A stretch of 64,000 bases of DNA from a virus, in the IMG/VR virus record IMGVR_UViG_3300032605_002499, positions 1-64,000 of that record; one strand, given 5' to 3'. Positions 1-64,000 of the stretch are shown here, one piece after another. How positions within the stretch are numbered: the stretch's first letter is position 1; each line of letters opens with the position of its first letter. The translations under genes were made by a program, and so were the position numbers. Below the pieces are notes generated by a model. The model was not told the origin of the DNA. It did no database searches and saw only the letters and a list, made by a program, of their open reading frames with translations.

Positions 1-891
1 ATGAGTTCTAACAACAAATTTAAAGAAGTGTTAGGTTGTAAATATCCAATAGTAGCCATGGCTATGAATCAAGTATCCGATATTAAATTAGCAAAAGCTG
101 TTCGATATGCTGGTGGCATTCCTAGCCTATCTGTGTTCAACTACGGTATCGAAATTGACTTAGCTAAAATGGAAGAAGATTTTATTGTGTATCAACAAGA
201 ATTCAACGACAGTAAATTGTTGTTTAGTATTAGCTTAAACGAATTAGTTCTAGATAAGATATTGAATATTATAATAAAGTATAAAATTGAATTTATTGAA
301 CTTATATTAGATTCCGATGGTGCTGATACTTTATTGATTTCAGATGCTTTATCAAAATTAAAAGCTAACAATATTAAAGTGTTTGTAAAATGTTTAGGTA
401 TTAAGGATATTCGGACAGATGTAGATGGATTCATACTTAAAGGAGTGAACGGAGCTGGTCGAGGGTACAACGACCTCACTGAACTATTTGGCATTATAAA
501 AGATAAATGTCCAAATGCTTATATCATTGTTTCTGGTGGCATCGGTACCGCCGAGCAAGTTAAGTATTTTATAGATAACGGTGCGCTAGCTGTTGGTCTC
601 GGCACAGTATTAGCAGCTTCAGAAGAGAGTCGAATTTCAAACGAAACTAAACTTAAATTTATCGAATCTTCGTCTGCTGATATCACCAGATTCGACCAAG
701 GCGCACGACAAAATTCGCTAGTCTTTAGAAAATTAGATAACGAAGATTTTAATCATACTGCTGGATTAAAGATAGGCATAAAAAATCCTAACTATGGTCA
801 TGTATTTGTTGGAACGTCTATTGATAACATTACTACTATCAAATCTGTAGCCGATATACTACAAGAACTTACTGCTACATTAGAATTATGA
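1..891 (+). CDS. Nitronate monooxygenase-like FMN enzyme
   Basis: A 296-residue TIM-barrel flavoprotein of the nitronate monooxygenase (2-nitropropane dioxygenase) type. The N-terminus has the family pattern YPIVAMAMNQVSD, followed by AKAVRYAGGIPSLS. The C-terminal half has the phosphate-binding signature VSGGIGTAEQ and then GALAVGLGTVLAASEES. Family members oxidise alkyl nitronates with FMN; some relatives act as enoyl reductases. The motif that normally carries the active-site histidine (AGGHxG) reads GAGRG here, so the substrate may differ. The ATG is the first base of the window, so a longer N-terminus cannot be excluded. Its stop overlaps the ATG of the PP-loop gene by four bases, which suggests translational coupling. 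Fold confident, substrate unknown. Confidence 0.72.
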   Translation: MSSNNKFKEVLGCKYPIVAMAMNQVSDIKLAKAVRYAGGIPSLSVFNYGIEIDLAKMEEDFIVYQQEFNDSKLLFSISLNELVLDKILNIIIKYKIEFIELILDSDGADTLLISDALSKLKANNIKVFVKCLGIKDIRTDVDGFILKGVNGAGRGYNDLTELFGIIKDKCPNAYIIVSGGIGTAEQVKYFIDNGALAVGLGTVLAASEESRISNETKLKFIESSSADITRFDQGARQNSLVFRKLDNEDFNHTAGLKIGIKNPNYGHVFVGTSIDNITTIKSVADILQELTATLEL

Positions 892-2045
892 TTATTAACA
901 GCTTTTATGAAGTAGATGGTATCAAGTTTGAATCTAAAATTCGTGCTTGCTTATTTGCGGCATCAGTTAACAAAGAAGTTAAATGGAATTTTAATCGAGA
1001 ATTTTTTGCCGCATACGACTGGACTAAGGAACCCGAAAAAACTTTAGACCAGTTATATGACGAACGCACCAGGAATCTAAGAGAAAAGTACGATTACCTG
1101 ATACTAAGTTATAGCGGTGGATCAGATAGTCACAACATTTTAATGAGTTTTATTCGCCAAGGATTACATATCGATGAAATTGTTGTTAACCATATGTCAA
1201 CAGCATGGGATAAATTTGTTGTATTAGATCCTAAACAAAAAGCTAGTTGGAATACCGGAGCCGAACATCAATTACAAACTATACCTCGTTTAAAAGAAGT
1301 AGCACATCTTATTCCAAGAACTAAAATAACTATATTAGATTTAACCGAAAATTTATTCGATGCTTTTACTTCGTATGGAGATGCTAGCTGGGTGTTAGAC
1401 CGTAAAGAAGGATTAAATCCTCTTAATGTAACAAGATATAATTATTCATACTTTAAAGATGTTAGAAAACAATTTGATAAAGCACACAAAGTAGCTATGG
1501 TGGTTGGTATCGACAAACCCAGAACTGTTATCGAAAACAATAATCTTCATATGTACTTTACTGATAAAGGCGTTAATATAGTACCGATTGACGATAGTTT
1601 TAAAGATTACACAAATTCAGCGTTGGAGTTTTTCTACTGGAGCCCAGATGCCGTAGATATTTTATGTAAACAATGCCATGTAATTAAACGGTTCTTAGAA
1701 GCTAATCCACAGTATCAAGAAATTTGGCATCGTAAAAATTTAAGTTCTGACACTTGGCGACTAATACAAGAACCAATGATTAAACCAGTAATATATTCTA
1801 ATTGGGACCAATCATGGTTTCAAACTGATAAATCAACTAGTGACTGGCATAGTGAATTTGATACTTGGTTTACTTCAGGATATAAAGACCACGCCGCACA
1901 CAAAATTTGGCAAGAGGGACTTGATTACGTTACAAAAAACGCAACCAAGTTTTTAAAATACAAAGACGATGGTACCCCGGATGGCTTACAATTTTTTATA
2001 CAACATTACAAAATTGGGCCAATGAATACTATTAATCGTCAATAG
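888..2045 (+). CDS. PP-loop ATP pyrophosphatase (asparagine synthase-like)
   Basis: A 385-residue protein with the PP-loop signature SGGSDS at residues 76-81, preceded by a hydrophobic strand (YLILSY). This motif binds ATP in N-type ATP pyrophosphatases, which adenylate a carboxyl, amide or carbonyl carbon for attack by nitrogen or sulphur. There is no N-terminal glutamine amidotransferase domain of the asparagine synthetase type, so any ammonia would have to come from elsewhere. It is longer than, and only distantly similar to, the two other PP-loop proteins in this island (3139-4065 and 5475-6392). It is coupled to the upstream flavoenzyme by an ATGA overlap. Its 3' end overlaps the convergent DUF2061 gene by 14 bases. 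The substrate cannot be predicted. Confidence 0.72.
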   Translation: MIINSFYEVDGIKFESKIRACLFAASVNKEVKWNFNREFFAAYDWTKEPEKTLDQLYDERTRNLREKYDYLILSYSGGSDSHNILMSFIRQGLHIDEIVVNHMSTAWDKFVVLDPKQKASWNTGAEHQLQTIPRLKEVAHLIPRTKITILDLTENLFDAFTSYGDASWVLDRKEGLNPLNVTRYNYSYFKDVRKQFDKAHKVAMVVGIDKPRTVIENNNLHMYFTDKGVNIVPIDDSFKDYTNSALEFFYWSPDAVDILCKQCHVIKRFLEANPQYQEIWHRKNLSSDTWRLIQEPMIKPVIYSNWDQSWFQTDKSTSDWHSEFDTWFTSGYKDHAAHKIWQEGLDYVTKNATKFLKYKDDGTPDGLQFFIQHYKIGPMNTINRQ

Positions 2046-2271
2046 TTTCTACTTTACCCCAATTAGACTTATTCCAAGCTCTTTCGTGTAAGTAGTAGAT
2101 GGCACTATTAACAACGGTAGTGATTCCAACTAAGCCAGCGGCTTTTGCCAAACTACCTGTAGTAGCATACCCAATAATGAAATATTGAATAGATAAGATA
2201 ATGCGCCAAGTAATAACTTTGCCCAAACTGCGTGGGATTCGTTCTTGAAATTTAATTTTAAATGTGTCCAT
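2032..2271 (-). CDS. DUF2061 small membrane protein
   Basis: A 79-residue protein matching the DUF2061 pattern: a basic N-terminus with RSLGKVITWRII, two hydrophobic helices (about residues 22-40 and 44-60), and the closing motif YYLHERAWNKSNWG. The family is a small predicted inner-membrane protein of unknown biochemical role, found in many bacteria and in some phage metabolic islands. It stands alone on the minus strand between two plus-strand genes, and its 3' end overlaps the PP-loop gene. The family call is confident; the function is not known. Confidence 0.8.
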   Translation of the reverse strand: MDTFKIKFQERIPRSLGKVITWRIILSIQYFIIGYATTGSLAKAAGLVGITTVVNSAIYYLHERAWNKSNWGKVETIDD

Positions 2272-2303
2272 ACTCTATTTACATTAGCTACAATAGGTGC
2301 TAA

Positions 2304-2311
2304 AATAAATA
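2304..2311 (+). promoter_or_regulatory. Putative T4-type late promoter
   Basis: The octamer AATAAATA matches seven of eight positions of the T4 late promoter TATAAATA. It lies only four bases before the ATG of the Rieske gene. By T4 spacing the transcript would start at or within the start codon. Confidence 0.45.
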
Positions 2312-2315
2312 CATT

Positions 2316-3158
2316 ATGATATTCAATAAACCTCCAAAAATACTAGCCCATAAATCAGTACTATCTGCCCAAAATTTTGTTACTCCAGAATATATTTTAA
2401 ATAATAATCAAACAGATGTAAACTTGTTCCATCGGTTATGTCCACATAGAATGTATCCGTTAGCGAACCCGGGTGAATTTGTAGAGAATATTGTATGTAA
2501 GTTTCACGGGTTTGAATGGGATAAAGATGGCAAGCCGCTTAACAACGACCGTAACATCGGATGCGGTAAGGCTCAGATCGGAAAGTCTGGATTAGTGTTT
2601 AAAGATTTTGTTGAGCCAGATCATTACTGGGTTAACGACCTTGCTAAAGAAACAAATTTAGAATTTAGTCACGCCAACAACGGAAAAAGTTCTGGCAGCT
2701 GGCTATGGATGATGGAAATTCAAGCAGATTTGTTACATATTCGTAAAGGCGAAGATGTAGTACACCCAGCTCTTGCCGAAGTTACTAATTTAGATGAAGT
2801 AGGCATGGAGCAAGGCGACGGCTGGATATTACAAACTTGTTCAACTGGCTGGTGGTTGTTTATATACCCGTATGTATTTGTTGAATATAGTCCTGGTTGT
2901 TTATCTGTTAACTATACTATACCAGATGACGCAAATAATGAGTTTGGATTTAGCTGGATGACACAATTCTATTATGACCCAGAAACATTGCCTTCTAAGC
3001 GAGTAGAATTTGAAACTTTAGAAGATGTATTCCTTGAAGATGTCGAAACTATCGAATTACAAAAAGGAAAATATTTCCCGTTAATGAAAACAGTGAATCG
3101 ATTAGAGGACCACTGTATTCACTTTGGGCAATGGGTCACTAAGAACCGATCCGATTAA
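2316..3158 (+). CDS. Rieske-type non-haem iron oxygenase
   Basis: A 280-residue protein. The N-terminal Rieske [2Fe-2S] centre is clear: C42-x-H44, 16 residues, then C61-x2-H64, within CPHRMYPLANPG and CKFHGFEWD. The C-terminal catalytic domain offers a mononuclear iron site at D138, H141 and H150, with a possible acidic ligand in the later stretch EDVETIELQKG. Such oxygenases hydroxylate or demethylate small organic substrates using electrons from a reductase; no reductase or ferredoxin is in this window, so host partners are implied. The iron histidines are spaced H-x8-H rather than the common H-x4-H. A late-promoter motif sits directly upstream, and the 3' end overlaps the convergent PP-loop gene by 20 bases. 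The class is confident, the substrate is not. Confidence 0.85.
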   Translation: MIFNKPPKILAHKSVLSAQNFVTPEYILNNNQTDVNLFHRLCPHRMYPLANPGEFVENIVCKFHGFEWDKDGKPLNNDRNIGCGKAQIGKSGLVFKDFVEPDHYWVNDLAKETNLEFSHANNGKSSGSWLWMMEIQADLLHIRKGEDVVHPALAEVTNLDEVGMEQGDGWILQTCSTGWWLFIYPYVFVEYSPGCLSVNYTIPDDANNEFGFSWMTQFYYDPETLPSKRVEFETLEDVFLEDVETIELQKGKYFPLMKTVNRLEDHCIHFGQWVTKNRSD

Positions 3159-4065
3159 GCAACTCTTCTTCTGAAAAAATATAAGTTTTATCTGTAACAA
3201 TTCCACGAATATATTTTTTGCCAAAGTCTAACATAAATGGCTGTACATCGGGCTTAGATTTATCGGGCTGTGGACCTTCGAATCCTATTAGCTTTTGTCT
3301 TAAATCTAAATCAGGCCAATATTCTTGATGTACTTGTACCTTTGTAGATTCATTAGACAACTTTCCTGGAACTTCGTCATTTAACAGTTTTTGTACAACC
3401 GGTAATTTAAAATAAGATACAATTACTTCGGGCGAATATTCGTACCAATCAGTTATACAAGGACGATCTATAGTTTTATGATATACCGCCCAATGATGAC
3501 ATTTTTCATCTAACTCAAATACCCAAGGATATTTTTGCGACATATCTCTACTTCTTCTTCGAATATACGGATTTCCACTTCCTATAATAGGCAAACCATC
3601 ACAATATTCCGTTAATTTCATATGTGGTATCCACCCAGAAGCCGAAGCAAATACTTTTTGTTGTATGTCATATGCTTCGTTTTCAAAAAACTTTTGTAAA
3701 TTAAAATCTATTATTTTAGGTGTAACATTTAACTTATCGCAAGACTTAATTGCTTGTGTGTACTCTGGCAAGTTGTAATCGTTTTCGTATTTAAAAATGT
3801 AAACATTAATTGGAATGCCAAGATCCTTGTAAACCCGCAATATAATTTCACTATCAACACCGCCAGAAAATAATAAATCGAGAGGACCCGAAAAGGTATC
3901 CCTAATAACTCGGCCGTTCTCTAGCAATTCCTCGTAATAACTTTTTACAGGACGATCAATTGTATTTCTAAGAACTAATTCAAATTTTGCTGTAGGATGT
4001 AGTTTAGGGCCATATTCAGGGCCATCGTCGTATGTCCAAGCAAACCAATTATTTTTATAAAACAT
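3139..4065 (-). CDS. PP-loop ATP pyrophosphatase, paralogue of 5475-6392
   Basis: A 308-residue protein with the PP-loop SGGVDS at residues 67-72 in the context LDLLFSGGVDSEIILR. It is clearly homologous to the protein at 5475-6392: both have an F/YEEEL-like helix before the loop, then SGGxDSEI, then FENNYN or YENDYN, then IIDFN followed by FF. The fold is that of N-type ATP pyrophosphatases such as asparagine synthase C-terminal domains and sugar amidotransferases. It lies 3' of a GNAT-like gene with an 11-base overlap, mirroring the order PP-loop then GNAT on the other side of the desaturase. I infer ATP-dependent amide or amidine formation, with low certainty about substrate. Confidence 0.72.
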   Translation of the reverse strand: MFYKNNWFAWTYDDGPEYGPKLHPTAKFELVLRNTIDRPVKSYYEELLENGRVIRDTFSGPLDLLFSGGVDSEIILRVYKDLGIPINVYIFKYENDYNLPEYTQAIKSCDKLNVTPKIIDFNLQKFFENEAYDIQQKVFASASGWIPHMKLTEYCDGLPIIGSGNPYIRRRSRDMSQKYPWVFELDEKCHHWAVYHKTIDRPCITDWYEYSPEVIVSYFKLPVVQKLLNDEVPGKLSNESTKVQVHQEYWPDLDLRQKLIGFEGPQPDKSKPDVQPFMLDFGKKYIRGIVTDKTYIFSEEELLNRIGS

Positions 4066-4630
4066 ATTTTTTCATATTCCTATTCCAACAATCTTGACCC
4101 GCATCAGTCAAATAATGTAACATAACCCATTGCTTCATACTTTCAGGATCATCTACTAAGCAAGGCCCGTTAATAGCATATTTGCTTGGCTCCATTACAA
4201 AATCAACTTTACTGTTAACTTTAATTAACTTTAAATATTCTTCAAACCCAAGCAAATTAGACTCTCTACTAATAAATACACAGTCTAATCCAATTAGTTT
4301 TGCTTTTGCTAGCTGTAACGGTAAGCAATAAGTAGTGTTGAGAAATTTGGCTCCGCTAGTAAACTTTCCCGTATGTCTGTAATCAGGATGTATCCACATT
4401 CTAGTACTAACTCTGCCAATACCTTTACCCCACCAATCACTATTGACTTGTAAGGCACTAAAGCATATAATTGCATTATCAATCACTACCGCAGGAAACG
4501 AAACAAAATCTTGTGGTTCCAATCCGATATAATTATATTTCAATTCATCGGTTGTTGTCAACACATATTTTTGAAATTGATCCCACAAAGTTTTATCAAA
4601 AGAAGTAGCAAGGTCAACTATTTTAATCAT
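4055..4630 (-). CDS. GNAT-like acyltransferase
   Basis: A 191-residue protein that looks like a GCN5-related N-acyltransferase: a central beta strand (IICFSALQV) leads into GIGRVSTRMWIHPDYRHTGKF, the position where the family binds acyl-CoA, although the usual Q/RxxGxG/A loop is degenerate. The family moves an acetyl or acyl group from CoA to an amine. It is the first gene of a two-gene minus-strand unit with the PP-loop protein. A reverse AGTAAATA late-promoter motif ends seven bases before the ATG. A second GNAT-like protein is paired with a PP-loop protein at 6389-6988. The fold call is moderate and the acceptor is unknown. Confidence 0.55.
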   Translation of the reverse strand: MIKIVDLATSFDKTLWDQFQKYVLTTTDELKYNYIGLEPQDFVSFPAVVIDNAIICFSALQVNSDWWGKGIGRVSTRMWIHPDYRHTGKFTSGAKFLNTTYCLPLQLAKAKLIGLDCVFISRESNLLGFEEYLKLIKVNSKVDFVMEPSKYAINGPCLVDDPESMKQWVMLHYLTDAGQDCWNRNMKKYVL

Positions 4631-4637
4631 GGTGTGA

Positions 4638-4651
4638 TATTTACTTAAATA
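4638..4651. promoter_or_regulatory. Overlapping divergent late promoter motifs
   Basis: The 26-base gap between divergent genes holds two late-promoter-like octamers that share bases: AGTAAATA on the minus strand (4645-4638), seven bases before the GNAT ATG, and CTTAAATA on the plus strand (4644-4651), five bases before the desaturase ATG. Both would give nearly leaderless mRNA. Confidence 0.45.
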
Positions 4652-4656
4652 TAGAT

Positions 4657-5475
4657 ATGCCTAAAACAAATTCCTTCCTTTATTATGTATTATATCCAAT
4701 TCACGCTGTTGCCTGGTTTGGCACACTTGCTTACTTAATATTTTTTAACTTTACATGGCTAAATGCCTTAGAAGTATTAATTGGGTGGATCTTAATTGAA
4801 GGATTAGGCGTAGCCGTTGGACTACATCGTTATGTAAGTCATCGTGCTATCGAATTACGATGGGGATTAAAGCCAATTATACTTTGGTTATCCTGTTTAA
4901 GTTTACAAGGTAGTCCATTAGGGTGGGCAGCCATACACCGGGGCAGCCATCACAGATACTCCGACACAGATAAAGACGCTCACACACCTACTAAAGGGTG
5001 GTGGTATGCTTGGCATAGTTGGTTATACGACTGGGATCAATATTTCAATCCTAAGTTTGCTATAGATTTACTTAAAGATCCTATGCACGTTTGGATTGCT
5101 AAACATTATAACTGGATTGTATTAGGTACTTACTTAATTGTTGGTCTTATTTCTTGGCAGTTGTTATTATTTGGTTTTATTGTTCCTGCGGCACTGAGCT
5201 TGTATATGGAAAGCAATATTAATGTATTTTGCCACACTCCAGAATTTGGTTATAGAAATTTTGAAACCAAAGATCAAAGTAGAAATGTTCCATTACTTGC
5301 TTGGATTACTTGGGGTCAAGGTTGGCACAACAATCATCACGAAAAAGCAAGTGCCTATGACTTTGGAACTACTGTAAGTGGTAACAAAAAAGAATGGGAT
5401 TCAAGTTTATTCTTTGTACCTTTGATTGCTACTAAAGAAAGTAGACAAAAAATATTTGCTGATCGCAAGGGCTAA
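4657..5475 (+). CDS. Membrane fatty-acyl desaturase (delta-9 type)
   Basis: A 272-residue integral membrane di-iron desaturase. All three histidine boxes are present: HRYVSH at 57-62, HRGSHH at 94-99 and HNNHH at 224-228. Pairs of hydrophobic helices surround them (about residues 12-52 and 150-185). The order and spacing match the acyl-CoA/acyl-lipid delta-9 desaturase family, which introduces a cis double bond using oxygen and electrons from a ferredoxin or cytochrome. It probably acts in the host inner membrane, on lipid or on an acyl intermediate of this island. It is the first gene of a six-gene plus-strand operon in which every junction overlaps. Family confident; the regiochemistry is inferred. 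Confidence 0.88.
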   Translation: MPKTNSFLYYVLYPIHAVAWFGTLAYLIFFNFTWLNALEVLIGWILIEGLGVAVGLHRYVSHRAIELRWGLKPIILWLSCLSLQGSPLGWAAIHRGSHHRYSDTDKDAHTPTKGWWYAWHSWLYDWDQYFNPKFAIDLLKDPMHVWIAKHYNWIVLGTYLIVGLISWQLLLFGFIVPAALSLYMESNINVFCHTPEFGYRNFETKDQSRNVPLLAWITWGQGWHNNHHEKASAYDFGTTVSGNKKEWDSSLFFVPLIATKESRQKIFADRKG

Positions 5476-6392
5476 TGTATTTTACATATCAGAATCATTT
5501 AAAATACACAATCGGTGGACGAGAGTATGGTTACCGAGAAACTCCTGTTGAGAAATTTGTAGTTTCGTTAGGTGCGGTTGACCCAGACCAGTATCGCACA
5601 AGTTCTTTTGAAGAAGAATTACACAGAACTGCTCATTTAGTACGAGAAGATTTTGGTAAAGATCTTATACTATTTTTATCAGGCGGCACCGATAGCGAAA
5701 TTGTACTGCGTAATTTTATACACAACGGATTTAAACCACAATGTGCTGTAATTAGATTTGAAAATAACTACAATGCTAGCGAAGTTGCTGAAGCAGAAGC
5801 TATTGCTAGAGAATTAGATGTTAAACTTCATATTATAGATTTTAATGTACATGAATTTTTCTTTTCAGGCGAAGCTACTGAGTTTGGCGAGCAAATTCAA
5901 AGCACTCAGCTAACCTATATTATGGTTTATAAAAATATATTAAATTTAGGACAACCAGCTGTTATGGGCGGTGAAGCCGGAGTAACAAGACAAGTTGAAC
6001 CCGCAGGTAGTTACTGGTATTATGCGTTTCGAGAAAATGAAGATGCTAGTGCTATGCGATTTAGTTTAAAGTATAATCTTCCATTAGTTAACGAATGGTA
6101 TAGCTATACCCCCGAATTACTATTATATTACTTAGAATCAGACGGTATTAAAAAATTAGTAACAGACAAATATAACTATAAACTAACAGCAGCATCAAGT
6201 AAAAATGCTATACTAGAAAAAATGTATTCACAATTTAGAAAAAAAGAAAAGAAACATGGTTTTGAAAGTTTATTAGCATTCAATGGCCAAGCATATGAAG
6301 ATATTGGGTTCGACCAAGTTAAAAGATTAGAGTTTAGCTTAGATGGTGTGCCATACGACTTAGCATTAAAACAATTAAGAGGCGAAATATGA
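5475..6392 (+). CDS. PP-loop ATP pyrophosphatase, paralogue of 3139-4065
   Basis: A 305-residue protein with SGGTDS at residues 69-74 inside LILFLSGGTDSEIVLR, the ATP-binding PP-loop. Downstream it shares FENNYN and IIDFN-x3-FF with the minus-strand paralogue. No glutaminase domain is present. The first base of its ATG is the last base of the desaturase stop (TAATG), and its own stop overlaps the next ATG (ATGA), so it is translationally coupled on both sides. Pairing with a GNAT-like protein and with 2-oxoglutarate oxygenases suggests amide-bond or amidine chemistry on an amino-acid or amino-sugar substrate. That is inference from context only. Confidence 0.72.
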   Translation: MYFTYQNHLKYTIGGREYGYRETPVEKFVVSLGAVDPDQYRTSSFEEELHRTAHLVREDFGKDLILFLSGGTDSEIVLRNFIHNGFKPQCAVIRFENNYNASEVAEAEAIARELDVKLHIIDFNVHEFFFSGEATEFGEQIQSTQLTYIMVYKNILNLGQPAVMGGEAGVTRQVEPAGSYWYYAFRENEDASAMRFSLKYNLPLVNEWYSYTPELLLYYLESDGIKKLVTDKYNYKLTAASSKNAILEKMYSQFRKKEKKHGFESLLAFNGQAYEDIGFDQVKRLEFSLDGVPYDLALKQLRGEI

Positions 6393-6988
6393 AAATTATA
6401 GAATTAGACCATACGCATATTGATGCAGTTGTACATTTGTTCTATACTAAAAATTTTATGGGCACAGACTTACACGCTAGTTATTTTGTACCCACTGACA
6501 CAAATCCTATCGAGAAAATATATCACAGTTCATTTGTAGAGACATATTTGGCAGGACTTGTTCGTTATAAAGCATTAGGATTACAAGACGATGACGGTAA
6601 AATTGTAGCTTTAATATCTTTTTATCTTAGTCCTAATGAGCCGGTATGGTATGGTACTATGATACGCTCATCGAATAATAGGAATCATGTTAGAATGTTA
6701 TTAGATGCTGCTATGGCATATAATGAAAAACAAGGTAGATATAGATTTTATACATTGTGGTCAGAAAAACACGGTAAGTTACTAAGACGATTTGCTTTTA
6801 GTAAAGAAGCTAGAGAAAGATATGATTATTTTGACGAATGTATAGTGCCAGCAAAAACTAAATGTATACACCAAAATTTCTGGACTATTTTATTCAGTCG
6901 TATTTTACTACCAACTGATACTGTTATTCGCTGTACATACTTAAAACGAGAATACCGAAAAGATACGCCAATCGGAGGCTATCTGTGA
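6389..6988 (+). CDS. GNAT-like acyltransferase, weakly supported
   Basis: A 199-residue protein with GNAT-like features: a short N-terminal strand and helix (MKIIELDHTHIDAVVHLFY), a central strand KIVALISFYLS, then VWYGTMIRSSNNRNHVRMLL where acyl-CoA would bind. A signature loop is not obvious. Both this protein and the GNAT-like 4055-4630 end in a basic tail rich in aromatic residues. Its position directly after a PP-loop gene, with a four-base overlap, repeats the PP-loop/GNAT pairing seen on the opposite strand. It could also be an unrelated fold; I give moderate to low certainty for the family and none for the substrate. Confidence 0.45.
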   Translation: MKIIELDHTHIDAVVHLFYTKNFMGTDLHASYFVPTDTNPIEKIYHSSFVETYLAGLVRYKALGLQDDDGKIVALISFYLSPNEPVWYGTMIRSSNNRNHVRMLLDAAMAYNEKQGRYRFYTLWSEKHGKLLRRFAFSKEARERYDYFDECIVPAKTKCIHQNFWTILFSRILLPTDTVIRCTYLKREYRKDTPIGGYL

Positions 6989-7593
6989 ATTGCTTAGTCA
7001 GCCCTTATAAATTGTTTGACGAAGATTTAAATAGTTTTAAATTAGATACCAATACAGAATTAGGTAACGAATTAAGAAATTACTTCAATGATTCAAGTAC
7101 TGCATTTTTATGGAAACTTAGCACACATAGACAAACAGTAACTCACGCATTGCGCTATACAGAAACAATTCATTTAAGACATTTAAAAGATTTGCCGCGT
7201 GGGTTAAACACTTTACAAACAAATCAACACATGATGGTTACTCAATCTGTAACTGCTGACTTACCTATTTTTAAAAAATCAATAGAATGGTTTGAAGAAA
7301 CATTATTAAAAACAGGAGCTAAACAAGTAGAGTTTGGCAGAATTTTTGTAAGCAAATTAGCTGCTCATTCAACTGTAGACTTACACACAGATGAAGGTAG
7401 ATATTTTAGTTATTATGATAGATTTCATTTTACAGTAACAGCCGCAGAAGATAACATTTTTGCTATCAGAAATGAAAACTGTATTCTCGATGTTGATTCG
7501 TTATACTGGGTCAACAACCATGTTCCGCATTGGTTAGAAAATCGTAGTGACCAGGATAGAATTAACTTTATTATAGACGCAAGATTATCATGA
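6985..7593 (+). CDS. Aspartyl/asparaginyl beta-hydroxylase-like 2OG oxygenase
   Basis: A 202-residue Fe(II)/2-oxoglutarate oxygenase of the Asp/Asn beta-hydroxylase type. The iron triad is visible as H134-T-D136 (HTDEG) and H182 (PHWLEN), with R192 (DRINFII) placed to bind 2-oxoglutarate. The family hydroxylates Asp, Asn or free amino-acid-like substrates. The start is GTG at 6985, which overlaps the previous stop (GTGA). A strong GGAGG ribosome-binding site at 6974-6978, six bases upstream, decides this start. The following TauD-like gene also overlaps. Together they suggest successive hydroxylations in one pathway. Confidence 0.75.
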   Translation: MNCLVSPYKLFDEDLNSFKLDTNTELGNELRNYFNDSSTAFLWKLSTHRQTVTHALRYTETIHLRHLKDLPRGLNTLQTNQHMMVTQSVTADLPIFKKSIEWFEETLLKTGAKQVEFGRIFVSKLAAHSTVDLHTDEGRYFSYYDRFHFTVTAAEDNIFAIRNENCILDVDSLYWVNNHVPHWLENRSDQDRINFIIDARLS

Positions 7594-8474
7594 AAATTAC
7601 AAACATAAAGGATACATGGGGTTCAGTTATACAATTAGATTCTCCTGAAGAATTTTTTACGCAAACTCCCGATTACTGGCGCAATCTAATTTATGAAAGA
7701 AAGTTAATATTTTTTAAAAAAGTTAACTTTACAAAAGAACAATATTCAGAATTTAGTTTTTATTTTGGATCGCCGTGGCAAAGATCCGATTATGAATATT
7801 CACACGAAATAGCCGAAGATGTTAATACTAAAAACGGTCCTCAAGTTATAAGCCCGTTTAGTAATGAACTTATTAAAAAAATTCCTGCCGACTTTATGCC
7901 ATGGCACGCTGACATTCCAAATAGAGAACATAAACCATATCCTTTTAGAAGTTTGTGGATCACTAGTAATCCAGGCCCAGAAACATCGGGACAAACAATA
8001 TGGTTAAACTTAGAAGAAAGTTTTAAATATCTTACTCCTGAAATGTTAGAAGTATTGCCCAAAGTAACAGTATGCCAACAGAGTTGGTATAACCCAGGTA
8101 CTGATACAAAAGAATTTCCATTATTAAAAATTCATCCTATTACTGGTGCTAAATCATTAAGATTAAATCATTATAACTGGGGATTACAAAAAGGTGCGTG
8201 GATAACCGATGTAAAAATAGACGGTGTATCTCAAGGACATTGTTTTTTAATTAGACAATGGCTTTCACACCTTGGTAGAATTCCTGCTCTTACATATCAA
8301 CACAAGTGGGACACCAATGATATTTCTGTATATGATAATCATTCATTTGTTCACGCAAGAACTGCGTTAACATTTGATCCTACTACCGATACCAGACATT
8401 TTTATAGAATCAACATAGACCATTTAGATAATCAAGAATGGGCTGATCATAAAAACAAATATTTCCCGCAATGA
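7590..8474 (+). CDS. TauD/TfdA-type 2OG dioxygenase
   Basis: A 294-residue Fe(II)/2-oxoglutarate dioxygenase of the TauD/TfdA clan. The facial triad is H106-x-D108 in WHADIPN and H255 in DNHSFVHART; arginines at 269 and 273 (RHFYRINI) fit the 2-oxoglutarate carboxylate site. Length and motif spacing agree with the family (about 280-300 residues). These enzymes hydroxylate small carboxylates, sulphonates, amino acids or acyl chains. The gene overlaps both neighbours by four bases within the desaturase operon. The family is confident, the substrate unknown. Confidence 0.85.
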   Translation: MKITNIKDTWGSVIQLDSPEEFFTQTPDYWRNLIYERKLIFFKKVNFTKEQYSEFSFYFGSPWQRSDYEYSHEIAEDVNTKNGPQVISPFSNELIKKIPADFMPWHADIPNREHKPYPFRSLWITSNPGPETSGQTIWLNLEESFKYLTPEMLEVLPKVTVCQQSWYNPGTDTKEFPLLKIHPITGAKSLRLNHYNWGLQKGAWITDVKIDGVSQGHCFLIRQWLSHLGRIPALTYQHKWDTNDISVYDNHSFVHARTALTFDPTTDTRHFYRINIDHLDNQEWADHKNKYFPQ

Positions 8475-9058
8475 TTGTTATCCCACATAAACATTCTTCT
8501 GAACAAGATAATGTTGCTATGACTGCTCTTATTGACCCTGACAACAAAGGTACATGGGCTGTTAGATATCTTTGGATTAAAAATCTTAATGATAACGACA
8601 CTTTTTACAATAACTATTTTGACCCATCGCTGGATAAAGCAGGATTAAACATAAGAAAACAATCAGCAGAATTAACTAGCGATTGGAAGGCTCATAATCA
8701 GATTTTCTTTGATTCTGCTGCTAACGGTGATTTAGTATGGCGTGTTAAGGTTGGCAATGATATAGATCGTAGTATAGACTACATTGAGATATGGCGTAAT
8801 CAAGATATTCTTAAGAAACATTTTGGCAATTCGCCAGATGTAACAATAAACAATAATATTTCTTGGTCTAATTCTAGTCGTGTAGATTTTTTAAAACAAT
8901 TAAAAGATAAAGGCTTCGAAATAAGAGAATGGGATGAGTTTCCTCTTATCTCAAAAAGACAAGCTATGATAGCTTACAAACAATTCGTTGACAAGTGGAA
9001 TAACAAAGATAAGTGTATTATTAATACACCTTGGAATAAAGACCTCAACCCTTTGTAA
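8471..9058 (+). CDS. Unknown protein, last gene of the desaturase operon
   Basis: A 195-residue soluble protein that I do not recognise. It has no signal peptide or membrane helix. It begins MIVIPHKHSSEQD and is rich in Trp, Asn and Asp, with two charged helical stretches (about residues 130-150 and 165-180). The ATG overlaps the TauD-like stop (ATGA), so it is expressed with the oxygenases. Its 3' end overlaps the convergent minus-strand 2OG oxygenase by 14 bases. It could be an accessory or substrate-binding partner of the pathway, but nothing in the sequence proves that. Confidence 0.6.
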   Translation: MIVIPHKHSSEQDNVAMTALIDPDNKGTWAVRYLWIKNLNDNDTFYNNYFDPSLDKAGLNIRKQSAELTSDWKAHNQIFFDSAANGDLVWRVKVGNDIDRSIDYIEIWRNQDILKKHFGNSPDVTINNNISWSNSSRVDFLKQLKDKGFEIREWDEFPLISKRQAMIAYKQFVDKWNNKDKCIINTPWNKDLNPL

Positions 9059-9806
9059 GAGCTTCTTTTACTTCTGGTTTAAACTTACCGTCAATTCTAA
9101 TAGAAAAACTAAAGTGGTCAACTGGGTCAGTTCCATGAAAATCCATTTCGTTAAACCATACAAAATTCTTGGCAGGATCAGCATAAACTTTATCTAATGT
9201 TTCACCGTTCATAACAAACATACTTTTAGAGTTTGGTTTAGTAGTAAACCATATAAAATCATCGTTAGACTTTTCTGCTCGTTGTGCTTCGTTAGCTACA
9301 TCAAAGTGAGGTACTGTTTGATTATTAGCTTCGGTCATGAAGAAAATAACACGACCTATTCCCTCAAAAGGCATAGATTCAATAAATTTTACTAAAGTTG
9401 GAAAGTGTTTAGCATTCGGAGTCCAAAAACAATCTTCTGGTACTGCTTTGTTATATACCCCTGTTTGTTCTACTCTTTTGTTCCACCGCAAAAATATTAC
9501 CCAAAACGGATGCGGAGTATGTGTTAATGCGTTAAGATATTTTATCTTTTCGTCTGTAGAATTTAATGTTACAAATATGGCTAACTGTTCAGGGGTCAAC
9601 CTTTCCTTTAATTTAAGAAAAGTAGTAGTGATTTCCTTATCTGCCCAGTCCTTATGTACACCGCTAGATACAAATTTTTTATTCCATTCTGCTTTAGCAA
9701 TACCTAAGCATACTTCGTTATGAAGTGTTTCCCAATTAGGTTCATCTATATATTCATCTAAATATTTAAAAGGGGAATGAGCTGGGTCTAAACCAATTAT
9801 TGACAT
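9045..9806 (-). CDS. Putative Fe(II)/2OG oxygenase
   Basis: A 253-residue protein whose C-terminal half carries a 2-oxoglutarate oxygenase triad: H167-x-D169 in VPHFDVANE, H224 in EMDFHGTDP and R237 in FSIRIDGKF. The N-terminal 130 residues show no motif I recognise. It is the last gene of a minus-strand unit after three radical SAM genes, separated from them by 22 bases, so it probably acts in the same pathway. The triad spacing and the H-to-R distance fit cupin-type oxygenases better than TauD. Substrate unknown. Confidence 0.62.
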   Translation of the reverse strand: MSIIGLDPAHSPFKYLDEYIDEPNWETLHNEVCLGIAKAEWNKKFVSSGVHKDWADKEITTTFLKLKERLTPEQLAIFVTLNSTDEKIKYLNALTHTPHPFWVIFLRWNKRVEQTGVYNKAVPEDCFWTPNAKHFPTLVKFIESMPFEGIGRVIFFMTEANNQTVPHFDVANEAQRAEKSNDDFIWFTTKPNSKSMFVMNGETLDKVYADPAKNFVWFNEMDFHGTDPVDHFSFSIRIDGKFKPEVKEALTKG

Positions 9807-9828
9807 ATTAATTCCTTATCATTAATAC

Positions 9829-11133
9829 TTATGCTAAATTCCATGCTAGTTCAGGAAATGCGTCATTAAAACTAGTATTTCTAACTCTATCTAATCTTGA
9901 ATACCAATCTTTATGAATCTTTGGATCAACTTGTATATTATCATCGAGCGCACCATAAAATCTTTTAATATTACTTAAAAATAGATCAGTAGCTCGTTGT
10001 TTAACATGGGAGTTTTTCATAGAAAGCATTTCGTCTATATACCACTGTACATATTCATCTAATTGTTTTCGAAGATACTGTTTCCATTCTGGAGGTGCCG
10101 CTGATATAGACATATGATTTGGATATAGCAGAAGAATGTTATGTAAATCAACTTCCCACTCTGCGCTATCAGCAAATGTTGCCGGTAATAAGTTATTATC
10201 TTTAAAAAATCTAGCAATATCTTTTATTCTATGGATATTCATTATACTCCAAGTTGGAGTAATCGACCATCTGCGATTATCGCCTGTAAAATTTTTGTTT
10301 AATGTTTTAATATTGTCTATAATTTCGCTTGCTTTAGATGGATATCTAATATAATACAATCTATCAGGGTCTACTTCATCAAGACTTACTAATACTTTAA
10401 CATATTTCATTTTATTCCAGTAGTCCATAACATTAGTAGATTTGTATGTTAGTGATGTTAAATTTGTACTATAAGTAAAATTAATTTTATCCAATCTTCC
10501 AATTTCATCGATATGTTTTAAAATTTCGTAATGTTCCGGTTGTATTAATGGTTCGCCGCCAGCTAGATATACATTATCAACAATATCAGCTTGCTTTTTT
10601 ATTGTATCGATAAAAAGTTCTAGATTTTGTCTACTTGTTTGAAATTTATCACCTTTATGCGGTAACCCCATTTTATTAACAATTTCTACCCACATACTAC
10701 TACAGTTAGGGCCGCAACTAGTGCAGGCTAAGTTACACAAATTACTAAATCTAAAGTCCCAGCGTCTAAATTCCATCTTAGTTGCGGTGCCATCTTCCGT
10801 TGTTAATTGCTCAACTAAATCTTCGTATCTGTTACCGTATTCATTATTGAATACTTTTCTATATGATTGATTATTACCCCATTCTTCTTCTTTGTAACAT
10901 CTTTCGCAACTAGCGATAGGTGTATCGGCCAACATATCTGTACGAATAGATTTGTAAACATCATTATTCCAGATAGTTTCAACGGAATCCTCGTATAAAT
11001 TACCAATCTTTAAAGTTTGATTGTTTATACAGCAAGGTAAAATTTCTCCGCTTGGTAAGTTATGAATATGTACCCAAGGTGCCATACAAAAAGTCTTACT
11101 TTGTTCCAATCTATATACTTTTTTATCGGTCAT
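9829..11133 (-). CDS. Radical SAM protein with N-terminal Cys cluster (twitch-like)
   Basis: A 434-residue radical SAM enzyme. The [4Fe-4S] motif is C133-x3-C137-x2-C140 in NLCNLACTSCG, followed by the glycine-rich SAM-binding strand YLAGGEPL. Before it lies a second set of cysteines (C16, C34, C35, C76, C79: FCMAPW, PCC, CERC), typical of a SPASM/twitch-like auxiliary cluster placed at the N-terminus. Such proteins carry out difficult C-H chemistry, often on peptides or nucleotide-linked substrates. The gene overlaps its upstream paralogue by four bases. The call is confident at superfamily level; no substrate can be named. Confidence 0.82.
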   Translation of the reverse strand: MTDKKVYRLEQSKTFCMAPWVHIHNLPSGEILPCCINNQTLKIGNLYEDSVETIWNNDVYKSIRTDMLADTPIASCERCYKEEEWGNNQSYRKVFNNEYGNRYEDLVEQLTTEDGTATKMEFRRWDFRFSNLCNLACTSCGPNCSSMWVEIVNKMGLPHKGDKFQTSRQNLELFIDTIKKQADIVDNVYLAGGEPLIQPEHYEILKHIDEIGRLDKINFTYSTNLTSLTYKSTNVMDYWNKMKYVKVLVSLDEVDPDRLYYIRYPSKASEIIDNIKTLNKNFTGDNRRWSITPTWSIMNIHRIKDIARFFKDNNLLPATFADSAEWEVDLHNILLLYPNHMSISAAPPEWKQYLRKQLDEYVQWYIDEMLSMKNSHVKQRATDLFLSNIKRFYGALDDNIQVDPKIHKDWYSRLDRVRNTSFNDAFPELAWNLA

Positions 11134-12440
11134 TTTTTAGCATTGCTTTCAACATTTTTCAATACATCCGATAACCAAGGAATATAATCTTCTAATTTTT
11201 GATTTCTAATCTTGTCGATGCCTTCGATAACTCTTTTTGTATCTGGCAAATATTGACTCATATCGCCAGCGTTCATAAAATCTACAATAGGACCAATATA
11301 GCTCTTAATAAATGATCTCGGAGATTCATCCATGTATTTTTGATACAGAGCTGTAATTTCTTGTTTTGTTTCTTGCGGTAACACTTGTAAATTAAACCAG
11401 GGCGGTCCAACTAAACGATGCCAGTATAGTCTTCGATTTCTTCCGCCAAATTTTTGAAAGGGTTGAGCATAAAACCAATCTAATGTTTCTAAAAAATGTT
11501 TTACATTCAATATGCTTACAGTAAAATTAGTTGTACACAGTACATTTGTTAAATCTGAACTATCTAACTCTTTTATATTTGCTTCGATAACTTCCCAGTC
11601 TGATGGATAGCGAACATAATGCGCCATATCACCTATACCATCAATACTAAAACAAACTATTACATGGGCAAAATGTCGCCATTGCTCCAACAAATTTTTG
11701 TTAAGAGTTGTTCCGTTAGTATTGTATTCAAGTGTAATATTTTTTGCGTAATCGTGTTCAATACAATAGTCTAATATTTCATAATGTTTTTTATTAAGCA
11801 AAGGGTCGCCGCCCGTAAAATAAATTCTATCAATAGTAGACAATGTTTCTTCTAAATTTTTGCCAAATTGTTCACTAGCATAATATTGAAAATCATCACT
11901 TTTAATTTTGTATACATTATTCTTTTTTTCAATTTCGTATGATTTAGATATGTTTTGTACACGGAATTCAGTAATACCAGCGTCATACATATCCTCGATC
12001 CACAATGAACTATCTGCTGGACCGCAACTACGACACTTTAAATTACAAAGATTTCCCAATCTTAAATCTAAATAGTTCAATGGATATTCTTTAGTATCAA
12101 TTACTCCACTTTTATCTTCAGAGTTAACAATTTGTTCTAAGGTATTACCGTAAATTTTTTGTTGATTTTGTCTTTTTGAAAGGATACCTAGTTCTTCTTC
12201 ATCCCAACATAATTTACATAAAGGATGTTTTTCCCCGGCCATCATACTACGCCTAAGGTCAACATACATTGGATGATTTCTAACTTCTTCAATATCTTTT
12301 GTTAACACATTTTCTGACACACCATCGGTAATTAATCGACCAGCGGCACTATACACGCACTGACAACAAATTCCATAATCACCATTCTGTAAAATAGCAA
12401 GATGATTCCAAGGGATAGTACATATAGTATCTTTACTCAC
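11130..12440 (-). CDS. Radical SAM protein, paralogue of 9829-11133
   Basis: A 436-residue radical SAM enzyme with C132-x3-C136-x2-C139 in NLCNLKCRSCG and the SAM-binding strand YFTGGDPL. It has the same N-terminal auxiliary cysteine pattern as its neighbour (C7, C25, C26, C75, C78: TIPWN, ICCQC, CKLC). The two proteins align over most of their length, so they arose by duplication. Separate retention suggests two successive steps or two substrates. It overlaps the genes on both sides (4 and 8 bases). Superfamily confident, reaction unknown. Confidence 0.82.
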   Translation of the reverse strand: MSKDTICTIPWNHLAILQNGDYGICCQCVYSAAGRLITDGVSENVLTKDIEEVRNHPMYVDLRRSMMAGEKHPLCKLCWDEEELGILSKRQNQQKIYGNTLEQIVNSEDKSGVIDTKEYPLNYLDLRLGNLCNLKCRSCGPADSSLWIEDMYDAGITEFRVQNISKSYEIEKKNNVYKIKSDDFQYYASEQFGKNLEETLSTIDRIYFTGGDPLLNKKHYEILDYCIEHDYAKNITLEYNTNGTTLNKNLLEQWRHFAHVIVCFSIDGIGDMAHYVRYPSDWEVIEANIKELDSSDLTNVLCTTNFTVSILNVKHFLETLDWFYAQPFQKFGGRNRRLYWHRLVGPPWFNLQVLPQETKQEITALYQKYMDESPRSFIKSYIGPIVDFMNAGDMSQYLPDTKRVIEGIDKIRNQKLEDYIPWLSDVLKNVESNAKK

Positions 12441-13389
12441 CTGGATATTCCTTTGTGCTCATGATATCAAAATTACAATGGCACATTGATTTAGTACAAC
12501 GCACCGGATCTGTGGGTAAATTTAAATTTGGATCAGCAATGTTGCCTACCAAGTCGCCTTCTTTACACCACCCACGGAATATAGCCCCTCGTTGATCCAC
12601 GATTAACTGTTCTACTCCCGCATAACAATCCCACCCAGACCAATCATTAGCTTTTTCATTAATAAAACGATGAGCACTAACTGCCAAAGAAGTATCATTG
12701 GCATATAACATTTTCATAGCGCCGCGATAGTATTCAAACTCTTTAGTAAATTTTATATATTTGCTAATTAATTCATGTTGATTATCGATAATTTGTTTTT
12801 GTTCAGGAGTATAATCATATAATACTTCGCCAAAGTCATGTATTAATGGCTGAAGCGCCATTGAAATATTTCCAAGATCTTTTATCTTGTCCGCTATATC
12901 ATAGCAATAGTCAAACTTTTCTGGACTCATCATAATATTAACATGAGTTCTTACATCATTATTTAATTCCTTAACCACTTCGATAAAGTGATCAGCATCG
13001 CCGAATTCTGGGTGAAAACTTAAACATATATGATCAAAATATTGTTTGTTTTCTTTCCAATAACGCAATGTTCTTGATCCATTAGAGATTAATCCTACTT
13101 TAACACCTTGCTCTGTACAATATTGGCAAATCTCGATAAAATGTTTATACAATGTAACTTCACCGCCAGTAAATTCAAAATATAATTTTTTGTTAGGGTG
13201 TGTTGCTTTAACTTTTGAAATAAAATTTTTGATAGTATCCGGAGTAGGCCATGGATTTGTTCCATTATGTAAATTTTCTGGACAGTAGCTACAACTAAAA
13301 TTACAAGTATTGCCCAAACACCAATTAACTACAAACCAATCAGTATTCGTTTCTTTAGCGTGAACTAATTTATAATATTTTTTCTTCAT
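12433..13389 (-). CDS. Radical SAM protein with C-terminal Cys cluster
   Basis: A 318-residue radical SAM enzyme. The cluster motif is C29-x3-C33-x2-C36 (TCNFSCSYCPE), followed by FEFTGGEVTLY. The last 80 residues contain several cysteines (DCYAG, GWCKEG, RCTKSMCHC), which resemble a SPASM-type auxiliary cluster site. It is of a different subtype from the next two genes, where the auxiliary cysteines lie at the N-terminus. As first gene of the minus-strand unit it has its own AATAAATA promoter motif and a TTAGGA ribosome-binding site five bases before the ATG. Confidence 0.82.
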   Translation of the reverse strand: MKKKYYKLVHAKETNTDWFVVNWCLGNTCNFSCSYCPENLHNGTNPWPTPDTIKNFISKVKATHPNKKLYFEFTGGEVTLYKHFIEICQYCTEQGVKVGLISNGSRTLRYWKENKQYFDHICLSFHPEFGDADHFIEVVKELNNDVRTHVNIMMSPEKFDYCYDIADKIKDLGNISMALQPLIHDFGEVLYDYTPEQKQIIDNQHELISKYIKFTKEFEYYRGAMKMLYANDTSLAVSAHRFINEKANDWSGWDCYAGVEQLIVDQRGAIFRGWCKEGDLVGNIADPNLNLPTDPVRCTKSMCHCNFDIMSTKEYPGE

Positions 13390-13410
13390 GAGAGTCCTAA
13401 GGGGAGATGA

Positions 13411-13418
13411 TATTTATT
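13411..13418 (-). promoter_or_regulatory. Putative late promoter of the radical SAM operon
   Basis: On the minus strand the octamer AATAAATA ends 21 bases before the ATG of the first radical SAM gene. T4 spacing puts the transcript start near 13405, giving a leader of about 16 bases that includes TTAGGA at 13399-13394. Confidence 0.5.
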
Positions 13419-13440
13419 GTACTACGGATGGGGGAGTAAA

Positions 13441-13458
13441 CAAATAAACTTTTATTTG
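13441..13458. repeat. AT-rich palindrome between divergent radical SAM genes
   Basis: An 18-base inverted repeat with eight-base arms CAAATAAA and TTTATTTG around CT. It lies in the 80-base gap between two divergently transcribed radical SAM genes, where an operator or promoter element would be expected. Confidence 0.4.
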
Positions 13459-13469
13459 AACACTTATTT

Positions 13470-14624
13470 ATGCTAATAAGTATGTATCTAATGGTAAATT
13501 TTGTAATCAAACCTGTAAGTTTTTATCGAGATGTTAGTACCAAACTTGCTAATCTATCTTGTAAAACACCTTTTGGATTTTATGATATTTTAGGAAACGG
13601 TGATGTAAGTGCTTGTTGTTGTACTTGGTTACCCGAAATTGTTGGCAATGTTCTTACTGATTCTGCTGATGAAATTATTAACAATCCCACAAGATTGAAA
13701 ATACAAGAAGGCATGAAGCAAAGCAAGTTTGATTATTGTAATGACCAATGTCCTGAATTAAATTTAATACTAACATCTGGTGTCAAACGAAATCATTGGA
13801 TTGTGCCCAGCAACGAATTAGAAACAAGACTCAAACAATCTACATTAGTACATATTGGGTTAAATTATGACCAAAGCTGTAATTTACAATGTCCTAGCTG
13901 TCGTAATGAGTTTATATATTGGAATCCAAAAGATAATACATACGAAAGTAATCGTATCGGTACGATTCATGAAAAAACAAAAGCATTAGTTAATAGATTA
14001 CTTGAAATACATCATGATCAGCTAGTTACTATAGGCATAACTTCATCAGGAGATGCGTTCGCAAGTGTATTTTATTGGGATTATCTTTGCGAATTAGCAA
14101 ATAATCCTATTCCAGAAAATCTTAGAATAAACTTAAAAACCAACGGCTTACTAATGACCAAAGAAAGATGGATGGAAATAGAACCGTTGTTAAAACATAT
14201 TTCTTATCTAGATGTTAGCATAGATGCTGCTACAGAAGAAACATACAGCAAAGTAAGAAAAAATGGTATTTTTAAAAAATTAATAAAAAATTTAGAAGAC
14301 CTTGATGAGTTAGTATTCAATAAAAAATTTCCTAATTTAATCCATTGGCAAAATAATTTTATAGTTCAAGAAGATAACTTTAAAGAACTAAAACAATTTG
14401 TCGAATACGAAACATCATATAAATCTAAACACGAAATAAACATTACTTGTATAGCACAATGGGGTCATATGACCGACGAACAATTTAAATCTATGGCTGT
14501 ATGGCAAGTGGATCATCCGCATCATCAAGAGTTATTAGATATATTGAAAGATCCTATTTTTAGACATCCATGGTTATGGTTAGGTAATTTAGCATCAATG
14601 CTTCCAAAACAGGAAAACATATGA
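13470..14624 (+). CDS. Radical SAM protein with N-terminal Cys cluster
   Basis: A radical SAM enzyme of up to 384 residues with C137-x3-C141-x2-C144 in QSCNLQCPSCRNEF. N-terminal cysteines (C31, C49-C51, C90, C94) again suggest an auxiliary cluster ahead of the barrel, as in the two minus-strand paralogues. The SAM-binding strand reads GITSSGDAF, a divergent version of the GGE motif. The start is uncertain: ATGs at 13470, 13482 and 13491 are all in frame, none has a good ribosome-binding site, and conserved sequence only begins after the third. It overlaps the methyltransferase-like gene by four bases. Confidence 0.78.
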   Translation: MLISMYLMVNFVIKPVSFYRDVSTKLANLSCKTPFGFYDILGNGDVSACCCTWLPEIVGNVLTDSADEIINNPTRLKIQEGMKQSKFDYCNDQCPELNLILTSGVKRNHWIVPSNELETRLKQSTLVHIGLNYDQSCNLQCPSCRNEFIYWNPKDNTYESNRIGTIHEKTKALVNRLLEIHHDQLVTIGITSSGDAFASVFYWDYLCELANNPIPENLRINLKTNGLLMTKERWMEIEPLLKHISYLDVSIDAATEETYSKVRKNGIFKKLIKNLEDLDELVFNKKFPNLIHWQNNFIVQEDNFKELKQFVEYETSYKSKHEINITCIAQWGHMTDEQFKSMAVWQVDHPHHQELLDILKDPIFRHPWLWLGNLASMLPKQENI

Positions 14625-15163
14625 TTAACAAAGATGCTTTTTCGAATGGACAAGTTGATAGTAAACTTTGGCTATGCCAGGAATTAGAATCTATCGGATG
14701 GCATAGTAAACTAACTCGCGTATACGGCGGTTGGTACGGTATACTTGGGTTTTTATTATTAAGCAGACAAAACTTTAGAGTGGACCGTATTGAAAGTTAT
14801 GATTTAGATCCTACTTGCGAATCTATTGCTGATATGATTAACGAAAATTGGGTAATTAAAGAATGGCAGTTTAAAGCCCAAACCGGAGACTGTAATCAAG
14901 TATTACCTGGTAATCCAGATTTAATCATTAACACTAGTACTGAACATTTTGAAACTATGGATTGGTTTAACAATATTCCAAACGGCACAAGAGTTATATT
15001 ACAAGGCAACAATATGCCGCACGATGATCATGTGGTACACTCTGCTACTATCGATGATTTTGTCGCACACTATCCACTTTCAGAAATTATGTATCAAGGC
15101 GAGTTACGATTTGTATATCCTGAATGGAAGTTTACTAGATACATGGTAATCGGTATTAAATGA
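14621..15163 (+). CDS. SAM-dependent methyltransferase-like protein
   Basis: A 180-residue Rossmann-type protein. VYGGWYGILGFLL at about 34-46 fits the glycine-rich SAM loop, RIESYDLDP at 56-64 ends in the acidic residue that would bind the ribose, and LIINTSTEHF at 101-110 fits the catalytic strand. The domain is near the minimum size for a class I methyltransferase, with a short C-terminus. It is coupled to the upstream radical SAM gene (ATGA overlap), so it may act on the same substrate. It ends one base before the convergent glycosyltransferase gene. Confidence 0.6.
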   Translation: MINKDAFSNGQVDSKLWLCQELESIGWHSKLTRVYGGWYGILGFLLLSRQNFRVDRIESYDLDPTCESIADMINENWVIKEWQFKAQTGDCNQVLPGNPDLIINTSTEHFETMDWFNNIPNGTRVILQGNNMPHDDHVVHSATIDDFVAHYPLSEIMYQGELRFVYPEWKFTRYMVIGIK

Positions 15164-16102
15164 TTACCACCCCTCGAGTTTACGAATAACATCTAACTCG
15201 CGAACCATAATTCCTTTGTTGTGCCAGTCACTGCGATAGTGACTTTTAAAGAATTTACTAGCATTTTCGTCTAGCATAGCAATAGGCAAATCTAATTGAT
15301 TCATTAAATCTGGCGCTAATCTTGCCGCGATTTGTTCTGGATCATGCCCGTTGATAGTTTCGTATATTGCTTTAAGAGCATCAAAGTTTTGAACTTCTTT
15401 ATAATCCCAAGTAGGATTAATCATTAACATATAGGTACCCATTCTAGCACCAAGTATAGACCATATTCCATTTTCTACATCTCTGCCAACATTTTGCCAT
15501 ATTGTTAAATGATCTAAATTACGATTGTTAACTCTTTGTTTAAATTCTGTAATATTAGGTTTACTGCCACGGTCAAGACACATCTTAACGCCTTCGCGGA
15601 ATCCTGCTCGCCATGCTTGGAAAGGTGTAGCGTTGGGATATGTTGTACTATAACAATCGTACATAGCAATATAATTAGGATAAAAACAAAACTCCACATC
15701 ATTTTCTGCTGTGCCATCGCTTGCTTCGTGTGTACGCATATTGTAAATAAAATCTTTAGTCCAGCAACTTAATCCACCGTTGCCATACATAAGTCCATTA
15801 ATGTGATTACGGGCTCTCCAACGAAATACACAATTTTCGTCTCGTTCTTCCAATCGTAAAGAAAGATCAAAAAAGTTATCATCGGGAATATTATCACCGT
15901 CAATTAAAATAAATCGATCCGTAAGACTGACATCAGCCGCGGCCTTATGTGCGGCGTCTGATCCTTTGATACCATCTACTCTCATAGCCCATGGTACCAT
16001 ATTTTTAATTTTTACCCAATTTTCTTCTTTATTAGGTTCATCGTAACTTAGATATACACAATCTAATTCTGCTATGTCAATATGATTCAACGAAAACTCC
16101 AT
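15164..16102 (-). CDS. GT-A-type glycosyltransferase-like protein
   Basis: A 312-residue protein with a nucleotide-sugar transferase look: a Rossmann-like start (LDCVYLSYDEPN), then FILIDGDNIPDD, where D68-G-D70 is the metal-binding DxD motif. Similar proteins are frequent in T4-like cyanophages. They are thought to glycosylate DNA, virion proteins or host surface glycans, but their acceptors are unproven. It is the last gene of a six-gene minus-strand chain running from 18458. Family moderate; acceptor unknown. Confidence 0.62.
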   Translation of the reverse strand: MEFSLNHIDIAELDCVYLSYDEPNKEENWVKIKNMVPWAMRVDGIKGSDAAHKAAADVSLTDRFILIDGDNIPDDNFFDLSLRLEERDENCVFRWRARNHINGLMYGNGGLSCWTKDFIYNMRTHEASDGTAENDVEFCFYPNYIAMYDCYSTTYPNATPFQAWRAGFREGVKMCLDRGSKPNITEFKQRVNNRNLDHLTIWQNVGRDVENGIWSILGARMGTYMLMINPTWDYKEVQNFDALKAIYETINGHDPEQIAARLAPDLMNQLDLPIAMLDENASKFFKSHYRSDWHNKGIMVRELDVIRKLEGW

Positions 16103-16404
16103 TTAATATTTGGTTCTGTATTCTTAACTACAATACTAATATCCTGCGGATGACACGGTGTGCCGCCTTTGGTAGGATACAATTTTTTAACTATTGCTGT
16201 ATCAAGAAGTACAATACTGTTATTAATTACCTTAAAATGCTTAGGTGGATTAATATATACTTCCCATGGTATATCTATATATTTCCCAGGCAAATCTTCT
16301 TGACTAAAAAATAATGGCGCTCCTTGCTCGTCGTAGTACAACCTGTGTATTTTAACAACTGGGGAGACGGGCTCCAACGCGGCAAAGAATTCGTCTTCAG
16401 TCAT
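16087..16404 (-). CDS. Conserved hypothetical phage protein
   Basis: A 105-residue soluble protein beginning MTEDEFFAALEPV. It has beta-rich stretches (KIHRLYYDEQGAPL, YIDIPWEVYINP) and no known motif. The sequence looks like a small conserved protein of T4-like marine phages, an impression I cannot verify here. It overlaps both neighbours in the glycosyltransferase operon, by 8 and 16 bases. Function unknown. Confidence 0.6.
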   Translation of the reverse strand: MTEDEFFAALEPVSPVVKIHRLYYDEQGAPLFFSQEDLPGKYIDIPWEVYINPPKHFKVINNSIVLLDTAIVKKLYPTKGGTPCHPQDISIVVKNTEPNIKWSFR

Positions 16405-16657
16405 CGTTACTCTTTTGATTATTACGGCGCTCTTGTACCGTCAATTTATCTTTACCTTTAACTGTTTCGTTATATCGCGGATTGCGACACATATTACAAT
16501 CAGGCTGGCCACAGTCCATGGCATGATGTTTAGCGTAACGGTGCGGTTCGTCGATGGGATTACCGTGCGCTTTAGCAATCTTTAATTGTTTCCTAATTGC
16601 GTTCCATACTTTTTGTAAACGCTTGCTATGCTTAAATTTATCTTCGTCTTTACTCAT
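16397..16657 (-). CDS. Small protein with Cys-His cluster
   Basis: An 86-residue basic protein. Near the middle, HRYAKHHAMDCGQPDCNMC holds C-x4-C-x2-C preceded by three histidines, a likely zinc site, followed by RNPRYNE. I chose the ATG at 16657 rather than the in-frame ATG at 16666, because AAAGGA lies at a good distance before it and the overlap with the upstream gene is then only eight bases. It resembles small conserved proteins of marine T4-like phages. Function unknown; a nucleic-acid-binding or structural zinc role is only a guess. Confidence 0.6.
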   Translation of the reverse strand: MSKDEDKFKHSKRLQKVWNAIRKQLKIAKAHGNPIDEPHRYAKHHAMDCGQPDCNMCRNPRYNETVKGKDKLTVQERRNNQKSNDD

Positions 16658-17372
16658 TTTCAACATCCTTTATGTGATAATGTACAAAACCCCATTGTGC
16701 TACTGTATTAATCCTAACTCCTGGATTAGTGTGTTCTAATATTAACTCTTTACTCCAATCATTTGATACAATGGGTATCATATGTTTTTTCATATGAACG
16801 ATAGTAGGACCAGAAGGTAAAGTTACATTCTCTGGCCCTATTAGAATGGCTGCCATTCCATATACTACATCAGTGGTAGGTATTTCGTCGGGAAATTTTA
16901 ATAAAGGTTTATAACTTTCCCAATGTTCAAACATATCACGCACTAATCTAAAAAATTCTTCAGCTGTGTCACTAACTTCCCAATATGTAATAGCATTATA
17001 CACATCAGGCAAATTGTTATTATCGAATATTTTACGATATGTTCTTGCCTTGCCAGGTTGATCATAAAAATCTCTACAACCTTGACTAATAACCACATCA
17101 CGATTAGCAAACAAGTCCCACCAATGATCGATTGGGCTGGCGCACCACATATCTGCTTCCAACTTAATTGTTTTTTTATACGGGCTTGCTTGGTAACATT
17201 GCCAGTCATTGGCAAAGCCACCAAGATTGCCATGCGGTAACATATCTTCTGTTAATATTGTAATATTAACATCGGGATGCCACTGTAAAATACTATCCTT
17301 TAATTTATTGGCGCATTTAACATATACCTCGCCTATCGCCGGAATTAAATATCCTTGTTCAACTAGCAACAA
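16650..17372 (-). CDS. Glycosyltransferase-like protein (GT-A fold)
   Basis: A 240-residue protein with an N-terminal alternating beta/alpha region (NITILTEDMLP) and KTIKLEADMW, where E72-A-D74 sits at the position of a DxD metal motif. Later stretches (ISQGCRDFYD, NAITYWEVSDTAEEFF) follow the pattern of GT8-like transferases that use nucleotide sugars. It overlaps the upstream glycosyltransferase-like gene by 14 bases and the small Cys-His protein by 8. Two such proteins in series suggest successive sugar additions. Acceptor unknown. Confidence 0.5.
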   Translation of the reverse strand: MLLVEQGYLIPAIGEVYVKCANKLKDSILQWHPDVNITILTEDMLPHGNLGGFANDWQCYQASPYKKTIKLEADMWCASPIDHWWDLFANRDVVISQGCRDFYDQPGKARTYRKIFDNNNLPDVYNAITYWEVSDTAEEFFRLVRDMFEHWESYKPLLKFPDEIPTTDVVYGMAAILIGPENVTLPSGPTIVHMKKHMIPIVSNDWSKELILEHTNPGVRINTVAQWGFVHYHIKDVENE

Positions 17373-18153
17373 TGTCTCCTAAATGTTTTTTACCCATAGC
17401 ATGAAAGTCCTGTGACAAAGTTATATAGCGTGGTTTTTGATCACTAGTTAAAAAATCTACACGATATTTGTCTTGTTCTAATTGTGTTAATTTGTGTGCC
17501 GGAGTTACTGACGCAAGTCCCCACGGAATATCTGTATGATTAAGGGTATGCCCATTTACTATACCTAAGGCAATGCTTAACGCAAAATCATTACGATATG
17601 TTGAACGAGCAATACCATATAAATTTCTATAGTGTTGCCAATTATTTTTTATCATAGTCATACAGTCAAAAATCATTTTTGCTTCAGCAGACCTACGAAA
17701 CATCATTATTGTCGCCCACCACATAGGCATATTAAAATTACCGAAGTTGTTAAGTTCACTAAAATTATCTTGGTCAACTATATCATATGCTGTTTTGTGC
17801 GCTATAAAGTTTTCTGGCATTGCTATTACTTTTTTTAATTCATCGCTTGCCACTACATAGTCAGCATCTAATACTAATGTTTGCGACCATGGCGACAAAT
17901 TATAAGCATCAGCTCGATTACCATTATACCAAGTTACATTTTCTTCTTGATCATCAAACTTTCTTGAATGGTTACCCTCGGGCGCAGCTTGTATTACTTG
18001 TTCGAAGAAATAATTATTAGGAACTAATTGATTAGTCACTACCGCAACTGGCAAATTTAAATGTCTGCGTATATTTTTTGCTGACCAATTAGCCATAGCT
18101 AGATAATCTATATGTTCATTATTAAAAGCAAAAATTAATACGCCGGTTGTCAT
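17359..18153 (-). CDS. Glycosyltransferase-like protein with DxD motif
   Basis: A 264-residue protein with the start VLIFAFNNEHIDYLAMANWSA and the strand TLVLDADYV, in which D96-A-D98 is the DxD motif of GT-A transferases. It ends in a basic region with DFHAMGKKH. Order and size resemble the neighbouring 240-residue protein, so the two may be distant paralogues. The gene overlaps its upstream neighbour by four bases. Sugar donor and acceptor are not visible in the sequence. Confidence 0.55.
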   Translation of the reverse strand: MTTGVLIFAFNNEHIDYLAMANWSAKNIRRHLNLPVAVVTNQLVPNNYFFEQVIQAAPEGNHSRKFDDQEENVTWYNGNRADAYNLSPWSQTLVLDADYVVASDELKKVIAMPENFIAHKTAYDIVDQDNFSELNNFGNFNMPMWWATIMMFRRSAEAKMIFDCMTMIKNNWQHYRNLYGIARSTYRNDFALSIALGIVNGHTLNHTDIPWGLASVTPAHKLTQLEQDKYRVDFLTSDQKPRYITLSQDFHAMGKKHLGDIVAS

Positions 18154-18458
18154 CTATTTTTATTAAGTTCGTTGTACTCTAATAACCAAGCATCCATTTG
18201 TTCTCGATATCGTTGTTGTGCCAGCATTTTTAATGCGTGAACATTAACTTTGATTGGATTATCATATAAATCAAGTAACACTACTTCGATTTCTGTTTCG
18301 CAAGATTTTAAAAATACAATCAATTCGGGACTAGCTTTAAACATTCCGCCATTATAAGCAAATATCAATTTACCTTGATATTTTTCTTTGAGAGTTCGTT
18401 TGGCCGCTTCGTGTTCAAAACGGCTACGGCCGTGAGCAACTAATTTGTCAGTATCCAT
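18150..18458 (-). CDS. Conserved hypothetical phage protein
   Basis: A 102-residue protein, first in the glycosyltransferase chain. It contains KLIFAYNGGMFKASPELIVFL, a distinctive stretch, and a C-terminal charged helix. No catalytic motif is evident. It overlaps the next gene by four bases. A sigma70-like promoter (TTTACT, 17 bases, TATAAT) lies directly upstream and would start transcription at the ATG. Function unknown; it may be regulatory or an adaptor for the glycosyltransferases. Confidence 0.6.
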   Translation of the reverse strand: MDTDKLVAHGRSRFEHEAAKRTLKEKYQGKLIFAYNGGMFKASPELIVFLKSCETEIEVVLLDLYDNPIKVNVHALKMLAQQRYREQMDAWLLEYNELNKNR

Positions 18459-18464
18459 ACAGTT

Positions 18465-18493
18465 ATTATACTACAGAAAGGTGTAAAAGTAAA
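18465..18493 (-). promoter_or_regulatory. Possible sigma70 promoter of the glycosyltransferase unit
   Basis: On the minus strand, TTTACT (18493-18488) and a perfect TATAAT (18470-18465) are separated by 17 bases. The start would fall at about 18458, the first base of the ATG. In AT-rich DNA such matches arise by chance, so support is weak. Confidence 0.35.
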
Positions 18494-18510
18494 GGGACCG
18501 AAGTCCCTTT
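18491..18510 (-). terminator. Intrinsic terminator of the leftward tail operon
   Basis: A perfect eight-base-pair stem, AAAGGGAC with GTCCCTTT. Read on the minus strand the loop is TTCG closed by C-G, a very stable tetraloop, and the next bases are ACTTTTAC. It lies 30 bases after the stop codon of the last tail gene and before the glycosyltransferase unit. It is the only convincing terminator of this type that I found in the window. Confidence 0.7.
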
Positions 18511-18540
18511 GGTAAAACTAAAAGTGCCGTTAGGCGAACA

Positions 18541-19488
18541 TTATGCTGCGGTAGAAGCTACTGATGGAGTACCCCAAGTATTTGTCAAATAAGTTGTTTC
18601 TGGTGGGAAATATGTTACTACTGTTGCTCCTGCTGTACCAAAAGTAATACCAGTTGTTGCTGTGCCGCCACTAATTTGTGCTGTTGAACCTGGATTGGTA
18701 TCACCATTATCGTACCATGTTGTTACTAATGTTAACGATGATCCACTAAATGCCGCAGTAACTTGAACATAGTTACTTGAATAAGCTGTACCGCTATCAA
18801 ATTGCTTGTAAATTACAACCGGCGTTGATGTTAATTGAGCAAATCCTGTACCAGTAGTTAAAATAGACGGAGTTCCGGTTCCACCAATTTTTGTAGTTCC
18901 TGTATATGTTACACCATTAATTGTTTTAGCTGCGCCTGTACTTGACAAGTAAATTGTGCCGCAAACAGTATTAACGAAATTGTTCCATTCTGTGTCTGCT
19001 ACTGTACCAGTAGATGTTTTACTAAATTGAATTTTAACAGTAGCGCCAGCATTAAAGAAATAACTTGCCGCTGCCCCACTACTAAATGTAATTGTATCTG
19101 TAAATGTTGCTGTCCAAGCTGCTGAACCAGATCCTTTACCACTTGTTAAACTAGAATTACCTGTCCAACCTGTATATTGACTACCTTGTGTGGACGCATT
19201 ATACTGATTTGTTGTACAATTATTAATATCTGTTTGTACATTTGATAATACAGAAATAACTTGACCTGCTGTAGGATTAGTTCTTGATGTAATTGATGTA
19301 CCTTGATGACTTGCTTCTGAACTAATTGTAGAATTCAAAGAAGCCCATTGAGTAGCTGTAACTGTGCCGGCTGTCGAAACAGTAGTTACTGCTGTTTGGC
19401 CATACAAAGTATTCCATACGGCATTAACACCGGTACTAAAGCCATTAAAATCTGATGCTTGAATTAAGCCGCCGCTTGTATACGTCAT
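18541..19488 (-). CDS. Tail-fibre-like structural protein
   Basis: A 315-residue protein of low-complexity, Thr/Ser/Gly-rich beta sequence, typical of phage fibres. The N-terminus (MTYTSGGLIQASDFNGF) looks like the short attachment segment seen in marine phage fibre and collar proteins. No enzymatic motif is present. It is the last gene of the leftward late block and is followed by the TTCG terminator. A GGGAA ribosome-binding site precedes the ATG. Its exact location on the virion (fibre tip, baseplate spike or neck) is not determinable. Confidence 0.6.
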   Translation of the reverse strand: MTYTSGGLIQASDFNGFSTGVNAVWNTLYGQTAVTTVSTAGTVTATQWASLNSTISSEASHQGTSITSRTNPTAGQVISVLSNVQTDINNCTTNQYNASTQGSQYTGWTGNSSLTSGKGSGSAAWTATFTDTITFSSGAAASYFFNAGATVKIQFSKTSTGTVADTEWNNFVNTVCGTIYLSSTGAAKTINGVTYTGTTKIGGTGTPSILTTGTGFAQLTSTPVVIYKQFDSGTAYSSNYVQVTAAFSGSSLTLVTTWYDNGDTNPGSTAQISGGTATTGITFGTAGATVVTYFPPETTYLTNTWGTPSVASTAA

Positions 19489-19501
19489 TCTTGTTCCCTA
19501 A

Positions 19502-20788
19502 TTATTTGATAGTGACAATAGCTTCAACGGAACCAATGCCGGAATCTAATTTGTCTACGAGTGAGCGGCCGATAACATTAAATGCCGTTGCTTCGCCTGC
19601 TTTAGCAGCTCTTGCCATACCATTACCTGCGGAAACTAAACGGTCACCCTTTTGTACAACACCCGTAACCTGAACTGGTACACGGCCTGTCATAGCAACT
19701 GGAGGATGTGTTATATCGTCACCTGCGCCATTATTCATTAAGTAAGCTGCTTTTGTACTTATCACACCAAATACAGATTCACTTAGTTCTGTATTGGATT
19801 TTGTAATTTCAGCAGATCCGCCAAGCTCAACTACTGTGCCTGGCGCATAAGCTGTATCAGCTTCAAAGCGTTCTGCTACGTCAGCATAGTTAGCTGTAAT
19901 ACCATACGCACCACTGACAATTCCAGTAGCGCCATTAATTGTCATCGCTGTTGATGGAGTTCCTGCTTTATTAACAACAAAATTAATATTGCCGTTGTTA
20001 TCAGAATTAGTTAAATTAACATTTACGCCAGATACACTAACTTTAAAATCACTGTTAGCGCCTACTGCCAATCCTGTGTTATTAAGTACAGTTAATGTGC
20101 CTGTAGTAGATGTATTAGCATCTGTACGCATAAACGAAGTACCAGATACACCATTTAAACTTAATGAGTTAGATGCTGTGCCTTGGAATAAAGGAACTTG
20201 TGAACCAATACTTGTAGCAAGTGTAATACCTGGACGAATTGTTGTAAATCCTGGGATAGCTGTTTGTGGAGTAAAGGAAGCATCTTCAGAAATAAAGCCG
20301 ACGATTGTATTGTTTACATATAATTCTACAACAATGTGTGATGTAGCTGTATTATCAAGGATAGTAGCTGGCAGAGCTCCAGTAATACCTGTAGTTGAAT
20401 TATAAATTGGACCAACTAATAACCATGCGGAACCTGTCCATACATTTAATTGTTGTGCTGTGGAGTTATACCATAAATCGCCAACGGAGTTATTTGTTGG
20501 AGCTGTACCAGATGCTTGTGAGCCGCCTAATGACTTAAAGCCTGTGCCATTATAAACTTGTAGAACACTAGTTGTAGTATCAAACCATAATTGTCCTGTT
20601 AAAGGGGCTGATGGCGGAGTGCTGTTAGCAGCATTTTCTAACAAATGTACGAAATTGTCATCCAGAAATTGACCGTAGCCAGCATAGTTTTTGCCGACTA
20701 AGACTTGTGAACAAGCAGATGAATTGATAGTTCCATCTGGAATGGTACATAAAATATTACCATTTGTTAGATTAATTGTATATGACAT
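19502..20788 (-). CDS. Tail fibre with possible self-cleaving C-terminal domain
   Basis: A 428-residue structural protein. Residues about 60-130 hold two repeats of the type GQLWFDTTTSVLQVYNG and GDLWYNSTAQQLNVWTG, common in fibre proteins. The C-terminal third (YADVAERFEADTAYAPGTVV, then VFGVISTKAAYLMN, then TGRVPVQVTGVVQKGDRLV) resembles the intramolecular chaperone/peptidase G2 type of fibre end, which can release itself by autoproteolysis; that call is from memory of the family. It has its own late promoter and a GGAG ribosome-binding site. It probably contributes to receptor binding. Confidence 0.65.
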   Translation of the reverse strand: MSYTINLTNGNILCTIPDGTINSSACSQVLVGKNYAGYGQFLDDNFVHLLENAANSTPPSAPLTGQLWFDTTTSVLQVYNGTGFKSLGGSQASGTAPTNNSVGDLWYNSTAQQLNVWTGSAWLLVGPIYNSTTGITGALPATILDNTATSHIVVELYVNNTIVGFISEDASFTPQTAIPGFTTIRPGITLATSIGSQVPLFQGTASNSLSLNGVSGTSFMRTDANTSTTGTLTVLNNTGLAVGANSDFKVSVSGVNVNLTNSDNNGNINFVVNKAGTPSTAMTINGATGIVSGAYGITANYADVAERFEADTAYAPGTVVELGGSAEITKSNTELSESVFGVISTKAAYLMNNGAGDDITHPPVAMTGRVPVQVTGVVQKGDRLVSAGNGMARAAKAGEATAFNVIGRSLVDKLDSGIGSVEAIVTIK

Positions 20789-20811
20789 TTAGTTTACTCC
20801 GTCCTTTTTAT

Positions 20812-20819
20812 TATTTATG
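20812..20819 (-). promoter_or_regulatory. Late promoter of the tail fibre gene
   Basis: CATAAATA on the minus strand, seven of eight bases of the T4 late consensus. It gives a leader of about 18 bases that contains GGAG before the ATG at 20788. Confidence 0.6.
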
Positions 20820-20839
20820 GCCATTTAATATATACATAT

Positions 20840-21514
20840 TTATGCTCTTTCAACATAGTTGTATGTAGGAAAATTAGGACTTTTTAATCTATAAAAAATT
20901 TTACTTTTGCCTAATTTTAATGATTTTGCCGCTTCAGTTAGAGAACGATATAAAATTCCTTCTACTATTACTGGGGTTTTTTCGGCAGAATCTGTTATTT
21001 TTGCTCTAGCTTCGAGTGTTTTATTATGATGCTGTTCACCCTTAGCCAACATAGCAATACTTCTCTTTAACCGACTTTCTGATGATTTTGCTTGGTGATT
21101 ATCACCTTTGGATAATGCTGTTAAACTTTGTTTTTCTTTAGTTTTTTCACTAGTTACTTTACCTAAATGAGCAAGTCGATTTTTTTCTCTTGCTTCTGGC
21201 ATTTTTGCTGACGAAACAGCATTAATACATATATTGGTAAGTATTCCGTTAGCATCATAATCTTTACGACCAAACATTAATATATGATCATCTTCGAGTC
21301 GATATGCTAAATTCTCGTCAATAATATTAGTAACCGGATATTCAACAGTTGGTTCTAATCCAAGTCTACGAATTTTAGCAATCTTTGCATCTTTTCGTTT
21401 GTTAATGCCAGCGTCGCGCCCGTTTAAATGATCGTATGCCCGATTACCTTTGCCTTTTCCTACATAAAACGGAAGGCTAGTACGCGGGTCAATTAGATAA
21501 TATATATAATACAT
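20840..21514 (-). CDS. GIY-YIG homing endonuclease with NUMOD repeats
   Basis: A 224-residue free-standing homing endonuclease. The N-terminal GIY-YIG nuclease begins YYIYYLIDPRTSLPFYVGKG, with the two hallmark strands about ten residues apart, and continues to R25 (GNRAYDH) and a later glutamate. DNA-binding modules follow: NUMOD3-like basic helices around residues 115-175 and a C-terminal NUMOD1-like helix-turn-helix (RSLTEAAKSLKLGKSKIFYR). Its ATG comes directly after the stop of the upstream structural gene (TAAATG), so it has been inserted into the tail operon. It probably cuts related phage genomes and spreads by repair. Confidence 0.85.
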   Translation of the reverse strand: MYYIYYLIDPRTSLPFYVGKGKGNRAYDHLNGRDAGINKRKDAKIAKIRRLGLEPTVEYPVTNIIDENLAYRLEDDHILMFGRKDYDANGILTNICINAVSSAKMPEAREKNRLAHLGKVTSEKTKEKQSLTALSKGDNHQAKSSESRLKRSIAMLAKGEQHHNKTLEARAKITDSAEKTPVIVEGILYRSLTEAAKSLKLGKSKIFYRLKSPNFPTYNYVERA

Positions 21515-22123
21515 TTATGCCGCACTTAAATTTGTCAAAGTTTGTATCCGCAAAGTGTAGTCAATTTGAATTTGACGGTTCAAACTTTTCTGGACCGGAT
21601 GGAATATGACATGGGTGATTAAGAACAAATCTGTAGCAGAACCGTTCCAACATTGTAATCCTAGTTCATCAAATACATATTCTCCATTGAAATTGGTGCT
21701 ATTATCAAACGCTTGTTGCCCAGCAGGTTGACCATAATCTAACAAACAAGATACTAAAATGTCTGTATATGGGTTTCCTGAGGTATGCAACACCGTCATA
21801 TTGTTATTAGCGGGGTCTAAGTTTGCGGCTGAATTTTGATCTACTACTTGAGCATAAGTTTCATTGTATAAACTAGCATTTTGCCCAGTTACATTAGGTG
21901 GCAAATATGTGATAACTCCAGTAGGATCAACTGCTGATCCGCCATTTCCAAATGCCATAGTATAAATCCAGCCTGTTGGGGCATTTGAAAGGGTACTAGC
22001 CATAGCAATTGAAATATTTTCGTAATTGATGGCGTTCTTTTTATCTACTAAAACTTCACCGGTGATTGGATCTGTTATTTTGATAAATCCTTCTATCTTT
22101 GCTAAACCTGGTTGAATAATCAT
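21515..22123 (-). CDS. Small virion structural protein
   Basis: A 202-residue protein with an N-terminal module IEGFIKITDPITGEVLVDKK followed by NAINYENISIAMA, and then a beta-rich body ending in IQIDYTLRIQTLTN. I recall this N-terminal module from structural proteins of marine T4-like phages, but its function is not known. Its position between the giant gp7-like protein and the fibre genes suggests a baseplate or fibre-attachment part. The ATG overlaps the stop of the 47-residue gene upstream, which carries a copy of the same module. Confidence 0.6.
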   Translation of the reverse strand: MIIQPGLAKIEGFIKITDPITGEVLVDKKNAINYENISIAMASTLSNAPTGWIYTMAFGNGGSAVDPTGVITYLPPNVTGQNASLYNETYAQVVDQNSAANLDPANNNMTVLHTSGNPYTDILVSCLLDYGQPAGQQAFDNSTNFNGEYVFDELGLQCWNGSATDLFLITHVIFHPVQKSLNRQIQIDYTLRIQTLTNLSAA

Positions 22124-22263
22124 GCTTTCTGCTCCACAAATACTTTGCGAGTTTTTGGGTCAAAAATCTTCACAAAACCATCTACAGTTACTGACCCAGT
22201 ATCATTAGGCCGTTTTTCAGGTTTAACTTGCTCTTGTTGCTGTGTTGGTGTTTTATTTTCCAT
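22120..22263 (-). CDS. 47-residue protein repeating the neighbour's N-terminal module
   Basis: A complete small gene. The protein begins MENKTPTQQQEQVKPEKRP and ends in VDGFVKIFDPKTRKVFVEQK. That last part matches the start of the next protein (IEGFIKITDPITGEVLVDKK) nearly position by position. A late-promoter octamer lies seven bases before the ATG, and the stop overlaps the next ATG (ATGA). It could be a decoy or competitor subunit, a capping piece, or the remnant of a duplicated structural gene. No function is known. Confidence 0.6.
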   Translation of the reverse strand: MENKTPTQQQEQVKPEKRPNDTGSVTVDGFVKIFDPKTRKVFVEQKA

Positions 22264-22270
22264 CGTTCTT

Positions 22271-22278
22271 TATTTATT
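22271..22278 (-). promoter_or_regulatory. Late promoter of the 47-residue gene
   Basis: AATAAATA on the minus strand, seven bases before the ATG. This is the same close spacing as at 4638, 60538 and 63109, and it predicts an almost leaderless mRNA. Confidence 0.5.
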
Positions 22279-22316
22279 ATGATTCGTACCCAGTGTAAAC
22301 CTTATAGATATTTACC

Positions 22317-25300
22317 TTAATTTATACCCCTTAAAAAGAGCGCCGCAGGAGTATTAGTTTCCTGTAAAGGAACCCCATTAGACGGTGTGCCTGCTCCCTG
22401 AGCATACCAAGTTACCCCACGCCGTACTAATATAGTAACCCCTTCGCCGTCTGCTGGCGGAGTTTCAAATGCTACTGTTACAGTATCTGTGTTAGTTATG
22501 CCGTATCCACTAGTTTGTAATTCGCCGCCTAAATAAACTTCTACTGCTTCTATGTTGCTACCCATGCCTGGATCGTACTCGCCATCTGGGCCAGTAGTCG
22601 AATAAAGGGTACTATCGTAAGGGATAGAGCCAGTCCAATCATTAGCATTGTTAAGATTGATATCTGTAACAAACACATTAGTTGTACTATCGCCTAAGAA
22701 ATAATTACTTTGAACATAATTTTGGAATTCTTCTGGCATTAAGTTACCACGGCCCATATCATATACTAATGCGCCAACTGCGTGAGGAGCAGCAGCCGTT
22801 CCAGCTGTGCCACGAAGTAAACTAGAAATAGTATTAGTTGATAAATCAATATCTCGATACATAATGCGCTCGCCATCGATTGTTACTACACCCCAAACAT
22901 TAGCAGCAAAGTTTGGAATAGTTAACGCACCGGCGTCGGCAACATGAATAATATCATCAGTTGATGTTACCGGTTGAGTTACTGATGTAGTTGTAGCAGG
23001 AGTCATACGATATGTTGCTTGAACTCCGCGCATATCTTGGAATATACGGAATTCCATAGTTTCTGGAACTACTGAACTTGTTACATTGGTTACTACTAAC
23101 ACATCAGTAGTTTGTAAAACACGATTGTTTAAATTCAATACATTGCCATCAATAGTATAATCTAAATAAGCAGTTAATGTTTTACCATTCAGTGATACCC
23201 AAGGGCGAGCAATGTCTTTATAAGATTGATATAATACTAAATCATTAACATAAACAACTTCACCTACGGTAGCATCGTATTCGCCAGGATCTGATGATGG
23301 AGCGCCAGGCGGATTATCAAAATCTGTTGAATCAAATGCTTCATAAACAGCTACACCTTCGGTAACAGGACCATAGAAAATTTGAGTTGATAATCTTTGT
23401 TCACGAGTATCATTGAATGTTGTTACTGAAATTAATTGTCCAGCTCGCGGAATGATGCCTGCGCCTGATACAAAAGTTAAAGTTTGAGCAATTGGATCAA
23501 TAATATACTGAGCAGAAATATTTGTTGCTATGTATATTTCTGCGCCAGCAGTTGGAGCTGTATTAAATTGTACATACGCATTACCGCCACTAGTGGTTAT
23601 TGAATAGTTAAACGGCAGAATATAAGTTCCAGCAAGATAAACTAACACATTACCGCTTGGAATAGTTGTAGGATCAACATTAAGTCGTTGTGGGAACTCA
23701 AATGTAGTTGTTGTACCATCGCCTACATAAGGAACGCCTGCGGCACCAATAGCAGTAATACCGCCAACTGTAACTATAGCATTAACAGCATTTGTGTAAG
23801 ATAAACTAAATGCTGGATTCAATGAATATACAAGTTGCCCTGTTGCTGTTACTGTAATTTCTTGAGATACTGGTAAACTCCAACTATAATCAGTAGTTAC
23901 ATCATTGATAGTTGTAGGCTCAATTACTACTAAACTTATAAAGTCAGTTGATGTATATGTTGTTGTAAATTTTAAACGAGTTGTGCTAAATGAATTATAC
24001 GCATAAGTGTAATTGGTATTATTTAAATAATTTCCATTAACAAATATAACAAATTCTTGGATTGCTGGTGTGGTCCCGTCTGCTTGATAGTATGCTACAG
24101 GAACAATAATAGTATTTCCTACATCAGCACCGTTATAAACATTCTTATAAACTTGGTTTCCGCCGCCTAATTCATACACATATATACCTAATTGGTCGCC
24201 GTTAGCTATTAATCTTGAAGATGTATTAATAGTAAAGGTTTGGTTTGGCCAATCAACAGTATAATCTACGCCTTCGGATAAATCGTAACCTTGTGTAGCA
24301 TCAGTAATTTCTATATCAAATGGATATGGGAATAATCCAGCAAAACTTGTAGTTGGACTACTACTGTTGTATATAATTTGTTTTACTGCTTGTGGAAAGC
24401 CATGTCCAAGGCCCTGCCAGTCAGCACCCGGTGTTGTATAAACACGCATATCTAAGGTGTCAAATTCAATGCCTGGCACTAATTCTTCTGGTGCGTGACT
24501 TTCAAATGCGTCAACATACTTGCCGCCATCTACATTGATTGAAGTTGGACGAGTTCCTAAGTACGGATCTAAATAGCTACTTTCAAATATTGTATCTAAT
24601 AAGCCTAAATCGTAAGTTGGTTGACCATTAGGATCGTAAGAAATATTATCAAATGGGTTAATGTCAAAACTTCCGCGGTCATATCCAGTATCTTGCTCAA
24701 ATGTTAATGCTGCTACTTGAACGCCTGGATAATCTATGCCATCAATTAATAACGGTAACGATAAACCAGGATTGTTTACAGTACTAACATAATAACCCAT
24801 TGTGCGATTTACGCCGCTCAACAAGTTAGCATCAACTTTTGTCCATTGTGTTGGATCAAATACAGAATTTGTTACTGATCCACCGGTGCCGTTAGCACTC
24901 CATACTATATTGTCATATCGAACCTGAGTGCCATTTTCATAAGTTGTGTTAGCTTCCCAATCAATAATAGTTGACTGATATTCATAACGGTCATATTTTA
25001 ATGTAACATTAAAGGAACGAACTAATGGATTACCCATTATTGATACTGCTTGTGCTATTTGCCCAACAAACTCTAATGTAGCACTTCCGTTGACTACTGT
25101 TCCTGTTCCAATAGGTTCAATATTTCCTAAATTGCCGCCAGTAACAACTTGATAGATATTATTCCAAGATGTAATAATAGATGCGTTTGAATTTACTGCT
25201 AAATTTGCCACCCATGTAGTTGGATCGCCCGGTAAGCCACCACCACTGATTGTAATAGTAGCATCGGTTGTGTAACCTGATCCAGGATTTACTACGGTAA

Positions 25301-28300
25301 TTCCAATTACTTGTCCAGTTGAATTAATAATTGCTGTCATCACAGCCGGTGTTACACAAGTACCAGTTACAGTAACAACAGGCGCAGAAGTGTATCCTGC
25401 TCCACTCTTAACAATTACAGCTTTTTCAACAGTTAGGAAATAATTTTCAAACCATTGACTATATAAACTTGGTGATTGCCAAATTTGTGCGTTAGGCGGA
25501 GTATCACTTACAGTTGAGTAATTAGTTGTAACTGCTTCTGTATAAGGAGTTAATATTGGACTAACAAACTGAGGAACCTCTAAAGTAGAATTCCAATAAG
25601 CTGGCAAATCATAATCAGTAATATCGCCTAAGAAATCATCTTCGCCGGTGTATATTAAATTAAATTGTCGAACTTGGACATGGTAAGGTTTAACTTCTTG
25701 GAAATAATTTAATACAAAGTCTTGATTATCAGACAAGTATGTTTGGTACGGCAATAAAGAACGAATATTGTGATTTACATCGACATAACTCGTTTTAATT
25801 AACCACGATGGATCTGTAAATTCACTGTAAACATAATTAAAGACTAAGATTAAACTACTATTACGCTCTATTTGTAATTCGTCGATATAAATTTCTTCAT
25901 TTAACGCACGAATAATATAACGAGTTTCAGTTTGTGGTGTTTCGTCAAAGTATTGAGAATCAAATACTTGAGAATCAAATCCAAAGTTACCAACTGAGTA
26001 ATTCCATAAATCTTCAGCAAATGCTATTGTGCCGTCTTCTAATCCTACTCGTTGCCAATCAGTAACAGGATTTAATCCTGTACGCAAATAAATTTCCCAT
26101 TTACCAGAACCGTTAGTAATAACACGAACTGATGAGCCAACAGGTGCTTGAGCATAAGTCAATGTTGATAACTGTCCATAATTTTGTACTGCTGCGACTG
26201 GCGCAACTGTAGAATTATATCCAGGCAAGTACCAATTGATATAATACCAGTAAGATGGAGTATTATAACTTTGTACTTGTATCAACGCTAATGTTTTATC
26301 GGCTTGTACTTCATAAATTGTCCATAAGCCTGCTTGACTACTATCGGACAACACAAGATACTTGTAGCCAACCGGCACAATGTTAAGATTTTGATAACCT
26401 AAAATTTCCAAATTAGCTACTTCAAAATTCCAAGCACCACTATTTGCGGCTGGAGTTGGTTCCGAAGCATTTAATAAGTTGAAACTACGAGTTTCAGTAA
26501 TAGGGAATTGTGCTAATACATTATTGGCACGGCCTAAATAGTTTTCTAAAGCCGTAAATCTGTCAGCAAACATACTTTGACGAGGACGGAATTGTACTCC
26601 AAATTGCATTCCTAGGCTTAATGTTGGATCTGGTACTGCGTGGCCGGCTGTGTCTACTCCACAGAAGCTATCTAACAATTTACGATATAGCTGTGGGTTT
26701 AAGAAAGATTTAGCAATACCATCTTTAATAATCTGATACTCTTGGTGTATTACCGCATCATTAAGTTGACGGTCAAAACCAACACTTAAAATAGTATTAG
26801 TTGCGTTTAATAAACTTTGGGCATTATAAATTGCTATAGTCGAAGCATTAAGCCCAGCAATATAAGGTAATCCGCTACTACGAGGATCTAAAATATAATT
26901 AGATACGCCGCTAGAACTTAATGTTTTGCCAGCACCAGATGCTATAGTAGTAATACCTTTAACCCAGAAATAATATAATGTAGTAAAGATATTATTTGTG
27001 CCTAATTGTGATGCTACGCAATAACTTGTTGAGCTTAACGGAGTTCCTTGACCAGAATAACTAGCTGGAGGGTTGGTACTTTCTACCCATTGATAAATGT
27101 CTACACTACTTCCTGGGAAGGTTGTGCCCCAACGACGACTAGCATATACTATGTCATCTTGGTTAGGATCAATAAATCTTACAGTATCAGTATCCCACCA
27201 CATTTGGCCAATATGTTCACTACCCCATTGCTGGCCGTTGTTATGAACTGTGCCTTGATTATACTGAGCAGGATCAACTGCGCCAATATAATCAATGTTT
27301 CTACGAGCAACCCCAAGGATTTTACCTTGTAATGGATCAAAGAAATCAAAATATGTTTGTGTTTCGCCAGTAGCTGTAACATTTACACCTATTGCTTGTC
27401 CGCCGTTATAACTGAATACGCCATCAATAGCATATACATCAACTACTGGTTGTTGTGTGCGTATCGGTGCCCATGCTGGTGTGTCTGCTAAATTATCAAA
27501 TACTGTAACATAACCAGCAGAACTTGTGTTTTCGATTGTGCCACCAGTAGCACCAACCATTAATTTGCCAGTAGTATAGTTAACAGAAGTTCCAAAATGG
27601 TCTCCTGTTTGAGTAATACTGTTATAAATTTGTTGGCCGAACGCAAATTGTCCAGGATTATTGATATTATTAGTACTACTTGGGAAGAAATCATAGGTAT
27701 ATGCTACGCCGCCATTGTTAACTGGGTTGTAGAATGTAGTACTATGTTCATCGAAGTATGTTTGGCCAGCATCAAATGTTGTTGGTTCGTAAATGTTACC
27801 GTTAGGAGAGCCAACAATTAAATTAACCGCACTACTATCAATACTTAAACTTGCTCCAAATTGTCCATTAGTTACTGGTAATGGGCTTAAAATTTGTTGT
27901 GTGAATACAAAAGTATCAAATCCTAACTGTGTAAACACTGAATTAACTGGCCCTGGCAATACAGTAATTAAATTATTAGCATTTCCAGCGGTAGCATTTT
28001 GTACAGAAATAGTTAAACGACCAGATACTACTGTTACAACTCTTCCAGGCGTTGGCGCATAAACAAAATAAATGTTTTGTGTTGTTGGATCATAAGAATA
28101 ATCTCCACCAACAGTTTGTAATATGTTATCAAGATAAACTACAGTAGTATAAGAACTCGCATCAGCATACAAAGTGCCAATATTAAATACTTTAGTAGTG
28201 CCATCTGTAATAAATTCTAAATCAGATGTTACTTGTGCTACTACATTAGGAATACGAGCAGCATTGATAGCGGCCGCAAATCCAACAACTGTGTTATTTG

Positions 28301-31300
28301 GCGCTACCGGCACTGTTACTACCGTATCATTAATACGCAAAGTTCCTGTGCCAAATAAAGTTGGATTAGCAATCGTTGATGTTGTAACTCCGTAGACTCT
28401 AGATTGATTTACTTGATGATCTACCGAGCCAGCATCTAATAAATGTGTGCTATCAAACGGTGCGCCAATATATAAACTACAATTTAACGGACAAGCATCG
28501 AGTGCTAATCCGTAATTAGCTTCGGCATCTACTGTATCGCTAACTAATTCTTGAATTTGAACTATTTGATTAGTTTCAATTTCAATTATATCGCCGTAAT
28601 TAAATTCTATATTAGAGAATACAATATTATTGCCGTTAACTGTAAATTGTCCTAATACGGCTTGTGCTGTTGTCAACAAGAAAGTTTCATTAACACTTAC
28701 TGCCACAGGACCAGTAACATTACCAGGAACAGTATATGTCATTTGTGCTGGGTTTGATACAATATAACGAATAACACTACGGTCAAATACATATACTACG
28801 CCAGCGTCTGTTGCTCCATTTATATCAGCATTTGGGGCGCCAACTATTATTTGACGGCCATCAGTAGTAGTTGTTACGCTAGCACCAAACATATCACCAG
28901 ATATTGAAGATGATGAAGTAATATTTGTAACATACTGCCAGTATGTTGATGTTATTACATTAATTTTAGCGCCTAAGCCAGGAATTGTTACAAAGGTTAA
29001 TACGGTTGTATTATTGTCAAATGTATAATCTATATATGGACGCTGAATTACTCCATTTACCTTAACAACAAAACTACTAATAGAAGTAGCATTGTACAAA
29101 TATTGATTTAAAGCAAAATTGTTAGTATTACTTGGGCCATTGCCAATATAAGAGAAGCCAGTTATTTGACCTAGTGTATTTTTAGCGGTTACTGTAATTA
29201 CTAAATTATTAGCAGGGGCGGTGCCGCCAATTTGAGTGCCATCGATTGTAAGTGTATCGTTAACGCGATAACTAGATCCGCCATCTGCTAAAGTAACATA
29301 GTATTCGCCGCGAGTATTTTCAACTGTGAATACCGCTCCTACTCCAGTGCCGGAGGTAGAATTTTGTTGTACACCATAGTAATAGTAATCATCTAGCTGA
29401 GTTTCTAGATTGCGAGTCATTACTAATTTTTGTCCGTTTGTTGGCGGAGCTGTGAATATTAAATTATTTTGATTTAATGTATAATCTACACCAGGTGTTA
29501 ATTTAAATCCGCTCAATGTAACAATCATTTGACCTGGATATTGCGAATTAACTTGTATCTCGTTTGAATATTGATAAACTAACGCATTATTTTCAACTGT
29601 ATACGCAACAGTTTGAATTTCTACTTCAATTTTTTCATATGCGTAAACTGTATTGGCACCTGGTGCACCAACATACAACCACTTTTCGTCAAGACTGATA
29701 GCACCCGAGGTTCCAAAACCAATAGCTCCAAAATTTAAATCTGGTGGCACAAGAATCTGTGCTATTGCCATAGAATTTAAAGCTGAATCTCTATATATTA
29801 CTGCCGCATAGCCTGTGCCTGACATACTAGTGTTAGCACCAGCGATAGCCCAGTTAGAATTTCCAAAAGCTAGCATATTGCCAAAATTACTAGTTTCTGG
29901 AACGCCAAGACTTAGTGTAGTTCCAAATTGATAATCATTTATTACACTCTTGAAGTAAGTTAATACTGAGCCCGCTCCAGCTTCTCCTGTTGGAGCGCCA
30001 ACTAAAGCCGCAAAGTTATTTTGTGTCTGTGCTATACTAGCACCGTACTGATTAGAAGCAACTAATCCTGGAGCAATAGTCGAGCTTGTTGTAAAAGGTG
30101 TTTGTTTTTGTACCGTTTCCCAGTGGCCGTCGCCATTATTATCAATCCAAGCAATAGCGCCAGGTACTAAGCTATTAACATAAGGTAATGAAGCTATATC
30201 ACTAGCTTGACTTACACGAGCACTTTGTAAATGGAATACTAATCCGTTACCGCTAATTGTTGTTACATTAGTATTTGTAAACGAAAATGCGATTGTTAAT
30301 GTTGTTGGTGTTGGCACACTTAATACTCGATATACACCATTTGCTCCAACATTAAAATATTTGATAATAATTAAATCAGCAACTGACAAGTTATGCGCCG
30401 CATTAAATTGAACAATACTAGTGCCATCAAGGTTATCTGTTAATTGAATCATTTGACCAGGGACGCTTGCTACTCGGTATACACCCCAGTCATAACTATT
30501 AATCTTGGCAATCCAAATATAAGTTCCAATACCAATATTATTAATATCCGCACTAATAGCAGAAGGATCTTCAAGACTGAATACTGTAACATCAACATCA
30601 TCTAAGCATACATAACCGGCACTAGGAAGTGCTGACGATAAGCTACTATTTTCGTATGTTGTTGGCAAAATATCAGGAGATGTAATATTGTAACTTTCTC
30701 TCCATAAATTATTCAAATATACTGCTTGATTTGCTTGACTTGTTTGTCCAGGATTAATAATTTGTATAGTCGATGGATTATAAGGCAATAATGCTTGATT
30801 TAATTGAATCTCAAAATAACTCTTGTTAGCTTGAGCTCCATAAGTGCCAGATAAGACGCCCCAATTTTCGTAAACATTGTAAGCGCCACTTTCTTTGCCA
30901 TTAAGCTGAGCTGTATTAAAAATTTCTGCCGCTTTCAATGTTCCTTTTGATCCAAGGAATTGTTGATAAATTTGAACCTGTGTTACACCATTAAGATTCA
31001 TATCGCTCATATATGTTCGAGGACGGAATCCAATTAATCCAAACGCAAATAAATCATTGTCGCTAGTTAAATTAGCGGTGTATACATTATAAGTATCAAC
31101 TAATTGATCAGCTTTATTAGCTAAGTTAGGTAATAATCCATTATCAATAGCTTGGTAATCACTCTTAACCCAATCAGCATAGTTAAATGTTTCCTGAGGT
31201 TCACTAATATCAATAGCTTGCCAATATGTATTTTTATACAATACAATTTCGCCTTTAGTATACTTGTGATATTGTTGCCATTCCTGAACATTGTTTAAGT

Positions 31301-34300
31301 TAAGTATGAAACCTTGAGCATTAAGTTGGCCATCCCACTCTGTAGTTGTAGAGGCTATTAAACTCAAGCGTACTTGACGAGCCGCGGTGATTGGATCGTA
31401 AATTAAATCGTTGTATTGACTAGTATTATTCAATACAATCATATCTTCGTAATTTGTAAACTTTAATGTAAGATAGTTAATTGTTTGGCCGTTAGTTGTA
31501 GTAACAGAAAATTCGTTGCCATTACGGTTAACAACCATTGTTCTAACATCAAGTACAAATCGATTTTGATCTAACAACATATTTTCTGGTGTAACACTAG
31601 CAATAGTGTCCACAATACTAATAGGTTGACTAGCTTTGATAGTAGTAGCACAAGGATTTAAATTAATCATTGTGCCTGCTTGCCATCCTTGAGCGCCAAA
31701 GTATAAAAACTCTTGCGCCATTTGTTTCCAATCTAATGTATAACCGTTGTAGATATCATCAAATACTAATCCTTGACTTGTAAGCCATGCTCCGTAACCT
31801 AATAAAAAGTCGCAAACACTAGCAGGACTTGTGAATACATAGCCATAAGGAATTTGTTTTACATTAGCTGTATATTGTGAAGGTACTTGAACTGTTATGT
31901 CGCCTGCTGAAATAGTTTGATATAAGCCAACCGGACTACTTACTAATATTTCAAAATATGGTTGAACATTGCTGTATCCAAATACAGAATAGCCGATGCC
32001 GCCACCTTCTAGTTCTTCTACTTGTACAATTACAGAACTATATGTAATCTGATTAAAAGGTTGATTTTTATAAAATAATAAATCATAACTTGTTGGCGGA
32101 ATCAACAAACTATTATTTGTAGAGTTTGGGCCAGCTCTTTCAGTGAATAGTTGTACATACACTGGATCAGAGAATGAAGCCATACGATAACATAGTCGTA
32201 CATCTAAGTTTGCTAAATCTTCAGTTAGTGCTGTAGTACTATTAATGCCTGTTTGTTGATTATAATCAACAATCCAGTTGATATAACTTGCTTTACTTAC
32301 TCCGTTACCATACACTTGAACGCCAGAAGCATCTAAACGATAACGATTGTTCATCAAATACTGACCTAATGTAGTATTGTAACGATATAAATCTCTGTCG
32401 GCGAATAATGAGAAAAACTGTGCTGGCTTAGTTAATGCCAACAAACGCATAATAGCAAATGGATAAGAACTACTCTTCCACCAAGATGCTTGTACTGGTC
32501 CGCCATCGCCAGCTACCCAAGATTGTTGGAATCCATATGGATCATTTTTGCCCATAACAGATTCAAACGGAGGTAATAGTTCGCCTTCTGATCCGGCAGG
32601 AATAATTTCACTTAATCCAGGACGAGCATATTCAGGTAATACATAAGGACCTGTTGGATCGGCAACTAAGCCAAGTTCCATATCATCCCACAATACTGTA
32701 TTGCCATCAGTATAAGGAGCAGGACCATATCGTGTAATCCACCAAGCTGGTTCTTCCGAAAATCCAACCATTTCCCAAGGTGTAGTATTAGGAGTTTCTG
32801 TATCGTAGAAGTAACGATAAATTCCACGCCAGTTACCTTGTAGGAATTCTGTGCCATCAATGCGATTAGCAGCTTGAATATAATTGTATGTGAAAGGATT
32901 ATCAGCAACATAATTTTGTTGTGTATAATCTACTTTATTTTGTCCAACCCAAGTTAAAAAGTCTTCACTCATTATTTGGTTAACTTCTTCGTAACTATAT
33001 GGAGTTTTACGGAAGAAGCCAGGCAACAATGCTGTAGTTTGTGCTGGGTAAAAATCAGGATCAACTTCATCAGTAGTTAATGGAATTGGATTGTCATCAA
33101 CTTTGATGTTATCGTATATACGCTTTTCAAATTCAAGTAATACTTGATCACGAATGTCACCAAAAGCAATAGTGATGCTGCCATCGTGTCCTTGAATTAC
33201 TACTGTTGGCTCTGAATAAGTTTCATCAACAAAAATACTTGGAGTATACTTAGGATATAAGCCCATTTTACTTGGTGTGTTAGGACACCAGCTGGCTACA
33301 GTAGTTGGATATTCATTAATCGTTACAACATCGCCAACATTTAATGGTATTAAAATTGTTAATTTAGGAGCGTCAGGTGATACAACATATTGACTGTTAC
33401 GAACTAATAATACATTATTAACATATACTAATAAACCAAGATAATTTGACGAAGTAAAGTCGTATGTTTGAATTGTGTTAAATGTTGCGGTAGTAATAGG
33501 ATTTACAACTGTTGTACTAGAAGTATAATTTGTCCCAACAGGCAACATATCTGACCAATAAAATGGATCAGAACTTGTTAAACTTTGTGTAATATTTCTT
33601 ACACCTAAATCAAGAATTTGCGAAACAGTTTCTGTGCCGTTAAGATTTAATTGTGTAACTGCCGTTAACAATTTATTTTTATATTTGATATATTCTCTAC
33701 TGTTATATTCTAAAGCAGCAAAAATATCATAGTTTGGTGAGCGTAAGAAATATCCAGCTAATGTTAAAGGCGAAGATTGTTGTAAAATTAATTGGCCAAA
33801 AGGAACAATGTCGCCTAAGTCGCGAGTATTATTTCTTCCATTTATAGGACCTTGTAAATCAACTAAATTTTCGCAAATTGTACCGTAGTGATTACGAATT
33901 GTACCTAAACTAAATTGTTTTGAATTTCCGTTGAACGGATTGTTTTCAAGATTGATAGGAACTTCATAAAAACCTTGTGCGCTTACTTGACTACTATAAG
34001 CAAGTATTTCAATTATATCACCAGTAACATAAGTGCCATTTAATGTAATAGTAGAAACATTAGTAGTAGTATTGACTGAAAGTGTATATATTGATGGAAC
34101 TTGATAAACATTATTAACAAATACTTGTACTGCTGGAACATCGAGACTTGTTTCAACAGCAATGTCAAGTTGTAATGGAACACCAGCATAACTAAATTGA
34201 AATTGTTGGCGAGGTAATGATGGAATCGCCGCTGTTTGCCAGCCAATCTCTGGAGTAAATGCTATTCTGTCTGAATATTGATAAACAAACCCGCTACTTA

Positions 34301-37300
34301 CATTTACTGTAGTACCTGTGCCAGATGGAGTATAGATAAATGTGTCATTATATAAATTATTGTCGAATAAAATATCACCAATATTATCAATACTAAAGAA
34401 AGCTAACGGAATGCCTAATACAGCATCAGCTGGATTATCAGGATTTTCAGCGTAGCTTAATAATTTACAACCAGTGAAGTTTGTACTTGGGTACTTTTCT
34501 ATATCGCCAAAACTATATCCATTGATGTCATAAACATCAAACAAAGGTGGTTGATTAACCGTAGATTTTTGTTGTGTAGCGTTTAATCCCTCGGCAAGTA
34601 CTTGTGTTGCGTATGATTGAACCACCGGTGTTGTATTAGCTGGCTGAGTAGAGCTTGAAATAATCCAAGGATTTTGCGGAGGACTCCACGAAACGCCATT
34701 ATAATAAAAACTTTGTCCAGTTAAAGTATTTCCATTAAGGCAAACTGTCGTTTGATTTGCTAATGCTGGACTATAACTTGTAGGCGTTAAATCAATAATA
34801 GGTACGGTTGATACTTCCGGATCCACTACTACAAAATTAACTTGATAAATTTGATTAGCAACTTCTGGATTAGAGTCGGCAGCAAATATAACTAAACTGC
34901 CATCGACTAAATTATAACCATCTACTCCGTAGCTTGGTTGCCCATTAACATTAAGTAATGCGTTAGTTTGTGTAAAATCAATAATATTAATTGCAGGAAG
35001 ACCTTGTGTGCCAAAATTAAATAATTTTGTTCCGGCACGGAATTCTAAAATAGGACGATTAGCTCGCTGTACATTGGTAAAATCTGGTACTATATCATTA
35101 TACGCGGCCGCGGCATCAATAACATCAATGTGGAACCAGCGATTACTACGACTCCAAGGATTAAGATCCTGACTAGCCATATTGATGGTCATATAATCAG
35201 GAACGACAGGTTCACCATCGATTTCTACAGCGTAAGTTTCAGGAACTACTAAACTAGTTTCTGGTACTAATACAATACTTGATCCTACACCTTGTACATA
35301 ATATGTATTGCCTACATAACTTGATGGGTAAACTGTACCTTCAAAAACAATTTTAAGTCCGTTTGTAAATGTTACCCCATTTGGACTTACATAATTAGTT
35401 TTACCTAAAATATCTGTGTCAACATTAATAAAAGCATTGATGCTAATAGCATTAATTGTGCCGCTGTTTACATAACTTTCGGTAACTGTACTAGAATAAG
35501 TTACTGTCGATGTTGTACATCCAGTAACAACATAATCGCCATTGTATTGTGCTGGATTAACTTCAGATACAATAATTGTACTACCAATAGAATATGGTGC
35601 TGTTTGTTGTGCGGCAAATGTTAATGTTACTGATGTGCCAGTTGAAGTTATATTTGTAATCGATAAAGGCGGTACATTATTATTAGTGTTACCTTCGATT
35701 AAATTAATTACGCCAAAAATGCTTGGATCTATACTATCTTGATAGTATAACTGTGGCAATGCGGCAGTAAGCAATGGCATCTGTGTAAAAAAGCCTTCAG
35801 CATTTTTATACCACTGAGTATTAATATATTGTGCGCCATAAGCAACAGAAAATTGTGTTAAATCTGAAATTGACAAAATACTGTTAAGTTTTATAAATGG
35901 CACACCGTTAACATCATTAACATATTGAATTTGCCACAAACTGAATTGAATGGACGGATCAGTAATTGGAGTTGCTTCAGCAAATGCTGTAGTATCAAAT
36001 GCCCCGGTTTGATTATTATCAGAAGGCTGTAATGGATCAAAAGGTGTAACATTATACCAACCGCCCGAGTCTGGATCAGATGACTGTGTAGTAAAAATTA
36101 ATGTACGAGAATTAAGGTTAGTAATTCCGTCAATACCTTGTGGATTGTTTGTTAAAAATTGTTGTACTGAAACTCCGTTAAGTTGATCGTAAGTAAAAGA
36201 CGAACAAATTAAATCAACCTTTCCTGTTGTTGATGTTGGATATCCAATATAAGGCATAGAATAATAAAAATTCTGTGCGTTAACATCAGGAACATTAAAA
36301 GTTACGGTTCCGAGATCAATACCGTTATTAACAACTCCTAAAACATCTCTATCAGAGATATTAGGAGACCAAGGCAAGCGTCCATCAACACCAGGTTCTG
36401 TTTGTATCCAAAATTCTGGGCCTGTGCCGGCAGAAGCATCAATGATGTTAAGTTGACCGCGTAAATTAAATTCTAAATCGTTACAATAGTATAATGTATC
36501 CGGAGCATCTTGTGGAACAGTAAAAGTAACTTGCCCTTGAGCTGCGCCGCCGTTAGTAACTCCTTCAGTCCATAAGTTAGTAGTACCATAACTTTCTTGA
36601 GTTTTAATATAAAAAGCATAGTTTGCTGTTTGTATTAAATTAAAGATATAAGTGTTGCCACGAACTAATGTTAATGTAGGATTTGGTTGATAATTAATTG
36701 CCCAGCTACTAGATCCGTTATTTGTAACACGATATTGAACTGTTACTGGATCTGTTTGAGCAATAACAAAGTTATAGCTTCCGTTACGAACTAATGTCAA
36801 TTCAGGATTATTACCAGTGTAGCCGCTAAAAGTATATGCTCCATTAGTGCGAGTAACTGTAAATGTTTGTTCTGTTGGAATAGCTGTTGGCGCTACTGTA
36901 ACTAAATCTGGTCCGTTTGGAACCCAATAATATTGAGCATAGTTATTAAGTTTGTCAAAATCAACAAATGGATCCCAAGAGTAATATTCACTTTCAAACA
37001 AACGATCTGCTTGATTTGTTATGCCGCCTTGAGTTGATAAAGCATCAATAATACCTGGATAGGTAATGACATCATCGATTTTTGAAGTTGTTGGACTAAG
37101 CGATACAATACCAGGTTCTAATTGATAATCATTACGAACTTTAGTAGGTTCTACCACATAGTTGTCGGCAGGATTTACACCTGGGCCAACCTTTTGTCCT
37201 ATATATCCTTGAGTCTGTTTATATTTTGGCTCTTGAATTAATTGGTCGAGTGTGGCATCCAGAAACTGTTTGTTTACTGGGGTTTGAAATATTTCCGGCA

Positions 37301-37331
37301 GGAAATCAACTGAACGGATTTTTGCGGCCAT
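22317..37331 (-). CDS. 7: Giant gp7-like baseplate wedge protein (5004 residues)
   Basis: One unbroken 15-kb frame. The N-terminus (VDFLPEIFQTPVNKQFLDAT, then WDPFVDFDKLNNYAQYYWVP) matches the gp7 baseplate wedge protein of T4-like marine phages, and it follows gp6 as in T4. T4 gp7 has about 1030 residues, so this version is nearly five times longer. Inserted modules I can see are a chitin-binding-like module (about 2010-2055: WQQYHKYTKGEIVLYK, YWQA), FG-GAP-like propeller repeats (about 2420-3275: VGAP, YVGAPGAN, IVGAPNAD, YIGAP, VGSPNG), GSGYT-type repeats near 3970-4010, and a second carbohydrate-binding-like module near 4118-4165. It probably both builds the wedge and contacts surface glycans. 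The ATG overlaps the gp6 stop, with GGAG upstream. Confidence 0.78.
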   Translation of the reverse strand: MAAKIRSVDFLPEIFQTPVNKQFLDATLDQLIQEPKYKQTQGYIGQKVGPGVNPADNYVVEPTKVRNDYQLEPGIVSLSPTTSKIDDVITYPGIIDALSTQGGITNQADRLFESEYYSWDPFVDFDKLNNYAQYYWVPNGPDLVTVAPTAIPTEQTFTVTRTNGAYTFSGYTGNNPELTLVRNGSYNFVIAQTDPVTVQYRVTNNGSSSWAINYQPNPTLTLVRGNTYIFNLIQTANYAFYIKTQESYGTTNLWTEGVTNGGAAQGQVTFTVPQDAPDTLYYCNDLEFNLRGQLNIIDASAGTGPEFWIQTEPGVDGRLPWSPNISDRDVLGVVNNGIDLGTVTFNVPDVNAQNFYYSMPYIGYPTSTTGKVDLICSSFTYDQLNGVSVQQFLTNNPQGIDGITNLNSRTLIFTTQSSDPDSGGWYNVTPFDPLQPSDNNQTGAFDTTAFAEATPITDPSIQFSLWQIQYVNDVNGVPFIKLNSILSISDLTQFSVAYGAQYINTQWYKNAEGFFTQMPLLTAALPQLYYQDSIDPSIFGVINLIEGNTNNNVPPLSITNITSTGTSVTLTFAAQQTAPYSIGSTIIVSEVNPAQYNGDYVVTGCTTSTVTYSSTVTESYVNSGTINAISINAFINVDTDILGKTNYVSPNGVTFTNGLKIVFEGTVYPSSYVGNTYYVQGVGSSIVLVPETSLVVPETYAVEIDGEPVVPDYMTINMASQDLNPWSRSNRWFHIDVIDAAAAYNDIVPDFTNVQRANRPILEFRAGTKLFNFGTQGLPAINIIDFTQTNALLNVNGQPSYGVDGYNLVDGSLVIFAADSNPEVANQIYQVNFVVVDPEVSTVPIIDLTPTSYSPALANQTTVCLNGNTLTGQSFYYNGVSWSPPQNPWIISSSTQPANTTPVVQSYATQVLAEGLNATQQKSTVNQPPLFDVYDINGYSFGDIEKYPSTNFTGCKLLSYAENPDNPADAVLGIPLAFFSIDNIGDILFDNNLYNDTFIYTPSGTGTTVNVSSGFVYQYSDRIAFTPEIGWQTAAIPSLPRQQFQFSYAGVPLQLDIAVETSLDVPAVQVFVNNVYQVPSIYTLSVNTTTNVSTITLNGTYVTGDIIEILAYSSQVSAQGFYEVPINLENNPFNGNSKQFSLGTIRNHYGTICENLVDLQGPINGRNNTRDLGDIVPFGQLILQQSSPLTLAGYFLRSPNYDIFAALEYNSREYIKYKNKLLTAVTQLNLNGTETVSQILDLGVRNITQSLTSSDPFYWSDMLPVGTNYTSSTTVVNPITTATFNTIQTYDFTSSNYLGLLVYVNNVLLVRNSQYVVSPDAPKLTILIPLNVGDVVTINEYPTTVASWCPNTPSKMGLYPKYTPSIFVDETYSEPTVVIQGHDGSITIAFGDIRDQVLLEFEKRIYDNIKVDDNPIPLTTDEVDPDFYPAQTTALLPGFFRKTPYSYEEVNQIMSEDFLTWVGQNKVDYTQQNYVADNPFTYNYIQAANRIDGTEFLQGNWRGIYRYFYDTETPNTTPWEMVGFSEEPAWWITRYGPAPYTDGNTVLWDDMELGLVADPTGPYVLPEYARPGLSEIIPAGSEGELLPPFESVMGKNDPYGFQQSWVAGDGGPVQASWWKSSSYPFAIMRLLALTKPAQFFSLFADRDLYRYNTTLGQYLMNNRYRLDASGVQVYGNGVSKASYINWIVDYNQQTGINSTTALTEDLANLDVRLCYRMASFSDPVYVQLFTERAGPNSTNNSLLIPPTSYDLLFYKNQPFNQITYSSVIVQVEELEGGGIGYSVFGYSNVQPYFEILVSSPVGLYQTISAGDITVQVPSQYTANVKQIPYGYVFTSPASVCDFLLGYGAWLTSQGLVFDDIYNGYTLDWKQMAQEFLYFGAQGWQAGTMINLNPCATTIKASQPISIVDTIASVTPENMLLDQNRFVLDVRTMVVNRNGNEFSVTTTNGQTINYLTLKFTNYEDMIVLNNTSQYNDLIYDPITAARQVRLSLIASTTTEWDGQLNAQGFILNLNNVQEWQQYHKYTKGEIVLYKNTYWQAIDISEPQETFNYADWVKSDYQAIDNGLLPNLANKADQLVDTYNVYTANLTSDNDLFAFGLIGFRPRTYMSDMNLNGVTQVQIYQQFLGSKGTLKAAEIFNTAQLNGKESGAYNVYENWGVLSGTYGAQANKSYFEIQLNQALLPYNPSTIQIINPGQTSQANQAVYLNNLWRESYNITSPDILPTTYENSSLSSALPSAGYVCLDDVDVTVFSLEDPSAISADINNIGIGTYIWIAKINSYDWGVYRVASVPGQMIQLTDNLDGTSIVQFNAAHNLSVADLIIIKYFNVGANGVYRVLSVPTPTTLTIAFSFTNTNVTTISGNGLVFHLQSARVSQASDIASLPYVNSLVPGAIAWIDNNGDGHWETVQKQTPFTTSSTIAPGLVASNQYGASIAQTQNNFAALVGAPTGEAGAGSVLTYFKSVINDYQFGTTLSLGVPETSNFGNMLAFGNSNWAIAGANTSMSGTGYAAVIYRDSALNSMAIAQILVPPDLNFGAIGFGTSGAISLDEKWLYVGAPGANTVYAYEKIEVEIQTVAYTVENNALVYQYSNEIQVNSQYPGQMIVTLSGFKLTPGVDYTLNQNNLIFTAPPTNGQKLVMTRNLETQLDDYYYYGVQQNSTSGTGVGAVFTVENTRGEYYVTLADGGSSYRVNDTLTIDGTQIGGTAPANNLVITVTAKNTLGQITGFSYIGNGPSNTNNFALNQYLYNATSISSFVVKVNGVIQRPYIDYTFDNNTTVLTFVTIPGLGAKINVITSTYWQYVTNITSSSSISGDMFGASVTTTTDGRQIIVGAPNADINGATDAGVVYVFDRSVIRYIVSNPAQMTYTVPGNVTGPVAVSVNETFLLTTAQAVLGQFTVNGNNIVFSNIEFNYGDIIEIETNQIVQIQELVSDTVDAEANYGLALDACPLNCSLYIGAPFDSTHLLDAGSVDHQVNQSRVYGVTTSTIANPTLFGTGTLRINDTVVTVPVAPNNTVVGFAAAINAARIPNVVAQVTSDLEFITDGTTKVFNIGTLYADASSYTTVVYLDNILQTVGGDYSYDPTTQNIYFVYAPTPGRVVTVVSGRLTISVQNATAGNANNLITVLPGPVNSVFTQLGFDTFVFTQQILSPLPVTNGQFGASLSIDSSAVNLIVGSPNGNIYEPTTFDAGQTYFDEHSTTFYNPVNNGGVAYTYDFFPSSTNNINNPGQFAFGQQIYNSITQTGDHFGTSVNYTTGKLMVGATGGTIENTSSAGYVTVFDNLADTPAWAPIRTQQPVVDVYAIDGVFSYNGGQAIGVNVTATGETQTYFDFFDPLQGKILGVARRNIDYIGAVDPAQYNQGTVHNNGQQWGSEHIGQMWWDTDTVRFIDPNQDDIVYASRRWGTTFPGSSVDIYQWVESTNPPASYSGQGTPLSSTSYCVASQLGTNNIFTTLYYFWVKGITTIASGAGKTLSSSGVSNYILDPRSSGLPYIAGLNASTIAIYNAQSLLNATNTILSVGFDRQLNDAVIHQEYQIIKDGIAKSFLNPQLYRKLLDSFCGVDTAGHAVPDPTLSLGMQFGVQFRPRQSMFADRFTALENYLGRANNVLAQFPITETRSFNLLNASEPTPAANSGAWNFEVANLEILGYQNLNIVPVGYKYLVLSDSSQAGLWTIYEVQADKTLALIQVQSYNTPSYWYYINWYLPGYNSTVAPVAAVQNYGQLSTLTYAQAPVGSSVRVITNGSGKWEIYLRTGLNPVTDWQRVGLEDGTIAFAEDLWNYSVGNFGFDSQVFDSQYFDETPQTETRYIIRALNEEIYIDELQIERNSSLILVFNYVYSEFTDPSWLIKTSYVDVNHNIRSLLPYQTYLSDNQDFVLNYFQEVKPYHVQVRQFNLIYTGEDDFLGDITDYDLPAYWNSTLEVPQFVSPILTPYTEAVTTNYSTVSDTPPNAQIWQSPSLYSQWFENYFLTVEKAVIVKSGAGYTSAPVVTVTGTCVTPAVMTAIINSTGQVIGITVVNPGSGYTTDATITISGGGLPGDPTTWVANLAVNSNASIITSWNNIYQVVTGGNLGNIEPIGTGTVVNGSATLEFVGQIAQAVSIMGNPLVRSFNVTLKYDRYEYQSTIIDWEANTTYENGTQVRYDNIVWSANGTGGSVTNSVFDPTQWTKVDANLLSGVNRTMGYYVSTVNNPGLSLPLLIDGIDYPGVQVAALTFEQDTGYDRGSFDINPFDNISYDPNGQPTYDLGLLDTIFESSYLDPYLGTRPTSINVDGGKYVDAFESHAPEELVPGIEFDTLDMRVYTTPGADWQGLGHGFPQAVKQIIYNSSSPTTSFAGLFPYPFDIEITDATQGYDLSEGVDYTVDWPNQTFTINTSSRLIANGDQLGIYVYELGGGNQVYKNVYNGADVGNTIIVPVAYYQADGTTPAIQEFVIFVNGNYLNNTNYTYAYNSFSTTRLKFTTTYTSTDFISLVVIEPTTINDVTTDYSWSLPVSQEITVTATGQLVYSLNPAFSLSYTNAVNAIVTVGGITAIGAAGVPYVGDGTTTTFEFPQRLNVDPTTIPSGNVLVYLAGTYILPFNYSITTSGGNAYVQFNTAPTAGAEIYIATNISAQYIIDPIAQTLTFVSGAGIIPRAGQLISVTTFNDTREQRLSTQIFYGPVTEGVAVYEAFDSTDFDNPPGAPSSDPGEYDATVGEVVYVNDLVLYQSYKDIARPWVSLNGKTLTAYLDYTIDGNVLNLNNRVLQTTDVLVVTNVTSSVVPETMEFRIFQDMRGVQATYRMTPATTTSVTQPVTSTDDIIHVADAGALTIPNFAANVWGVVTIDGERIMYRDIDLSTNTISSLLRGTAGTAAAPHAVGALVYDMGRGNLMPEEFQNYVQSNYFLGDSTTNVFVTDINLNNANDWTGSIPYDSTLYSTTGPDGEYDPGMGSNIEAVEVYLGGELQTSGYGITNTDTVTVAFETPPADGEGVTILVRRGVTWYAQGAGTPSNGVPLQETNTPAALFLRGIN

Positions 37332-40300
37332 TAAATTGCTCCGCTGCCAGGAGCAGTTTGTAAGTTAGTACTAGTCAACGATGTAATCACTTCAATGTCA
37401 TTAATAGTTGCGCCGTTAACAAATATTTGATACGGAGCGCATTGTATTTCATACAAATCACCAAAACTCTTTTGTGGATTTAATGGTACCAACACTACCG
37501 AGGCAACATAAGTTCCGATTTGTGCATGTATATATGCCGCCAATTCTGAGAAGTAAAATGTGTCGCCAAAATTCCAATTAGCAATATCAAAGTATGCGTT
37601 CATTGTTGCTAACACTAAATTACGAATTTGATTATTGCTTGCGTTTGTATTAGCAGCAGGAATTACTTTAATAGTCGCTCTCAATGCTTCTGGTGCTTTA
37701 CTACCAAACAATGGCAAAAATTCTACACTATTAAGAATCATATTGTCACTAATCATCTTATAATCTTGTAAGCCAGCATACGCTGTTGTCAATTCATCAA
37801 TAGTTGGAGGCAATGGTTGTGTAACTGTGCCTGTTGTATCTTGTATCCACTGAACATAAGCTGTATAGTATTCGGCAGTTACAACATATAAATCAATAAT
37901 ATTTGTGCTGCCTGGATCAATAAGACTTGTCAACGCACTATTATGTCTATATTGGAAATATAAACTTTGGCGGCCTACTTGTGCTACCCACCCTGGAGTC
38001 GCAACTACTGATAATGAACCGTTTAAGTTTAATATTAATGTATAAAACGCATTTTCTGCATAAGCATAAAATACTTGCCCTGTAGGATATTGTGTTTTTA
38101 TTATTTCAATTTCAGCCAATGTTGGATAATCAGCAACTACAATGCCTTCTGGCTGTAACAAATATCTTTCTAGATTATCAAAATCTACCGTTAGTTGGAA
38201 GAACACATATGGTTGTGGCAACGCTGTACTTGATGGTGAAACTCCAACAATCTCTTGAAAGAAATCTGGATCCGTAGGAATACCTGTGTTGTTGTCTTCA
38301 TATCCAACTAACACTTGATAATCATCAACTAAGCCATCGCTCAATACTGGCTGTCCAATAATTTTAAGTGGGATATCAGCTAACAATGGAGAATTATTAT
38401 ACGGTTGACTGTTTGTTTTTAAAACTTTCGCAAAATCTGAAATAACTGTACCAGTACGACTATCGTAAATTGCTTGATCTGTATCAAAGAAGAATCTAAC
38501 TTCGAGAACACTACCAAAGTAGTAATCAAGACTGCGTGATATTACAGTATATTGACTGCCATCAAAGGTTGCTTGAATTAACCAACTAGCATCAAGATTT
38601 GCTCCAGAAGTATTGCCAGCATAAGTTTGGCTCCAGGATGCCCCCACATCAAGATTTGCTGCTGTTATTAAATACCAAGTATAAGGTGTACCAGTAATTG
38701 TTCCTGTACTGTCATATCCTAATCCAAAGTTAGCTTTTAAATAAATTTGATTAGCTATACTTTGTTTTAATTGTGTAGAGAAAGTTGAAGTTAATAATGG
38801 AATAACTTGAACTGCGATTGCGCCAGTAGGAACATAGGTATTCAATACAACAGGACCAGTTCCGTCAGCTAAATTACCGACGCCACCGTTAGTGCCGTTG
38901 CCATATATTGCTGTCGGCGAAGCCCATATGACTAAGTGGTCATCATCAGATACTGGCAATCCTGGTTGTAATTCGTTTTTGCTATCAAAGTGATACCCAG
39001 AAGGCGGAACAAATTTAATTAATGATGTTTCAACAATAAATTTAGCATTATTACTAGCTGTTGGCCCAACTACTACAGGAGTTCCGCTACTGTTTACAAA
39101 ATATCCAGTAGTTTCATTTACAATAGTTGTACTTTCATTCCAACTATAATTTAATGATTGTAAATTTGGGCGTGGAAAATAAGCATAATAAAATTGTTTC
39201 ATTGTTGCTTGAATTAGCAACGGTGTTATGTCATTAAGAATAACATTATTAATATCATTAGTTGTTTGGTATGTAAATGTAAATGCTGGGGTGTTATTAA
39301 TATACCACAATGCTCCGTCACTACCAAACACATTAGTAGAAGAATATTTGCCTGTTGGATCAACTAAATCCAAATAACGACTTGATCCAATTGAACTACG
39401 ATTGAGCGCAGCACTTTTAATGATTGAATTATATGTTGTAAATGGAAAGTTTGTATAATCTTCGCCATTAACCATACGATTTTGTGTATAGTAACGAGCT
39501 GGCGCTCTTTGTTTAATTTGATCAATAGTTTCGCGTGGAGCGGCATTAGTTACAGGTGTTGTTATGCCACAAGTAAATGTAATTGTTTCAATACTACCTG
39601 TACGACTAACATACGAGATAGGAATTGAAATAGATTGCATATCTTCTGGATTAATAATGTATTGTAATCCGTTAGACGCACGAACATAGTTGCGGAATTG
39701 CCCTACTGGAATAGCTGAGAAAACATTATCACCAAATACTAAAGTAATTTGATCATTAGTACGACTAGTAACGGAAAATACTGTACGCAAGGTAGGAGTC
39801 ATCTGTTCAACTGCAGCCGCATATACAGAATCAACTTTATTCCATAACTGACGCAAATTTCCTAAATTATCAAGTTGATATAACCAAACATCAGTATTAT
39901 TAACGCCTTCGATATTGATATCAACAGTACGATTAGCAATGCTTTCTACTAAATTGAAATCTTGGTTTTGTAAAACACCTTGTTTGAAATAAAAGAAATA
40001 TCCTGTGTTAGCTGACTGATATCCTAATTGATCATTGCGGAACAATATATTAAATTGTCCGTTTGGCAATGGAGGTGGTTCGTAAATATATGTTTCACCT
40101 AATGATGTTGCGTTAACTGCTTCGAATGGCATATTAACTCCATCGACTGTAGCAGTATAAGGGATTACTGGCAAGTAACCAGGCACTAAGTTAATAGTAT
40201 ATTCTTGTGTATCTACTCCAAGAATGTTTTGATCGTTTCCAGGACTGCCTACATATTGTGTATCAACTAAAGCGGCATTAAGAATAGCTGTGAACTGTTC

Positions 40301-40759
40301 TTGCCAATCAAAGTTACTAGGATCGGCCCAGTTAACTGTAATATTAGCAAGGTCGACACCGTTGTAGTCTGTTACATTTTCTGTAGTTTGTACAGAAAAT
40401 ACTTTAAGATATCCGCTAGCTTCTGTATTACGCTGTGGAGCATAACTTACTAAATTTGCTAATTTAATAACACTATCACGGCGTTCTGCTGTGTCAATAT
40501 AGTTTTCACGAGTGTTTAAGTCAGTACGAAATGCTAATGCTTGGCCCATAAAAGCCATAACATCAAGCAATGCTATAAATTCTGATGATTCAATATAATC
40601 ATTGAATGTTTCTGGATAATACTGGCGCAGGTAATCTATGAAGGATTTGCGTAGGGTTTCAAAATCGTAACTTTGAAAGTCACCTTCACTATAAGTTTGA
40701 TAGATTCTTTTCCAATCTTCAACCCCAAATAGTACGGTTTGTCTTGTTGTCTGTGCCAT
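37331..40759 (-). CDS. 6: Baseplate wedge protein gp6
   Basis: A 1142-residue gp6-like protein. The N-terminus has the family pattern FETLRKSFIDYLRQYYPETF followed by SSEFIALLDVMAFMGQ and FRTDLNTRENYIDTAERRDS. The middle holds RETIDQIKQRAPARYYTQNR, typical of gp6/J-type wedge proteins, which form the ring that holds the contractile sheath. T4 gp6 is about 660 residues; the extra length is beta-rich insertions. It lies between gp25 and gp7 in the T4 wedge order. It has a late promoter with a 14-base leader, and its stop overlaps the gp7 ATG (TAATG). Confidence 0.88.
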   Translation of the reverse strand: MAQTTRQTVLFGVEDWKRIYQTYSEGDFQSYDFETLRKSFIDYLRQYYPETFNDYIESSEFIALLDVMAFMGQALAFRTDLNTRENYIDTAERRDSVIKLANLVSYAPQRNTEASGYLKVFSVQTTENVTDYNGVDLANITVNWADPSNFDWQEQFTAILNAALVDTQYVGSPGNDQNILGVDTQEYTINLVPGYLPVIPYTATVDGVNMPFEAVNATSLGETYIYEPPPLPNGQFNILFRNDQLGYQSANTGYFFYFKQGVLQNQDFNLVESIANRTVDINIEGVNNTDVWLYQLDNLGNLRQLWNKVDSVYAAAVEQMTPTLRTVFSVTSRTNDQITLVFGDNVFSAIPVGQFRNYVRASNGLQYIINPEDMQSISIPISYVSRTGSIETITFTCGITTPVTNAAPRETIDQIKQRAPARYYTQNRMVNGEDYTNFPFTTYNSIIKSAALNRSSIGSSRYLDLVDPTGKYSSTNVFGSDGALWYINNTPAFTFTYQTTNDINNVILNDITPLLIQATMKQFYYAYFPRPNLQSLNYSWNESTTIVNETTGYFVNSSGTPVVVGPTASNNAKFIVETSLIKFVPPSGYHFDSKNELQPGLPVSDDDHLVIWASPTAIYGNGTNGGVGNLADGTGPVVLNTYVPTGAIAVQVIPLLTSTFSTQLKQSIANQIYLKANFGLGYDSTGTITGTPYTWYLITAANLDVGASWSQTYAGNTSGANLDASWLIQATFDGSQYTVISRSLDYYFGSVLEVRFFFDTDQAIYDSRTGTVISDFAKVLKTNSQPYNNSPLLADIPLKIIGQPVLSDGLVDDYQVLVGYEDNNTGIPTDPDFFQEIVGVSPSSTALPQPYVFFQLTVDFDNLERYLLQPEGIVVADYPTLAEIEIIKTQYPTGQVFYAYAENAFYTLILNLNGSLSVVATPGWVAQVGRQSLYFQYRHNSALTSLIDPGSTNIIDLYVVTAEYYTAYVQWIQDTTGTVTQPLPPTIDELTTAYAGLQDYKMISDNMILNSVEFLPLFGSKAPEALRATIKVIPAANTNASNNQIRNLVLATMNAYFDIANWNFGDTFYFSELAAYIHAQIGTYVASVVLVPLNPQKSFGDLYEIQCAPYQIFVNGATINDIEVITSLTSTNLQTAPGSGAI

Positions 40760-40778
40760 AGTCGTTCCAGTGATACAG

Positions 40779-40786
40779 TATTTATG
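40779..40786 (-). promoter_or_regulatory. Late promoter of the gp6-gp7 unit
   Basis: CATAAATA on the minus strand, 19 bases before the gp6 ATG. The predicted leader contains a GGAA ribosome-binding element. Confidence 0.6.
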
Positions 40787-40811
40787 GTTTTAATAAACTG
40801 GGTAGTTTAAG

Positions 40812-41186
40812 TTAGACATAACTTGCGGAACGCTGTTGTTCGTTAAAGAATATCGATAAAATTTGTGCTGATGTTGTTGCTACTGTTTGTAGTTCTAATT
40901 CTAATAATATGCCGTTTTCCTGGGGAAACATATTAATACTACTTAGATAAATTCGTGGATCTCCACCAACTACACGCTGAACTTCATTATAAATTGCTGT
41001 TTCTAACTCAGGGGTTTGATTTTCAAACAAATAGGCCCATAAAATGGTGCCATAGCCCGGACGGCCTACTAATTCGCCCTGTCTAATATTAAAAGCGTTT
41101 AATAAGTCTTGTTTAATTAATTCATAGTCAACAAGTGTAAATGTCTTGTTTTGATTAATTGTATTGAATCCGATAAAAGTTGCCAT
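40812..41186 (-). CDS. 25: Baseplate wedge protein gp25
   Basis: A 124-residue protein of the gp25 family (also called GPW/gp25, with a lysozyme-like fold but not a lysozyme). Diagnostic stretches are DLLNAFNIRQGELVGRPGYG and TAIYNEVQRVV near residues 28-75. It joins the wedge to the sheath in T4 and is conserved in contractile systems. Length is as expected. An AATAAATA octamer lies six bases before the ATG, so the transcript would be nearly leaderless. Confidence 0.9.
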   Translation of the reverse strand: MATFIGFNTINQNKTFTLVDYELIKQDLLNAFNIRQGELVGRPGYGTILWAYLFENQTPELETAIYNEVQRVVGGDPRIYLSSINMFPQENGILLELELQTVATTSAQILSIFFNEQQRSASYV

Positions 41187-41192
41187 ATATTA

Positions 41193-41200
41193 TATTTATT
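41193..41200 (-). promoter_or_regulatory. Late promoter of gp25
   Basis: AATAAATA on the minus strand, directly after the stop of the upstream gene and six bases before the gp25 ATG. Confidence 0.5.
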
Positions 41201-42901
41201 CTATACAATATTAACTATTTTGCTGCCAACACCCTGCGCCGCCGACTGAGCTTGTGCTAAAATACTCTTTGCGGCACTAATATCAGCTAATGTTCCTAGG
41301 CTAGATACTGAAGGAAGTTCAAAAGTAGGTGGTGTAATTAATGATGATCCTATTACTCGATTTACTGCGGCATCCACTGTAGCTCTATCAACTGTATTAG
41401 TAAAGCCGGCTGCTGGTTGAACCCCCGCTACTAAACTGCTTAATGAAAAATCGCTAAAATTGATACTAAATTGTGATGCTTTTGCCAAGGAATCTATGCC
41501 TGTAGACAATGAAGTTTGTGCTGTATTGAAAGCATTAGTAGCGGCTGTAGATACTCCTGACGCTAATGATCCTAAATTATTTCCGATACTAGTTAATGTA
41601 GAGCCAGCACTATCAGCCCAAGCTGTAACTAAACTAGTGCCATACTTGCTACTAGTTGCTAACAATGCGCCAACATCACTATTAAGTGTAGAAGTTATTG
41701 CGGCGGTAGTATTTGCCACAGATCCACCAGTAAGTCCTGATGCCAGCCCAGATAATTGAGTTACAGACGACCCAGTTGCTGTTGAAATATTGCTTAATGT
41801 GCTATTAGAAAATCCTACGGCTCCAGAAGATAAACTTGATAATCCTGAATTATATGCTGCTACAGCATCTGTTCCTAAATTTTGAATATCTACTGGCACA
41901 TCGCCAACTGGTGAGCTAGTTAAACTTGAAAAGAAACCACTAATAGAATTTCCTACACTACCCAAAGTACTAACCGCTTCGCTGTACAAGGATGAAGAAG
42001 AATTGGAAGAAAATAAATTATTAAAATCACTAAACAGAGCGTTAGCTCCATTATAGCCTAATCCAGAAGCAATTAATGTTAATGCTGATGTTGCCACAAG
42101 TGTTCCGCTAGAACTATATACTTGCCCTGTACTAATACTTGGTGTAGTGACTGTAGGTGTCGGAGGTACGATTGTTCCGTTAGCTACTAACTGATTATAA
42201 CTTTGTTGTAATAGCTGTTCCTGAATTTGATTTTGTGTAGCTTGATCCCCTACAATATCATTGGTGCTTGTTATGCCGTTAAGACCAGTCCAAGGTGTCG
42301 GCGAATTCATAAACTCTACAAAATTTGATGGATTAGCACCTGTTTGTGGATCTGTAGGACAATATAAAGCACACATACCTGGTTTAATTAATCCTACTTG
42401 TTCAAGTTGAGTACAATTAAATCCATAAGTTCCAATTCCAATTGTTTGTGTAATTGTATCAACATTTCCTTGAGTAGTAGCAGCAATTTGTGCCATCAAG
42501 GCTTGTGTTTGTGTTGAAGATAATTGACCTACTCCGTTAGGGCCAAGGTCAGTAAGTCCTGTTGGGCTACTTGTAACTTGTATAAAATTTGTTTGATCAA
42601 TTGGATTTTGAATTGGTGTGTTTTTTAAGGACGGTAATGGTGCTACTATAGGCAAGCCTGAAATAATTGCCAACAATGTTTTGTCATCTACACCCGCTGT
42701 TCCTCTTTGTAGTCGAGTAATTCCAAAATTAGTAAGGGCTTCCGCTGGGTGGGTTAATTTATCGCCCTTTTTGTATCCAACAAATGTTCCTGCGGCCACT
42801 TGTTCGTAAAATATTTTGTCAGCTTGTGCTTGGGTTGTACCAGCTTCAGCATTTAATTGGAATTCTGCTCCAGAAGGAAGTGTATATTTAAAAATTGCCA
42901 T
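41201..42901 (-). CDS. Baseplate-associated structural protein, unknown
   Basis: A 566-residue protein. The N-terminus (KYTLPSGAEFQLNAEAGTTQ, QADKIFYEQVAAGTF) is distinctive. A short cysteine-containing segment, TYGFNCTQLEQVGLIKPGMC, lies near residues 160-180. The rest is Ser/Ala/Gly/Leu-rich with predicted helical repeats. It sits between gp5 and gp25, so it is likely a baseplate component. No catalytic motif is clear. I could not assign it to a named T4 protein; the structural role is inferred from context. Confidence 0.55.
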   Translation of the reverse strand: MAIFKYTLPSGAEFQLNAEAGTTQAQADKIFYEQVAAGTFVGYKKGDKLTHPAEALTNFGITRLQRGTAGVDDKTLLAIISGLPIVAPLPSLKNTPIQNPIDQTNFIQVTSSPTGLTDLGPNGVGQLSSTQTQALMAQIAATTQGNVDTITQTIGIGTYGFNCTQLEQVGLIKPGMCALYCPTDPQTGANPSNFVEFMNSPTPWTGLNGITSTNDIVGDQATQNQIQEQLLQQSYNQLVANGTIVPPTPTVTTPSISTGQVYSSSGTLVATSALTLIASGLGYNGANALFSDFNNLFSSNSSSSLYSEAVSTLGSVGNSISGFFSSLTSSPVGDVPVDIQNLGTDAVAAYNSGLSSLSSGAVGFSNSTLSNISTATGSSVTQLSGLASGLTGGSVANTTAAITSTLNSDVGALLATSSKYGTSLVTAWADSAGSTLTSIGNNLGSLASGVSTAATNAFNTAQTSLSTGIDSLAKASQFSINFSDFSLSSLVAGVQPAAGFTNTVDRATVDAAVNRVIGSSLITPPTFELPSVSSLGTLADISAAKSILAQAQSAAQGVGSKIVNIV

Positions 42902-42902
42902 A

Positions 42903-44417
42903 TTAATTTGTTTTGGTTATAGTTGTTCCAGCCGGTATGGTTGGAGCTCCAGGTGGCGCAGAATTAGTTCCTGTACCTAAATTAACATTAACTTGTACAC
43001 CTTGATTATGATATGGCCAAGGTTCGTGACTTGGTGCTCTAGTAACAATACTCTTAACCCCGTCGCCAGATACTGCCCAACCTGAACTAGTGTCAAATTG
43101 ACTATCTGGCATAGTATATTCCGTTAATCCTTTTGGTACTGCTACTGATGGGGCAAATCCTGGGTTTAAATCTATAGCTGCCGCTTGTAATACAAAATCT
43201 CCGCTAGCTTTCCATGATCCAAATTTTCCATCTAATGCTAATTCGCCATTACTTTTGACACCAATTGAAGTTTCACTAAACAATGTTAGTACATCTTTAT
43301 TAGCACAAGTAAATGCGCCATCACTTTGAAGTGTTGTAGCTACTTTACTTTTCATATTAATATTTCCGCCAGCATAGACATTAAAATCTTTATCAGCGTG
43401 TAAGTTTATTGTGCCTTCTGTGCGTAAGTTAATAGAATTAGTTGAGTAAACATCTAGTGTTCCTTCTTGTCCAAACTCTAACCATACTTGGCCACTAGCG
43501 TGAGAAATATAAAAACAATTGCCATCATCACTCATTGTGAGTTGATGACCCTTAGCTGTACGAATACGCACAATAGAATTTTTGCCAGCAACATCACCGT
43601 CATCCATTACAAATGAATGTCCGCCTCTACGACCTACAACATTAACTGCGTCAGGCGAAACTGATCCAGAAGACACTTGTTGTTGTATTGTTGAATCTTG
43701 TAATCCACCTTGATATATTGGACGGCCAGGTGTACTAAAACCAAAAGCGTTACTAGGACTTTCGCGCTGACTAGATGAACTTATTGACCCGCGAATCGGA
43801 TCATTAACTGTACCTTGTTGAAACAGCACACTAGCTACATAACTATGTACTGGTTTTGTTTGATCAAAAAATTGCGGATTTTCAGTAATTGCTGTATTTT
43901 GTTCAGCATTATTAATTTCTGTGACAGGTAATTGAGGACTGTTAGCAAAATATGTGTCTTGGTTTACATTTTGTTTGGCTGCCGCAGGTGTAGCACCAAT
44001 AGCTGGCACCATATGATTAGCACCTTGTGGTGGAATTACTCCTACATAAAATCCTTGGTTAGGATCGCCAGCAACAAAGAAACATAATACTTGTACACCA
44101 ATGTCTGGAGGACTAAATGACATACCATAACTTTGTTGATTATTAGTTGAGCCATAAGTTCCTACCCCAGCCGATGTACTTGTTTTTGGTGTAGCTCCGC
44201 CAAACGGTGGACAGTAACTAACTGTGCGCCATAAAGTTTGATCTGTTTTATCGCCGCCTCCGAATTGTTCAATAAAAACTTGAACACGACCGCTTCTTGT
44301 TGGATCTATATTGTTTACAATTTCACCAATAAATGGCCCAAAGTCCGTAGGCGTATTACCGCGGTCAAATTTATAGGGTGCTGATCTGCCCGTTGTTCGT
44401 TGTACATTTACTGCCAT
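42903..44417 (-). CDS. 5: Baseplate hub needle protein gp5 without lysozyme domain
   Basis: A 504-residue gp5/VgrG-like spike protein. The N-terminal OB-fold is seen in FIGEIVNNIDPTRSGRVQVF and in PPDIGVQVLCFFVAGDPNQG. The C-terminal half (residues about 280-430) is a beta-helix needle with the repeating pattern INLRTEGTINLHADKDFNVY, GNINMKS. T4 gp5 has a lysozyme domain between these parts; here there is only a linker, with no E-x8-D-x5-T triad. It forms the central membrane-puncturing needle. Muramidase activity is instead encoded in the protein at 58126-60534. Confidence 0.82.
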   Translation of the reverse strand: MAVNVQRTTGRSAPYKFDRGNTPTDFGPFIGEIVNNIDPTRSGRVQVFIEQFGGGDKTDQTLWRTVSYCPPFGGATPKTSTSAGVGTYGSTNNQQSYGMSFSPPDIGVQVLCFFVAGDPNQGFYVGVIPPQGANHMVPAIGATPAAAKQNVNQDTYFANSPQLPVTEINNAEQNTAITENPQFFDQTKPVHSYVASVLFQQGTVNDPIRGSISSSSQRESPSNAFGFSTPGRPIYQGGLQDSTIQQQVSSGSVSPDAVNVVGRRGGHSFVMDDGDVAGKNSIVRIRTAKGHQLTMSDDGNCFYISHASGQVWLEFGQEGTLDVYSTNSINLRTEGTINLHADKDFNVYAGGNINMKSKVATTLQSDGAFTCANKDVLTLFSETSIGVKSNGELALDGKFGSWKASGDFVLQAAAIDLNPGFAPSVAVPKGLTEYTMPDSQFDTSSGWAVSGDGVKSIVTRAPSHEPWPYHNQGVQVNVNLGTGTNSAPPGAPTIPAGTTITKTN

Positions 44418-46273
44418 TATGCGTCCTTAGCTGCCATTGGTTGAGTGCTCGAGCCTGTAGTAAACTCAGGTGTATTTACATAGACTGTAGGAGTGCTTGT
44501 ACGAATTGTCGATCCGCCGCCAGTTACCGTTGTAGTGGATGTAGTATTACTAGTTACTACTGTGCCAGCATTAAGAACTGCCGAAGTTGCGCTTGCGGCG
44601 CCTACTACTACACCAGCTGAAGTAACATCTGTCGGGGCAGATGCCGGTTGTACAGGTGGTGCTACTGCTGGAGTAGCTGACGCTGGTGCCGACACTGGTG
44701 TATTAGTAATAGGAGAAGTCCAGGATGACGGTGTTAATGCGTTAGTTACAGCACCAAGAATTTGACTACCGGCAGCTTCTATTTGTTGTAATAAACTAGT
44801 ACGAGTACCAGCTTGTGGCTGGTTCGCTGATAATGTTGAAGTAGGTGTTGGCGCACGAGTTACTCCTGGGACCGAAGCTAATTGTGTAGGATTTAAATTT
44901 TTAAGCGCATTGCCTTTTAATTCTTGTGTAAATTTACCTTTACTAAAAGTACTTTTTACTTCAGTAGCCGTATATGCCGCACTTGCTTGCGTTGGCGATG
45001 ACGACAAATTATTATTGTTATTTTGTGTAGCAGAAGCGTTTACATCCATTAATCCTGTGCCGCTATAAGGTCCGCTTGTGCCGTTATTATAATCCGCAGG
45101 AGCGTTCCAATTAACCGCAAATACGACCTGTTGTGTATCTGGATTTACTGTGCCATCTGAATAAAAGCCTGTAAATTGAAACGCACTAGCAGTAAGTCCT
45201 TTAACTTCGCCTTGAACTAACCATGCTGGGTCGCCAATAATTTGTAAAGTTATTTCACTTTGATCAGCAAAACTATAAAGATAGTCTGCTAATGTACTAG
45301 CAGGATTATTTGCGCCATTTTGTGCTTGTTGATCGCTTTGTCCAGAACGAGGAGATGGTACATTTTTATTTGGACCAATACCATATCCTACGGAATTTGC
45401 TAACGCATTGTTTAATCCCTGTGACCCTTGTGTTTTTGTTTTGCTACTTAATACATTAATATATTGATTGTTATAATTTTGTTCGTAGCTTAATACTTGT
45501 GTGTTTTCTCCAGTAAACCAATAGTTATAAACTTTTTGTACTCCACGAAATTGTGCTTCTGGAAAATATTGGCTTTGTGCTTCATTCAACGCATAAGTTG
45601 ATATAGTATATGTAATTTTATACGCATAGTCGTTACGCAATTCATCTATTTTATCGCCAATAGGTACTGCGTTAACTGTAATTTTAAACCATGTTGTTGT
45701 TTTATTAGTAGTAGTAGATGTACTAGGCAACGCATTGCCAGAAAGTTGATCCTGCGCTACAATTAATTGATCAGTAACATATCGACTATTACGCATAGTC
45801 ATTTCAATAAATTGTATAATTTGTGTACCTTGACTTACAGCAATATTTTTAGCCTTAGTATTGTATGTGTTTGTTTCTGGAAGCACTTTATCTTTAGCAG
45901 TATTAGTTTGTTGCATTGGTCCTAATTTTTTATCACTAGTTCCAGGCAAGGTAACTCCTGAACTGCGAAGACTTGCTGGCGCAAATTCAATTACATACTG
46001 ATTAGCATAAGTTACTGTACCGTCTTTAACTAATCCTTGCTCGTAAGCATTTAACGCATCACATAATCCAGTAAAAGTATACTTGTTGTTCCCTGTTGGT
46101 GCTGCGGTTGCTAATGGAGGCGCTCCGCGACCTCTGGCGCCAGTAGCGGCTGCTATAGCATTTGATGTTTGTCGTGCGTTAGTTGGCAAGGCATTGGCAG
46201 CCGCCAAAGAAGCTGCTGACTGAGTTCCTCTTCCAAAGCCTGCTGGTCCTGGTAATCCGCTACTACCTGGCAT
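44417..46273 (-). CDS. Baseplate hub-like structural protein
   Basis: A 618-residue protein whose middle part (YTFTGLCDALNAYEQGLVKD, YVIEFAPASLRSSGV, then RNSRYVTDQLIV and ITYTISTYALNEAQSQYF) is a conserved globular core, followed by a Ser/Thr/Ala-rich tail. It lies between gp53 and gp5. Together with the 432-residue neighbour it is in the place where T4 has hub proteins, so a gp27-like hub function shared between the two is my inference. The ATG overlaps gp5 on the downstream side by one base (TAATG). No enzymatic motif. Confidence 0.55.
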   Translation of the reverse strand: MPGSSGLPGPAGFGRGTQSAASLAAANALPTNARQTSNAIAAATGARGRGAPPLATAAPTGNNKYTFTGLCDALNAYEQGLVKDGTVTYANQYVIEFAPASLRSSGVTLPGTSDKKLGPMQQTNTAKDKVLPETNTYNTKAKNIAVSQGTQIIQFIEMTMRNSRYVTDQLIVAQDQLSGNALPSTSTTTNKTTTWFKITVNAVPIGDKIDELRNDYAYKITYTISTYALNEAQSQYFPEAQFRGVQKVYNYWFTGENTQVLSYEQNYNNQYINVLSSKTKTQGSQGLNNALANSVGYGIGPNKNVPSPRSGQSDQQAQNGANNPASTLADYLYSFADQSEITLQIIGDPAWLVQGEVKGLTASAFQFTGFYSDGTVNPDTQQVVFAVNWNAPADYNNGTSGPYSGTGLMDVNASATQNNNNNLSSSPTQASAAYTATEVKSTFSKGKFTQELKGNALKNLNPTQLASVPGVTRAPTPTSTLSANQPQAGTRTSLLQQIEAAGSQILGAVTNALTPSSWTSPITNTPVSAPASATPAVAPPVQPASAPTDVTSAGVVVGAASATSAVLNAGTVVTSNTTSTTTVTGGGSTIRTSTPTVYVNTPEFTTGSSTQPMAAKDA

Positions 46274-46293
46274 AATAATTTCCTATCATAGTA

Positions 46294-47592
46294 TTAACCC
46301 TCGCCCCATCCGCCGTTCGTTTGCGAATTTGATGCGCCAAATGGATTAAAAATAAAATTCTTAACTGTAGCCAGTTGAGACGCTGCTACTTCTTGAGCCG
46401 TTAATTTTGTTGGCCCAGTTTGTACTGTTGGTGACGATGTTGTTGTTGCGTCACGCCCAGACCCTGTTGTATTTCCTGTATTAGCAGAAATGCCTGCTCC
46501 CGATAATACATCTCCAACAGTTGCTCCAGTAAGTTCTATATTATAAGGAATACTTGCTGTGCCTGATGATGACCCATATTTAAAATGTTGCGGTACACCT
46601 TTAATTTGATATTCAATAGCTTTGCTAGCCATTTTAAAATTAAATTCTGTAATTTGAAAAGGATAATATCTAGTCAATACAGCATTAGTAATACCAGGAG
46701 TAGCGCCTGGTGTTCCCGAAGAGCTAGACGGATCTGTTATTAAATGTCCATTAATGTCCCACCCATAAAACTTAACAACTATACAAAAAAATGCTAAGTT
46801 ATTTGCTGCGTTAGTTTGTTGATACAAATCACGAACAGCATTAGTAAGATTTGGTAACAGAGTTAACCCGTTAGGTTCTGTTACTTTAAAAGAAAGCTCA
46901 GTTAGCGTAGCAGGGCCGCCGCCACCTAAAGTTGAACTTATTTCTAAATCGTCAATGTAGTAATCAAGTGTAAAATATTTGTTTCGCCCAGTAGTAGCTG
47001 TTGTTGTTAATTGCCCAGTAATAGTATTAGACTGCCCAGCAAGAGCGCCTTGTTGTGTTGCCGCTGTTTGTTGTGAACTTGCTCCGCCGCTTTGTACAAG
47101 CAACGACCATTGATTAACATCTATTTTTACAGCATTTGTAACAGATTTAAATTGTGTAGGGGTTAACAAATACCATCCAATATTATATGTGTAACTAGCA
47201 AATTGATCTAATATATTGGGCTGTGGCGTAATTAAGGTAGTAGGACTTGTTGCGGCATTAAGTAGCACCGAAGTTCCTGATACAGTATTTGCTCCATTAG
47301 AATTGTCGTCGGTTGGAGCAGCCGCGGCAGGTTGAGCATTTAGCGGAGCCGTAGCAGACGCTTGAGAGTCTGGTAATTTTATTGTTACGTCGCCTACCGC
47401 AGAAGTGGTTAATGCAGTATATGGTATTGGTCCGGCAGGTGTTTGTTGCGACGTACTTTGGCTTTGTTGAGTTGTTACTGTCGCAGGAGCAGGATTGTTA
47501 GCAGGGGGGCGCAGTTGATATGCGCCTGTTGTAGGGTCGAACCATTGTTCGTATCCTGTTGATGGATCGATAGTATTGAATCGAAAAGCCAT
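46294..47592 (-). CDS. Baseplate hub-like structural protein
   Basis: A 432-residue protein. After a low-complexity linker (residues 30-130) comes a core with YFTLDYYIDDLEISSTLGGG, LTELSFKVTEPNGLTLLPNL and LAFFCIVVKFYGWDINGHL, which looks like a beta-barrel hub domain. The N-terminus (STGYEQWFDPTTGAYQLRPP) may be a small binding module. It is probably structural and partnered with the following 618-residue protein; I cannot name a T4 equivalent with confidence. Confidence 0.55.
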   Translation of the reverse strand: MAFRFNTIDPSTGYEQWFDPTTGAYQLRPPANNPAPATVTTQQSQSTSQQTPAGPIPYTALTTSAVGDVTIKLPDSQASATAPLNAQPAAAAPTDDNSNGANTVSGTSVLLNAATSPTTLITPQPNILDQFASYTYNIGWYLLTPTQFKSVTNAVKIDVNQWSLLVQSGGASSQQTAATQQGALAGQSNTITGQLTTTATTGRNKYFTLDYYIDDLEISSTLGGGGPATLTELSFKVTEPNGLTLLPNLTNAVRDLYQQTNAANNLAFFCIVVKFYGWDINGHLITDPSSSSGTPGATPGITNAVLTRYYPFQITEFNFKMASKAIEYQIKGVPQHFKYGSSSGTASIPYNIELTGATVGDVLSGAGISANTGNTTGSGRDATTTSSPTVQTGPTKLTAQEVAASQLATVKNFIFNPFGASNSQTNGGWGEG

Positions 47593-47593
47593 T

Positions 47594-47896
47594 TTAGAAT
47601 CCTAACACTGATTGTAAGGTAGTAATTTTTGGCAAATAAATTTGTGTTCCTGATGTAAAATCAAGAGGCGGTTTAGATAATGTATTAGGATTGCGTTGAT
47701 AAAATACCCACCACAAATTACTATTATCATACAAATCGTGCGCTAACAAATCTGGTCTATATTGGTAAGTCGCATTTATTGTAAAGTATTGATCATCCAC
47801 CAATTTTGGAATTGGTCGATTTATCATCACATCTAAAAAATACTGACTATATTGTGTTAAGTAGTACGGGCTAGTTTGATTATATTGTGCTGTCAT
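47594..47896 (-). CDS. 53: Baseplate wedge protein gp53
   Basis: A 100-residue protein matching gp53 of T4-like phages: YFTINATYQYRPDLLAHDLY, then LWWVFYQRNPN and a LysM-like end GTQIYLPKI. In T4, gp53 clamps adjacent wedges around the hub. It is shorter than T4 gp53 (about 196 residues), as expected for the marine version I remember. The ATG overlaps the upstream stop (TAATG) and follows an AGGAGGG ribosome-binding site. Confidence 0.82.
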   Translation of the reverse strand: MTAQYNQTSPYYLTQYSQYFLDVMINRPIPKLVDDQYFTINATYQYRPDLLAHDLYDNSNLWWVFYQRNPNTLSKPPLDFTSGTQIYLPKITTLQSVLGF

Positions 47897-49086
47897 TACC
47901 AGAACCCTCCTTTAAGTTGATTGCCATTAGCAAATTCTTTAACACTAAATTGTTGACTAACTTGTTGACGAGTATTAACAGGTAATAATCTAATAGTAAT
48001 GTCCATTTTTGTTGGTACATAAGTTGGCGTGCCTTGCGCTAAATTTGGAATATTAGGCGAGCCAAATGGAGTTGTAGGCAAAGCACCTTTGGTTGTAAAG
48101 GCGTTTGCTAGTCGTTGAATACTAGCAAAAATATTATTAGTAGCTACACTTTGTTGTACCGCATTTTGTGATGTTAAATTTAAATTTACTTTATTAGCAA
48201 CCTGAGCTCGTATATAATCAACGTCTTCAGGAAGATTATATGTAAATTCTGTAATTAAACAAGGGTGATTGTTAAACTGATATTGACCTAAACCAGATAA
48301 AAATACTAACGGCGGAGGACTACCTCGTTGTGCGTCTTGACCATAAAACATTTTTGTAGCACTACGGAAAAAATGAATTACTGCCAACAAATAGTTTGCT
48401 TGATTTGTGTCTTGCGCCGTAAAATGTCCTGTAATACTAATGTCGCCAACTTGACTATTTTGATAAAAATAGCCACGAAAATTTGAATGTGTTAAATCAT
48501 AAGTTGAATAGTTTGCTTTATAACTCATGTCAATTTTTGGCGTGTACGGAAATATAACTCCGTTAGTAACTTGTAACGGCTGAAGTATTCCTGGGTTAGG
48601 CGCATTGTACAAATAAGTTGCGCCCTGTGCTAAACTTAATTTAACTCGCCAGTCACCGTTTTTAGATTGTTGCCCTAACTGTGTCGCTCTTTCTTGTTGA
48701 AACTGAGCATTATTAGTGCCAGATTGAATAGCGGCTGCCAAAGGGCTACTTGAGCTAGTTTCTGGAGTTGATGAAATTTTTCCGTTAGAATCTGTTACTA
48801 ATGTAGATCCGTCGTCAAATGTTTGTATGGAGGAACCATCATCAAATGTTTGCAATCCTGGAGTAACAGCGTTAATCGGAGTGGCTGATTTATTAACTTG
48901 GCTCGCCGGAACTATTATGGTTTCGCCCTGACTAAGTGTAGAAGCAGGATCAATCGTTGGACTTATTGGAGCTGGTCCTGTATCTACATTCGCTCTTACT
49001 CCGTCGCCTGATAATTCAGCCTGTAATTTTGCCGCTTCTTCTGCTAACGGATCAGTGGGTGTTACTGGGGTCGGTGATATTGCCAT
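47896..49086 (-). CDS. 48: Baseplate tail-tube cap gp48-like protein
   Basis: A 396-residue protein. After a Pro/Thr/Gln-rich N-terminus there is a conserved core: WRVKLSLAQG, then DMSYKANYSTYDLTHSNFRG, then LLAVIHFFRSATKMFYGQDA and PPPLVFLSGLGQY, which recalls gp48, the cap on which the tail tube starts. I chose the ATG at 49086, not the in-frame TTG further upstream, because AGGA lies eight bases before it. It is the first gene of the leftward tail block, driven by CATAAATA and divergent from gp55. Assignment to gp48 rather than gp54 is moderate. Confidence 0.62.
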   Translation of the reverse strand: MAISPTPVTPTDPLAEEAAKLQAELSGDGVRANVDTGPAPISPTIDPASTLSQGETIIVPASQVNKSATPINAVTPGLQTFDDGSSIQTFDDGSTLVTDSNGKISSTPETSSSSPLAAAIQSGTNNAQFQQERATQLGQQSKNGDWRVKLSLAQGATYLYNAPNPGILQPLQVTNGVIFPYTPKIDMSYKANYSTYDLTHSNFRGYFYQNSQVGDISITGHFTAQDTNQANYLLAVIHFFRSATKMFYGQDAQRGSPPPLVFLSGLGQYQFNNHPCLITEFTYNLPEDVDYIRAQVANKVNLNLTSQNAVQQSVATNNIFASIQRLANAFTTKGALPTTPFGSPNIPNLAQGTPTYVPTKMDITIRLLPVNTRQQVSQQFSVKEFANGNQLKGGFW

Positions 49087-49104
49087 TTTGGTTATCCTAT
49101 ACAA

Positions 49105-49112
49105 TATTTATG
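49105..49112 (-). promoter_or_regulatory. Late promoter of the leftward tail operon
   Basis: CATAAATA on the minus strand. T4 spacing predicts a start near 49099, giving a 13-base leader with AGGA before the gp48 ATG. Confidence 0.65.
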
Positions 49113-49146
49113 GTTTAAATAATATGCTCATATTATGTTAAAAAGG

Positions 49147-49174
49147 TTGACAAGCGGTTGACTTGTGCTATAAT
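49147..49174 (+). promoter_or_regulatory. Consensus sigma70 promoter of the late sigma gene
   Basis: A perfect TTGACA (49147-49152) and a perfect TATAAT (49169-49174) are 16 bases apart. The predicted start is about 49181. It points to gp55 at 49199 and is the only full consensus host-type promoter I noticed in the window. Confidence 0.75.
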
Positions 49175-49198
49175 AAATAATCAAATAGGAGATTTACA

Positions 49199-50125
49199 TT
49201 GGCTACAGGACCAGTCGTATCACAAAGAAAAGTCATTTATCTCAATAATCGAGATATTTTAAAGCAAATACATTTAAGCAAAAACACATATTGCACTTAC
49301 TTAGATCCAGTAAATGATCACCAATATGACATTATTTTGCCCACTGTTGAAAAAATTAATCAGCGTACTGTAGCAGAAGCTAGACGCAATCGCGCAGATC
49401 GCATTAAAAAAGAAACTGGGGTAGTAATTGATCCAAAGAAAATTCCTAACACAGATTTAGTATTTAGAATCACTTGTTGGGAGCATATTCCAATGGCTCC
49501 TAAAAAGATCCCAAAATCTGCTACAACAAAAAAGAAAAAATTAGATGATATTTTTGAACTTGATTTAATCGAAGAAGATATTTTAGGTTTACCCCCAATC
49601 GACGAGCCAGAAGTTGGCGCTACAGCAAAATTTGTCAGACTTCCATTTCCGCCATTTTATCATTATCGTTTAGATGATAAAAAGAAACCGTTTTTAGTGG
49701 GTAAAAGCCACTGGGTTGGTGATTTGGAAAAGGGCGAGTTTAGCAAGGATCATGGCACAATGACTCGTACCTTAGCCAATATGTTTATTAAATTATGTGA
49801 TCGTTATGCTACCCGTAGTAACTGGCGTGGCTATACATACAATGAAGAAATGCGTGGCGCAGCACTGGTACAATTAAGTCAAATTGGCTTACGATTTGAT
49901 GAATCAAAATCACAAAATCCGTTTGCTTACTATACTGCCGCTATTACTAACTCGTTTACTCATGTTCTTAATTCTGAAAAGAAAAATCAAAACATTCGTG
50001 ATGATATGCTTGAAATGAATGGGCTGAACCCTTCGTGGACTAGACAAGCGGCTGGTAAAAAAGATCCTAATCTTAATTCTGTTGTTACCAATATTGATAT
50101 TTCTGAATACAATACTGAAGAATAG
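49199..50125 (+). CDS. 55: Late transcription sigma factor gp55
   Basis: A 308-residue protein with the gp55 core at about residues 205-285: MFIKLCDRYATRSNWRGYTY, then MRGAALVQLSQIGLRFDESK and FAYYTAAITNSFTHVLNSEK. gp55 replaces sigma70 on host RNA polymerase and recognises the TATAAATA-type late promoters. T4 gp55 has only 185 residues; here the N-terminal 200 residues are extra, with an acidic insertion near 120-140. The start is TTG at 49199, supported by AGGAG seven bases upstream (49187-49191). It has a strong host-type promoter, as expected for a gene that must be made before the late genes. Confidence 0.88.
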   Translation: MATGPVVSQRKVIYLNNRDILKQIHLSKNTYCTYLDPVNDHQYDIILPTVEKINQRTVAEARRNRADRIKKETGVVIDPKKIPNTDLVFRITCWEHIPMAPKKIPKSATTKKKKLDDIFELDLIEEDILGLPPIDEPEVGATAKFVRLPFPPFYHYRLDDKKKPFLVGKSHWVGDLEKGEFSKDHGTMTRTLANMFIKLCDRYATRSNWRGYTYNEEMRGAALVQLSQIGLRFDESKSQNPFAYYTAAITNSFTHVLNSEKKNQNIRDDMLEMNGLNPSWTRQAAGKKDPNLNSVVTNIDISEYNTEE

Positions 50126-50167
50126 CCAGTTTAGTTGTAATCTACAATCTAGGAGTGTATAATATTA

Positions 50168-50207
50168 AAATCCCCAGTGAATAACTAAATACATACACTT
50201 GGGATTT
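50168..50207 (+). promoter_or_regulatory. Hairpin with late promoter in its loop, before a homing endonuclease
   Basis: Twelve-base arms AAATCCCCAGTG (50168-50179) and CACTTGGGATTT (50196-50207) pair at 11 of 12 positions. The loop contains ACTAAATA (50184-50191), a late-promoter motif whose predicted start, about 50197, lies in the second arm. The ribosome-binding element GGGA (50201-50204) is buried in the hairpin of a read-through mRNA but free in the late mRNA. This is the arrangement known from the T4 I-TevI gene. Confidence 0.65.
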
Positions 50208-50214
50208 AACTATT

Positions 50215-50982
50215 ATGTTCATATACAAAATTACCGTAAACAATCAAGTCTATTATGGACTAGATACAAAGCCAGAATATAAGCAATATCGCTGGAAGGA
50301 TCATTGTCGCGAAGCGTTTAAGCATAATTCCGAACGAAAAATTCACAAAGCTATGCGAACCGCCGGTATTAAAAATTGCGTATATGAAGTTATAGAGCGC
50401 GGATTTACAGAAGTATCAAAATTAGCATTAGCCGAAATCAAATACATTAAAGATAACGATACTTACAAAAATGGATTAAATGCTAGTCTTGGTGGCGACG
50501 GATTGAGTGCCGGTAGTTGGGCTAATATGAGCAATGATGATCTTATCATTATCCGAGAAGCCCTCGGCGAACATTGGCGTGATTATAATAAAAAAAGATG
50601 GGCAAACACTACCGCAGAAGAACGCAAAGAATTAGTAAAGCATTTACATACCGAAGAAGTTTATCAAGAAAAATCAAAAACACTTAAACGATATTACGAA
50701 GCTAACCCAGATGAAAAAATTAAGCGTGGCGAAAAAATTAAAGCGTGGCAAAGTCAAAATATCGAGCAAGTGAAAGAAATAAATCGACAAAACGGACTCA
50801 AAGGGGCTGCCAAGGTTAGTATTGCCATATTAGTTGAACATCCTGACGGAAGTGTGCTACAATACAAAAGTAAAAGTGAATTCAATCGAGTAACAAAGCA
50901 AACCGCAAGACTCGTAATCGAAAAAACTATTAAAAGCGAATCGCATAATGGATACAAGGCATGGGAAATAAAAGATGAGTAA
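50215..50982 (+). CDS. GIY-YIG homing endonuclease between gp55 and gp47
   Basis: A 255-residue free-standing endonuclease. The nuclease begins MFIYKITVNNQVYYGLDTKP (the strands FIYKI and YYGLD replace GIY and YIG), with a basic helix after it (RWKDHCREAF) and E74 (AEIKYI) as likely metal ligand. The middle is a long charged helical linker. The C-terminus, QYKSKSEFNRVTKQTARLVI, is a NUMOD1-like helix-turn-helix. Expression seems limited to late times by the upstream hairpin. Its last eight bases overlap the ATG of gp47, so the element sits exactly at a junction between core genes. Confidence 0.82.
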   Translation: MFIYKITVNNQVYYGLDTKPEYKQYRWKDHCREAFKHNSERKIHKAMRTAGIKNCVYEVIERGFTEVSKLALAEIKYIKDNDTYKNGLNASLGGDGLSAGSWANMSNDDLIIIREALGEHWRDYNKKRWANTTAEERKELVKHLHTEEVYQEKSKTLKRYYEANPDEKIKRGEKIKAWQSQNIEQVKEINRQNGLKGAAKVSIAILVEHPDGSVLQYKSKSEFNRVTKQTARLVIEKTIKSESHNGYKAWEIKDE

Positions 50983-51991
50983 CTTATTTAAAAAAGCTGC
51001 CGTGATGACAGATATTCATTTTGGTTTAAAGTCTAACAGCCTTGTACACTTAAACGACTGTGAAAAATTTATCGATTGGTTTATTGAAAAGGCTAAAGAA
51101 GAAGGGTGCGAAACTGGTTTCTTCTTAGGTGATTGGCACCACCATCGAGCATCAATCAATATGCAAACATTACATACTTCATTACGGTGTTTGGAGAAAT
51201 TAAGTGCTGCTTTTGATACTTTTTATTTTATTCCTGGTAATCATGATTTGTACTATCGTGATAAACGGGACATCCATGGGGCTGAATGGGCCAAGCATAT
51301 ACCTAATATTGTTATTGTCAATGATTGGTTTCAGCGTGGCGATGTTATTATTGCTCCTTGGTTAGTTGGAGACGACCACAAAAAGTTGTCTAAAATGTCA
51401 GCAAAATATATGTTTGGACATTTTGAACTTCCGCATTTTAAAATGAACGCTATGGTAGAGATGCCGGATCATGGAGAAATTAGCGTAGATAATTTTAAAG
51501 GTGTCGAAAATGTATTTTCAGGACATTTTCATTTGCGTCAAACTAAAGGGAATATTAATTACATTGGTAATTGCTTTCCACATAACTTTGCTGATGCTGG
51601 AGATAATAAGCGTGGCATGATGGTATTAGAATGGGGCAAACCACAGCAATATCATGCTTGGCCTGGACAACCATTATATCGTGTTATGAAACTTAGCGAA
51701 GCTATTGACAACGGTGCTAATATACTTGTACCAAATATGCACGTTCGTGTTGAGTTAGATATCGACATTAGTTACGAAGAAGCTAATTTTATTAAAGAAA
51801 CATTTATTAAAGATTACAATTTGCGTGAAATGGCATTAATTCCTAGTAAGCGTACTGATATTGATATTGATTTAGCACCTGGCGATGTTAAATTTGAATC
51901 AGTAGATCAAATTGTAACTGATCAAATTACCAACATAGAATCAGAATTTTATGATCCTAAGTTATTATTAAAAATTTACCAAAACCTATGA
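50975..51991 (+). CDS. 47: Recombination endonuclease subunit gp47 (Mre11/SbcD-like)
   Basis: A 338-residue calcineurin-like phosphoesterase. Metal-binding motifs are in order: D13-x-H15 (TDIHFG), G52-D53 (LGDWHHH), GNHD at 88-91, then GHFEL and GHFHLRQ. With gp46 it forms the SbcCD/Rad50-Mre11-type complex that resects DNA ends for recombination-dependent replication and host DNA degradation. The size is that of T4 gp47. The ATG overlaps the homing endonuclease stop, and its own stop overlaps the gp46 ATG by four bases. Confidence 0.93.
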   Translation: MSNLFKKAAVMTDIHFGLKSNSLVHLNDCEKFIDWFIEKAKEEGCETGFFLGDWHHHRASINMQTLHTSLRCLEKLSAAFDTFYFIPGNHDLYYRDKRDIHGAEWAKHIPNIVIVNDWFQRGDVIIAPWLVGDDHKKLSKMSAKYMFGHFELPHFKMNAMVEMPDHGEISVDNFKGVENVFSGHFHLRQTKGNINYIGNCFPHNFADAGDNKRGMMVLEWGKPQQYHAWPGQPLYRVMKLSEAIDNGANILVPNMHVRVELDIDISYEEANFIKETFIKDYNLREMALIPSKRTDIDIDLAPGDVKFESVDQIVTDQITNIESEFYDPKLLLKIYQNL

Positions 51992-53751
51992 TAAAAATAA
52001 AAAATCTAACTGTTCGAAACTTTATGAGTGTAGGAAATGCTACACAAGGTATTGATTTTGATCGGCAAGACTTAACATTGGTTCTCGGCGAAAATCTGGA
52101 CTTAGGTGGTGATGGATCTCGCAACGGAACTGGTAAAACAACAATCATCAACGCTCTTAGCTACGCTATGTATGGAACAGCGTTAAGCAACATAAGACGC
52201 GACAATCTCGTAAACAAAACTAATGGCAAAAATATGCTCGTTAGTCTTGATTTTGAAATCAACAACACTTCTTATAAGATTGAACGAGGTCGTAAGCCTA
52301 ATCTGTTAAAGTTTTATGTAAACGATAAAGAAACAGAAGCAGAAGATAGCGCACAAGGCGATAGTCGCGAAACGCAAGATGCTATTGAAGGTATTTTAGG
52401 TATGAGTCACGATATGTTTAAGCATATTATGGTATTAAACACTTATACTGAACCGTTTTTGTCGCTAAAATCTAACGACCAGCGTACTATTATCGAGCAG
52501 TTACTTGGTATTACTATGCTTAGTGAACGAGCTGAAAAGATTAAAGAGCTAAATCGTACTACCAAAGAAGATATTACTAAAGAAGAATTTAGAATTCGTG
52601 CTGTTCAAGATGCCAATAAGCGTATCGAAGAGCAAATAGAATCTTTAAAGCGCAGACAAGGACTATGGGTAGCTAAACATGAAGAAGATATCAAAGAACT
52701 TGAGAGGGCATTATCATCGCTCCAGGAAATTGACATTGAAAAAGAGATCCAGGCGCACAAAGATCATAAAACATGGGATCAAAAAAGGAAGGATATCAAC
52801 GATTTATCTACTCAAATCAGTCGTACGAAGATGGACATTTCCCGGGAAGATAAAGCGATTTCCAAAGTATCTAAGGAGATTGAAACTCTTAAAAACCATG
52901 AATGCCATACGTGCGGCCAGCCCTTCCATGACGATAAGCACGAATCGGTATTGGCAAGCAAGCAGGGAGATTTGGATGGTGCGCGAACGAATTTCACAGA
53001 ACATACACAGCTCTTATCAGAGTTGGAGATTGCCCTTGAAGCCCTGGGCGTCTTAGGTAAGCCTCCTAAGTTATTTTATGATACAGAAGAACAAGCAATT
53101 CAGCATCGCAGTACTATTGAAGGATTACAAACACAAATTACTAGCAAAAATGCTGAAGTTGATCCGTATGGCGAACAGATTGATGAAATGACACATACTG
53201 CTTTAGAAGAAGTATCGTATGAAACACTTAATGACTTAACAAAATTACAAGAACACCAAGATTTCTTACTTAAATTGCTTACTAGCAAGGATAGTTTTAT
53301 TCGTAAAAAGATTATTGAACAAAACTTATCTTACTTAAACTCAAGGTTAACTCATTATTTGGATCGTATTGGACTGCCACATACCGTAGTATTCCAAAAT
53401 GACTTAACTGTTAGCATCGAAGAACTAGGTCGTGAGCTAGATTTTGATAATCTGAGTAGAGGTGAAAGAAACCGTTTGATACTAAGTATGGCGTGGGCTT
53501 TCAGAGATGTGTTTGAATCACTATACACACCAATTAATGTATTGTTTATTGATGAAATGATTGACAACGGCTTAGATACGCAAGGTGTAGAGTCAGCATT
53601 AGCACTATTAAAACAAATGTCTAGAGAACGACATAAGAGTATTTGGCTTGTGTCACATAGAGACGAGCTAGCAGGGCGTGTAGAAAATATTCTTAAGGTA
53701 GTTAAAGAAGGTGGATTTACAAGCTATAACACAGATATTGAGATAGTCTAA
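51988..53751 (+). CDS. 46: Recombination endonuclease subunit gp46 (Rad50/SbcC-like)
   Basis: A 587-residue SMC-type ATPase. Walker A is NGTGKTT near 46-52, the zinc hook is C306-HT-C309 (CHTCGQPF) between coiled-coil arms, the ABC signature is LSRGERNR near 489, and Walker B is VLFIDEM near 518. It drives gp47 in end resection. Codon use changes sharply inside the gene: from about 52700 to 53060 (the coil and hook) CAG outnumbers CAA five to two and GC-rich codons such as CTC, CGG and CCC appear, while the flanks use mostly CAA and TTA. That suggests replacement of the hook segment by recombination. Confidence 0.93.
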   Translation: MIKIKNLTVRNFMSVGNATQGIDFDRQDLTLVLGENLDLGGDGSRNGTGKTTIINALSYAMYGTALSNIRRDNLVNKTNGKNMLVSLDFEINNTSYKIERGRKPNLLKFYVNDKETEAEDSAQGDSRETQDAIEGILGMSHDMFKHIMVLNTYTEPFLSLKSNDQRTIIEQLLGITMLSERAEKIKELNRTTKEDITKEEFRIRAVQDANKRIEEQIESLKRRQGLWVAKHEEDIKELERALSSLQEIDIEKEIQAHKDHKTWDQKRKDINDLSTQISRTKMDISREDKAISKVSKEIETLKNHECHTCGQPFHDDKHESVLASKQGDLDGARTNFTEHTQLLSELEIALEALGVLGKPPKLFYDTEEQAIQHRSTIEGLQTQITSKNAEVDPYGEQIDEMTHTALEEVSYETLNDLTKLQEHQDFLLKLLTSKDSFIRKKIIEQNLSYLNSRLTHYLDRIGLPHTVVFQNDLTVSIEELGRELDFDNLSRGERNRLILSMAWAFRDVFESLYTPINVLFIDEMIDNGLDTQGVESALALLKQMSRERHKSIWLVSHRDELAGRVENILKVVKEGGFTSYNTDIEIV

Positions 53752-53794
53752 TGAAATTTACACATTCGAAGGTCAAGACGATAACTATTAGTCC

Positions 53795-54223
53795 ATGTCT
53801 TGGCTTTTCGAAAATAAAATTATTGAAGCGTTACCGGAAGATTGTGTTGGATTTGTTTATCTAATTACAAATAATCTCACTGGTAGGAAGTATATTGGTA
53901 AAAAATTAGCAAAATTTAGTAAAACAACATATAAAACAGTAAAACAAAAGAACGGCAACAAAAAACGCAAGAAAATTAAATCGAAAATAGACAGCGACTG
54001 GCAACTATATTACGGCAGCAACATAGAATTAAACGAAGACATCGAAAAGTTAGGCATCAACAGTTTTACGAGAGAAATACTATACTATTGTAGGTCCAAG
54101 GCTGAATGTAGTTATGTAGAGGCTCGTGAACAATTTAGTCGCAAAGTATTAGAATCTGATGATTACTATAACGGGCACATACAAGTGCGTGTACATGGTA
54201 GTCATATAAAAGGAAAAATTTAA
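53795..54223 (+). CDS. SegE-like GIY-YIG endonuclease
   Basis: A 142-residue protein with a GIY-YIG start (GFVYLITNNLTGRKYIGKKL) and a basic insertion (KKRKKIKSK), followed by the SegE-type core DWQLYYGSNIELNEDIEKLG and SYVEAREQF. Compact proteins of this kind are common after gp46 in T4-like phages. They may be stand-alone nucleases for DNA processing rather than homing elements, since no NUMOD module follows. It lies 44 bases after gp46, and its stop overlaps the next ATG (TAATG). Confidence 0.78.
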   Translation: MSWLFENKIIEALPEDCVGFVYLITNNLTGRKYIGKKLAKFSKTTYKTVKQKNGNKKRKKIKSKIDSDWQLYYGSNIELNEDIEKLGINSFTREILYYCRSKAECSYVEAREQFSRKVLESDDYYNGHIQVRVHGSHIKGKI

Positions 54224-54384
54224 TGTCACACAAATTTGAACCGGCAGACGAAAAGTATTGGGCAGAGCAACGGCTGAAACATCAGGCAGCGATAAAAAGA
54301 CAGCAAGAAGAACGAGCATCTAAAACAAACTTCACAGATTTATTTGAAGAACAATCAGCTAACATCGCAAACACACAAAAATAG
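54223..54384 (+). CDS. 53-residue charged protein
   Basis: A short gene beginning MSHKFEPADEKYWAEQRLKH. It has a central alpha-helical run rich in Gln, Arg and Glu, then TNFTDLFEEQSANIANTQK. The ATG overlaps the upstream stop (TAATG), which supports translation by coupling. It has no recognised domain and could be a small helical regulator or adaptor. It is the last coding unit before a long non-coding stretch. Confidence 0.5.
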   Translation: MSHKFEPADEKYWAEQRLKHQAAIKRQQEERASKTNFTDLFEEQSANIANTQK

Positions 54385-54431
54385 TAATACAGGCATCTTA
54401 GTAAGGCATCATAAAACACATTGTTTGGTCG

Positions 54432-54630
54432 GGGTAGCTCGACTCGCATTGCGGAACGGTGAGATACCCGGTCTAGAATCTTGCGTGTAAAGGAAAGTTG
54501 CTAACTTAAGGCATCAAATGGTTTGGGCTCCGTTGAAACAGATACGACCCATGCTTATAGGACTTGGATTTATTACGGGTTACTAGGGTTCCGTTGATAA
54601 TGTGAAGCTAGGGTAAGGGGTACCGGTCAA
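54432..54630 (+). ncRNA. Candidate structured non-coding RNA
   Basis: The strongest element pairs GGGTAGCTC (54432-54440) with GAGATACCC (54461-54469), nine positions with one G-A mismatch, enclosing a small CGC/GCG stem (54445-54453). A second hairpin is AAGTT, GCT, AACTT at 54495-54507. A third may join TGGG near 54523 with CCCA near 54547. The strand is inferred from the upstream plus-strand operon. No known RNA family was recognised and it is not a tRNA. It may be a phage regulatory RNA or the leader of a further transcript. Confidence 0.4.
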
Positions 54631-54703
54631 CCGCCTCTGTGTATGTAAATACAATCTCTTTTAATAAACGACAGGGACGTCTAACATGAAGTAGTCTTTG
54701 TTT

Positions 54704-54723
54704 TTCACCGTGCTTACGGTGAA
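54704..54723. repeat. Perfect hairpin, possible terminator
   Basis: Arms TTCACCGT and ACGGTGAA form eight perfect base pairs with a GCTT loop. On the plus strand it is preceded by a T-rich run but not followed by one, so a role as RNA stability element or processing site is as likely as termination. Confidence 0.5.
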
Positions 54724-54798
54724 TTACGACTGAACTATTCTACATGAAGAGCTTCTAAAAGCAAATAAAAAAATAAGATGAGCTGCAAAGCGAATCTT

Positions 54799-54820
54799 GG
54801 ATTAGCGTAGCTAATCTTTT
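54799..54820 (+). terminator. Intrinsic terminator of the gp55-gp46 side
   Basis: GATTAGC (54800-54806) and GCTAATC (54810-54816) pair perfectly around GTA. TTTT follows directly, and one further G-T pair can extend the stem. It would stop plus-strand transcripts before they run into the minus-strand gp26 unit. Confidence 0.5.
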
Positions 54821-54880
54821 AAATAAGACTTAATATAAATCAAAATAAAAATCGTTTAGAGTTTTTAGGAAACGAATGAC

Positions 54881-55093
54881 TTAAAAGAAAGGAAGTCCTG
54901 ACTTCTTAGTTGTTTCCATATTATCTTGTATTAATTGACCAATGATTTTGCGTTCAGCGACACTTAGTTGTAATGCTGTTTCGTAAGATAGCCCACCACG
55001 CATATACCAAACCATTCGTAACGCCTCAGATCTAATCCCGCTTATTTCTTCGTCCATGCCGTCAACATATTTGGCGACACCCTCAGAATCCAA
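54881..55093 (-). CDS. Small baseplate hub assembly protein (gp51-like)
   Basis: A 70-residue protein ending IIGQLIQDNMETTKKSGLPFF, a tail I associate with small hub-assembly chaperones encoded beside gp26 in T4-like phages (compare T4 gp51). The centre (SGIRSEALRMVWYMRGGLSY) is helical. The start is probably TTG at 55093, two bases after the gp26 stop; an in-frame ATG twelve codons later is the alternative, and neither has a clear ribosome-binding site. Role inferred mainly from its position and ending. Confidence 0.55.
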   Translation of the reverse strand: MDSEGVAKYVDGMDEEISGIRSEALRMVWYMRGGLSYETALQLSVAERKIIGQLIQDNMETTKKSGLPFF

Positions 55094-55095
55094 GG

Positions 55096-55935
55096 TTAGG
55101 AGGCGCGCCCGAAAAAACTTGTCATGTCCAATGTAATATTTTGTTTATATACATTTTCGCATTTACTACATTTAATAGTGACTGGTTGCATTTCGGCTTG
55201 TGTTTTATGTTCAATTACATAATCTTGAATACGATTAAACAACGCACGGTCACAGTTTGCCATAAACTCAGCGATATATTCGGGTTCTGTTACCATAGCA
55301 CTTGGAGTTTTAATTGTCATAATACTTTGTGATAATGCTACAACTGTCATTTCAGTCATCTTTTTAAGAGCTTGTGACATAGCTGTAATTTGTTGTGTAT
55401 CTACGGTGCCATCTGTAGGAATACTTTGGAATATACGCTGTTCATCAAATTGAATTTTATTGTTATCTGACAAGTTTTTGTAAGTCATTGGCTTAAAGAA
55501 GATTTCAATATCGCCTTGATGTATCGATGCTGTATAATCTGGCGCTTTCATTTGATCCAATACCGTACGCAAATCAACACCATAATCGTCGGTATTATTA
55601 CAAGCTGGACATTGTGTAGCAAACTCCATTTCATGCCCGTAACTAGCGATACGAATAGCTACTAAAATAGTATCGATATCAATCGATGGGATAGACCAAG
55701 CATCTTTGATATTGGGAACACAACTTTGTATAACATTAATAACGGCTTGGCCGCTGAATAACGCATCTGGTGTACGATAAGTGATTTCGTCAATGGCAGT
55801 CATGGGCAACACTGGTAAATCCCCTGTTTGCGGCATATCTAATGCGCCTGGGGGATAGTATTTGCCTTGGCTAGGCAATTTGATATAAATTGCTGGTTGT
55901 CTAAAATATTGACTTAATGGATTGTTTGAAATCAT
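55096..55935 (-). CDS. 26: Baseplate hub protein gp26-like
   Basis: A 279-residue protein of the T4 baseplate (gp26) family: IKLPSQGKYYPPGALDMPQT near the N-terminus, then EITYRTPDALFSGQAV and a conserved helix around residues 85-105. Two CxxC pairs (C109-C112 in TQCPACN and C256-C259 in IKCSKCEN) probably form a zinc ribbon. T4 gp26 is shorter (208 residues). It acts in hub assembly at the centre of the baseplate. It is divergent from the tape-measure-like genes, with 27 bases between, and has AAGGA before the ATG. Confidence 0.82.
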   Translation of the reverse strand: MISNNPLSQYFRQPAIYIKLPSQGKYYPPGALDMPQTGDLPVLPMTAIDEITYRTPDALFSGQAVINVIQSCVPNIKDAWSIPSIDIDTILVAIRIASYGHEMEFATQCPACNNTDDYGVDLRTVLDQMKAPDYTASIHQGDIEIFFKPMTYKNLSDNNKIQFDEQRIFQSIPTDGTVDTQQITAMSQALKKMTEMTVVALSQSIMTIKTPSAMVTEPEYIAEFMANCDRALFNRIQDYVIEHKTQAEMQPVTIKCSKCENVYKQNITLDMTSFFGRAS

Positions 55936-55948
55936 GGGATTTTCCTTG

Positions 55949-55956
55949 TATAAATA
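55949..55956 (+). promoter_or_regulatory. Consensus late promoter of the tape-measure-like genes
   Basis: TATAAATA, an exact T4 late promoter, lies six bases before the ATG at 55963. The predicted start is 55962, one base before the ATG, so the mRNA would be leaderless. Confidence 0.65.
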
Positions 55957-55962
55957 TTAATT

Positions 55963-58116
55963 ATGGCAGAAGAATACGACCCAAAAGAAATTCAAGATAT
56001 TGTTGATACCTACAATAAGCATTTAGCTGACGGTATTCCAATTTCGGCTGAATTGAATCAAGCCATGAAAGATGCTTCTACGGGCATCAAAAACTATTCA
56101 AAAAACTTAAAAGCTAGTCAAGAAGCACTTGTTGGCAGTTTGAAATCTCTTGGCATGGCCATGGTCAACGGAGAATCAGGTGCTGCTGTTTATAGCGATA
56201 CAATCAATAAAGGCGCAAAAACTTTTAGTAATTGGGCTAAGAAACTTCCTGTTGTCGGTAACGCATTAGGTAAAGTAGCAGAAGCGGCAGCAGCTTATGA
56301 AAATGCTGCAGCTAAACAATCAGATTCATTGTTTGAAAATTATCAAGTTATGAGCCGTTCTGGTGTTGCTCTTAGTATGGACAACGCATTTAAGAATTTA
56401 CAAGCGGCTGGTTATACAATGAAAGAAATTGGCGAATACGGTTCGCTAATGAAAGAAAATTCCACAACATTAGCTACACTAGGCGGTACTACCGCCCAAG
56501 GAGCAGCTGATTTTGCTAAAGCATCAAAAATTATTAAAAACTCTGAGATAGAAACTCAGTTTATGCGTATGGGTATGACTGTTGGTGATATCAACAGTGG
56601 TATGGCCAATTATATAAAACAACAACAGTTAAGCGGATCAACGCAACAACAAAATGATAAACAAATAGCACAAAGTGCCACTGAGTTTATTATAGAGCAA
56701 GACAAATTAACTAAAGTAACTGGGTTAACTGCTGATCAACAAAATAAAATTTATGAAGGCGCATTAGCACAAGAACAATTTGCGGCTAAAACATATCAAT
56801 TACAGCAAAGAGCAGCCGCAGGGGATGAACAAGCCAAAGCAGAACTAAAACGAAACAAAGCATTAATTGAATTTGCTATGGCCAAAGGCGGTCCGGAAGC
56901 TGCTAAACAAGCTCAACTTTATATTGCCGGAGCAGTTAACTCAAAAGGTTATCAAGCGTTCCAAAGAAGTTTTTCTACAACCGCTGATTACTTAGATAAA
57001 GGCGGGTTAGATGTAGGTAAAGCACAAAATTTATTAGTTAGTGATGCTAAAACATTGGCGGCAGATCAATCTAAACTAGGTATCTATGGAAAATTTAATG
57101 AAATTTTTACACCTATTCAAGAAGTAGGAAAATTAGCAGCGGCGTCAACAAAAGATTATGCGGTAGCTAATAAAGAAGCTACTGATCAACAAAAAGAACA
57201 AATAGCAGCAACTGATTCTGCTACTGGTTCTATGGTTGATACAGTAAGAGATCAAAGAGACATAACACAATCTACTGACAAAATTGTTAACGTTGGTGTG
57301 CCATTAGTTACAAGAGGGTTATCGGGATTAGCAGGTGTAACCCAACAATTAACCAGCGTACTTGGGCAATTAGCTGGCAAAGAAGGTCAAGTGGGTGGCG
57401 GTAGTACATTATTACAAAAAATTGGAATAGGCGGAGAAGCTGCGCCGGCCGCAGGAGCAGCTCCAGGAGCACCAGCACCGCCAAAAGTTACACCTATTAC
57501 ACCTCCTTCAACTAGCGGCGCAACACTGGATAGCCTTATAAATTTCTCAGGCGGTACTGGCGACAAAACACATTTCCAACAATTGAATCCAACGGTACTA
57601 AACAATTTTGTACAAATGGCCAGCGCATACTTTAGTTCAACTGGTAAAAAATTACAAGTTAATTCTGCTTTTAGATCCATGGATGAACAAGCTAATGTAA
57701 ATTCAGGTGGCAACCCAAAAGCTGCGCCTGGCAAAAGTTTACACAATGTTGGCAAAGCATTGGATATTAATTCAAGTCAAGTAGCTGATTTACAATCTTC
57801 AGGCTTATTAGGACAATATGGATTTAGTCCATTACCGGGAGATCCTCCACATATACAAATGCCGTCTGCGGCAACTGGTGGAATTTTAAGCGGGCCAAAG
57901 AGTGGATATCAAGCAATGCTACACGGTAATGAAGCGGTGGTTCCACTACCAGACGGCAAAACAATACCAGTACAAAGTAAAGGTGGCGGCGGAGGAGCTG
58001 GATCAAAAGATCAAGTTGCGCTACTTTCTATGGAATTAGAAAAATTGGACTCAATGCTTAGAGTAATGAGCAAACAAAATGATATTACTAACAAAATATT
58101 AGCAAAACAAAGTTAA
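55963..58116 (+). CDS. Tape-measure-like tail protein with M15 peptidase cassette
   Basis: A 717-residue protein. Residues 1-480 are a helical structural region (from DGIPISAELNQAMKDASTGI onwards) shared with the next gene. A Pro/Ala linker follows. Residues about 530-635 form a D-Ala-D-Ala carboxypeptidase-like M15 domain: SAFRSMDEQ, the zinc motif SLHNVGKALD with H594 and D601, and H630 in DPPHIQM, with aspartate where the catalytic glutamate is usual. The C-terminus (GGILSGPKSGYQAMLHGNEA, VVPLPDGKTIPVQ) is again shared with the paralogue. It probably sets tail length or lines the tube and cuts peptidoglycan cross-bridges at entry. Confidence 0.75.
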   Translation: MAEEYDPKEIQDIVDTYNKHLADGIPISAELNQAMKDASTGIKNYSKNLKASQEALVGSLKSLGMAMVNGESGAAVYSDTINKGAKTFSNWAKKLPVVGNALGKVAEAAAAYENAAAKQSDSLFENYQVMSRSGVALSMDNAFKNLQAAGYTMKEIGEYGSLMKENSTTLATLGGTTAQGAADFAKASKIIKNSEIETQFMRMGMTVGDINSGMANYIKQQQLSGSTQQQNDKQIAQSATEFIIEQDKLTKVTGLTADQQNKIYEGALAQEQFAAKTYQLQQRAAAGDEQAKAELKRNKALIEFAMAKGGPEAAKQAQLYIAGAVNSKGYQAFQRSFSTTADYLDKGGLDVGKAQNLLVSDAKTLAADQSKLGIYGKFNEIFTPIQEVGKLAAASTKDYAVANKEATDQQKEQIAATDSATGSMVDTVRDQRDITQSTDKIVNVGVPLVTRGLSGLAGVTQQLTSVLGQLAGKEGQVGGGSTLLQKIGIGGEAAPAAGAAPGAPAPPKVTPITPPSTSGATLDSLINFSGGTGDKTHFQQLNPTVLNNFVQMASAYFSSTGKKLQVNSAFRSMDEQANVNSGGNPKAAPGKSLHNVGKALDINSSQVADLQSSGLLGQYGFSPLPGDPPHIQMPSAATGGILSGPKSGYQAMLHGNEAVVPLPDGKTIPVQSKGGGGGAGSKDQVALLSMELEKLDSMLRVMSKQNDITNKILAKQS

Positions 58117-58125
58117 ACATAAAAA

Positions 58126-60534
58126 ATGGCAAAATTTGATCCGGCCGCAGCACAAGCAATTATTGACGAGTATAATCAAAAACTTGCCGACGGTATTCCT
58201 ATTGACGCCGATTTAACTAAGGCTATGAAAGATGCCTCTACTGGCATTAAAAATTATACAGATAATTTAAAAAATAGTTTAGATCAACTAAAAGGATCAG
58301 CGTTAAAAATGGGTTCGGCTTTAATCAAAGGCGAATCTGGATTAAGTGTTTATAACGACACAGTAGAAGCAGGCGGACAAGCGTTAGGTAACTTTGCTCA
58401 GCAAGTACCTATTGTAGGAGATGCTCTTAAAAAAGCAGCTAATGCGGCCGCAAAAGCTATTACAATAATCAACAAACAAGCTGACGCATTATTTCAAAAT
58501 TATCAAAGCATAAGTCGTTCTGGTTTAGTAACCGGAATGAGCGATACTTTTAAAAATCTTGAATCAGCAGGATATACCGTAGCTGAAATTAAAGAGTACG
58601 GTTCGTTAATGAAGGAAAATGCCACTACACTAGCAACATTTGGCGGTACAGCGGCACAAGGAGCAAAACAGTTTTCTGATGTAGCAGCATCAATAAAAAA
58701 TTCAGATTTAGAAACTAATTTTATGAATATGGGCATGACTGTTAATGACATTAACAGCGGCATTGCTAATTATATAAAACTTCAGCAGTTAAGTGGGTCA
58801 ACAAAAACTCAAACTAATGACGAATTAAAAGAAAGCGCCAGAGATTTTATAATGGAGCAAGATCGGTTAACAAAGTTAACAGGATTAAATGCTGAACAAC
58901 AAAATAAAGTCTACGAACACGCATTAGCGCAACAACAGTTTAATGCTAAAACGCAAGAATTACAACAACGAGCAGATGCTGGAGATGAATCAGCTAAAGC
59001 CGAAATAAAACGCAACAAAGAAATTATTGAATTCGCTTTTGCTAAAGGTGGCCAACATATGGCCGACGATGCTTCGCAATTTTTAGCAGGAGCAGTAAAC
59101 AGTCCAGGCTATCAAAGATTCCAACGCGGATTGCCAAAAGCCGCTGAATCGATAACCAAAGGTGTTAAAGACGCTGGTGTAATACAAAAACAAATGGTTG
59201 AAGGAGCCAAAGATACAGCTGGCGAACAATCGATGTTAGGTACTGTTGGTAATTTTAGTAAAACTTATGGCGACATGCATGAATATGCTAAAATGGCTTC
59301 TGGCACAATTAAAGATGCTACCAAGTCGCAAGAAACTATAACAGCACAACAACAAGATCAAATAGATGCTGTTGATAGCCAAACAGGAAGTCAAGTTAAG
59401 CTAAGACAAAATCAAAGAGATACCACACAGTCGTTAGACAAATTAACAAATCTAGGTGTAAAACCAGTTACTGCCGTATTCAAAGCTCTTACTTCTGTAG
59501 CACAACAAATCGTAGGTACTGCTGGTCAAGTAGCTGGCAAAGAAGGACAAGTAGGCGGAGGTAGTACATTATTACAAAAAGCTGTAGGTGGCGGCGCCCC
59601 GGCTAGTTCTGTTACGGTAGAAGCTGCTCCTTCGGGTCCTTCTTTGCCAGCAGCAGCTCCTTCGACAGCTCCTTCAGCTCCTGTATCAGCTCCCAGTCCG
59701 GCAGGTGCCGCAACACCCGGAGCGTCAACAGCTCCTTCGATAATTGAAAAAGCTAAAGATATAATATCTGGAGCCGCAGGTGCTGGAGCTTCGGCAGCAG
59801 GCGGTGTAGTTAGTGCCGCCGGCGGCACACTAGTAGCAGGTATGGATGCCGTTAAGCAAATGATTATTAAGCATGAAGGCTTAAAAACTAGACCATATCA
59901 AGATTCACTGGGACTATGGACTGTAGGGGTAGGCCACTTAATTGGCAATGGTAAATCTTTACCGTCTGATATGAATCGCGAATTTAGCCAAAAAGAAGTT
60001 ATGGATATGTTTGAGCAAGACTTTGCTAAACATTATTCGATAGCACAAAGAACTCCAGGATGGGATAAAGCTAATGAAGCTGGTAAAGGTGCCATGATTG
60101 ATTTGGCATTTAATATGGGCCAGTGGTGGAATAAATTTCCAAATACAGCTAAGGCTCTTGCCGCCGGCGACTTTGCCGGAGCGGCCGCAGGATTAAGAGA
60201 TAGCAAATGGTTTCAACAAGTAGGTAATCGCGGCAAAGAAGTAGCATCGCTAATGGCTCAAGCTGGATCCGGCGGTGGCAAAATGCAATCAGCCGCAAAT
60301 GGCGGTATTTTAAGCGGTCCTAAAGGCGGTTATGCTGCTATGTTACATGGTAACGAAGCGGTAGTTCCATTACCAGACGGCAGAACGATACCGATACAAA
60401 ATATAGGAGCAGACGATAATTCTTTTGAAATTAATAAGCTCACAACTATGAAGATAGCCAAATTAGAACAGCTTATAAACGGCATGCAAAAGCATAGTGA
60501 TACATCACGTAAGATATTACAGCGACAAAGCTAA
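58126..60534 (+). CDS. Tape-measure-like tail protein with T4-type lysozyme cassette
   Basis: An 802-residue paralogue of the preceding protein, aligned over the N-terminal 480 residues and the last 100. Between them, after a Pro/Ala/Ser linker, lies a GH24 muramidase: KHEGLKTRPYQDSLGLWTVG, with E584, D593 and T599 at the spacing of the T4 lysozyme triad (E11, D20, T26), then GVGHLIGNG and later AMIDLAFNMG. The C-terminal GGILSGPKGGYAAMLHGNEA is shared with its twin. It starts nine bases after its neighbour. It probably cleaves glycan strands while the twin cuts peptides. Confidence 0.82.
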   Translation: MAKFDPAAAQAIIDEYNQKLADGIPIDADLTKAMKDASTGIKNYTDNLKNSLDQLKGSALKMGSALIKGESGLSVYNDTVEAGGQALGNFAQQVPIVGDALKKAANAAAKAITIINKQADALFQNYQSISRSGLVTGMSDTFKNLESAGYTVAEIKEYGSLMKENATTLATFGGTAAQGAKQFSDVAASIKNSDLETNFMNMGMTVNDINSGIANYIKLQQLSGSTKTQTNDELKESARDFIMEQDRLTKLTGLNAEQQNKVYEHALAQQQFNAKTQELQQRADAGDESAKAEIKRNKEIIEFAFAKGGQHMADDASQFLAGAVNSPGYQRFQRGLPKAAESITKGVKDAGVIQKQMVEGAKDTAGEQSMLGTVGNFSKTYGDMHEYAKMASGTIKDATKSQETITAQQQDQIDAVDSQTGSQVKLRQNQRDTTQSLDKLTNLGVKPVTAVFKALTSVAQQIVGTAGQVAGKEGQVGGGSTLLQKAVGGGAPASSVTVEAAPSGPSLPAAAPSTAPSAPVSAPSPAGAATPGASTAPSIIEKAKDIISGAAGAGASAAGGVVSAAGGTLVAGMDAVKQMIIKHEGLKTRPYQDSLGLWTVGVGHLIGNGKSLPSDMNREFSQKEVMDMFEQDFAKHYSIAQRTPGWDKANEAGKGAMIDLAFNMGQWWNKFPNTAKALAAGDFAGAAAGLRDSKWFQQVGNRGKEVASLMAQAGSGGGKMQSAANGGILSGPKGGYAAMLHGNEAVVPLPDGRTIPIQNIGADDNSFEINKLTTMKIAKLEQLINGMQKHSDTSRKILQRQS

Positions 60535-60537
60535 ACA

Positions 60538-60545
60538 ACTAAATA
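60538..60545 (+). promoter_or_regulatory. Late promoter of the homing endonuclease
   Basis: ACTAAATA spans the end of the previous gene and lies seven bases before the ATG at 60553. It is the same octamer as in the hairpin loop at 50184. Confidence 0.5.
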
Positions 60546-60552
60546 TAAAACT

Positions 60553-61287
60553 ATGGCAATTAATGACGGCAAAAACGGGCGTAACTACTATGTCTACCAA
60601 TATTTGACTAAGGATAACGTTCCTTATTATATTGGTAAAGGTAAAAACAACCGTATTAACAGCAAACATAAAATAGTGTTACCACCGTTAGACCGTAGAG
60701 TTATTATTAAAGATAATTTAACAAACGAAGAAGCTAAAGAATTTGAAAAAGAATTAATTACAAAGCACGGCCGCAAAATTGACGGCGGTATTTTAGATAA
60801 TGTTAAAATTAATCAGTGGGCTTGTTTTGCTGGTTGGAAGCATAGCGAAGAAGCTAAACAAGCAATAAGCAATAAAAATAGAGGCAAGATTCGCACCGAA
60901 GAACAACGCAAAAATTATAAAGGCACTACAAGTAAAGAAGTAGCAGATAAAATTGCCAAAACTCTTACAGGGCACGTTGTGCTTCAAAAAACTCGAGATA
61001 AAATAGCAACATCCTTGACTGGTAGCAAGTTAAGCAAACAAACAATAGAAAAAAGAACAGCCTCATTCAATGCTACCATAGAAAAACGACGCAAAGCAGA
61101 AGAACAAGATCCAACGCTTGCTACTGATAGACGAGAGAAAAAGAAAAAAGCTGCAAGCGGAAAAAATAATGGTATGTATGGTAAAAAACTAAGTTCTGAA
61201 ACTATTGCTAAAAGACAAGCATCGTATAGAAAAACAATAGAAGCTCGTAGAGCTTCTAAACTAAAGGTAACAAATAATGGCAACTAA
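60553..61287 (+). CDS. GIY-YIG homing endonuclease with NUMOD3 repeats, before gp20
   Basis: A 244-residue free-standing endonuclease. The GIY-YIG start is YYVYQYLTKDNVPYYIGKGK with R34 nearby (NRINSKHK), and E75 (EFEKELI) is the likely metal ligand. From residue 95 there are several NUMOD3-type basic helices (GWKHSEEAKQAISNKNRGK, NGMYGKKLSSETIAKRQ) for minor-groove binding. It lies between the lysozyme paralogue and the portal gene, and its last 11 bases overlap the gp20 ATG. Likely a mobile element that invades at this junction. Confidence 0.85.
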   Translation: MAINDGKNGRNYYVYQYLTKDNVPYYIGKGKNNRINSKHKIVLPPLDRRVIIKDNLTNEEAKEFEKELITKHGRKIDGGILDNVKINQWACFAGWKHSEEAKQAISNKNRGKIRTEEQRKNYKGTTSKEVADKIAKTLTGHVVLQKTRDKIATSLTGSKLSKQTIEKRTASFNATIEKRRKAEEQDPTLATDRREKKKKAASGKNNGMYGKKLSSETIAKRQASYRKTIEARRASKLKVTNNGN

Positions 61288-63094
61288 CGGTAATAGCCGC
61301 CAGGGCTGGCGTAAGTATTTCAAAATCGCAGACACAAACCAACTAGGGCAATTAAGTCCAATTTCTGGTAAAAACAATTTTGGGCTTCCTGGATACAATC
61401 GTCCTGGTTCTGATTTTGAAAGTGGCACAAGAAATGAATTTGCGTTTCGTAATTACGCAAGCCGTCTTCCTGAAGTTTATTCAGGACATCCTAATCGTTT
61501 AGAGCGTTACAATCAATATGAAAATATGGACTGTGATTCTGAAGTAAACGCTTGCTTAGATATTATTGCTGAATTTAGTACACAAGCAAACTTAGATAAC
61601 AGTACACCTTTTGATATTGATTTTACAGATCAGCCAACTGATCATGAAATTGAAATTATTAAAAAACAATTAATACAATGGACTAAACTTAATAAATTAG
61701 ATCAGCGTATTTTTAAATTATTCCGTAATACTATTAAGTATGGCGATCAAGTATTTGTTCGCGATCCAGAAACATTTGAAATGTACTGGATTGATATGAT
61801 TAAAGTAGCTCGTATTATTGTTAACGAGTCAGAAGGCAAACGCCCTGAACAATATATTATTCGTGACATTAATCCTAATTTTCAAAATATGTCTATGGCG
61901 TCTAAAACAACGTCAGACTATTATGTGAGCCGTTCAACTGGATCTGTTACTACTGGTAATAACTATAACGCTCCAAACGGAGGTGGCGGTGGTGGCGGTG
62001 GCGGCACTGGGCGCTTTACTCAAGCTATGAATGAATCATGTATCGACGCCAAACACGTTGTACATTTAAGTTTAAATGAAGGTTTAGATTACTTTTGGCC
62101 ATTCGGACAAAGTATTTTAGAAAACATTTATAAAGTTTACAAACAAAAAGAATTATTAGAAGATTCTGTACTCATTTATCGTGTACAAAGAGCTCCAGAA
62201 CGACGTTTATTTAAAATCGATGTAGGTAATATGCCAAGTCATATGGCTATGGCCTTTGTTGAGCGTGTTAAAAATGAGATGCATCAGCGCAGAATTCCTA
62301 CTGTAACGGGCGGCGGCGCTAACATGATGGACGCATCCTATAATCCATTAAGTGTTAACGAAGATTACTTCTTCCCACAAACAAGTGAAGGCCGTGGTAG
62401 CTCTGTTGAAGTGCTTCCAGGCGGTCAAAACCTTGGCGAAATTGACGATTTAAAATATTTTAATAACAAAATGGCCCGCGGATTGCGTGTGCCAAGTAGC
62501 TATTTGCCAACAGGACCAGACGATTCTGGAGCCGCAATGAATGATGGTAAAGTAGGCACAGCATTAATCCAAGAATTCCGCTTTAACAAGTACTGTGAAC
62601 GCTTACAAAAGCTGATTATGCAGAAGTTAGATGACGAATTTAAGCTATTTTTACGCTGGAGAGGCTTTAGTATTGACAGTGGAATCTTTAATATTCGTTT
62701 AACAGAACCACAAAATTTTGCTAGCTATCGTCAATCAGAATTAGACACAGCTCGTGTAGCAACCTTTACAGCTATTGAGCCATTACCATATATGAGTAAA
62801 CGCTTTTTACTTAAACGCTACTTAGGGTTAACTGATGAAGAAGTACTTGAAAATGAAACATTGTGGAAAGAAGAACGCGATTTAGCATCTCTTAATAATA
62901 CATCAGGTCAAGATTTACGCTCTGTTGGTGTAACTCCAGCTGGCATGGATGCTGATATTGAAACTGGCCAAGAAATAGCAGATTCTGGATTAGGAACCGC
63001 AGAAGCTGATGGCGGAGCAGGTGCTGGCCCAATGCCTACAACAGTTCCTGGCGGGTCGGCAGGTAGCCCAGCCGCTGGTGGCGCTGGCGCTTAA
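61277..63094 (+). CDS. 20: Portal vertex protein gp20
   Basis: A 605-residue portal protein. T4-like signatures are NYASRLPEVYSGHPNRLERY, then YENMDCDSEVNACLDIIAEF, and later VYKQKELLEDSVLIYRVQRA with PERRLFKIDVGNMP and GRGSSVEVLPGGQNLGEIDD. Twelve copies would form the head-tail connector and the site of DNA packaging. T4 gp20 has 524 residues; the extra length includes nine consecutive glycines (235-243) and a Gly/Ala/Pro-rich C-terminus. AAGG lies before the ATG inside the upstream endonuclease gene. Confidence 0.95.
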   Translation: MATNGNSRQGWRKYFKIADTNQLGQLSPISGKNNFGLPGYNRPGSDFESGTRNEFAFRNYASRLPEVYSGHPNRLERYNQYENMDCDSEVNACLDIIAEFSTQANLDNSTPFDIDFTDQPTDHEIEIIKKQLIQWTKLNKLDQRIFKLFRNTIKYGDQVFVRDPETFEMYWIDMIKVARIIVNESEGKRPEQYIIRDINPNFQNMSMASKTTSDYYVSRSTGSVTTGNNYNAPNGGGGGGGGGTGRFTQAMNESCIDAKHVVHLSLNEGLDYFWPFGQSILENIYKVYKQKELLEDSVLIYRVQRAPERRLFKIDVGNMPSHMAMAFVERVKNEMHQRRIPTVTGGGANMMDASYNPLSVNEDYFFPQTSEGRGSSVEVLPGGQNLGEIDDLKYFNNKMARGLRVPSSYLPTGPDDSGAAMNDGKVGTALIQEFRFNKYCERLQKLIMQKLDDEFKLFLRWRGFSIDSGIFNIRLTEPQNFASYRQSELDTARVATFTAIEPLPYMSKRFLLKRYLGLTDEEVLENETLWKEERDLASLNNTSGQDLRSVGVTPAGMDADIETGQEIADSGLGTAEADGGAGAGPMPTTVPGGSAGSPAAGGAGA

Positions 63095-63108
63095 TCCTAA
63101 CCAAGTCA

Positions 63109-63116
63109 GCTAAATA
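63109..63116 (+). promoter_or_regulatory. Late promoter of the 72-residue gene
   Basis: GCTAAATA, seven bases before the ATG at 63124; the predicted start is 63122, giving a leader of two bases. Confidence 0.5.
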
Positions 63117-63123
63117 CTATACT

Positions 63124-63342
63124 ATGATTTTAAATGAAATTTACGAGAAAAGTCCTGAGCCATATCAGGATTTATCCAATGACAACACCCAACCTCAAAT
63201 GGGTCAGTTGCGTAAAACTCGTCTTACTTTAAAACAAATTCGCAAGTTACGCCAAATGAACGAGCTTCGTGAAATAGAATTTAAAGATAAATTAAAATAT
63301 ATTCAAATGCAGTATGCGCCGGCCCCTGAGCCAGCAATGTAA
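63124..63342 (+). CDS. Small head protein next to gp20
   Basis: A 72-residue basic, helical protein (RLTLKQIRKLRQMNELREIE followed by FKDKLKYIQMQYAPAPEP). Proteins of this form regularly follow gp20 in T4-like marine phages and are thought to belong to the prohead core; I recall this rather than prove it. A short leader or leaderless late mRNA is predicted. No enzymatic motif. Confidence 0.6.
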   Translation: MILNEIYEKSPEPYQDLSNDNTQPQMGQLRKTRLTLKQIRKLRQMNELREIEFKDKLKYIQMQYAPAPEPAM

Positions 63343-63401
63343 TAAAAATTACATAAAATACCCATATTTCTCCCCATAATACACTAATATTAATCTTCTT
63401 T

Positions 63402-63409
63402 AGTAAATA
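63402..63409 (+). promoter_or_regulatory. Late promoter of the gp67-like gene
   Basis: AGTAAATA with a predicted 25-base leader that contains a full AAAGGAG ribosome-binding site (63427-63433), unlike the close-spaced promoters. Confidence 0.55.
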
Positions 63410-63439
63410 AATTTACGAGCCATTCTAAAGGAGAATTAA

Positions 63440-64000
63440 ATGACATCGAAATTTGAACAGTTAATTGAATATGTAATTAACGATGAAGAGGCGAAAGCCA
63501 AAGAATTATTCCATGATATCGTAGTTGAGAAATCACGCGAAATCTATGAGAATTTAATGAACGAAGAGTCTGATGCTGAAGAAGACGATCACGCTGAAAA
63601 AGCAGGTAAAAAAGTTGCTAAAGACATCGAGTATGATGACAAGAAAGATCGTGCTGACGAAGGTATGGAAGAAGAAGAAGAGTCTATTGAAGAAGATATG
63701 GGCGAAACTTCCGGGTCAGCTAGCCAAGATTTAATGCGCGAAGTTGAAACAGAAGAAGAAGGAATGCAAGAAGGCGAAGAAGAGTCTACAGCAGAATTCG
63801 ACGACGAAGCAGAAGAAGATGGCGAAGATTTAACACACGATATCGAAGCTGGACATGATGGCGAAGAAGATATCGAAGATCGCGTTGTTGATTTAGAAGA
63901 TAAATTAGACGAATTAATGGCTGAATTTGAAGCTCTTATGGGCGACGAAGCAGAAGTTGATGGCGACGAAGATGGTTTCGATATGGAGCCAGTTGACGGT
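63440..64000 (+). CDS. 67: Prohead core protein gp67-like, partial
   Basis: The frame is open to the window edge (187 codons), so the C-terminus is missing. The N-terminus (FEQLIEYVINDEEAKAKELF followed by a helix ending REIYENLM) resembles the start of the T4 core protein gp67. It continues into a very acidic Glu/Asp-rich region, as in the T4 protein, which is cut by the prohead protease during maturation. It is longer than T4 gp67 (80 residues). AAAGGAG lies seven bases before the ATG. In T4-like order the protease and scaffold should follow. Confidence 0.72.
   Translation, partial: MTSKFEQLIEYVINDEEAKAKELFHDIVVEKSREIYENLMNEESDAEEDDHAEKAGKKVAKDIEYDDKKDRADEGMEEEEESIEEDMGETSGSASQDLMREVETEEEGMQEGEEESTAEFDDEAEEDGEDLTHDIEAGHDGEEDIEDRVVDLEDKLDELMAEFEALMGDEAEVDGDEDGFDMEPVDG

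Follow-up and report, generated by a model that had tools for sequence, protein, structure and literature searches.

The island of about 20 enzymes that the initial annotation proposed for positions 1-18458 of the window (the whole stretch of viral DNA analysed here, 64,000 nucleotides) is real, and nearly all of the enzyme families named there are present. In the explanation we favour, held at about even confidence, a T4-like phage carries this island as a tail-linked accessory cluster in which two modules that frequently occur separately are combined. Module A consists of GT1-3, rS1-rS4 and small ORFs beside fibre-type genes. Module B contains a PP-loop synthetase (PP3), two GNAT-like proteins (GNAT-A and GNAT-B) and a membrane desaturase (DES). 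Between positions 1-20000, 44 ORFs of at least 60 aa are listed, and a non-overlapping choice leaves 24 ORFs in 1-18458 with a coding share of 99.1%. These ORFs and the adjoining fibre-like genes are as follows.

1..891, +, NMO-type flavoenzyme, the 3' 296 of 322 aa with the 5' end outside the window (Pfam NMO 45 bits; full copy in contig L010)
888..2045, +, PP1, PP-loop protein with SGGSDS (no Pfam match above cut-off; joined to PP2 and PP3 by profile iteration)
2032..2271, -, DUF2061 membrane protein (Pfam 54.3 bits)
2316..3158, +, Rieske oxygenase (Pfam Rieske 32.6 bits; cluster ligands 7/7)
3139..4065, -, PP2, PP-loop protein with SGGVDS (Pfam QueC 22.2-22.3 bits, cut-off 22)
4055..4630, -, GNAT-A, module B (profile link to the c7 GNAT-like family)
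4657..5475, +, DES, membrane acyl desaturase, module B (Pfam FA_desaturase 59.4 bits)
5475..6392, +, PP3, asparagine-synthetase-type PP-loop synthetase without glutaminase, SGGTDS, module B (AF2 pLDDT 91.6)
6389..6988, +, GNAT-B, module B (AF2 pLDDT 88.6; GNAT fold Z 14.8)
6985..7593, +, AspH, aspartyl/asparaginyl-hydroxylase-like 2OG enzyme (Pfam Asp_Arg_Hydrox 26.9 vs 22.6)
7590..8474, +, TauD-type 2OG oxygenase (Pfam 74.3 bits)
8471..9058, +, U12, no Pfam match, overlapping start/stop; ends the coupled run 4657-9058
9045..9806, -, 2OG-type oxygenase with HxD...H...R (no Pfam match)
9829..11133, -, rS1, twitch-domain radical SAM, module A (NF033640 324.3 bits, cut-off 170)
11130..12440, -, rS2, twitch-domain radical SAM, module A (NF033640 352.1 bits)
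12433..13389, -, rS3, radical SAM without Pfam SPASM match, marker of module A (Pfam 48.8 bits)
13470..14624, +, rS4, radical SAM with N-terminal SPASM match (Pfam)
14621..15163, +, putative methyltransferase-like ORF
15164..16102, -, GT1, candidate glycosyltransferase-like protein, module A (no Pfam match; recurs next to fibre-type genes)
16087..16404, -, U20, module A ORF (synteny)
16397..16666, -, U21, module A ORF (synteny)
16650..17372, -, GT2, GT8-like, module A (GT2/GT3 profile matches glycogenin, E 2.8e-5)
17359..18153, -, GT3, GT8-like, module A (same profile match)
18150..18458, -, U24, module A ORF (synteny)
18541..20788, -, two fibre-like structural genes flanking module A (synteny in rS3 loci)

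Base 1 is not where the island begins: in L010, a near-identical 133 kb contig, it extends ~9 kb further upstream. This segment encodes an epimerase, a GT1-like fusion, a 101-aa ORF, two more PP-loop proteins, DctP, TctC, an amidohydrolase, a GNAT-like protein and finally the complete 322-aa NMO, 296 aa of which fall inside the window. In agreement with the earlier description of adjoining virion genes, baseplate wedge, hub and portal proteins are named by PHROGs downstream of the island; weak PHROG tail-fibre matches are found for 19502-20788 and none for 18541-19488. For the enzymes measured, dN/dS is 0.03-0.15 where computable, indicating purifying selection. As for a RiPP precursor, ORFs of at least 50 aa were considered, and larger ORFs account for 99.1% of 1-18458.

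The three predicted PP-loop proteins are present and belong to one family by profile iteration, with PP1 in a 32-row clade, PP2 in a 16-row set and PP3 in a further set, each holding viral rows only. PP3 (305 aa, PP-loop at residues 69-74) stays under the curated cut-offs (Pfam Asn_synthase 13.8 vs 21; TIGR01536, NCBIfam asn_synth, 15.3 vs 267.1). In the comparison with asparagine synthase that the initial annotation had recommended, the AF2 model of PP3 adopts a PP-loop synthetase-domain fold (ASNS, Z 15.5, 255 aligned, 3.8 Å; AsnB, Z 14.9; beta-lactam synthetase, Z 14.7), with Z scores of 11.4-15.5 across the AsnB family and 10.4 for the next fold. The fold shared by AsnB, beta-lactam synthetase and carbapenam synthetase is matched along almost the full length of the model (Z 13-15.5). 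Unlike these enzymes, with which it shares 11-14% identity, PP3 lacks an N-terminal class II glutaminase domain, for which its 305 aa give no Pfam match. The catalytic lysine/glutamate was not located in an alignment covering the PP-loop part of PP3. QueC (7-cyano-7-deazaguanine synthase) has zinc-binding cysteines, and no Cys occupies an invariant or near-invariant column of the PP-loop alignment (A2); the QueC cut-off is just reached in Pfam (see above) but not in TIGR00364 (22.2 vs 150.3).

Module B is defined by its linkage to PP3 in 32 non-redundant viral loci, fetched with flanks of ~10 kb. Within four genes of PP3, which was taken as near, GNAT-A is found in 29 loci, GNAT-B in 28 and DES in 27, while shuffling the gene order within these loci yields averages of 9.2, 8.2 and 9.3 and maxima of 17, 19 and 17, respectively. 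AspH (12/32) and TauD (8/32) are also found near PP3. In the window, GNAT-A adjoins the coupled run of DES, PP3, GNAT-B, AspH, TauD and U12. Both GNAT-like assignments hold: GNAT-B, which has no Pfam match, by the fold of its AF2 model, and GNAT-A, weak in Pfam (13.6 vs 27), by its profile link to the c7 family (E 2.4e-14 for that one comparison). The three-box desaturase exceeds its Pfam cut-off, its profile matches acyl-CoA desaturase 1 (stearoyl-CoA desaturase; E 1.2e-21), and its His boxes are kept in 60/60 aligned members.

The other assignments fared similarly. Rieske and NMO are above Pfam cut-offs, and the three Fe(II)/2OG-type proteins are recovered, with the metal-binding H, D and H kept among clustered relatives of TauD (16/16), AspH (22/22) and 9045-9806 (14/14, as H167xD169...H224...R237). 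The catalytic residues are thus retained among these relatives. The four radical SAM proteins each carry one CxxxCxxC and pass the Pfam Radical_SAM cut-off; under NF033640 (N_Twi_rSAM), rS4 (51.7) and rS3 (19.7) fall below the threshold that rS1 and rS2 exceed. The methyltransferase-like label of 14621-15163 was not borne out, as neither Pfam nor NCBIfam gives a meaningful family match.

The earlier remark that no carrier protein is present is right for the window, where the c40 carrier-protein profile finds no ACP (PF00550), but wrong for the family. An ACP is a called ORF near PP3 in 11/32 loci, directly upstream of it in 10, and is fused to GNAT-A in one more (L124); in the other 21 loci no ORF near PP3 was called as an ACP. 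A six-frame search adds ACPs in L111 and L113 as well as the L124 fusion frame. Pfam PP-binding is above cut-off in the three phage ACP proteins tested, and the GNAT match of the fusion is below cut-off.

Based on the gene set, its linkage, the kept motifs, the predicted folds of PP3 and GNAT-B, the ACP and its fusion in relatives, and the bacterial counterparts, we give about an even chance to module B building a small N-acylated, unsaturated, hydroxylated amide on a carrier. An acyl group would be held as a thioester on ACP or CoA, the ACP being phage-encoded in a third of relatives and presumably the host's in the window phage. DES would desaturate the carrier-bound acyl group, the 2OG enzymes would hydroxylate it, GNAT-A and/or GNAT-B would move it to an amine, and PP3 would adenylate a carboxylate and couple it to an amine or ammonia as an amide. 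Conserved motifs and folds do not by themselves reveal the reaction. Somewhat more tentatively, module B could represent an undescribed class of carrier-protein-dependent pathway, in which many phages and scattered bacteria make the same N-acyl amide class by means of a stearoyl-CoA-desaturase-like enzyme, a pair of GNATs and a glutaminase-free AsnB-type synthetase. JamABC is an ACP-dependent membrane desaturase system with a membrane desaturase and a small carrier protein; in contrast, the module B kit combines its desaturase with an AsnB-type synthetase and two GNATs, and no acyl-AMP ligase was noticed in it. Judging by position, the likeliest guess is that the product changes the infected cell's envelope, either a lipid or a polymer at its surface, perhaps to counter superinfection.

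Module A matches the content described for the host recognition cluster (HRC) of pelagi- and cyanomyophages (Zaragoza-Solas et al. 2020, PMC7029224). In the part of that account considered here, the HRC is a hypervariable island in the T4-like structural region with fibre genes, GT8-type glycosyltransferases and radical SAM cassettes, and the window island likewise has GT8-type glycosyltransferases (GT1 as a candidate) and radical SAM genes. The HRC sits between VrlC and the neck gene gp14; in the window, a 5004-aa ORF is found past the fibre-like genes. The same part of the account (PMC7029224) describes a stearoyl-CoA desaturase and a 2OG protein unique to a freshwater group and a core aspartyl/asparaginyl hydroxylase; it mentions neither the PP-loop family nor a carrier protein and contains no such kit. 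The island resembles this fibre-linked cluster of marine T4-like phages but joins two modules. The cultured Pelagibacter phage Mosig EXVC030M (MT647606) is annotated with an FA desaturase, two AspH-type proteins, one TauD-type protein, a GNAT, three MoaA-like genes, an epimerase and an ArnB-like aminotransferase beside fibre genes; tblastn with PP1, PP2, PP3, one divergent phage member and one bacterial member matched nothing in the phages collection, and no PP-loop relative is thus seen in Mosig. No description of the module B kit was found in the open-access literature searched.

Amide formation, acylation and hydroxylation, as first interpreted, and desaturation as well, are likely the chemistry of the island, but a single product of all ~20 enzymes is not supported. 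Under that reading, which we consider unlikely, PP-loop proteins would amidate sugars like WbpG/PseA, other enzymes would acylate or hydroxylate them, and the GTs would assemble one modified glycan on the host surface or virion. The upstream epimerase, the Mosig annotation, the GTs and deoxysugar genes known in such clusters (PMC7029224, in the part considered) and the co-occurrence of both modules in the window and its closest relatives are consistent with it. So are the GT8-like GT2 and GT3, whose profile matches glycogenin over its first third; GT2 and GT3, like GT1, have no Pfam match. Of the three glycosyltransferases first named, two hold as GT8-like and GT1 is still a candidate. Against it, PP1/2/3-family genes occur in only 6 of the 80 rS3 stretches kept from 92 confirmed viral ones, and the 74 fetched stretches without them contain GNAT-A once, DES once and GNAT-B never. 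GT1 and GT2/3 appear in 4/32 PP3 stretches, each closely related to the window; the real number must be five or more because L010, the window's own stretch, ends short of its GTs, and the 10 kb flanks may miss more. GT1-3 homologues occur in 14/78 PP-scan stretches and were not found in the fetched bacterial ones. With the rS3-side gene sets mostly apart and the bacterial stretches lacking GT1-3 homologues, a glycan product is therefore not required. The PP3-side evidence for separation is weaker, since flanks are ~10 kb and rS3-cluster genes occur in 10/32 PP3 stretches.

Fibre/tail homologues lie beside module A in 49/80 rS3 stretches, which, together with the resemblance of GT2/3 to protein-glycosylating glycogenin, would suit modification of phage structural proteins, in which side chains of the fibres would be the targets of radical SAM/SPASM enzymes, AspH-type hydroxylases, GNATs and glycogenin-like GTs. 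We consider this reading quite unlikely; for module B, such homologues occur in 6/78 PP-scan stretches (with flanks of up to 10 kb), and bacteria have the kit too. Module B making a diffusible signal or inhibitor by a natural-product-like pathway that bacteria have as well, for phage-phage or phage-host competition, is somewhat improbable: the ACP, compact bacterial clusters, P450-, cupin-, sulfotransferase- and B12-radical-SAM-like genes seen in related islands on inspection of their sequences, and a Variovorax desaturase that similarly lies near ACP- and oxygenase-like ORFs point to it, but no NRPS/PKS or exporter was noticed in an incidental view of module B's own genes. Loose auxiliary genes taken from hosts one at a time, with no common pathway, are disfavoured as very improbable. 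Gene content around the PP3 core does vary much between relatives, but core linkage far above the shuffles, the viral-only sets of PP1, PP2 and PP3 and purifying selection argue against scattered single acquisitions.

The usual view of biosynthetic genes in phages is that each is an isolated auxiliary gene. The multi-enzyme kit of module B, by comparison, stays together in ~30 distinct contigs of uncultured phages, a third of which add a carrier protein, and Duganella sacchari has a chromosomal counterpart in which PP, GNAT-B and DES are adjacent. Removing genes and applying mass spectrometry can therefore directly test what enzyme-rich T4-like islands make. Among other bacterial loci, L209 encodes PP, DES (59% identical), GNAT-B, ACP and DES, with a B12-radical SAM by Pfam, and L207, L213 and L215 hold partial sets; a desaturase is present in only 4/18 bacterial PP stretches. 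Finally, DctP, TctC and what looks like a symporter are encoded in some islands, and these fit uptake or other roles better than the N-acyl amide scheme.

A PP-loop synthetase (PP3), two GNAT-type proteins (GNAT-A and GNAT-B) and a membrane desaturase (DES), together referred to as module B, lie close together in most of the PP3 loci recovered. The window contains PP3 and two further PP-loop proteins, with U12 downstream:

888-2045, PP-loop protein PP1
3139-4065, minus strand, PP-loop protein PP2
5475-6392, PP-loop synthetase PP3
8471-9058, U12

PP3 orthologues were set off from other family members by a gap in profile score (309 vs 175), and 48 were reduced to 32 by dropping those more than 95% identical. 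In these 32 loci, five of which lie close to an end of the fetched stretch, the genes at most four positions from PP3 include GNAT-A in 29, GNAT-B in 28, DES in 27, AspH in 12, an acyl carrier protein (ACP) in 11 and TauD in eight. Shuffles of gene order within each locus, in which relatedness is ignored, gave means of 9.2, 8.2, 9.3 and 3.3 for GNAT-A, GNAT-B, DES and ACP, with maxima of 17, 19, 17 and 9, respectively. Among 74 loci that surround the radical SAM gene rS3 and carry no PP1/2/3-family gene, GNAT-A and DES each occur once, and GNAT-B and ACP are absent. The GNAT-A label unites the window's GNATa with protein cluster c7, and GNAT-B unites GNATb with c42, both by profile comparison, with E-values that each hold for a single comparison. 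At 4657-9058 of the window, the order is DES-PP3-GNAT-B-AspH-TauD-U12, with overlapping stop and start codons. No description of module B was found in the open-access literature searched and, as far as these searches show, it is undescribed.

The initial annotation had assigned about 20 tailoring enzymes of the island (1-18458) to one joint pathway. The grouping it noticed was right, and is more coherent than was visible at that stage. A single pathway is, however, probably not the explanation, and this reading was not accepted as stated because module B and module A (the glycosyltransferase-like proteins GT1-3, the radical SAM proteins rS1-rS4 and small ORFs beside fibre-type genes) are mostly separate when seen from rS3. 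Eighty rS3 loci were obtained by scanning viral contigs, with GT1-3 homologues in 54/80, fibre or tail homologues in 49/80 and at least two genes of the rS1/rS2/rS4 cluster in 49/80. A PP1/2/3-family gene is present in 6/80 (7/80 with PP-loop clusters c26, c47 and c134 included), but the flanks extend no further than 10 kb and contig ends truncate many of the stretches, such that absence from a stretch is not absence from the phage. The gene clusters, obtained by the Louvain method on blastp matches, merge PP2 with PP3, GT2 with GT3, and rS1, rS2 and rS4. A PP-family scan of viral contigs returned at least 80 loci; the matches listed are a sample, 78 of them new, and among these 78 a DES-cluster gene occurs in 50, GNAT-A in 52, GNAT-B in 41, GT1-3 in 14 and fibre or tail genes in six. 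Seen from PP3, the comparison has limits: in the 32 PP3 stretches, rS3-cluster genes occur in 10 and rS1/2/4-cluster genes in seven. Glycosyltransferases occur in four, all close relatives of the window, whose own stretch ends before its glycosyltransferases. Module A is known in kind: pelagi- and cyanomyophages are reported to have this kind of content in their host recognition cluster (PMC7029224).

Loss of catalytic residues, which the initial annotation had named as evidence against its proposal, is not observed in aligned cluster members (no more than 60 full-length members were taken from any cluster; for DES, 60 of 67). The histidine boxes of DES are retained in 60/60 members, the PP-loop in 60/60 members of the merged PP2/PP3 cluster, the rS3 cysteines in 59/59 or 60/60, and the metal ligands of the three 2OG-type proteins in 16/16, 22/22 and 14/14. 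For the measurable enzymes, with relatives at 60-97% identity, dN/dS is 0.03-0.15 (NG86; dS often saturated); the small ORFs U20 and U24 have higher values, up to 0.47, and NMO, DUF2061, U12, rS1 and rS4 have no usable relative.

The predicted model of PP3 (pLDDT of 91.6) aligns near full length in VIA-align with asparagine synthetase (Z of 15.5) and E. coli AsnB (14.9), followed by beta-lactam synthetase (14.7), carbapenam synthetase (13.6) and TsnB9 (11.4). After these comes LarE (Z of 10.4), which together with NadE and TtuA (Z of 8-10.4) has the PP-loop core in common with PP3. Foldseek also places beta-lactam synthetase and AsnB first (TM of 0.3-0.5); VIA-align was used for the fold comparison. 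In its predicted model, PP3 shares the synthetase fold of the asparagine synthetase family but lacks the glutaminase domain. Most of the asparagine-synthetase-type enzymes listed adenylate a carboxylate and form an amide. Based on its predicted model, PP3 may likewise be a carboxylate-adenylating amide maker; a common fold is no proof of reaction. The GNAT-B model has a GNAT fold (Z of 14.8), and the DES profile finds stearoyl-CoA desaturase (E of 1.2e-21). DNA or nucleoside modification may be a role; a QueC-type deazaguanine modification was rejected since QueC scores are weak, no cysteine is conserved and the predicted fold is AsnB-type. A comparison of the PP3 profile with PDB sequences was set aside: its top match, to gp120, looks like chance (E of 0.00099), and the other leading rows are the PP-loop proteins MJ0690 (0.003), NadE (0.011) and QueC (0.038).

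The carrier ORF in 11/32 PP3 loci encodes 72-82 residues with a DSL site and lies directly upstream of PP3 in ten. A six-frame search adds a carrier in L111, L113 and L124, the last fused to GNAT-A in a single 255-residue frame, whose GNAT match is under the Pfam cut-off. All three phage carrier proteins tested score above the cut-off for Pfam PP-binding. In the window and its relatives L002-L009, profile and six-frame searches found no carrier protein; the window's phage would thus have to use a carrier or CoA of its host.

A PP-loop tree was built from 92 viral rows and 22 bacterial ones. In it, PP1, PP2 and PP3 fall in supported viral-only sets of 32 (100/100), 16 and 18 rows, respectively, and the window's three paralogues are thus old, distinct lineages. 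The virus/bacterium label needs seven changes on this tree, at least four of them forced, and PP-loop genes have probably been exchanged between viruses and bacteria several times. The placement of B_L177_PP and its neighbour is unsure because both form long branches.

Bacterial counterparts were also observed. When the GTDB species collection was scanned by pattern for the PP3 subfamily, 48 stretches came up, none related, and a DES scan of the collection gave five loci. In Duganella sacchari (Burkholderiales), PP, GNAT-B and DES are adjacent, DES having 55% identity with a phage copy, and are followed by a second PP-loop gene (45%) and one for a cupin (48.5%). This kit lies just after flagellar genes (by inspection; sigma factor by Pfam), and AspH- and TauD-like genes, the latter with an internal stop, lie ~17 kb from DES past large ORFs that look RHS-like by eye. 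In the family of genome G008, the PP profile matches 10/294 genomes at E ≤ 0.001, two of them strongly; the other eight loci appear by sequence to be seven AsnB-like and one TilS-like. L178, from the MAG G009, carries a c26-type PP-loop gene along with GNAT-A, DctP, 2OG-like genes and two desaturases, and the PP1/2/3 profile finds nothing in G009. Across the phylum to which G009 belongs, the PP3 profile matches 26/290 genomes, one of them seven times; the weaker matches may be AsnB or other PP-loop proteins. Eighteen bacterial stretches were then fetched, 17 from this phylum and one from G041. Of these, L209 combines PP, GNAT-B and ACP with two desaturases (one 59% identical); L207, L213 and L215 have a desaturase, PP and further members; and no desaturase was seen in the other 14. 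GT1-3 are never the best blastp match of any ORF in the 18.

One bacterial genome has seven PP3-profile matches, spread over several sites of its 2.66 Mb contig (G308:C1; L217-L220). On a contig binned as Methylococcaceae, a desaturase fragment (L181:4575-4991) is 93.6% identical to the L117 phage copy, which may hint at the host or mean that the bin contains a phage contig. CAKLQH020000002.1 (L226), named Acinetobacter phage MD-2021a, carries trpB, trpC, btuB and BaeSR in the part inspected and looks like a chromosome.

The IMG/VR record holding the window has 64,771 bases. Ten proteins encoded downstream of 18541 were compared with PHROGs, which identified baseplate wedge, hub and portal proteins among them. 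The portal has matches in 2447 phage records, including many T4-like phages, at less than 60% identity and with diverse hosts. Based on these names and matches, the phage is called T4-like. The island comprises 24 chosen ORFs at a coding density of 99.1%. ORFs were selected greedily by length, except in L177, L184, L185 and L188, for which a GC-based caller was used. Family searches bear out most of the families initially listed; GT1, the methyltransferase-like ORF and 9045-9806 are without a Pfam hit. In a near-identical 133 kb contig (L010), the island continues for ~9 kb upstream of base 1. This extension encodes an epimerase, a GT1-like fusion, two additional PP-loop proteins, the binding proteins DctP and TctC, and an amidohydrolase. 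The five PP-loop proteins of this contig form one family after profile iteration. Its DctP-type solute-binding protein (L010:5542-6498) is 42% identical to the bacterial copy in L178 (12392-13411; both by Pfam); neither has a signal peptide by eye, and they are perhaps reused inside the cell. No Rfam family was matched in 1-20000 and no tRNA was found, and promoter-like sites (93 vs 89.9 in shuffles) and terminators (7 vs 9.1) give no signal.

Among the virion genes, 22317-37331 is one 5004-residue ORF, perhaps a giant VrlC-like baseplate protein. Four GIY-YIG homing endonuclease-like ORFs are interspersed with virion genes, one with a PHROG homing-endonuclease match (20840-21514) and three recognized by eye (50215-50982, 53795-54223 and 60553-61287). 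Adjacent ORFs of 717 and 802 residues at 55963-60534 belong to the same cluster, a possible duplication, and the former has an endolysin PHROG match close to its C-terminus. The T4 late-promoter-like word TATAAATA has one copy in 64 kb (13.4 expected from shuffles), at 55949-55956 just upstream of the ORF at 55963, and looks avoided elsewhere.
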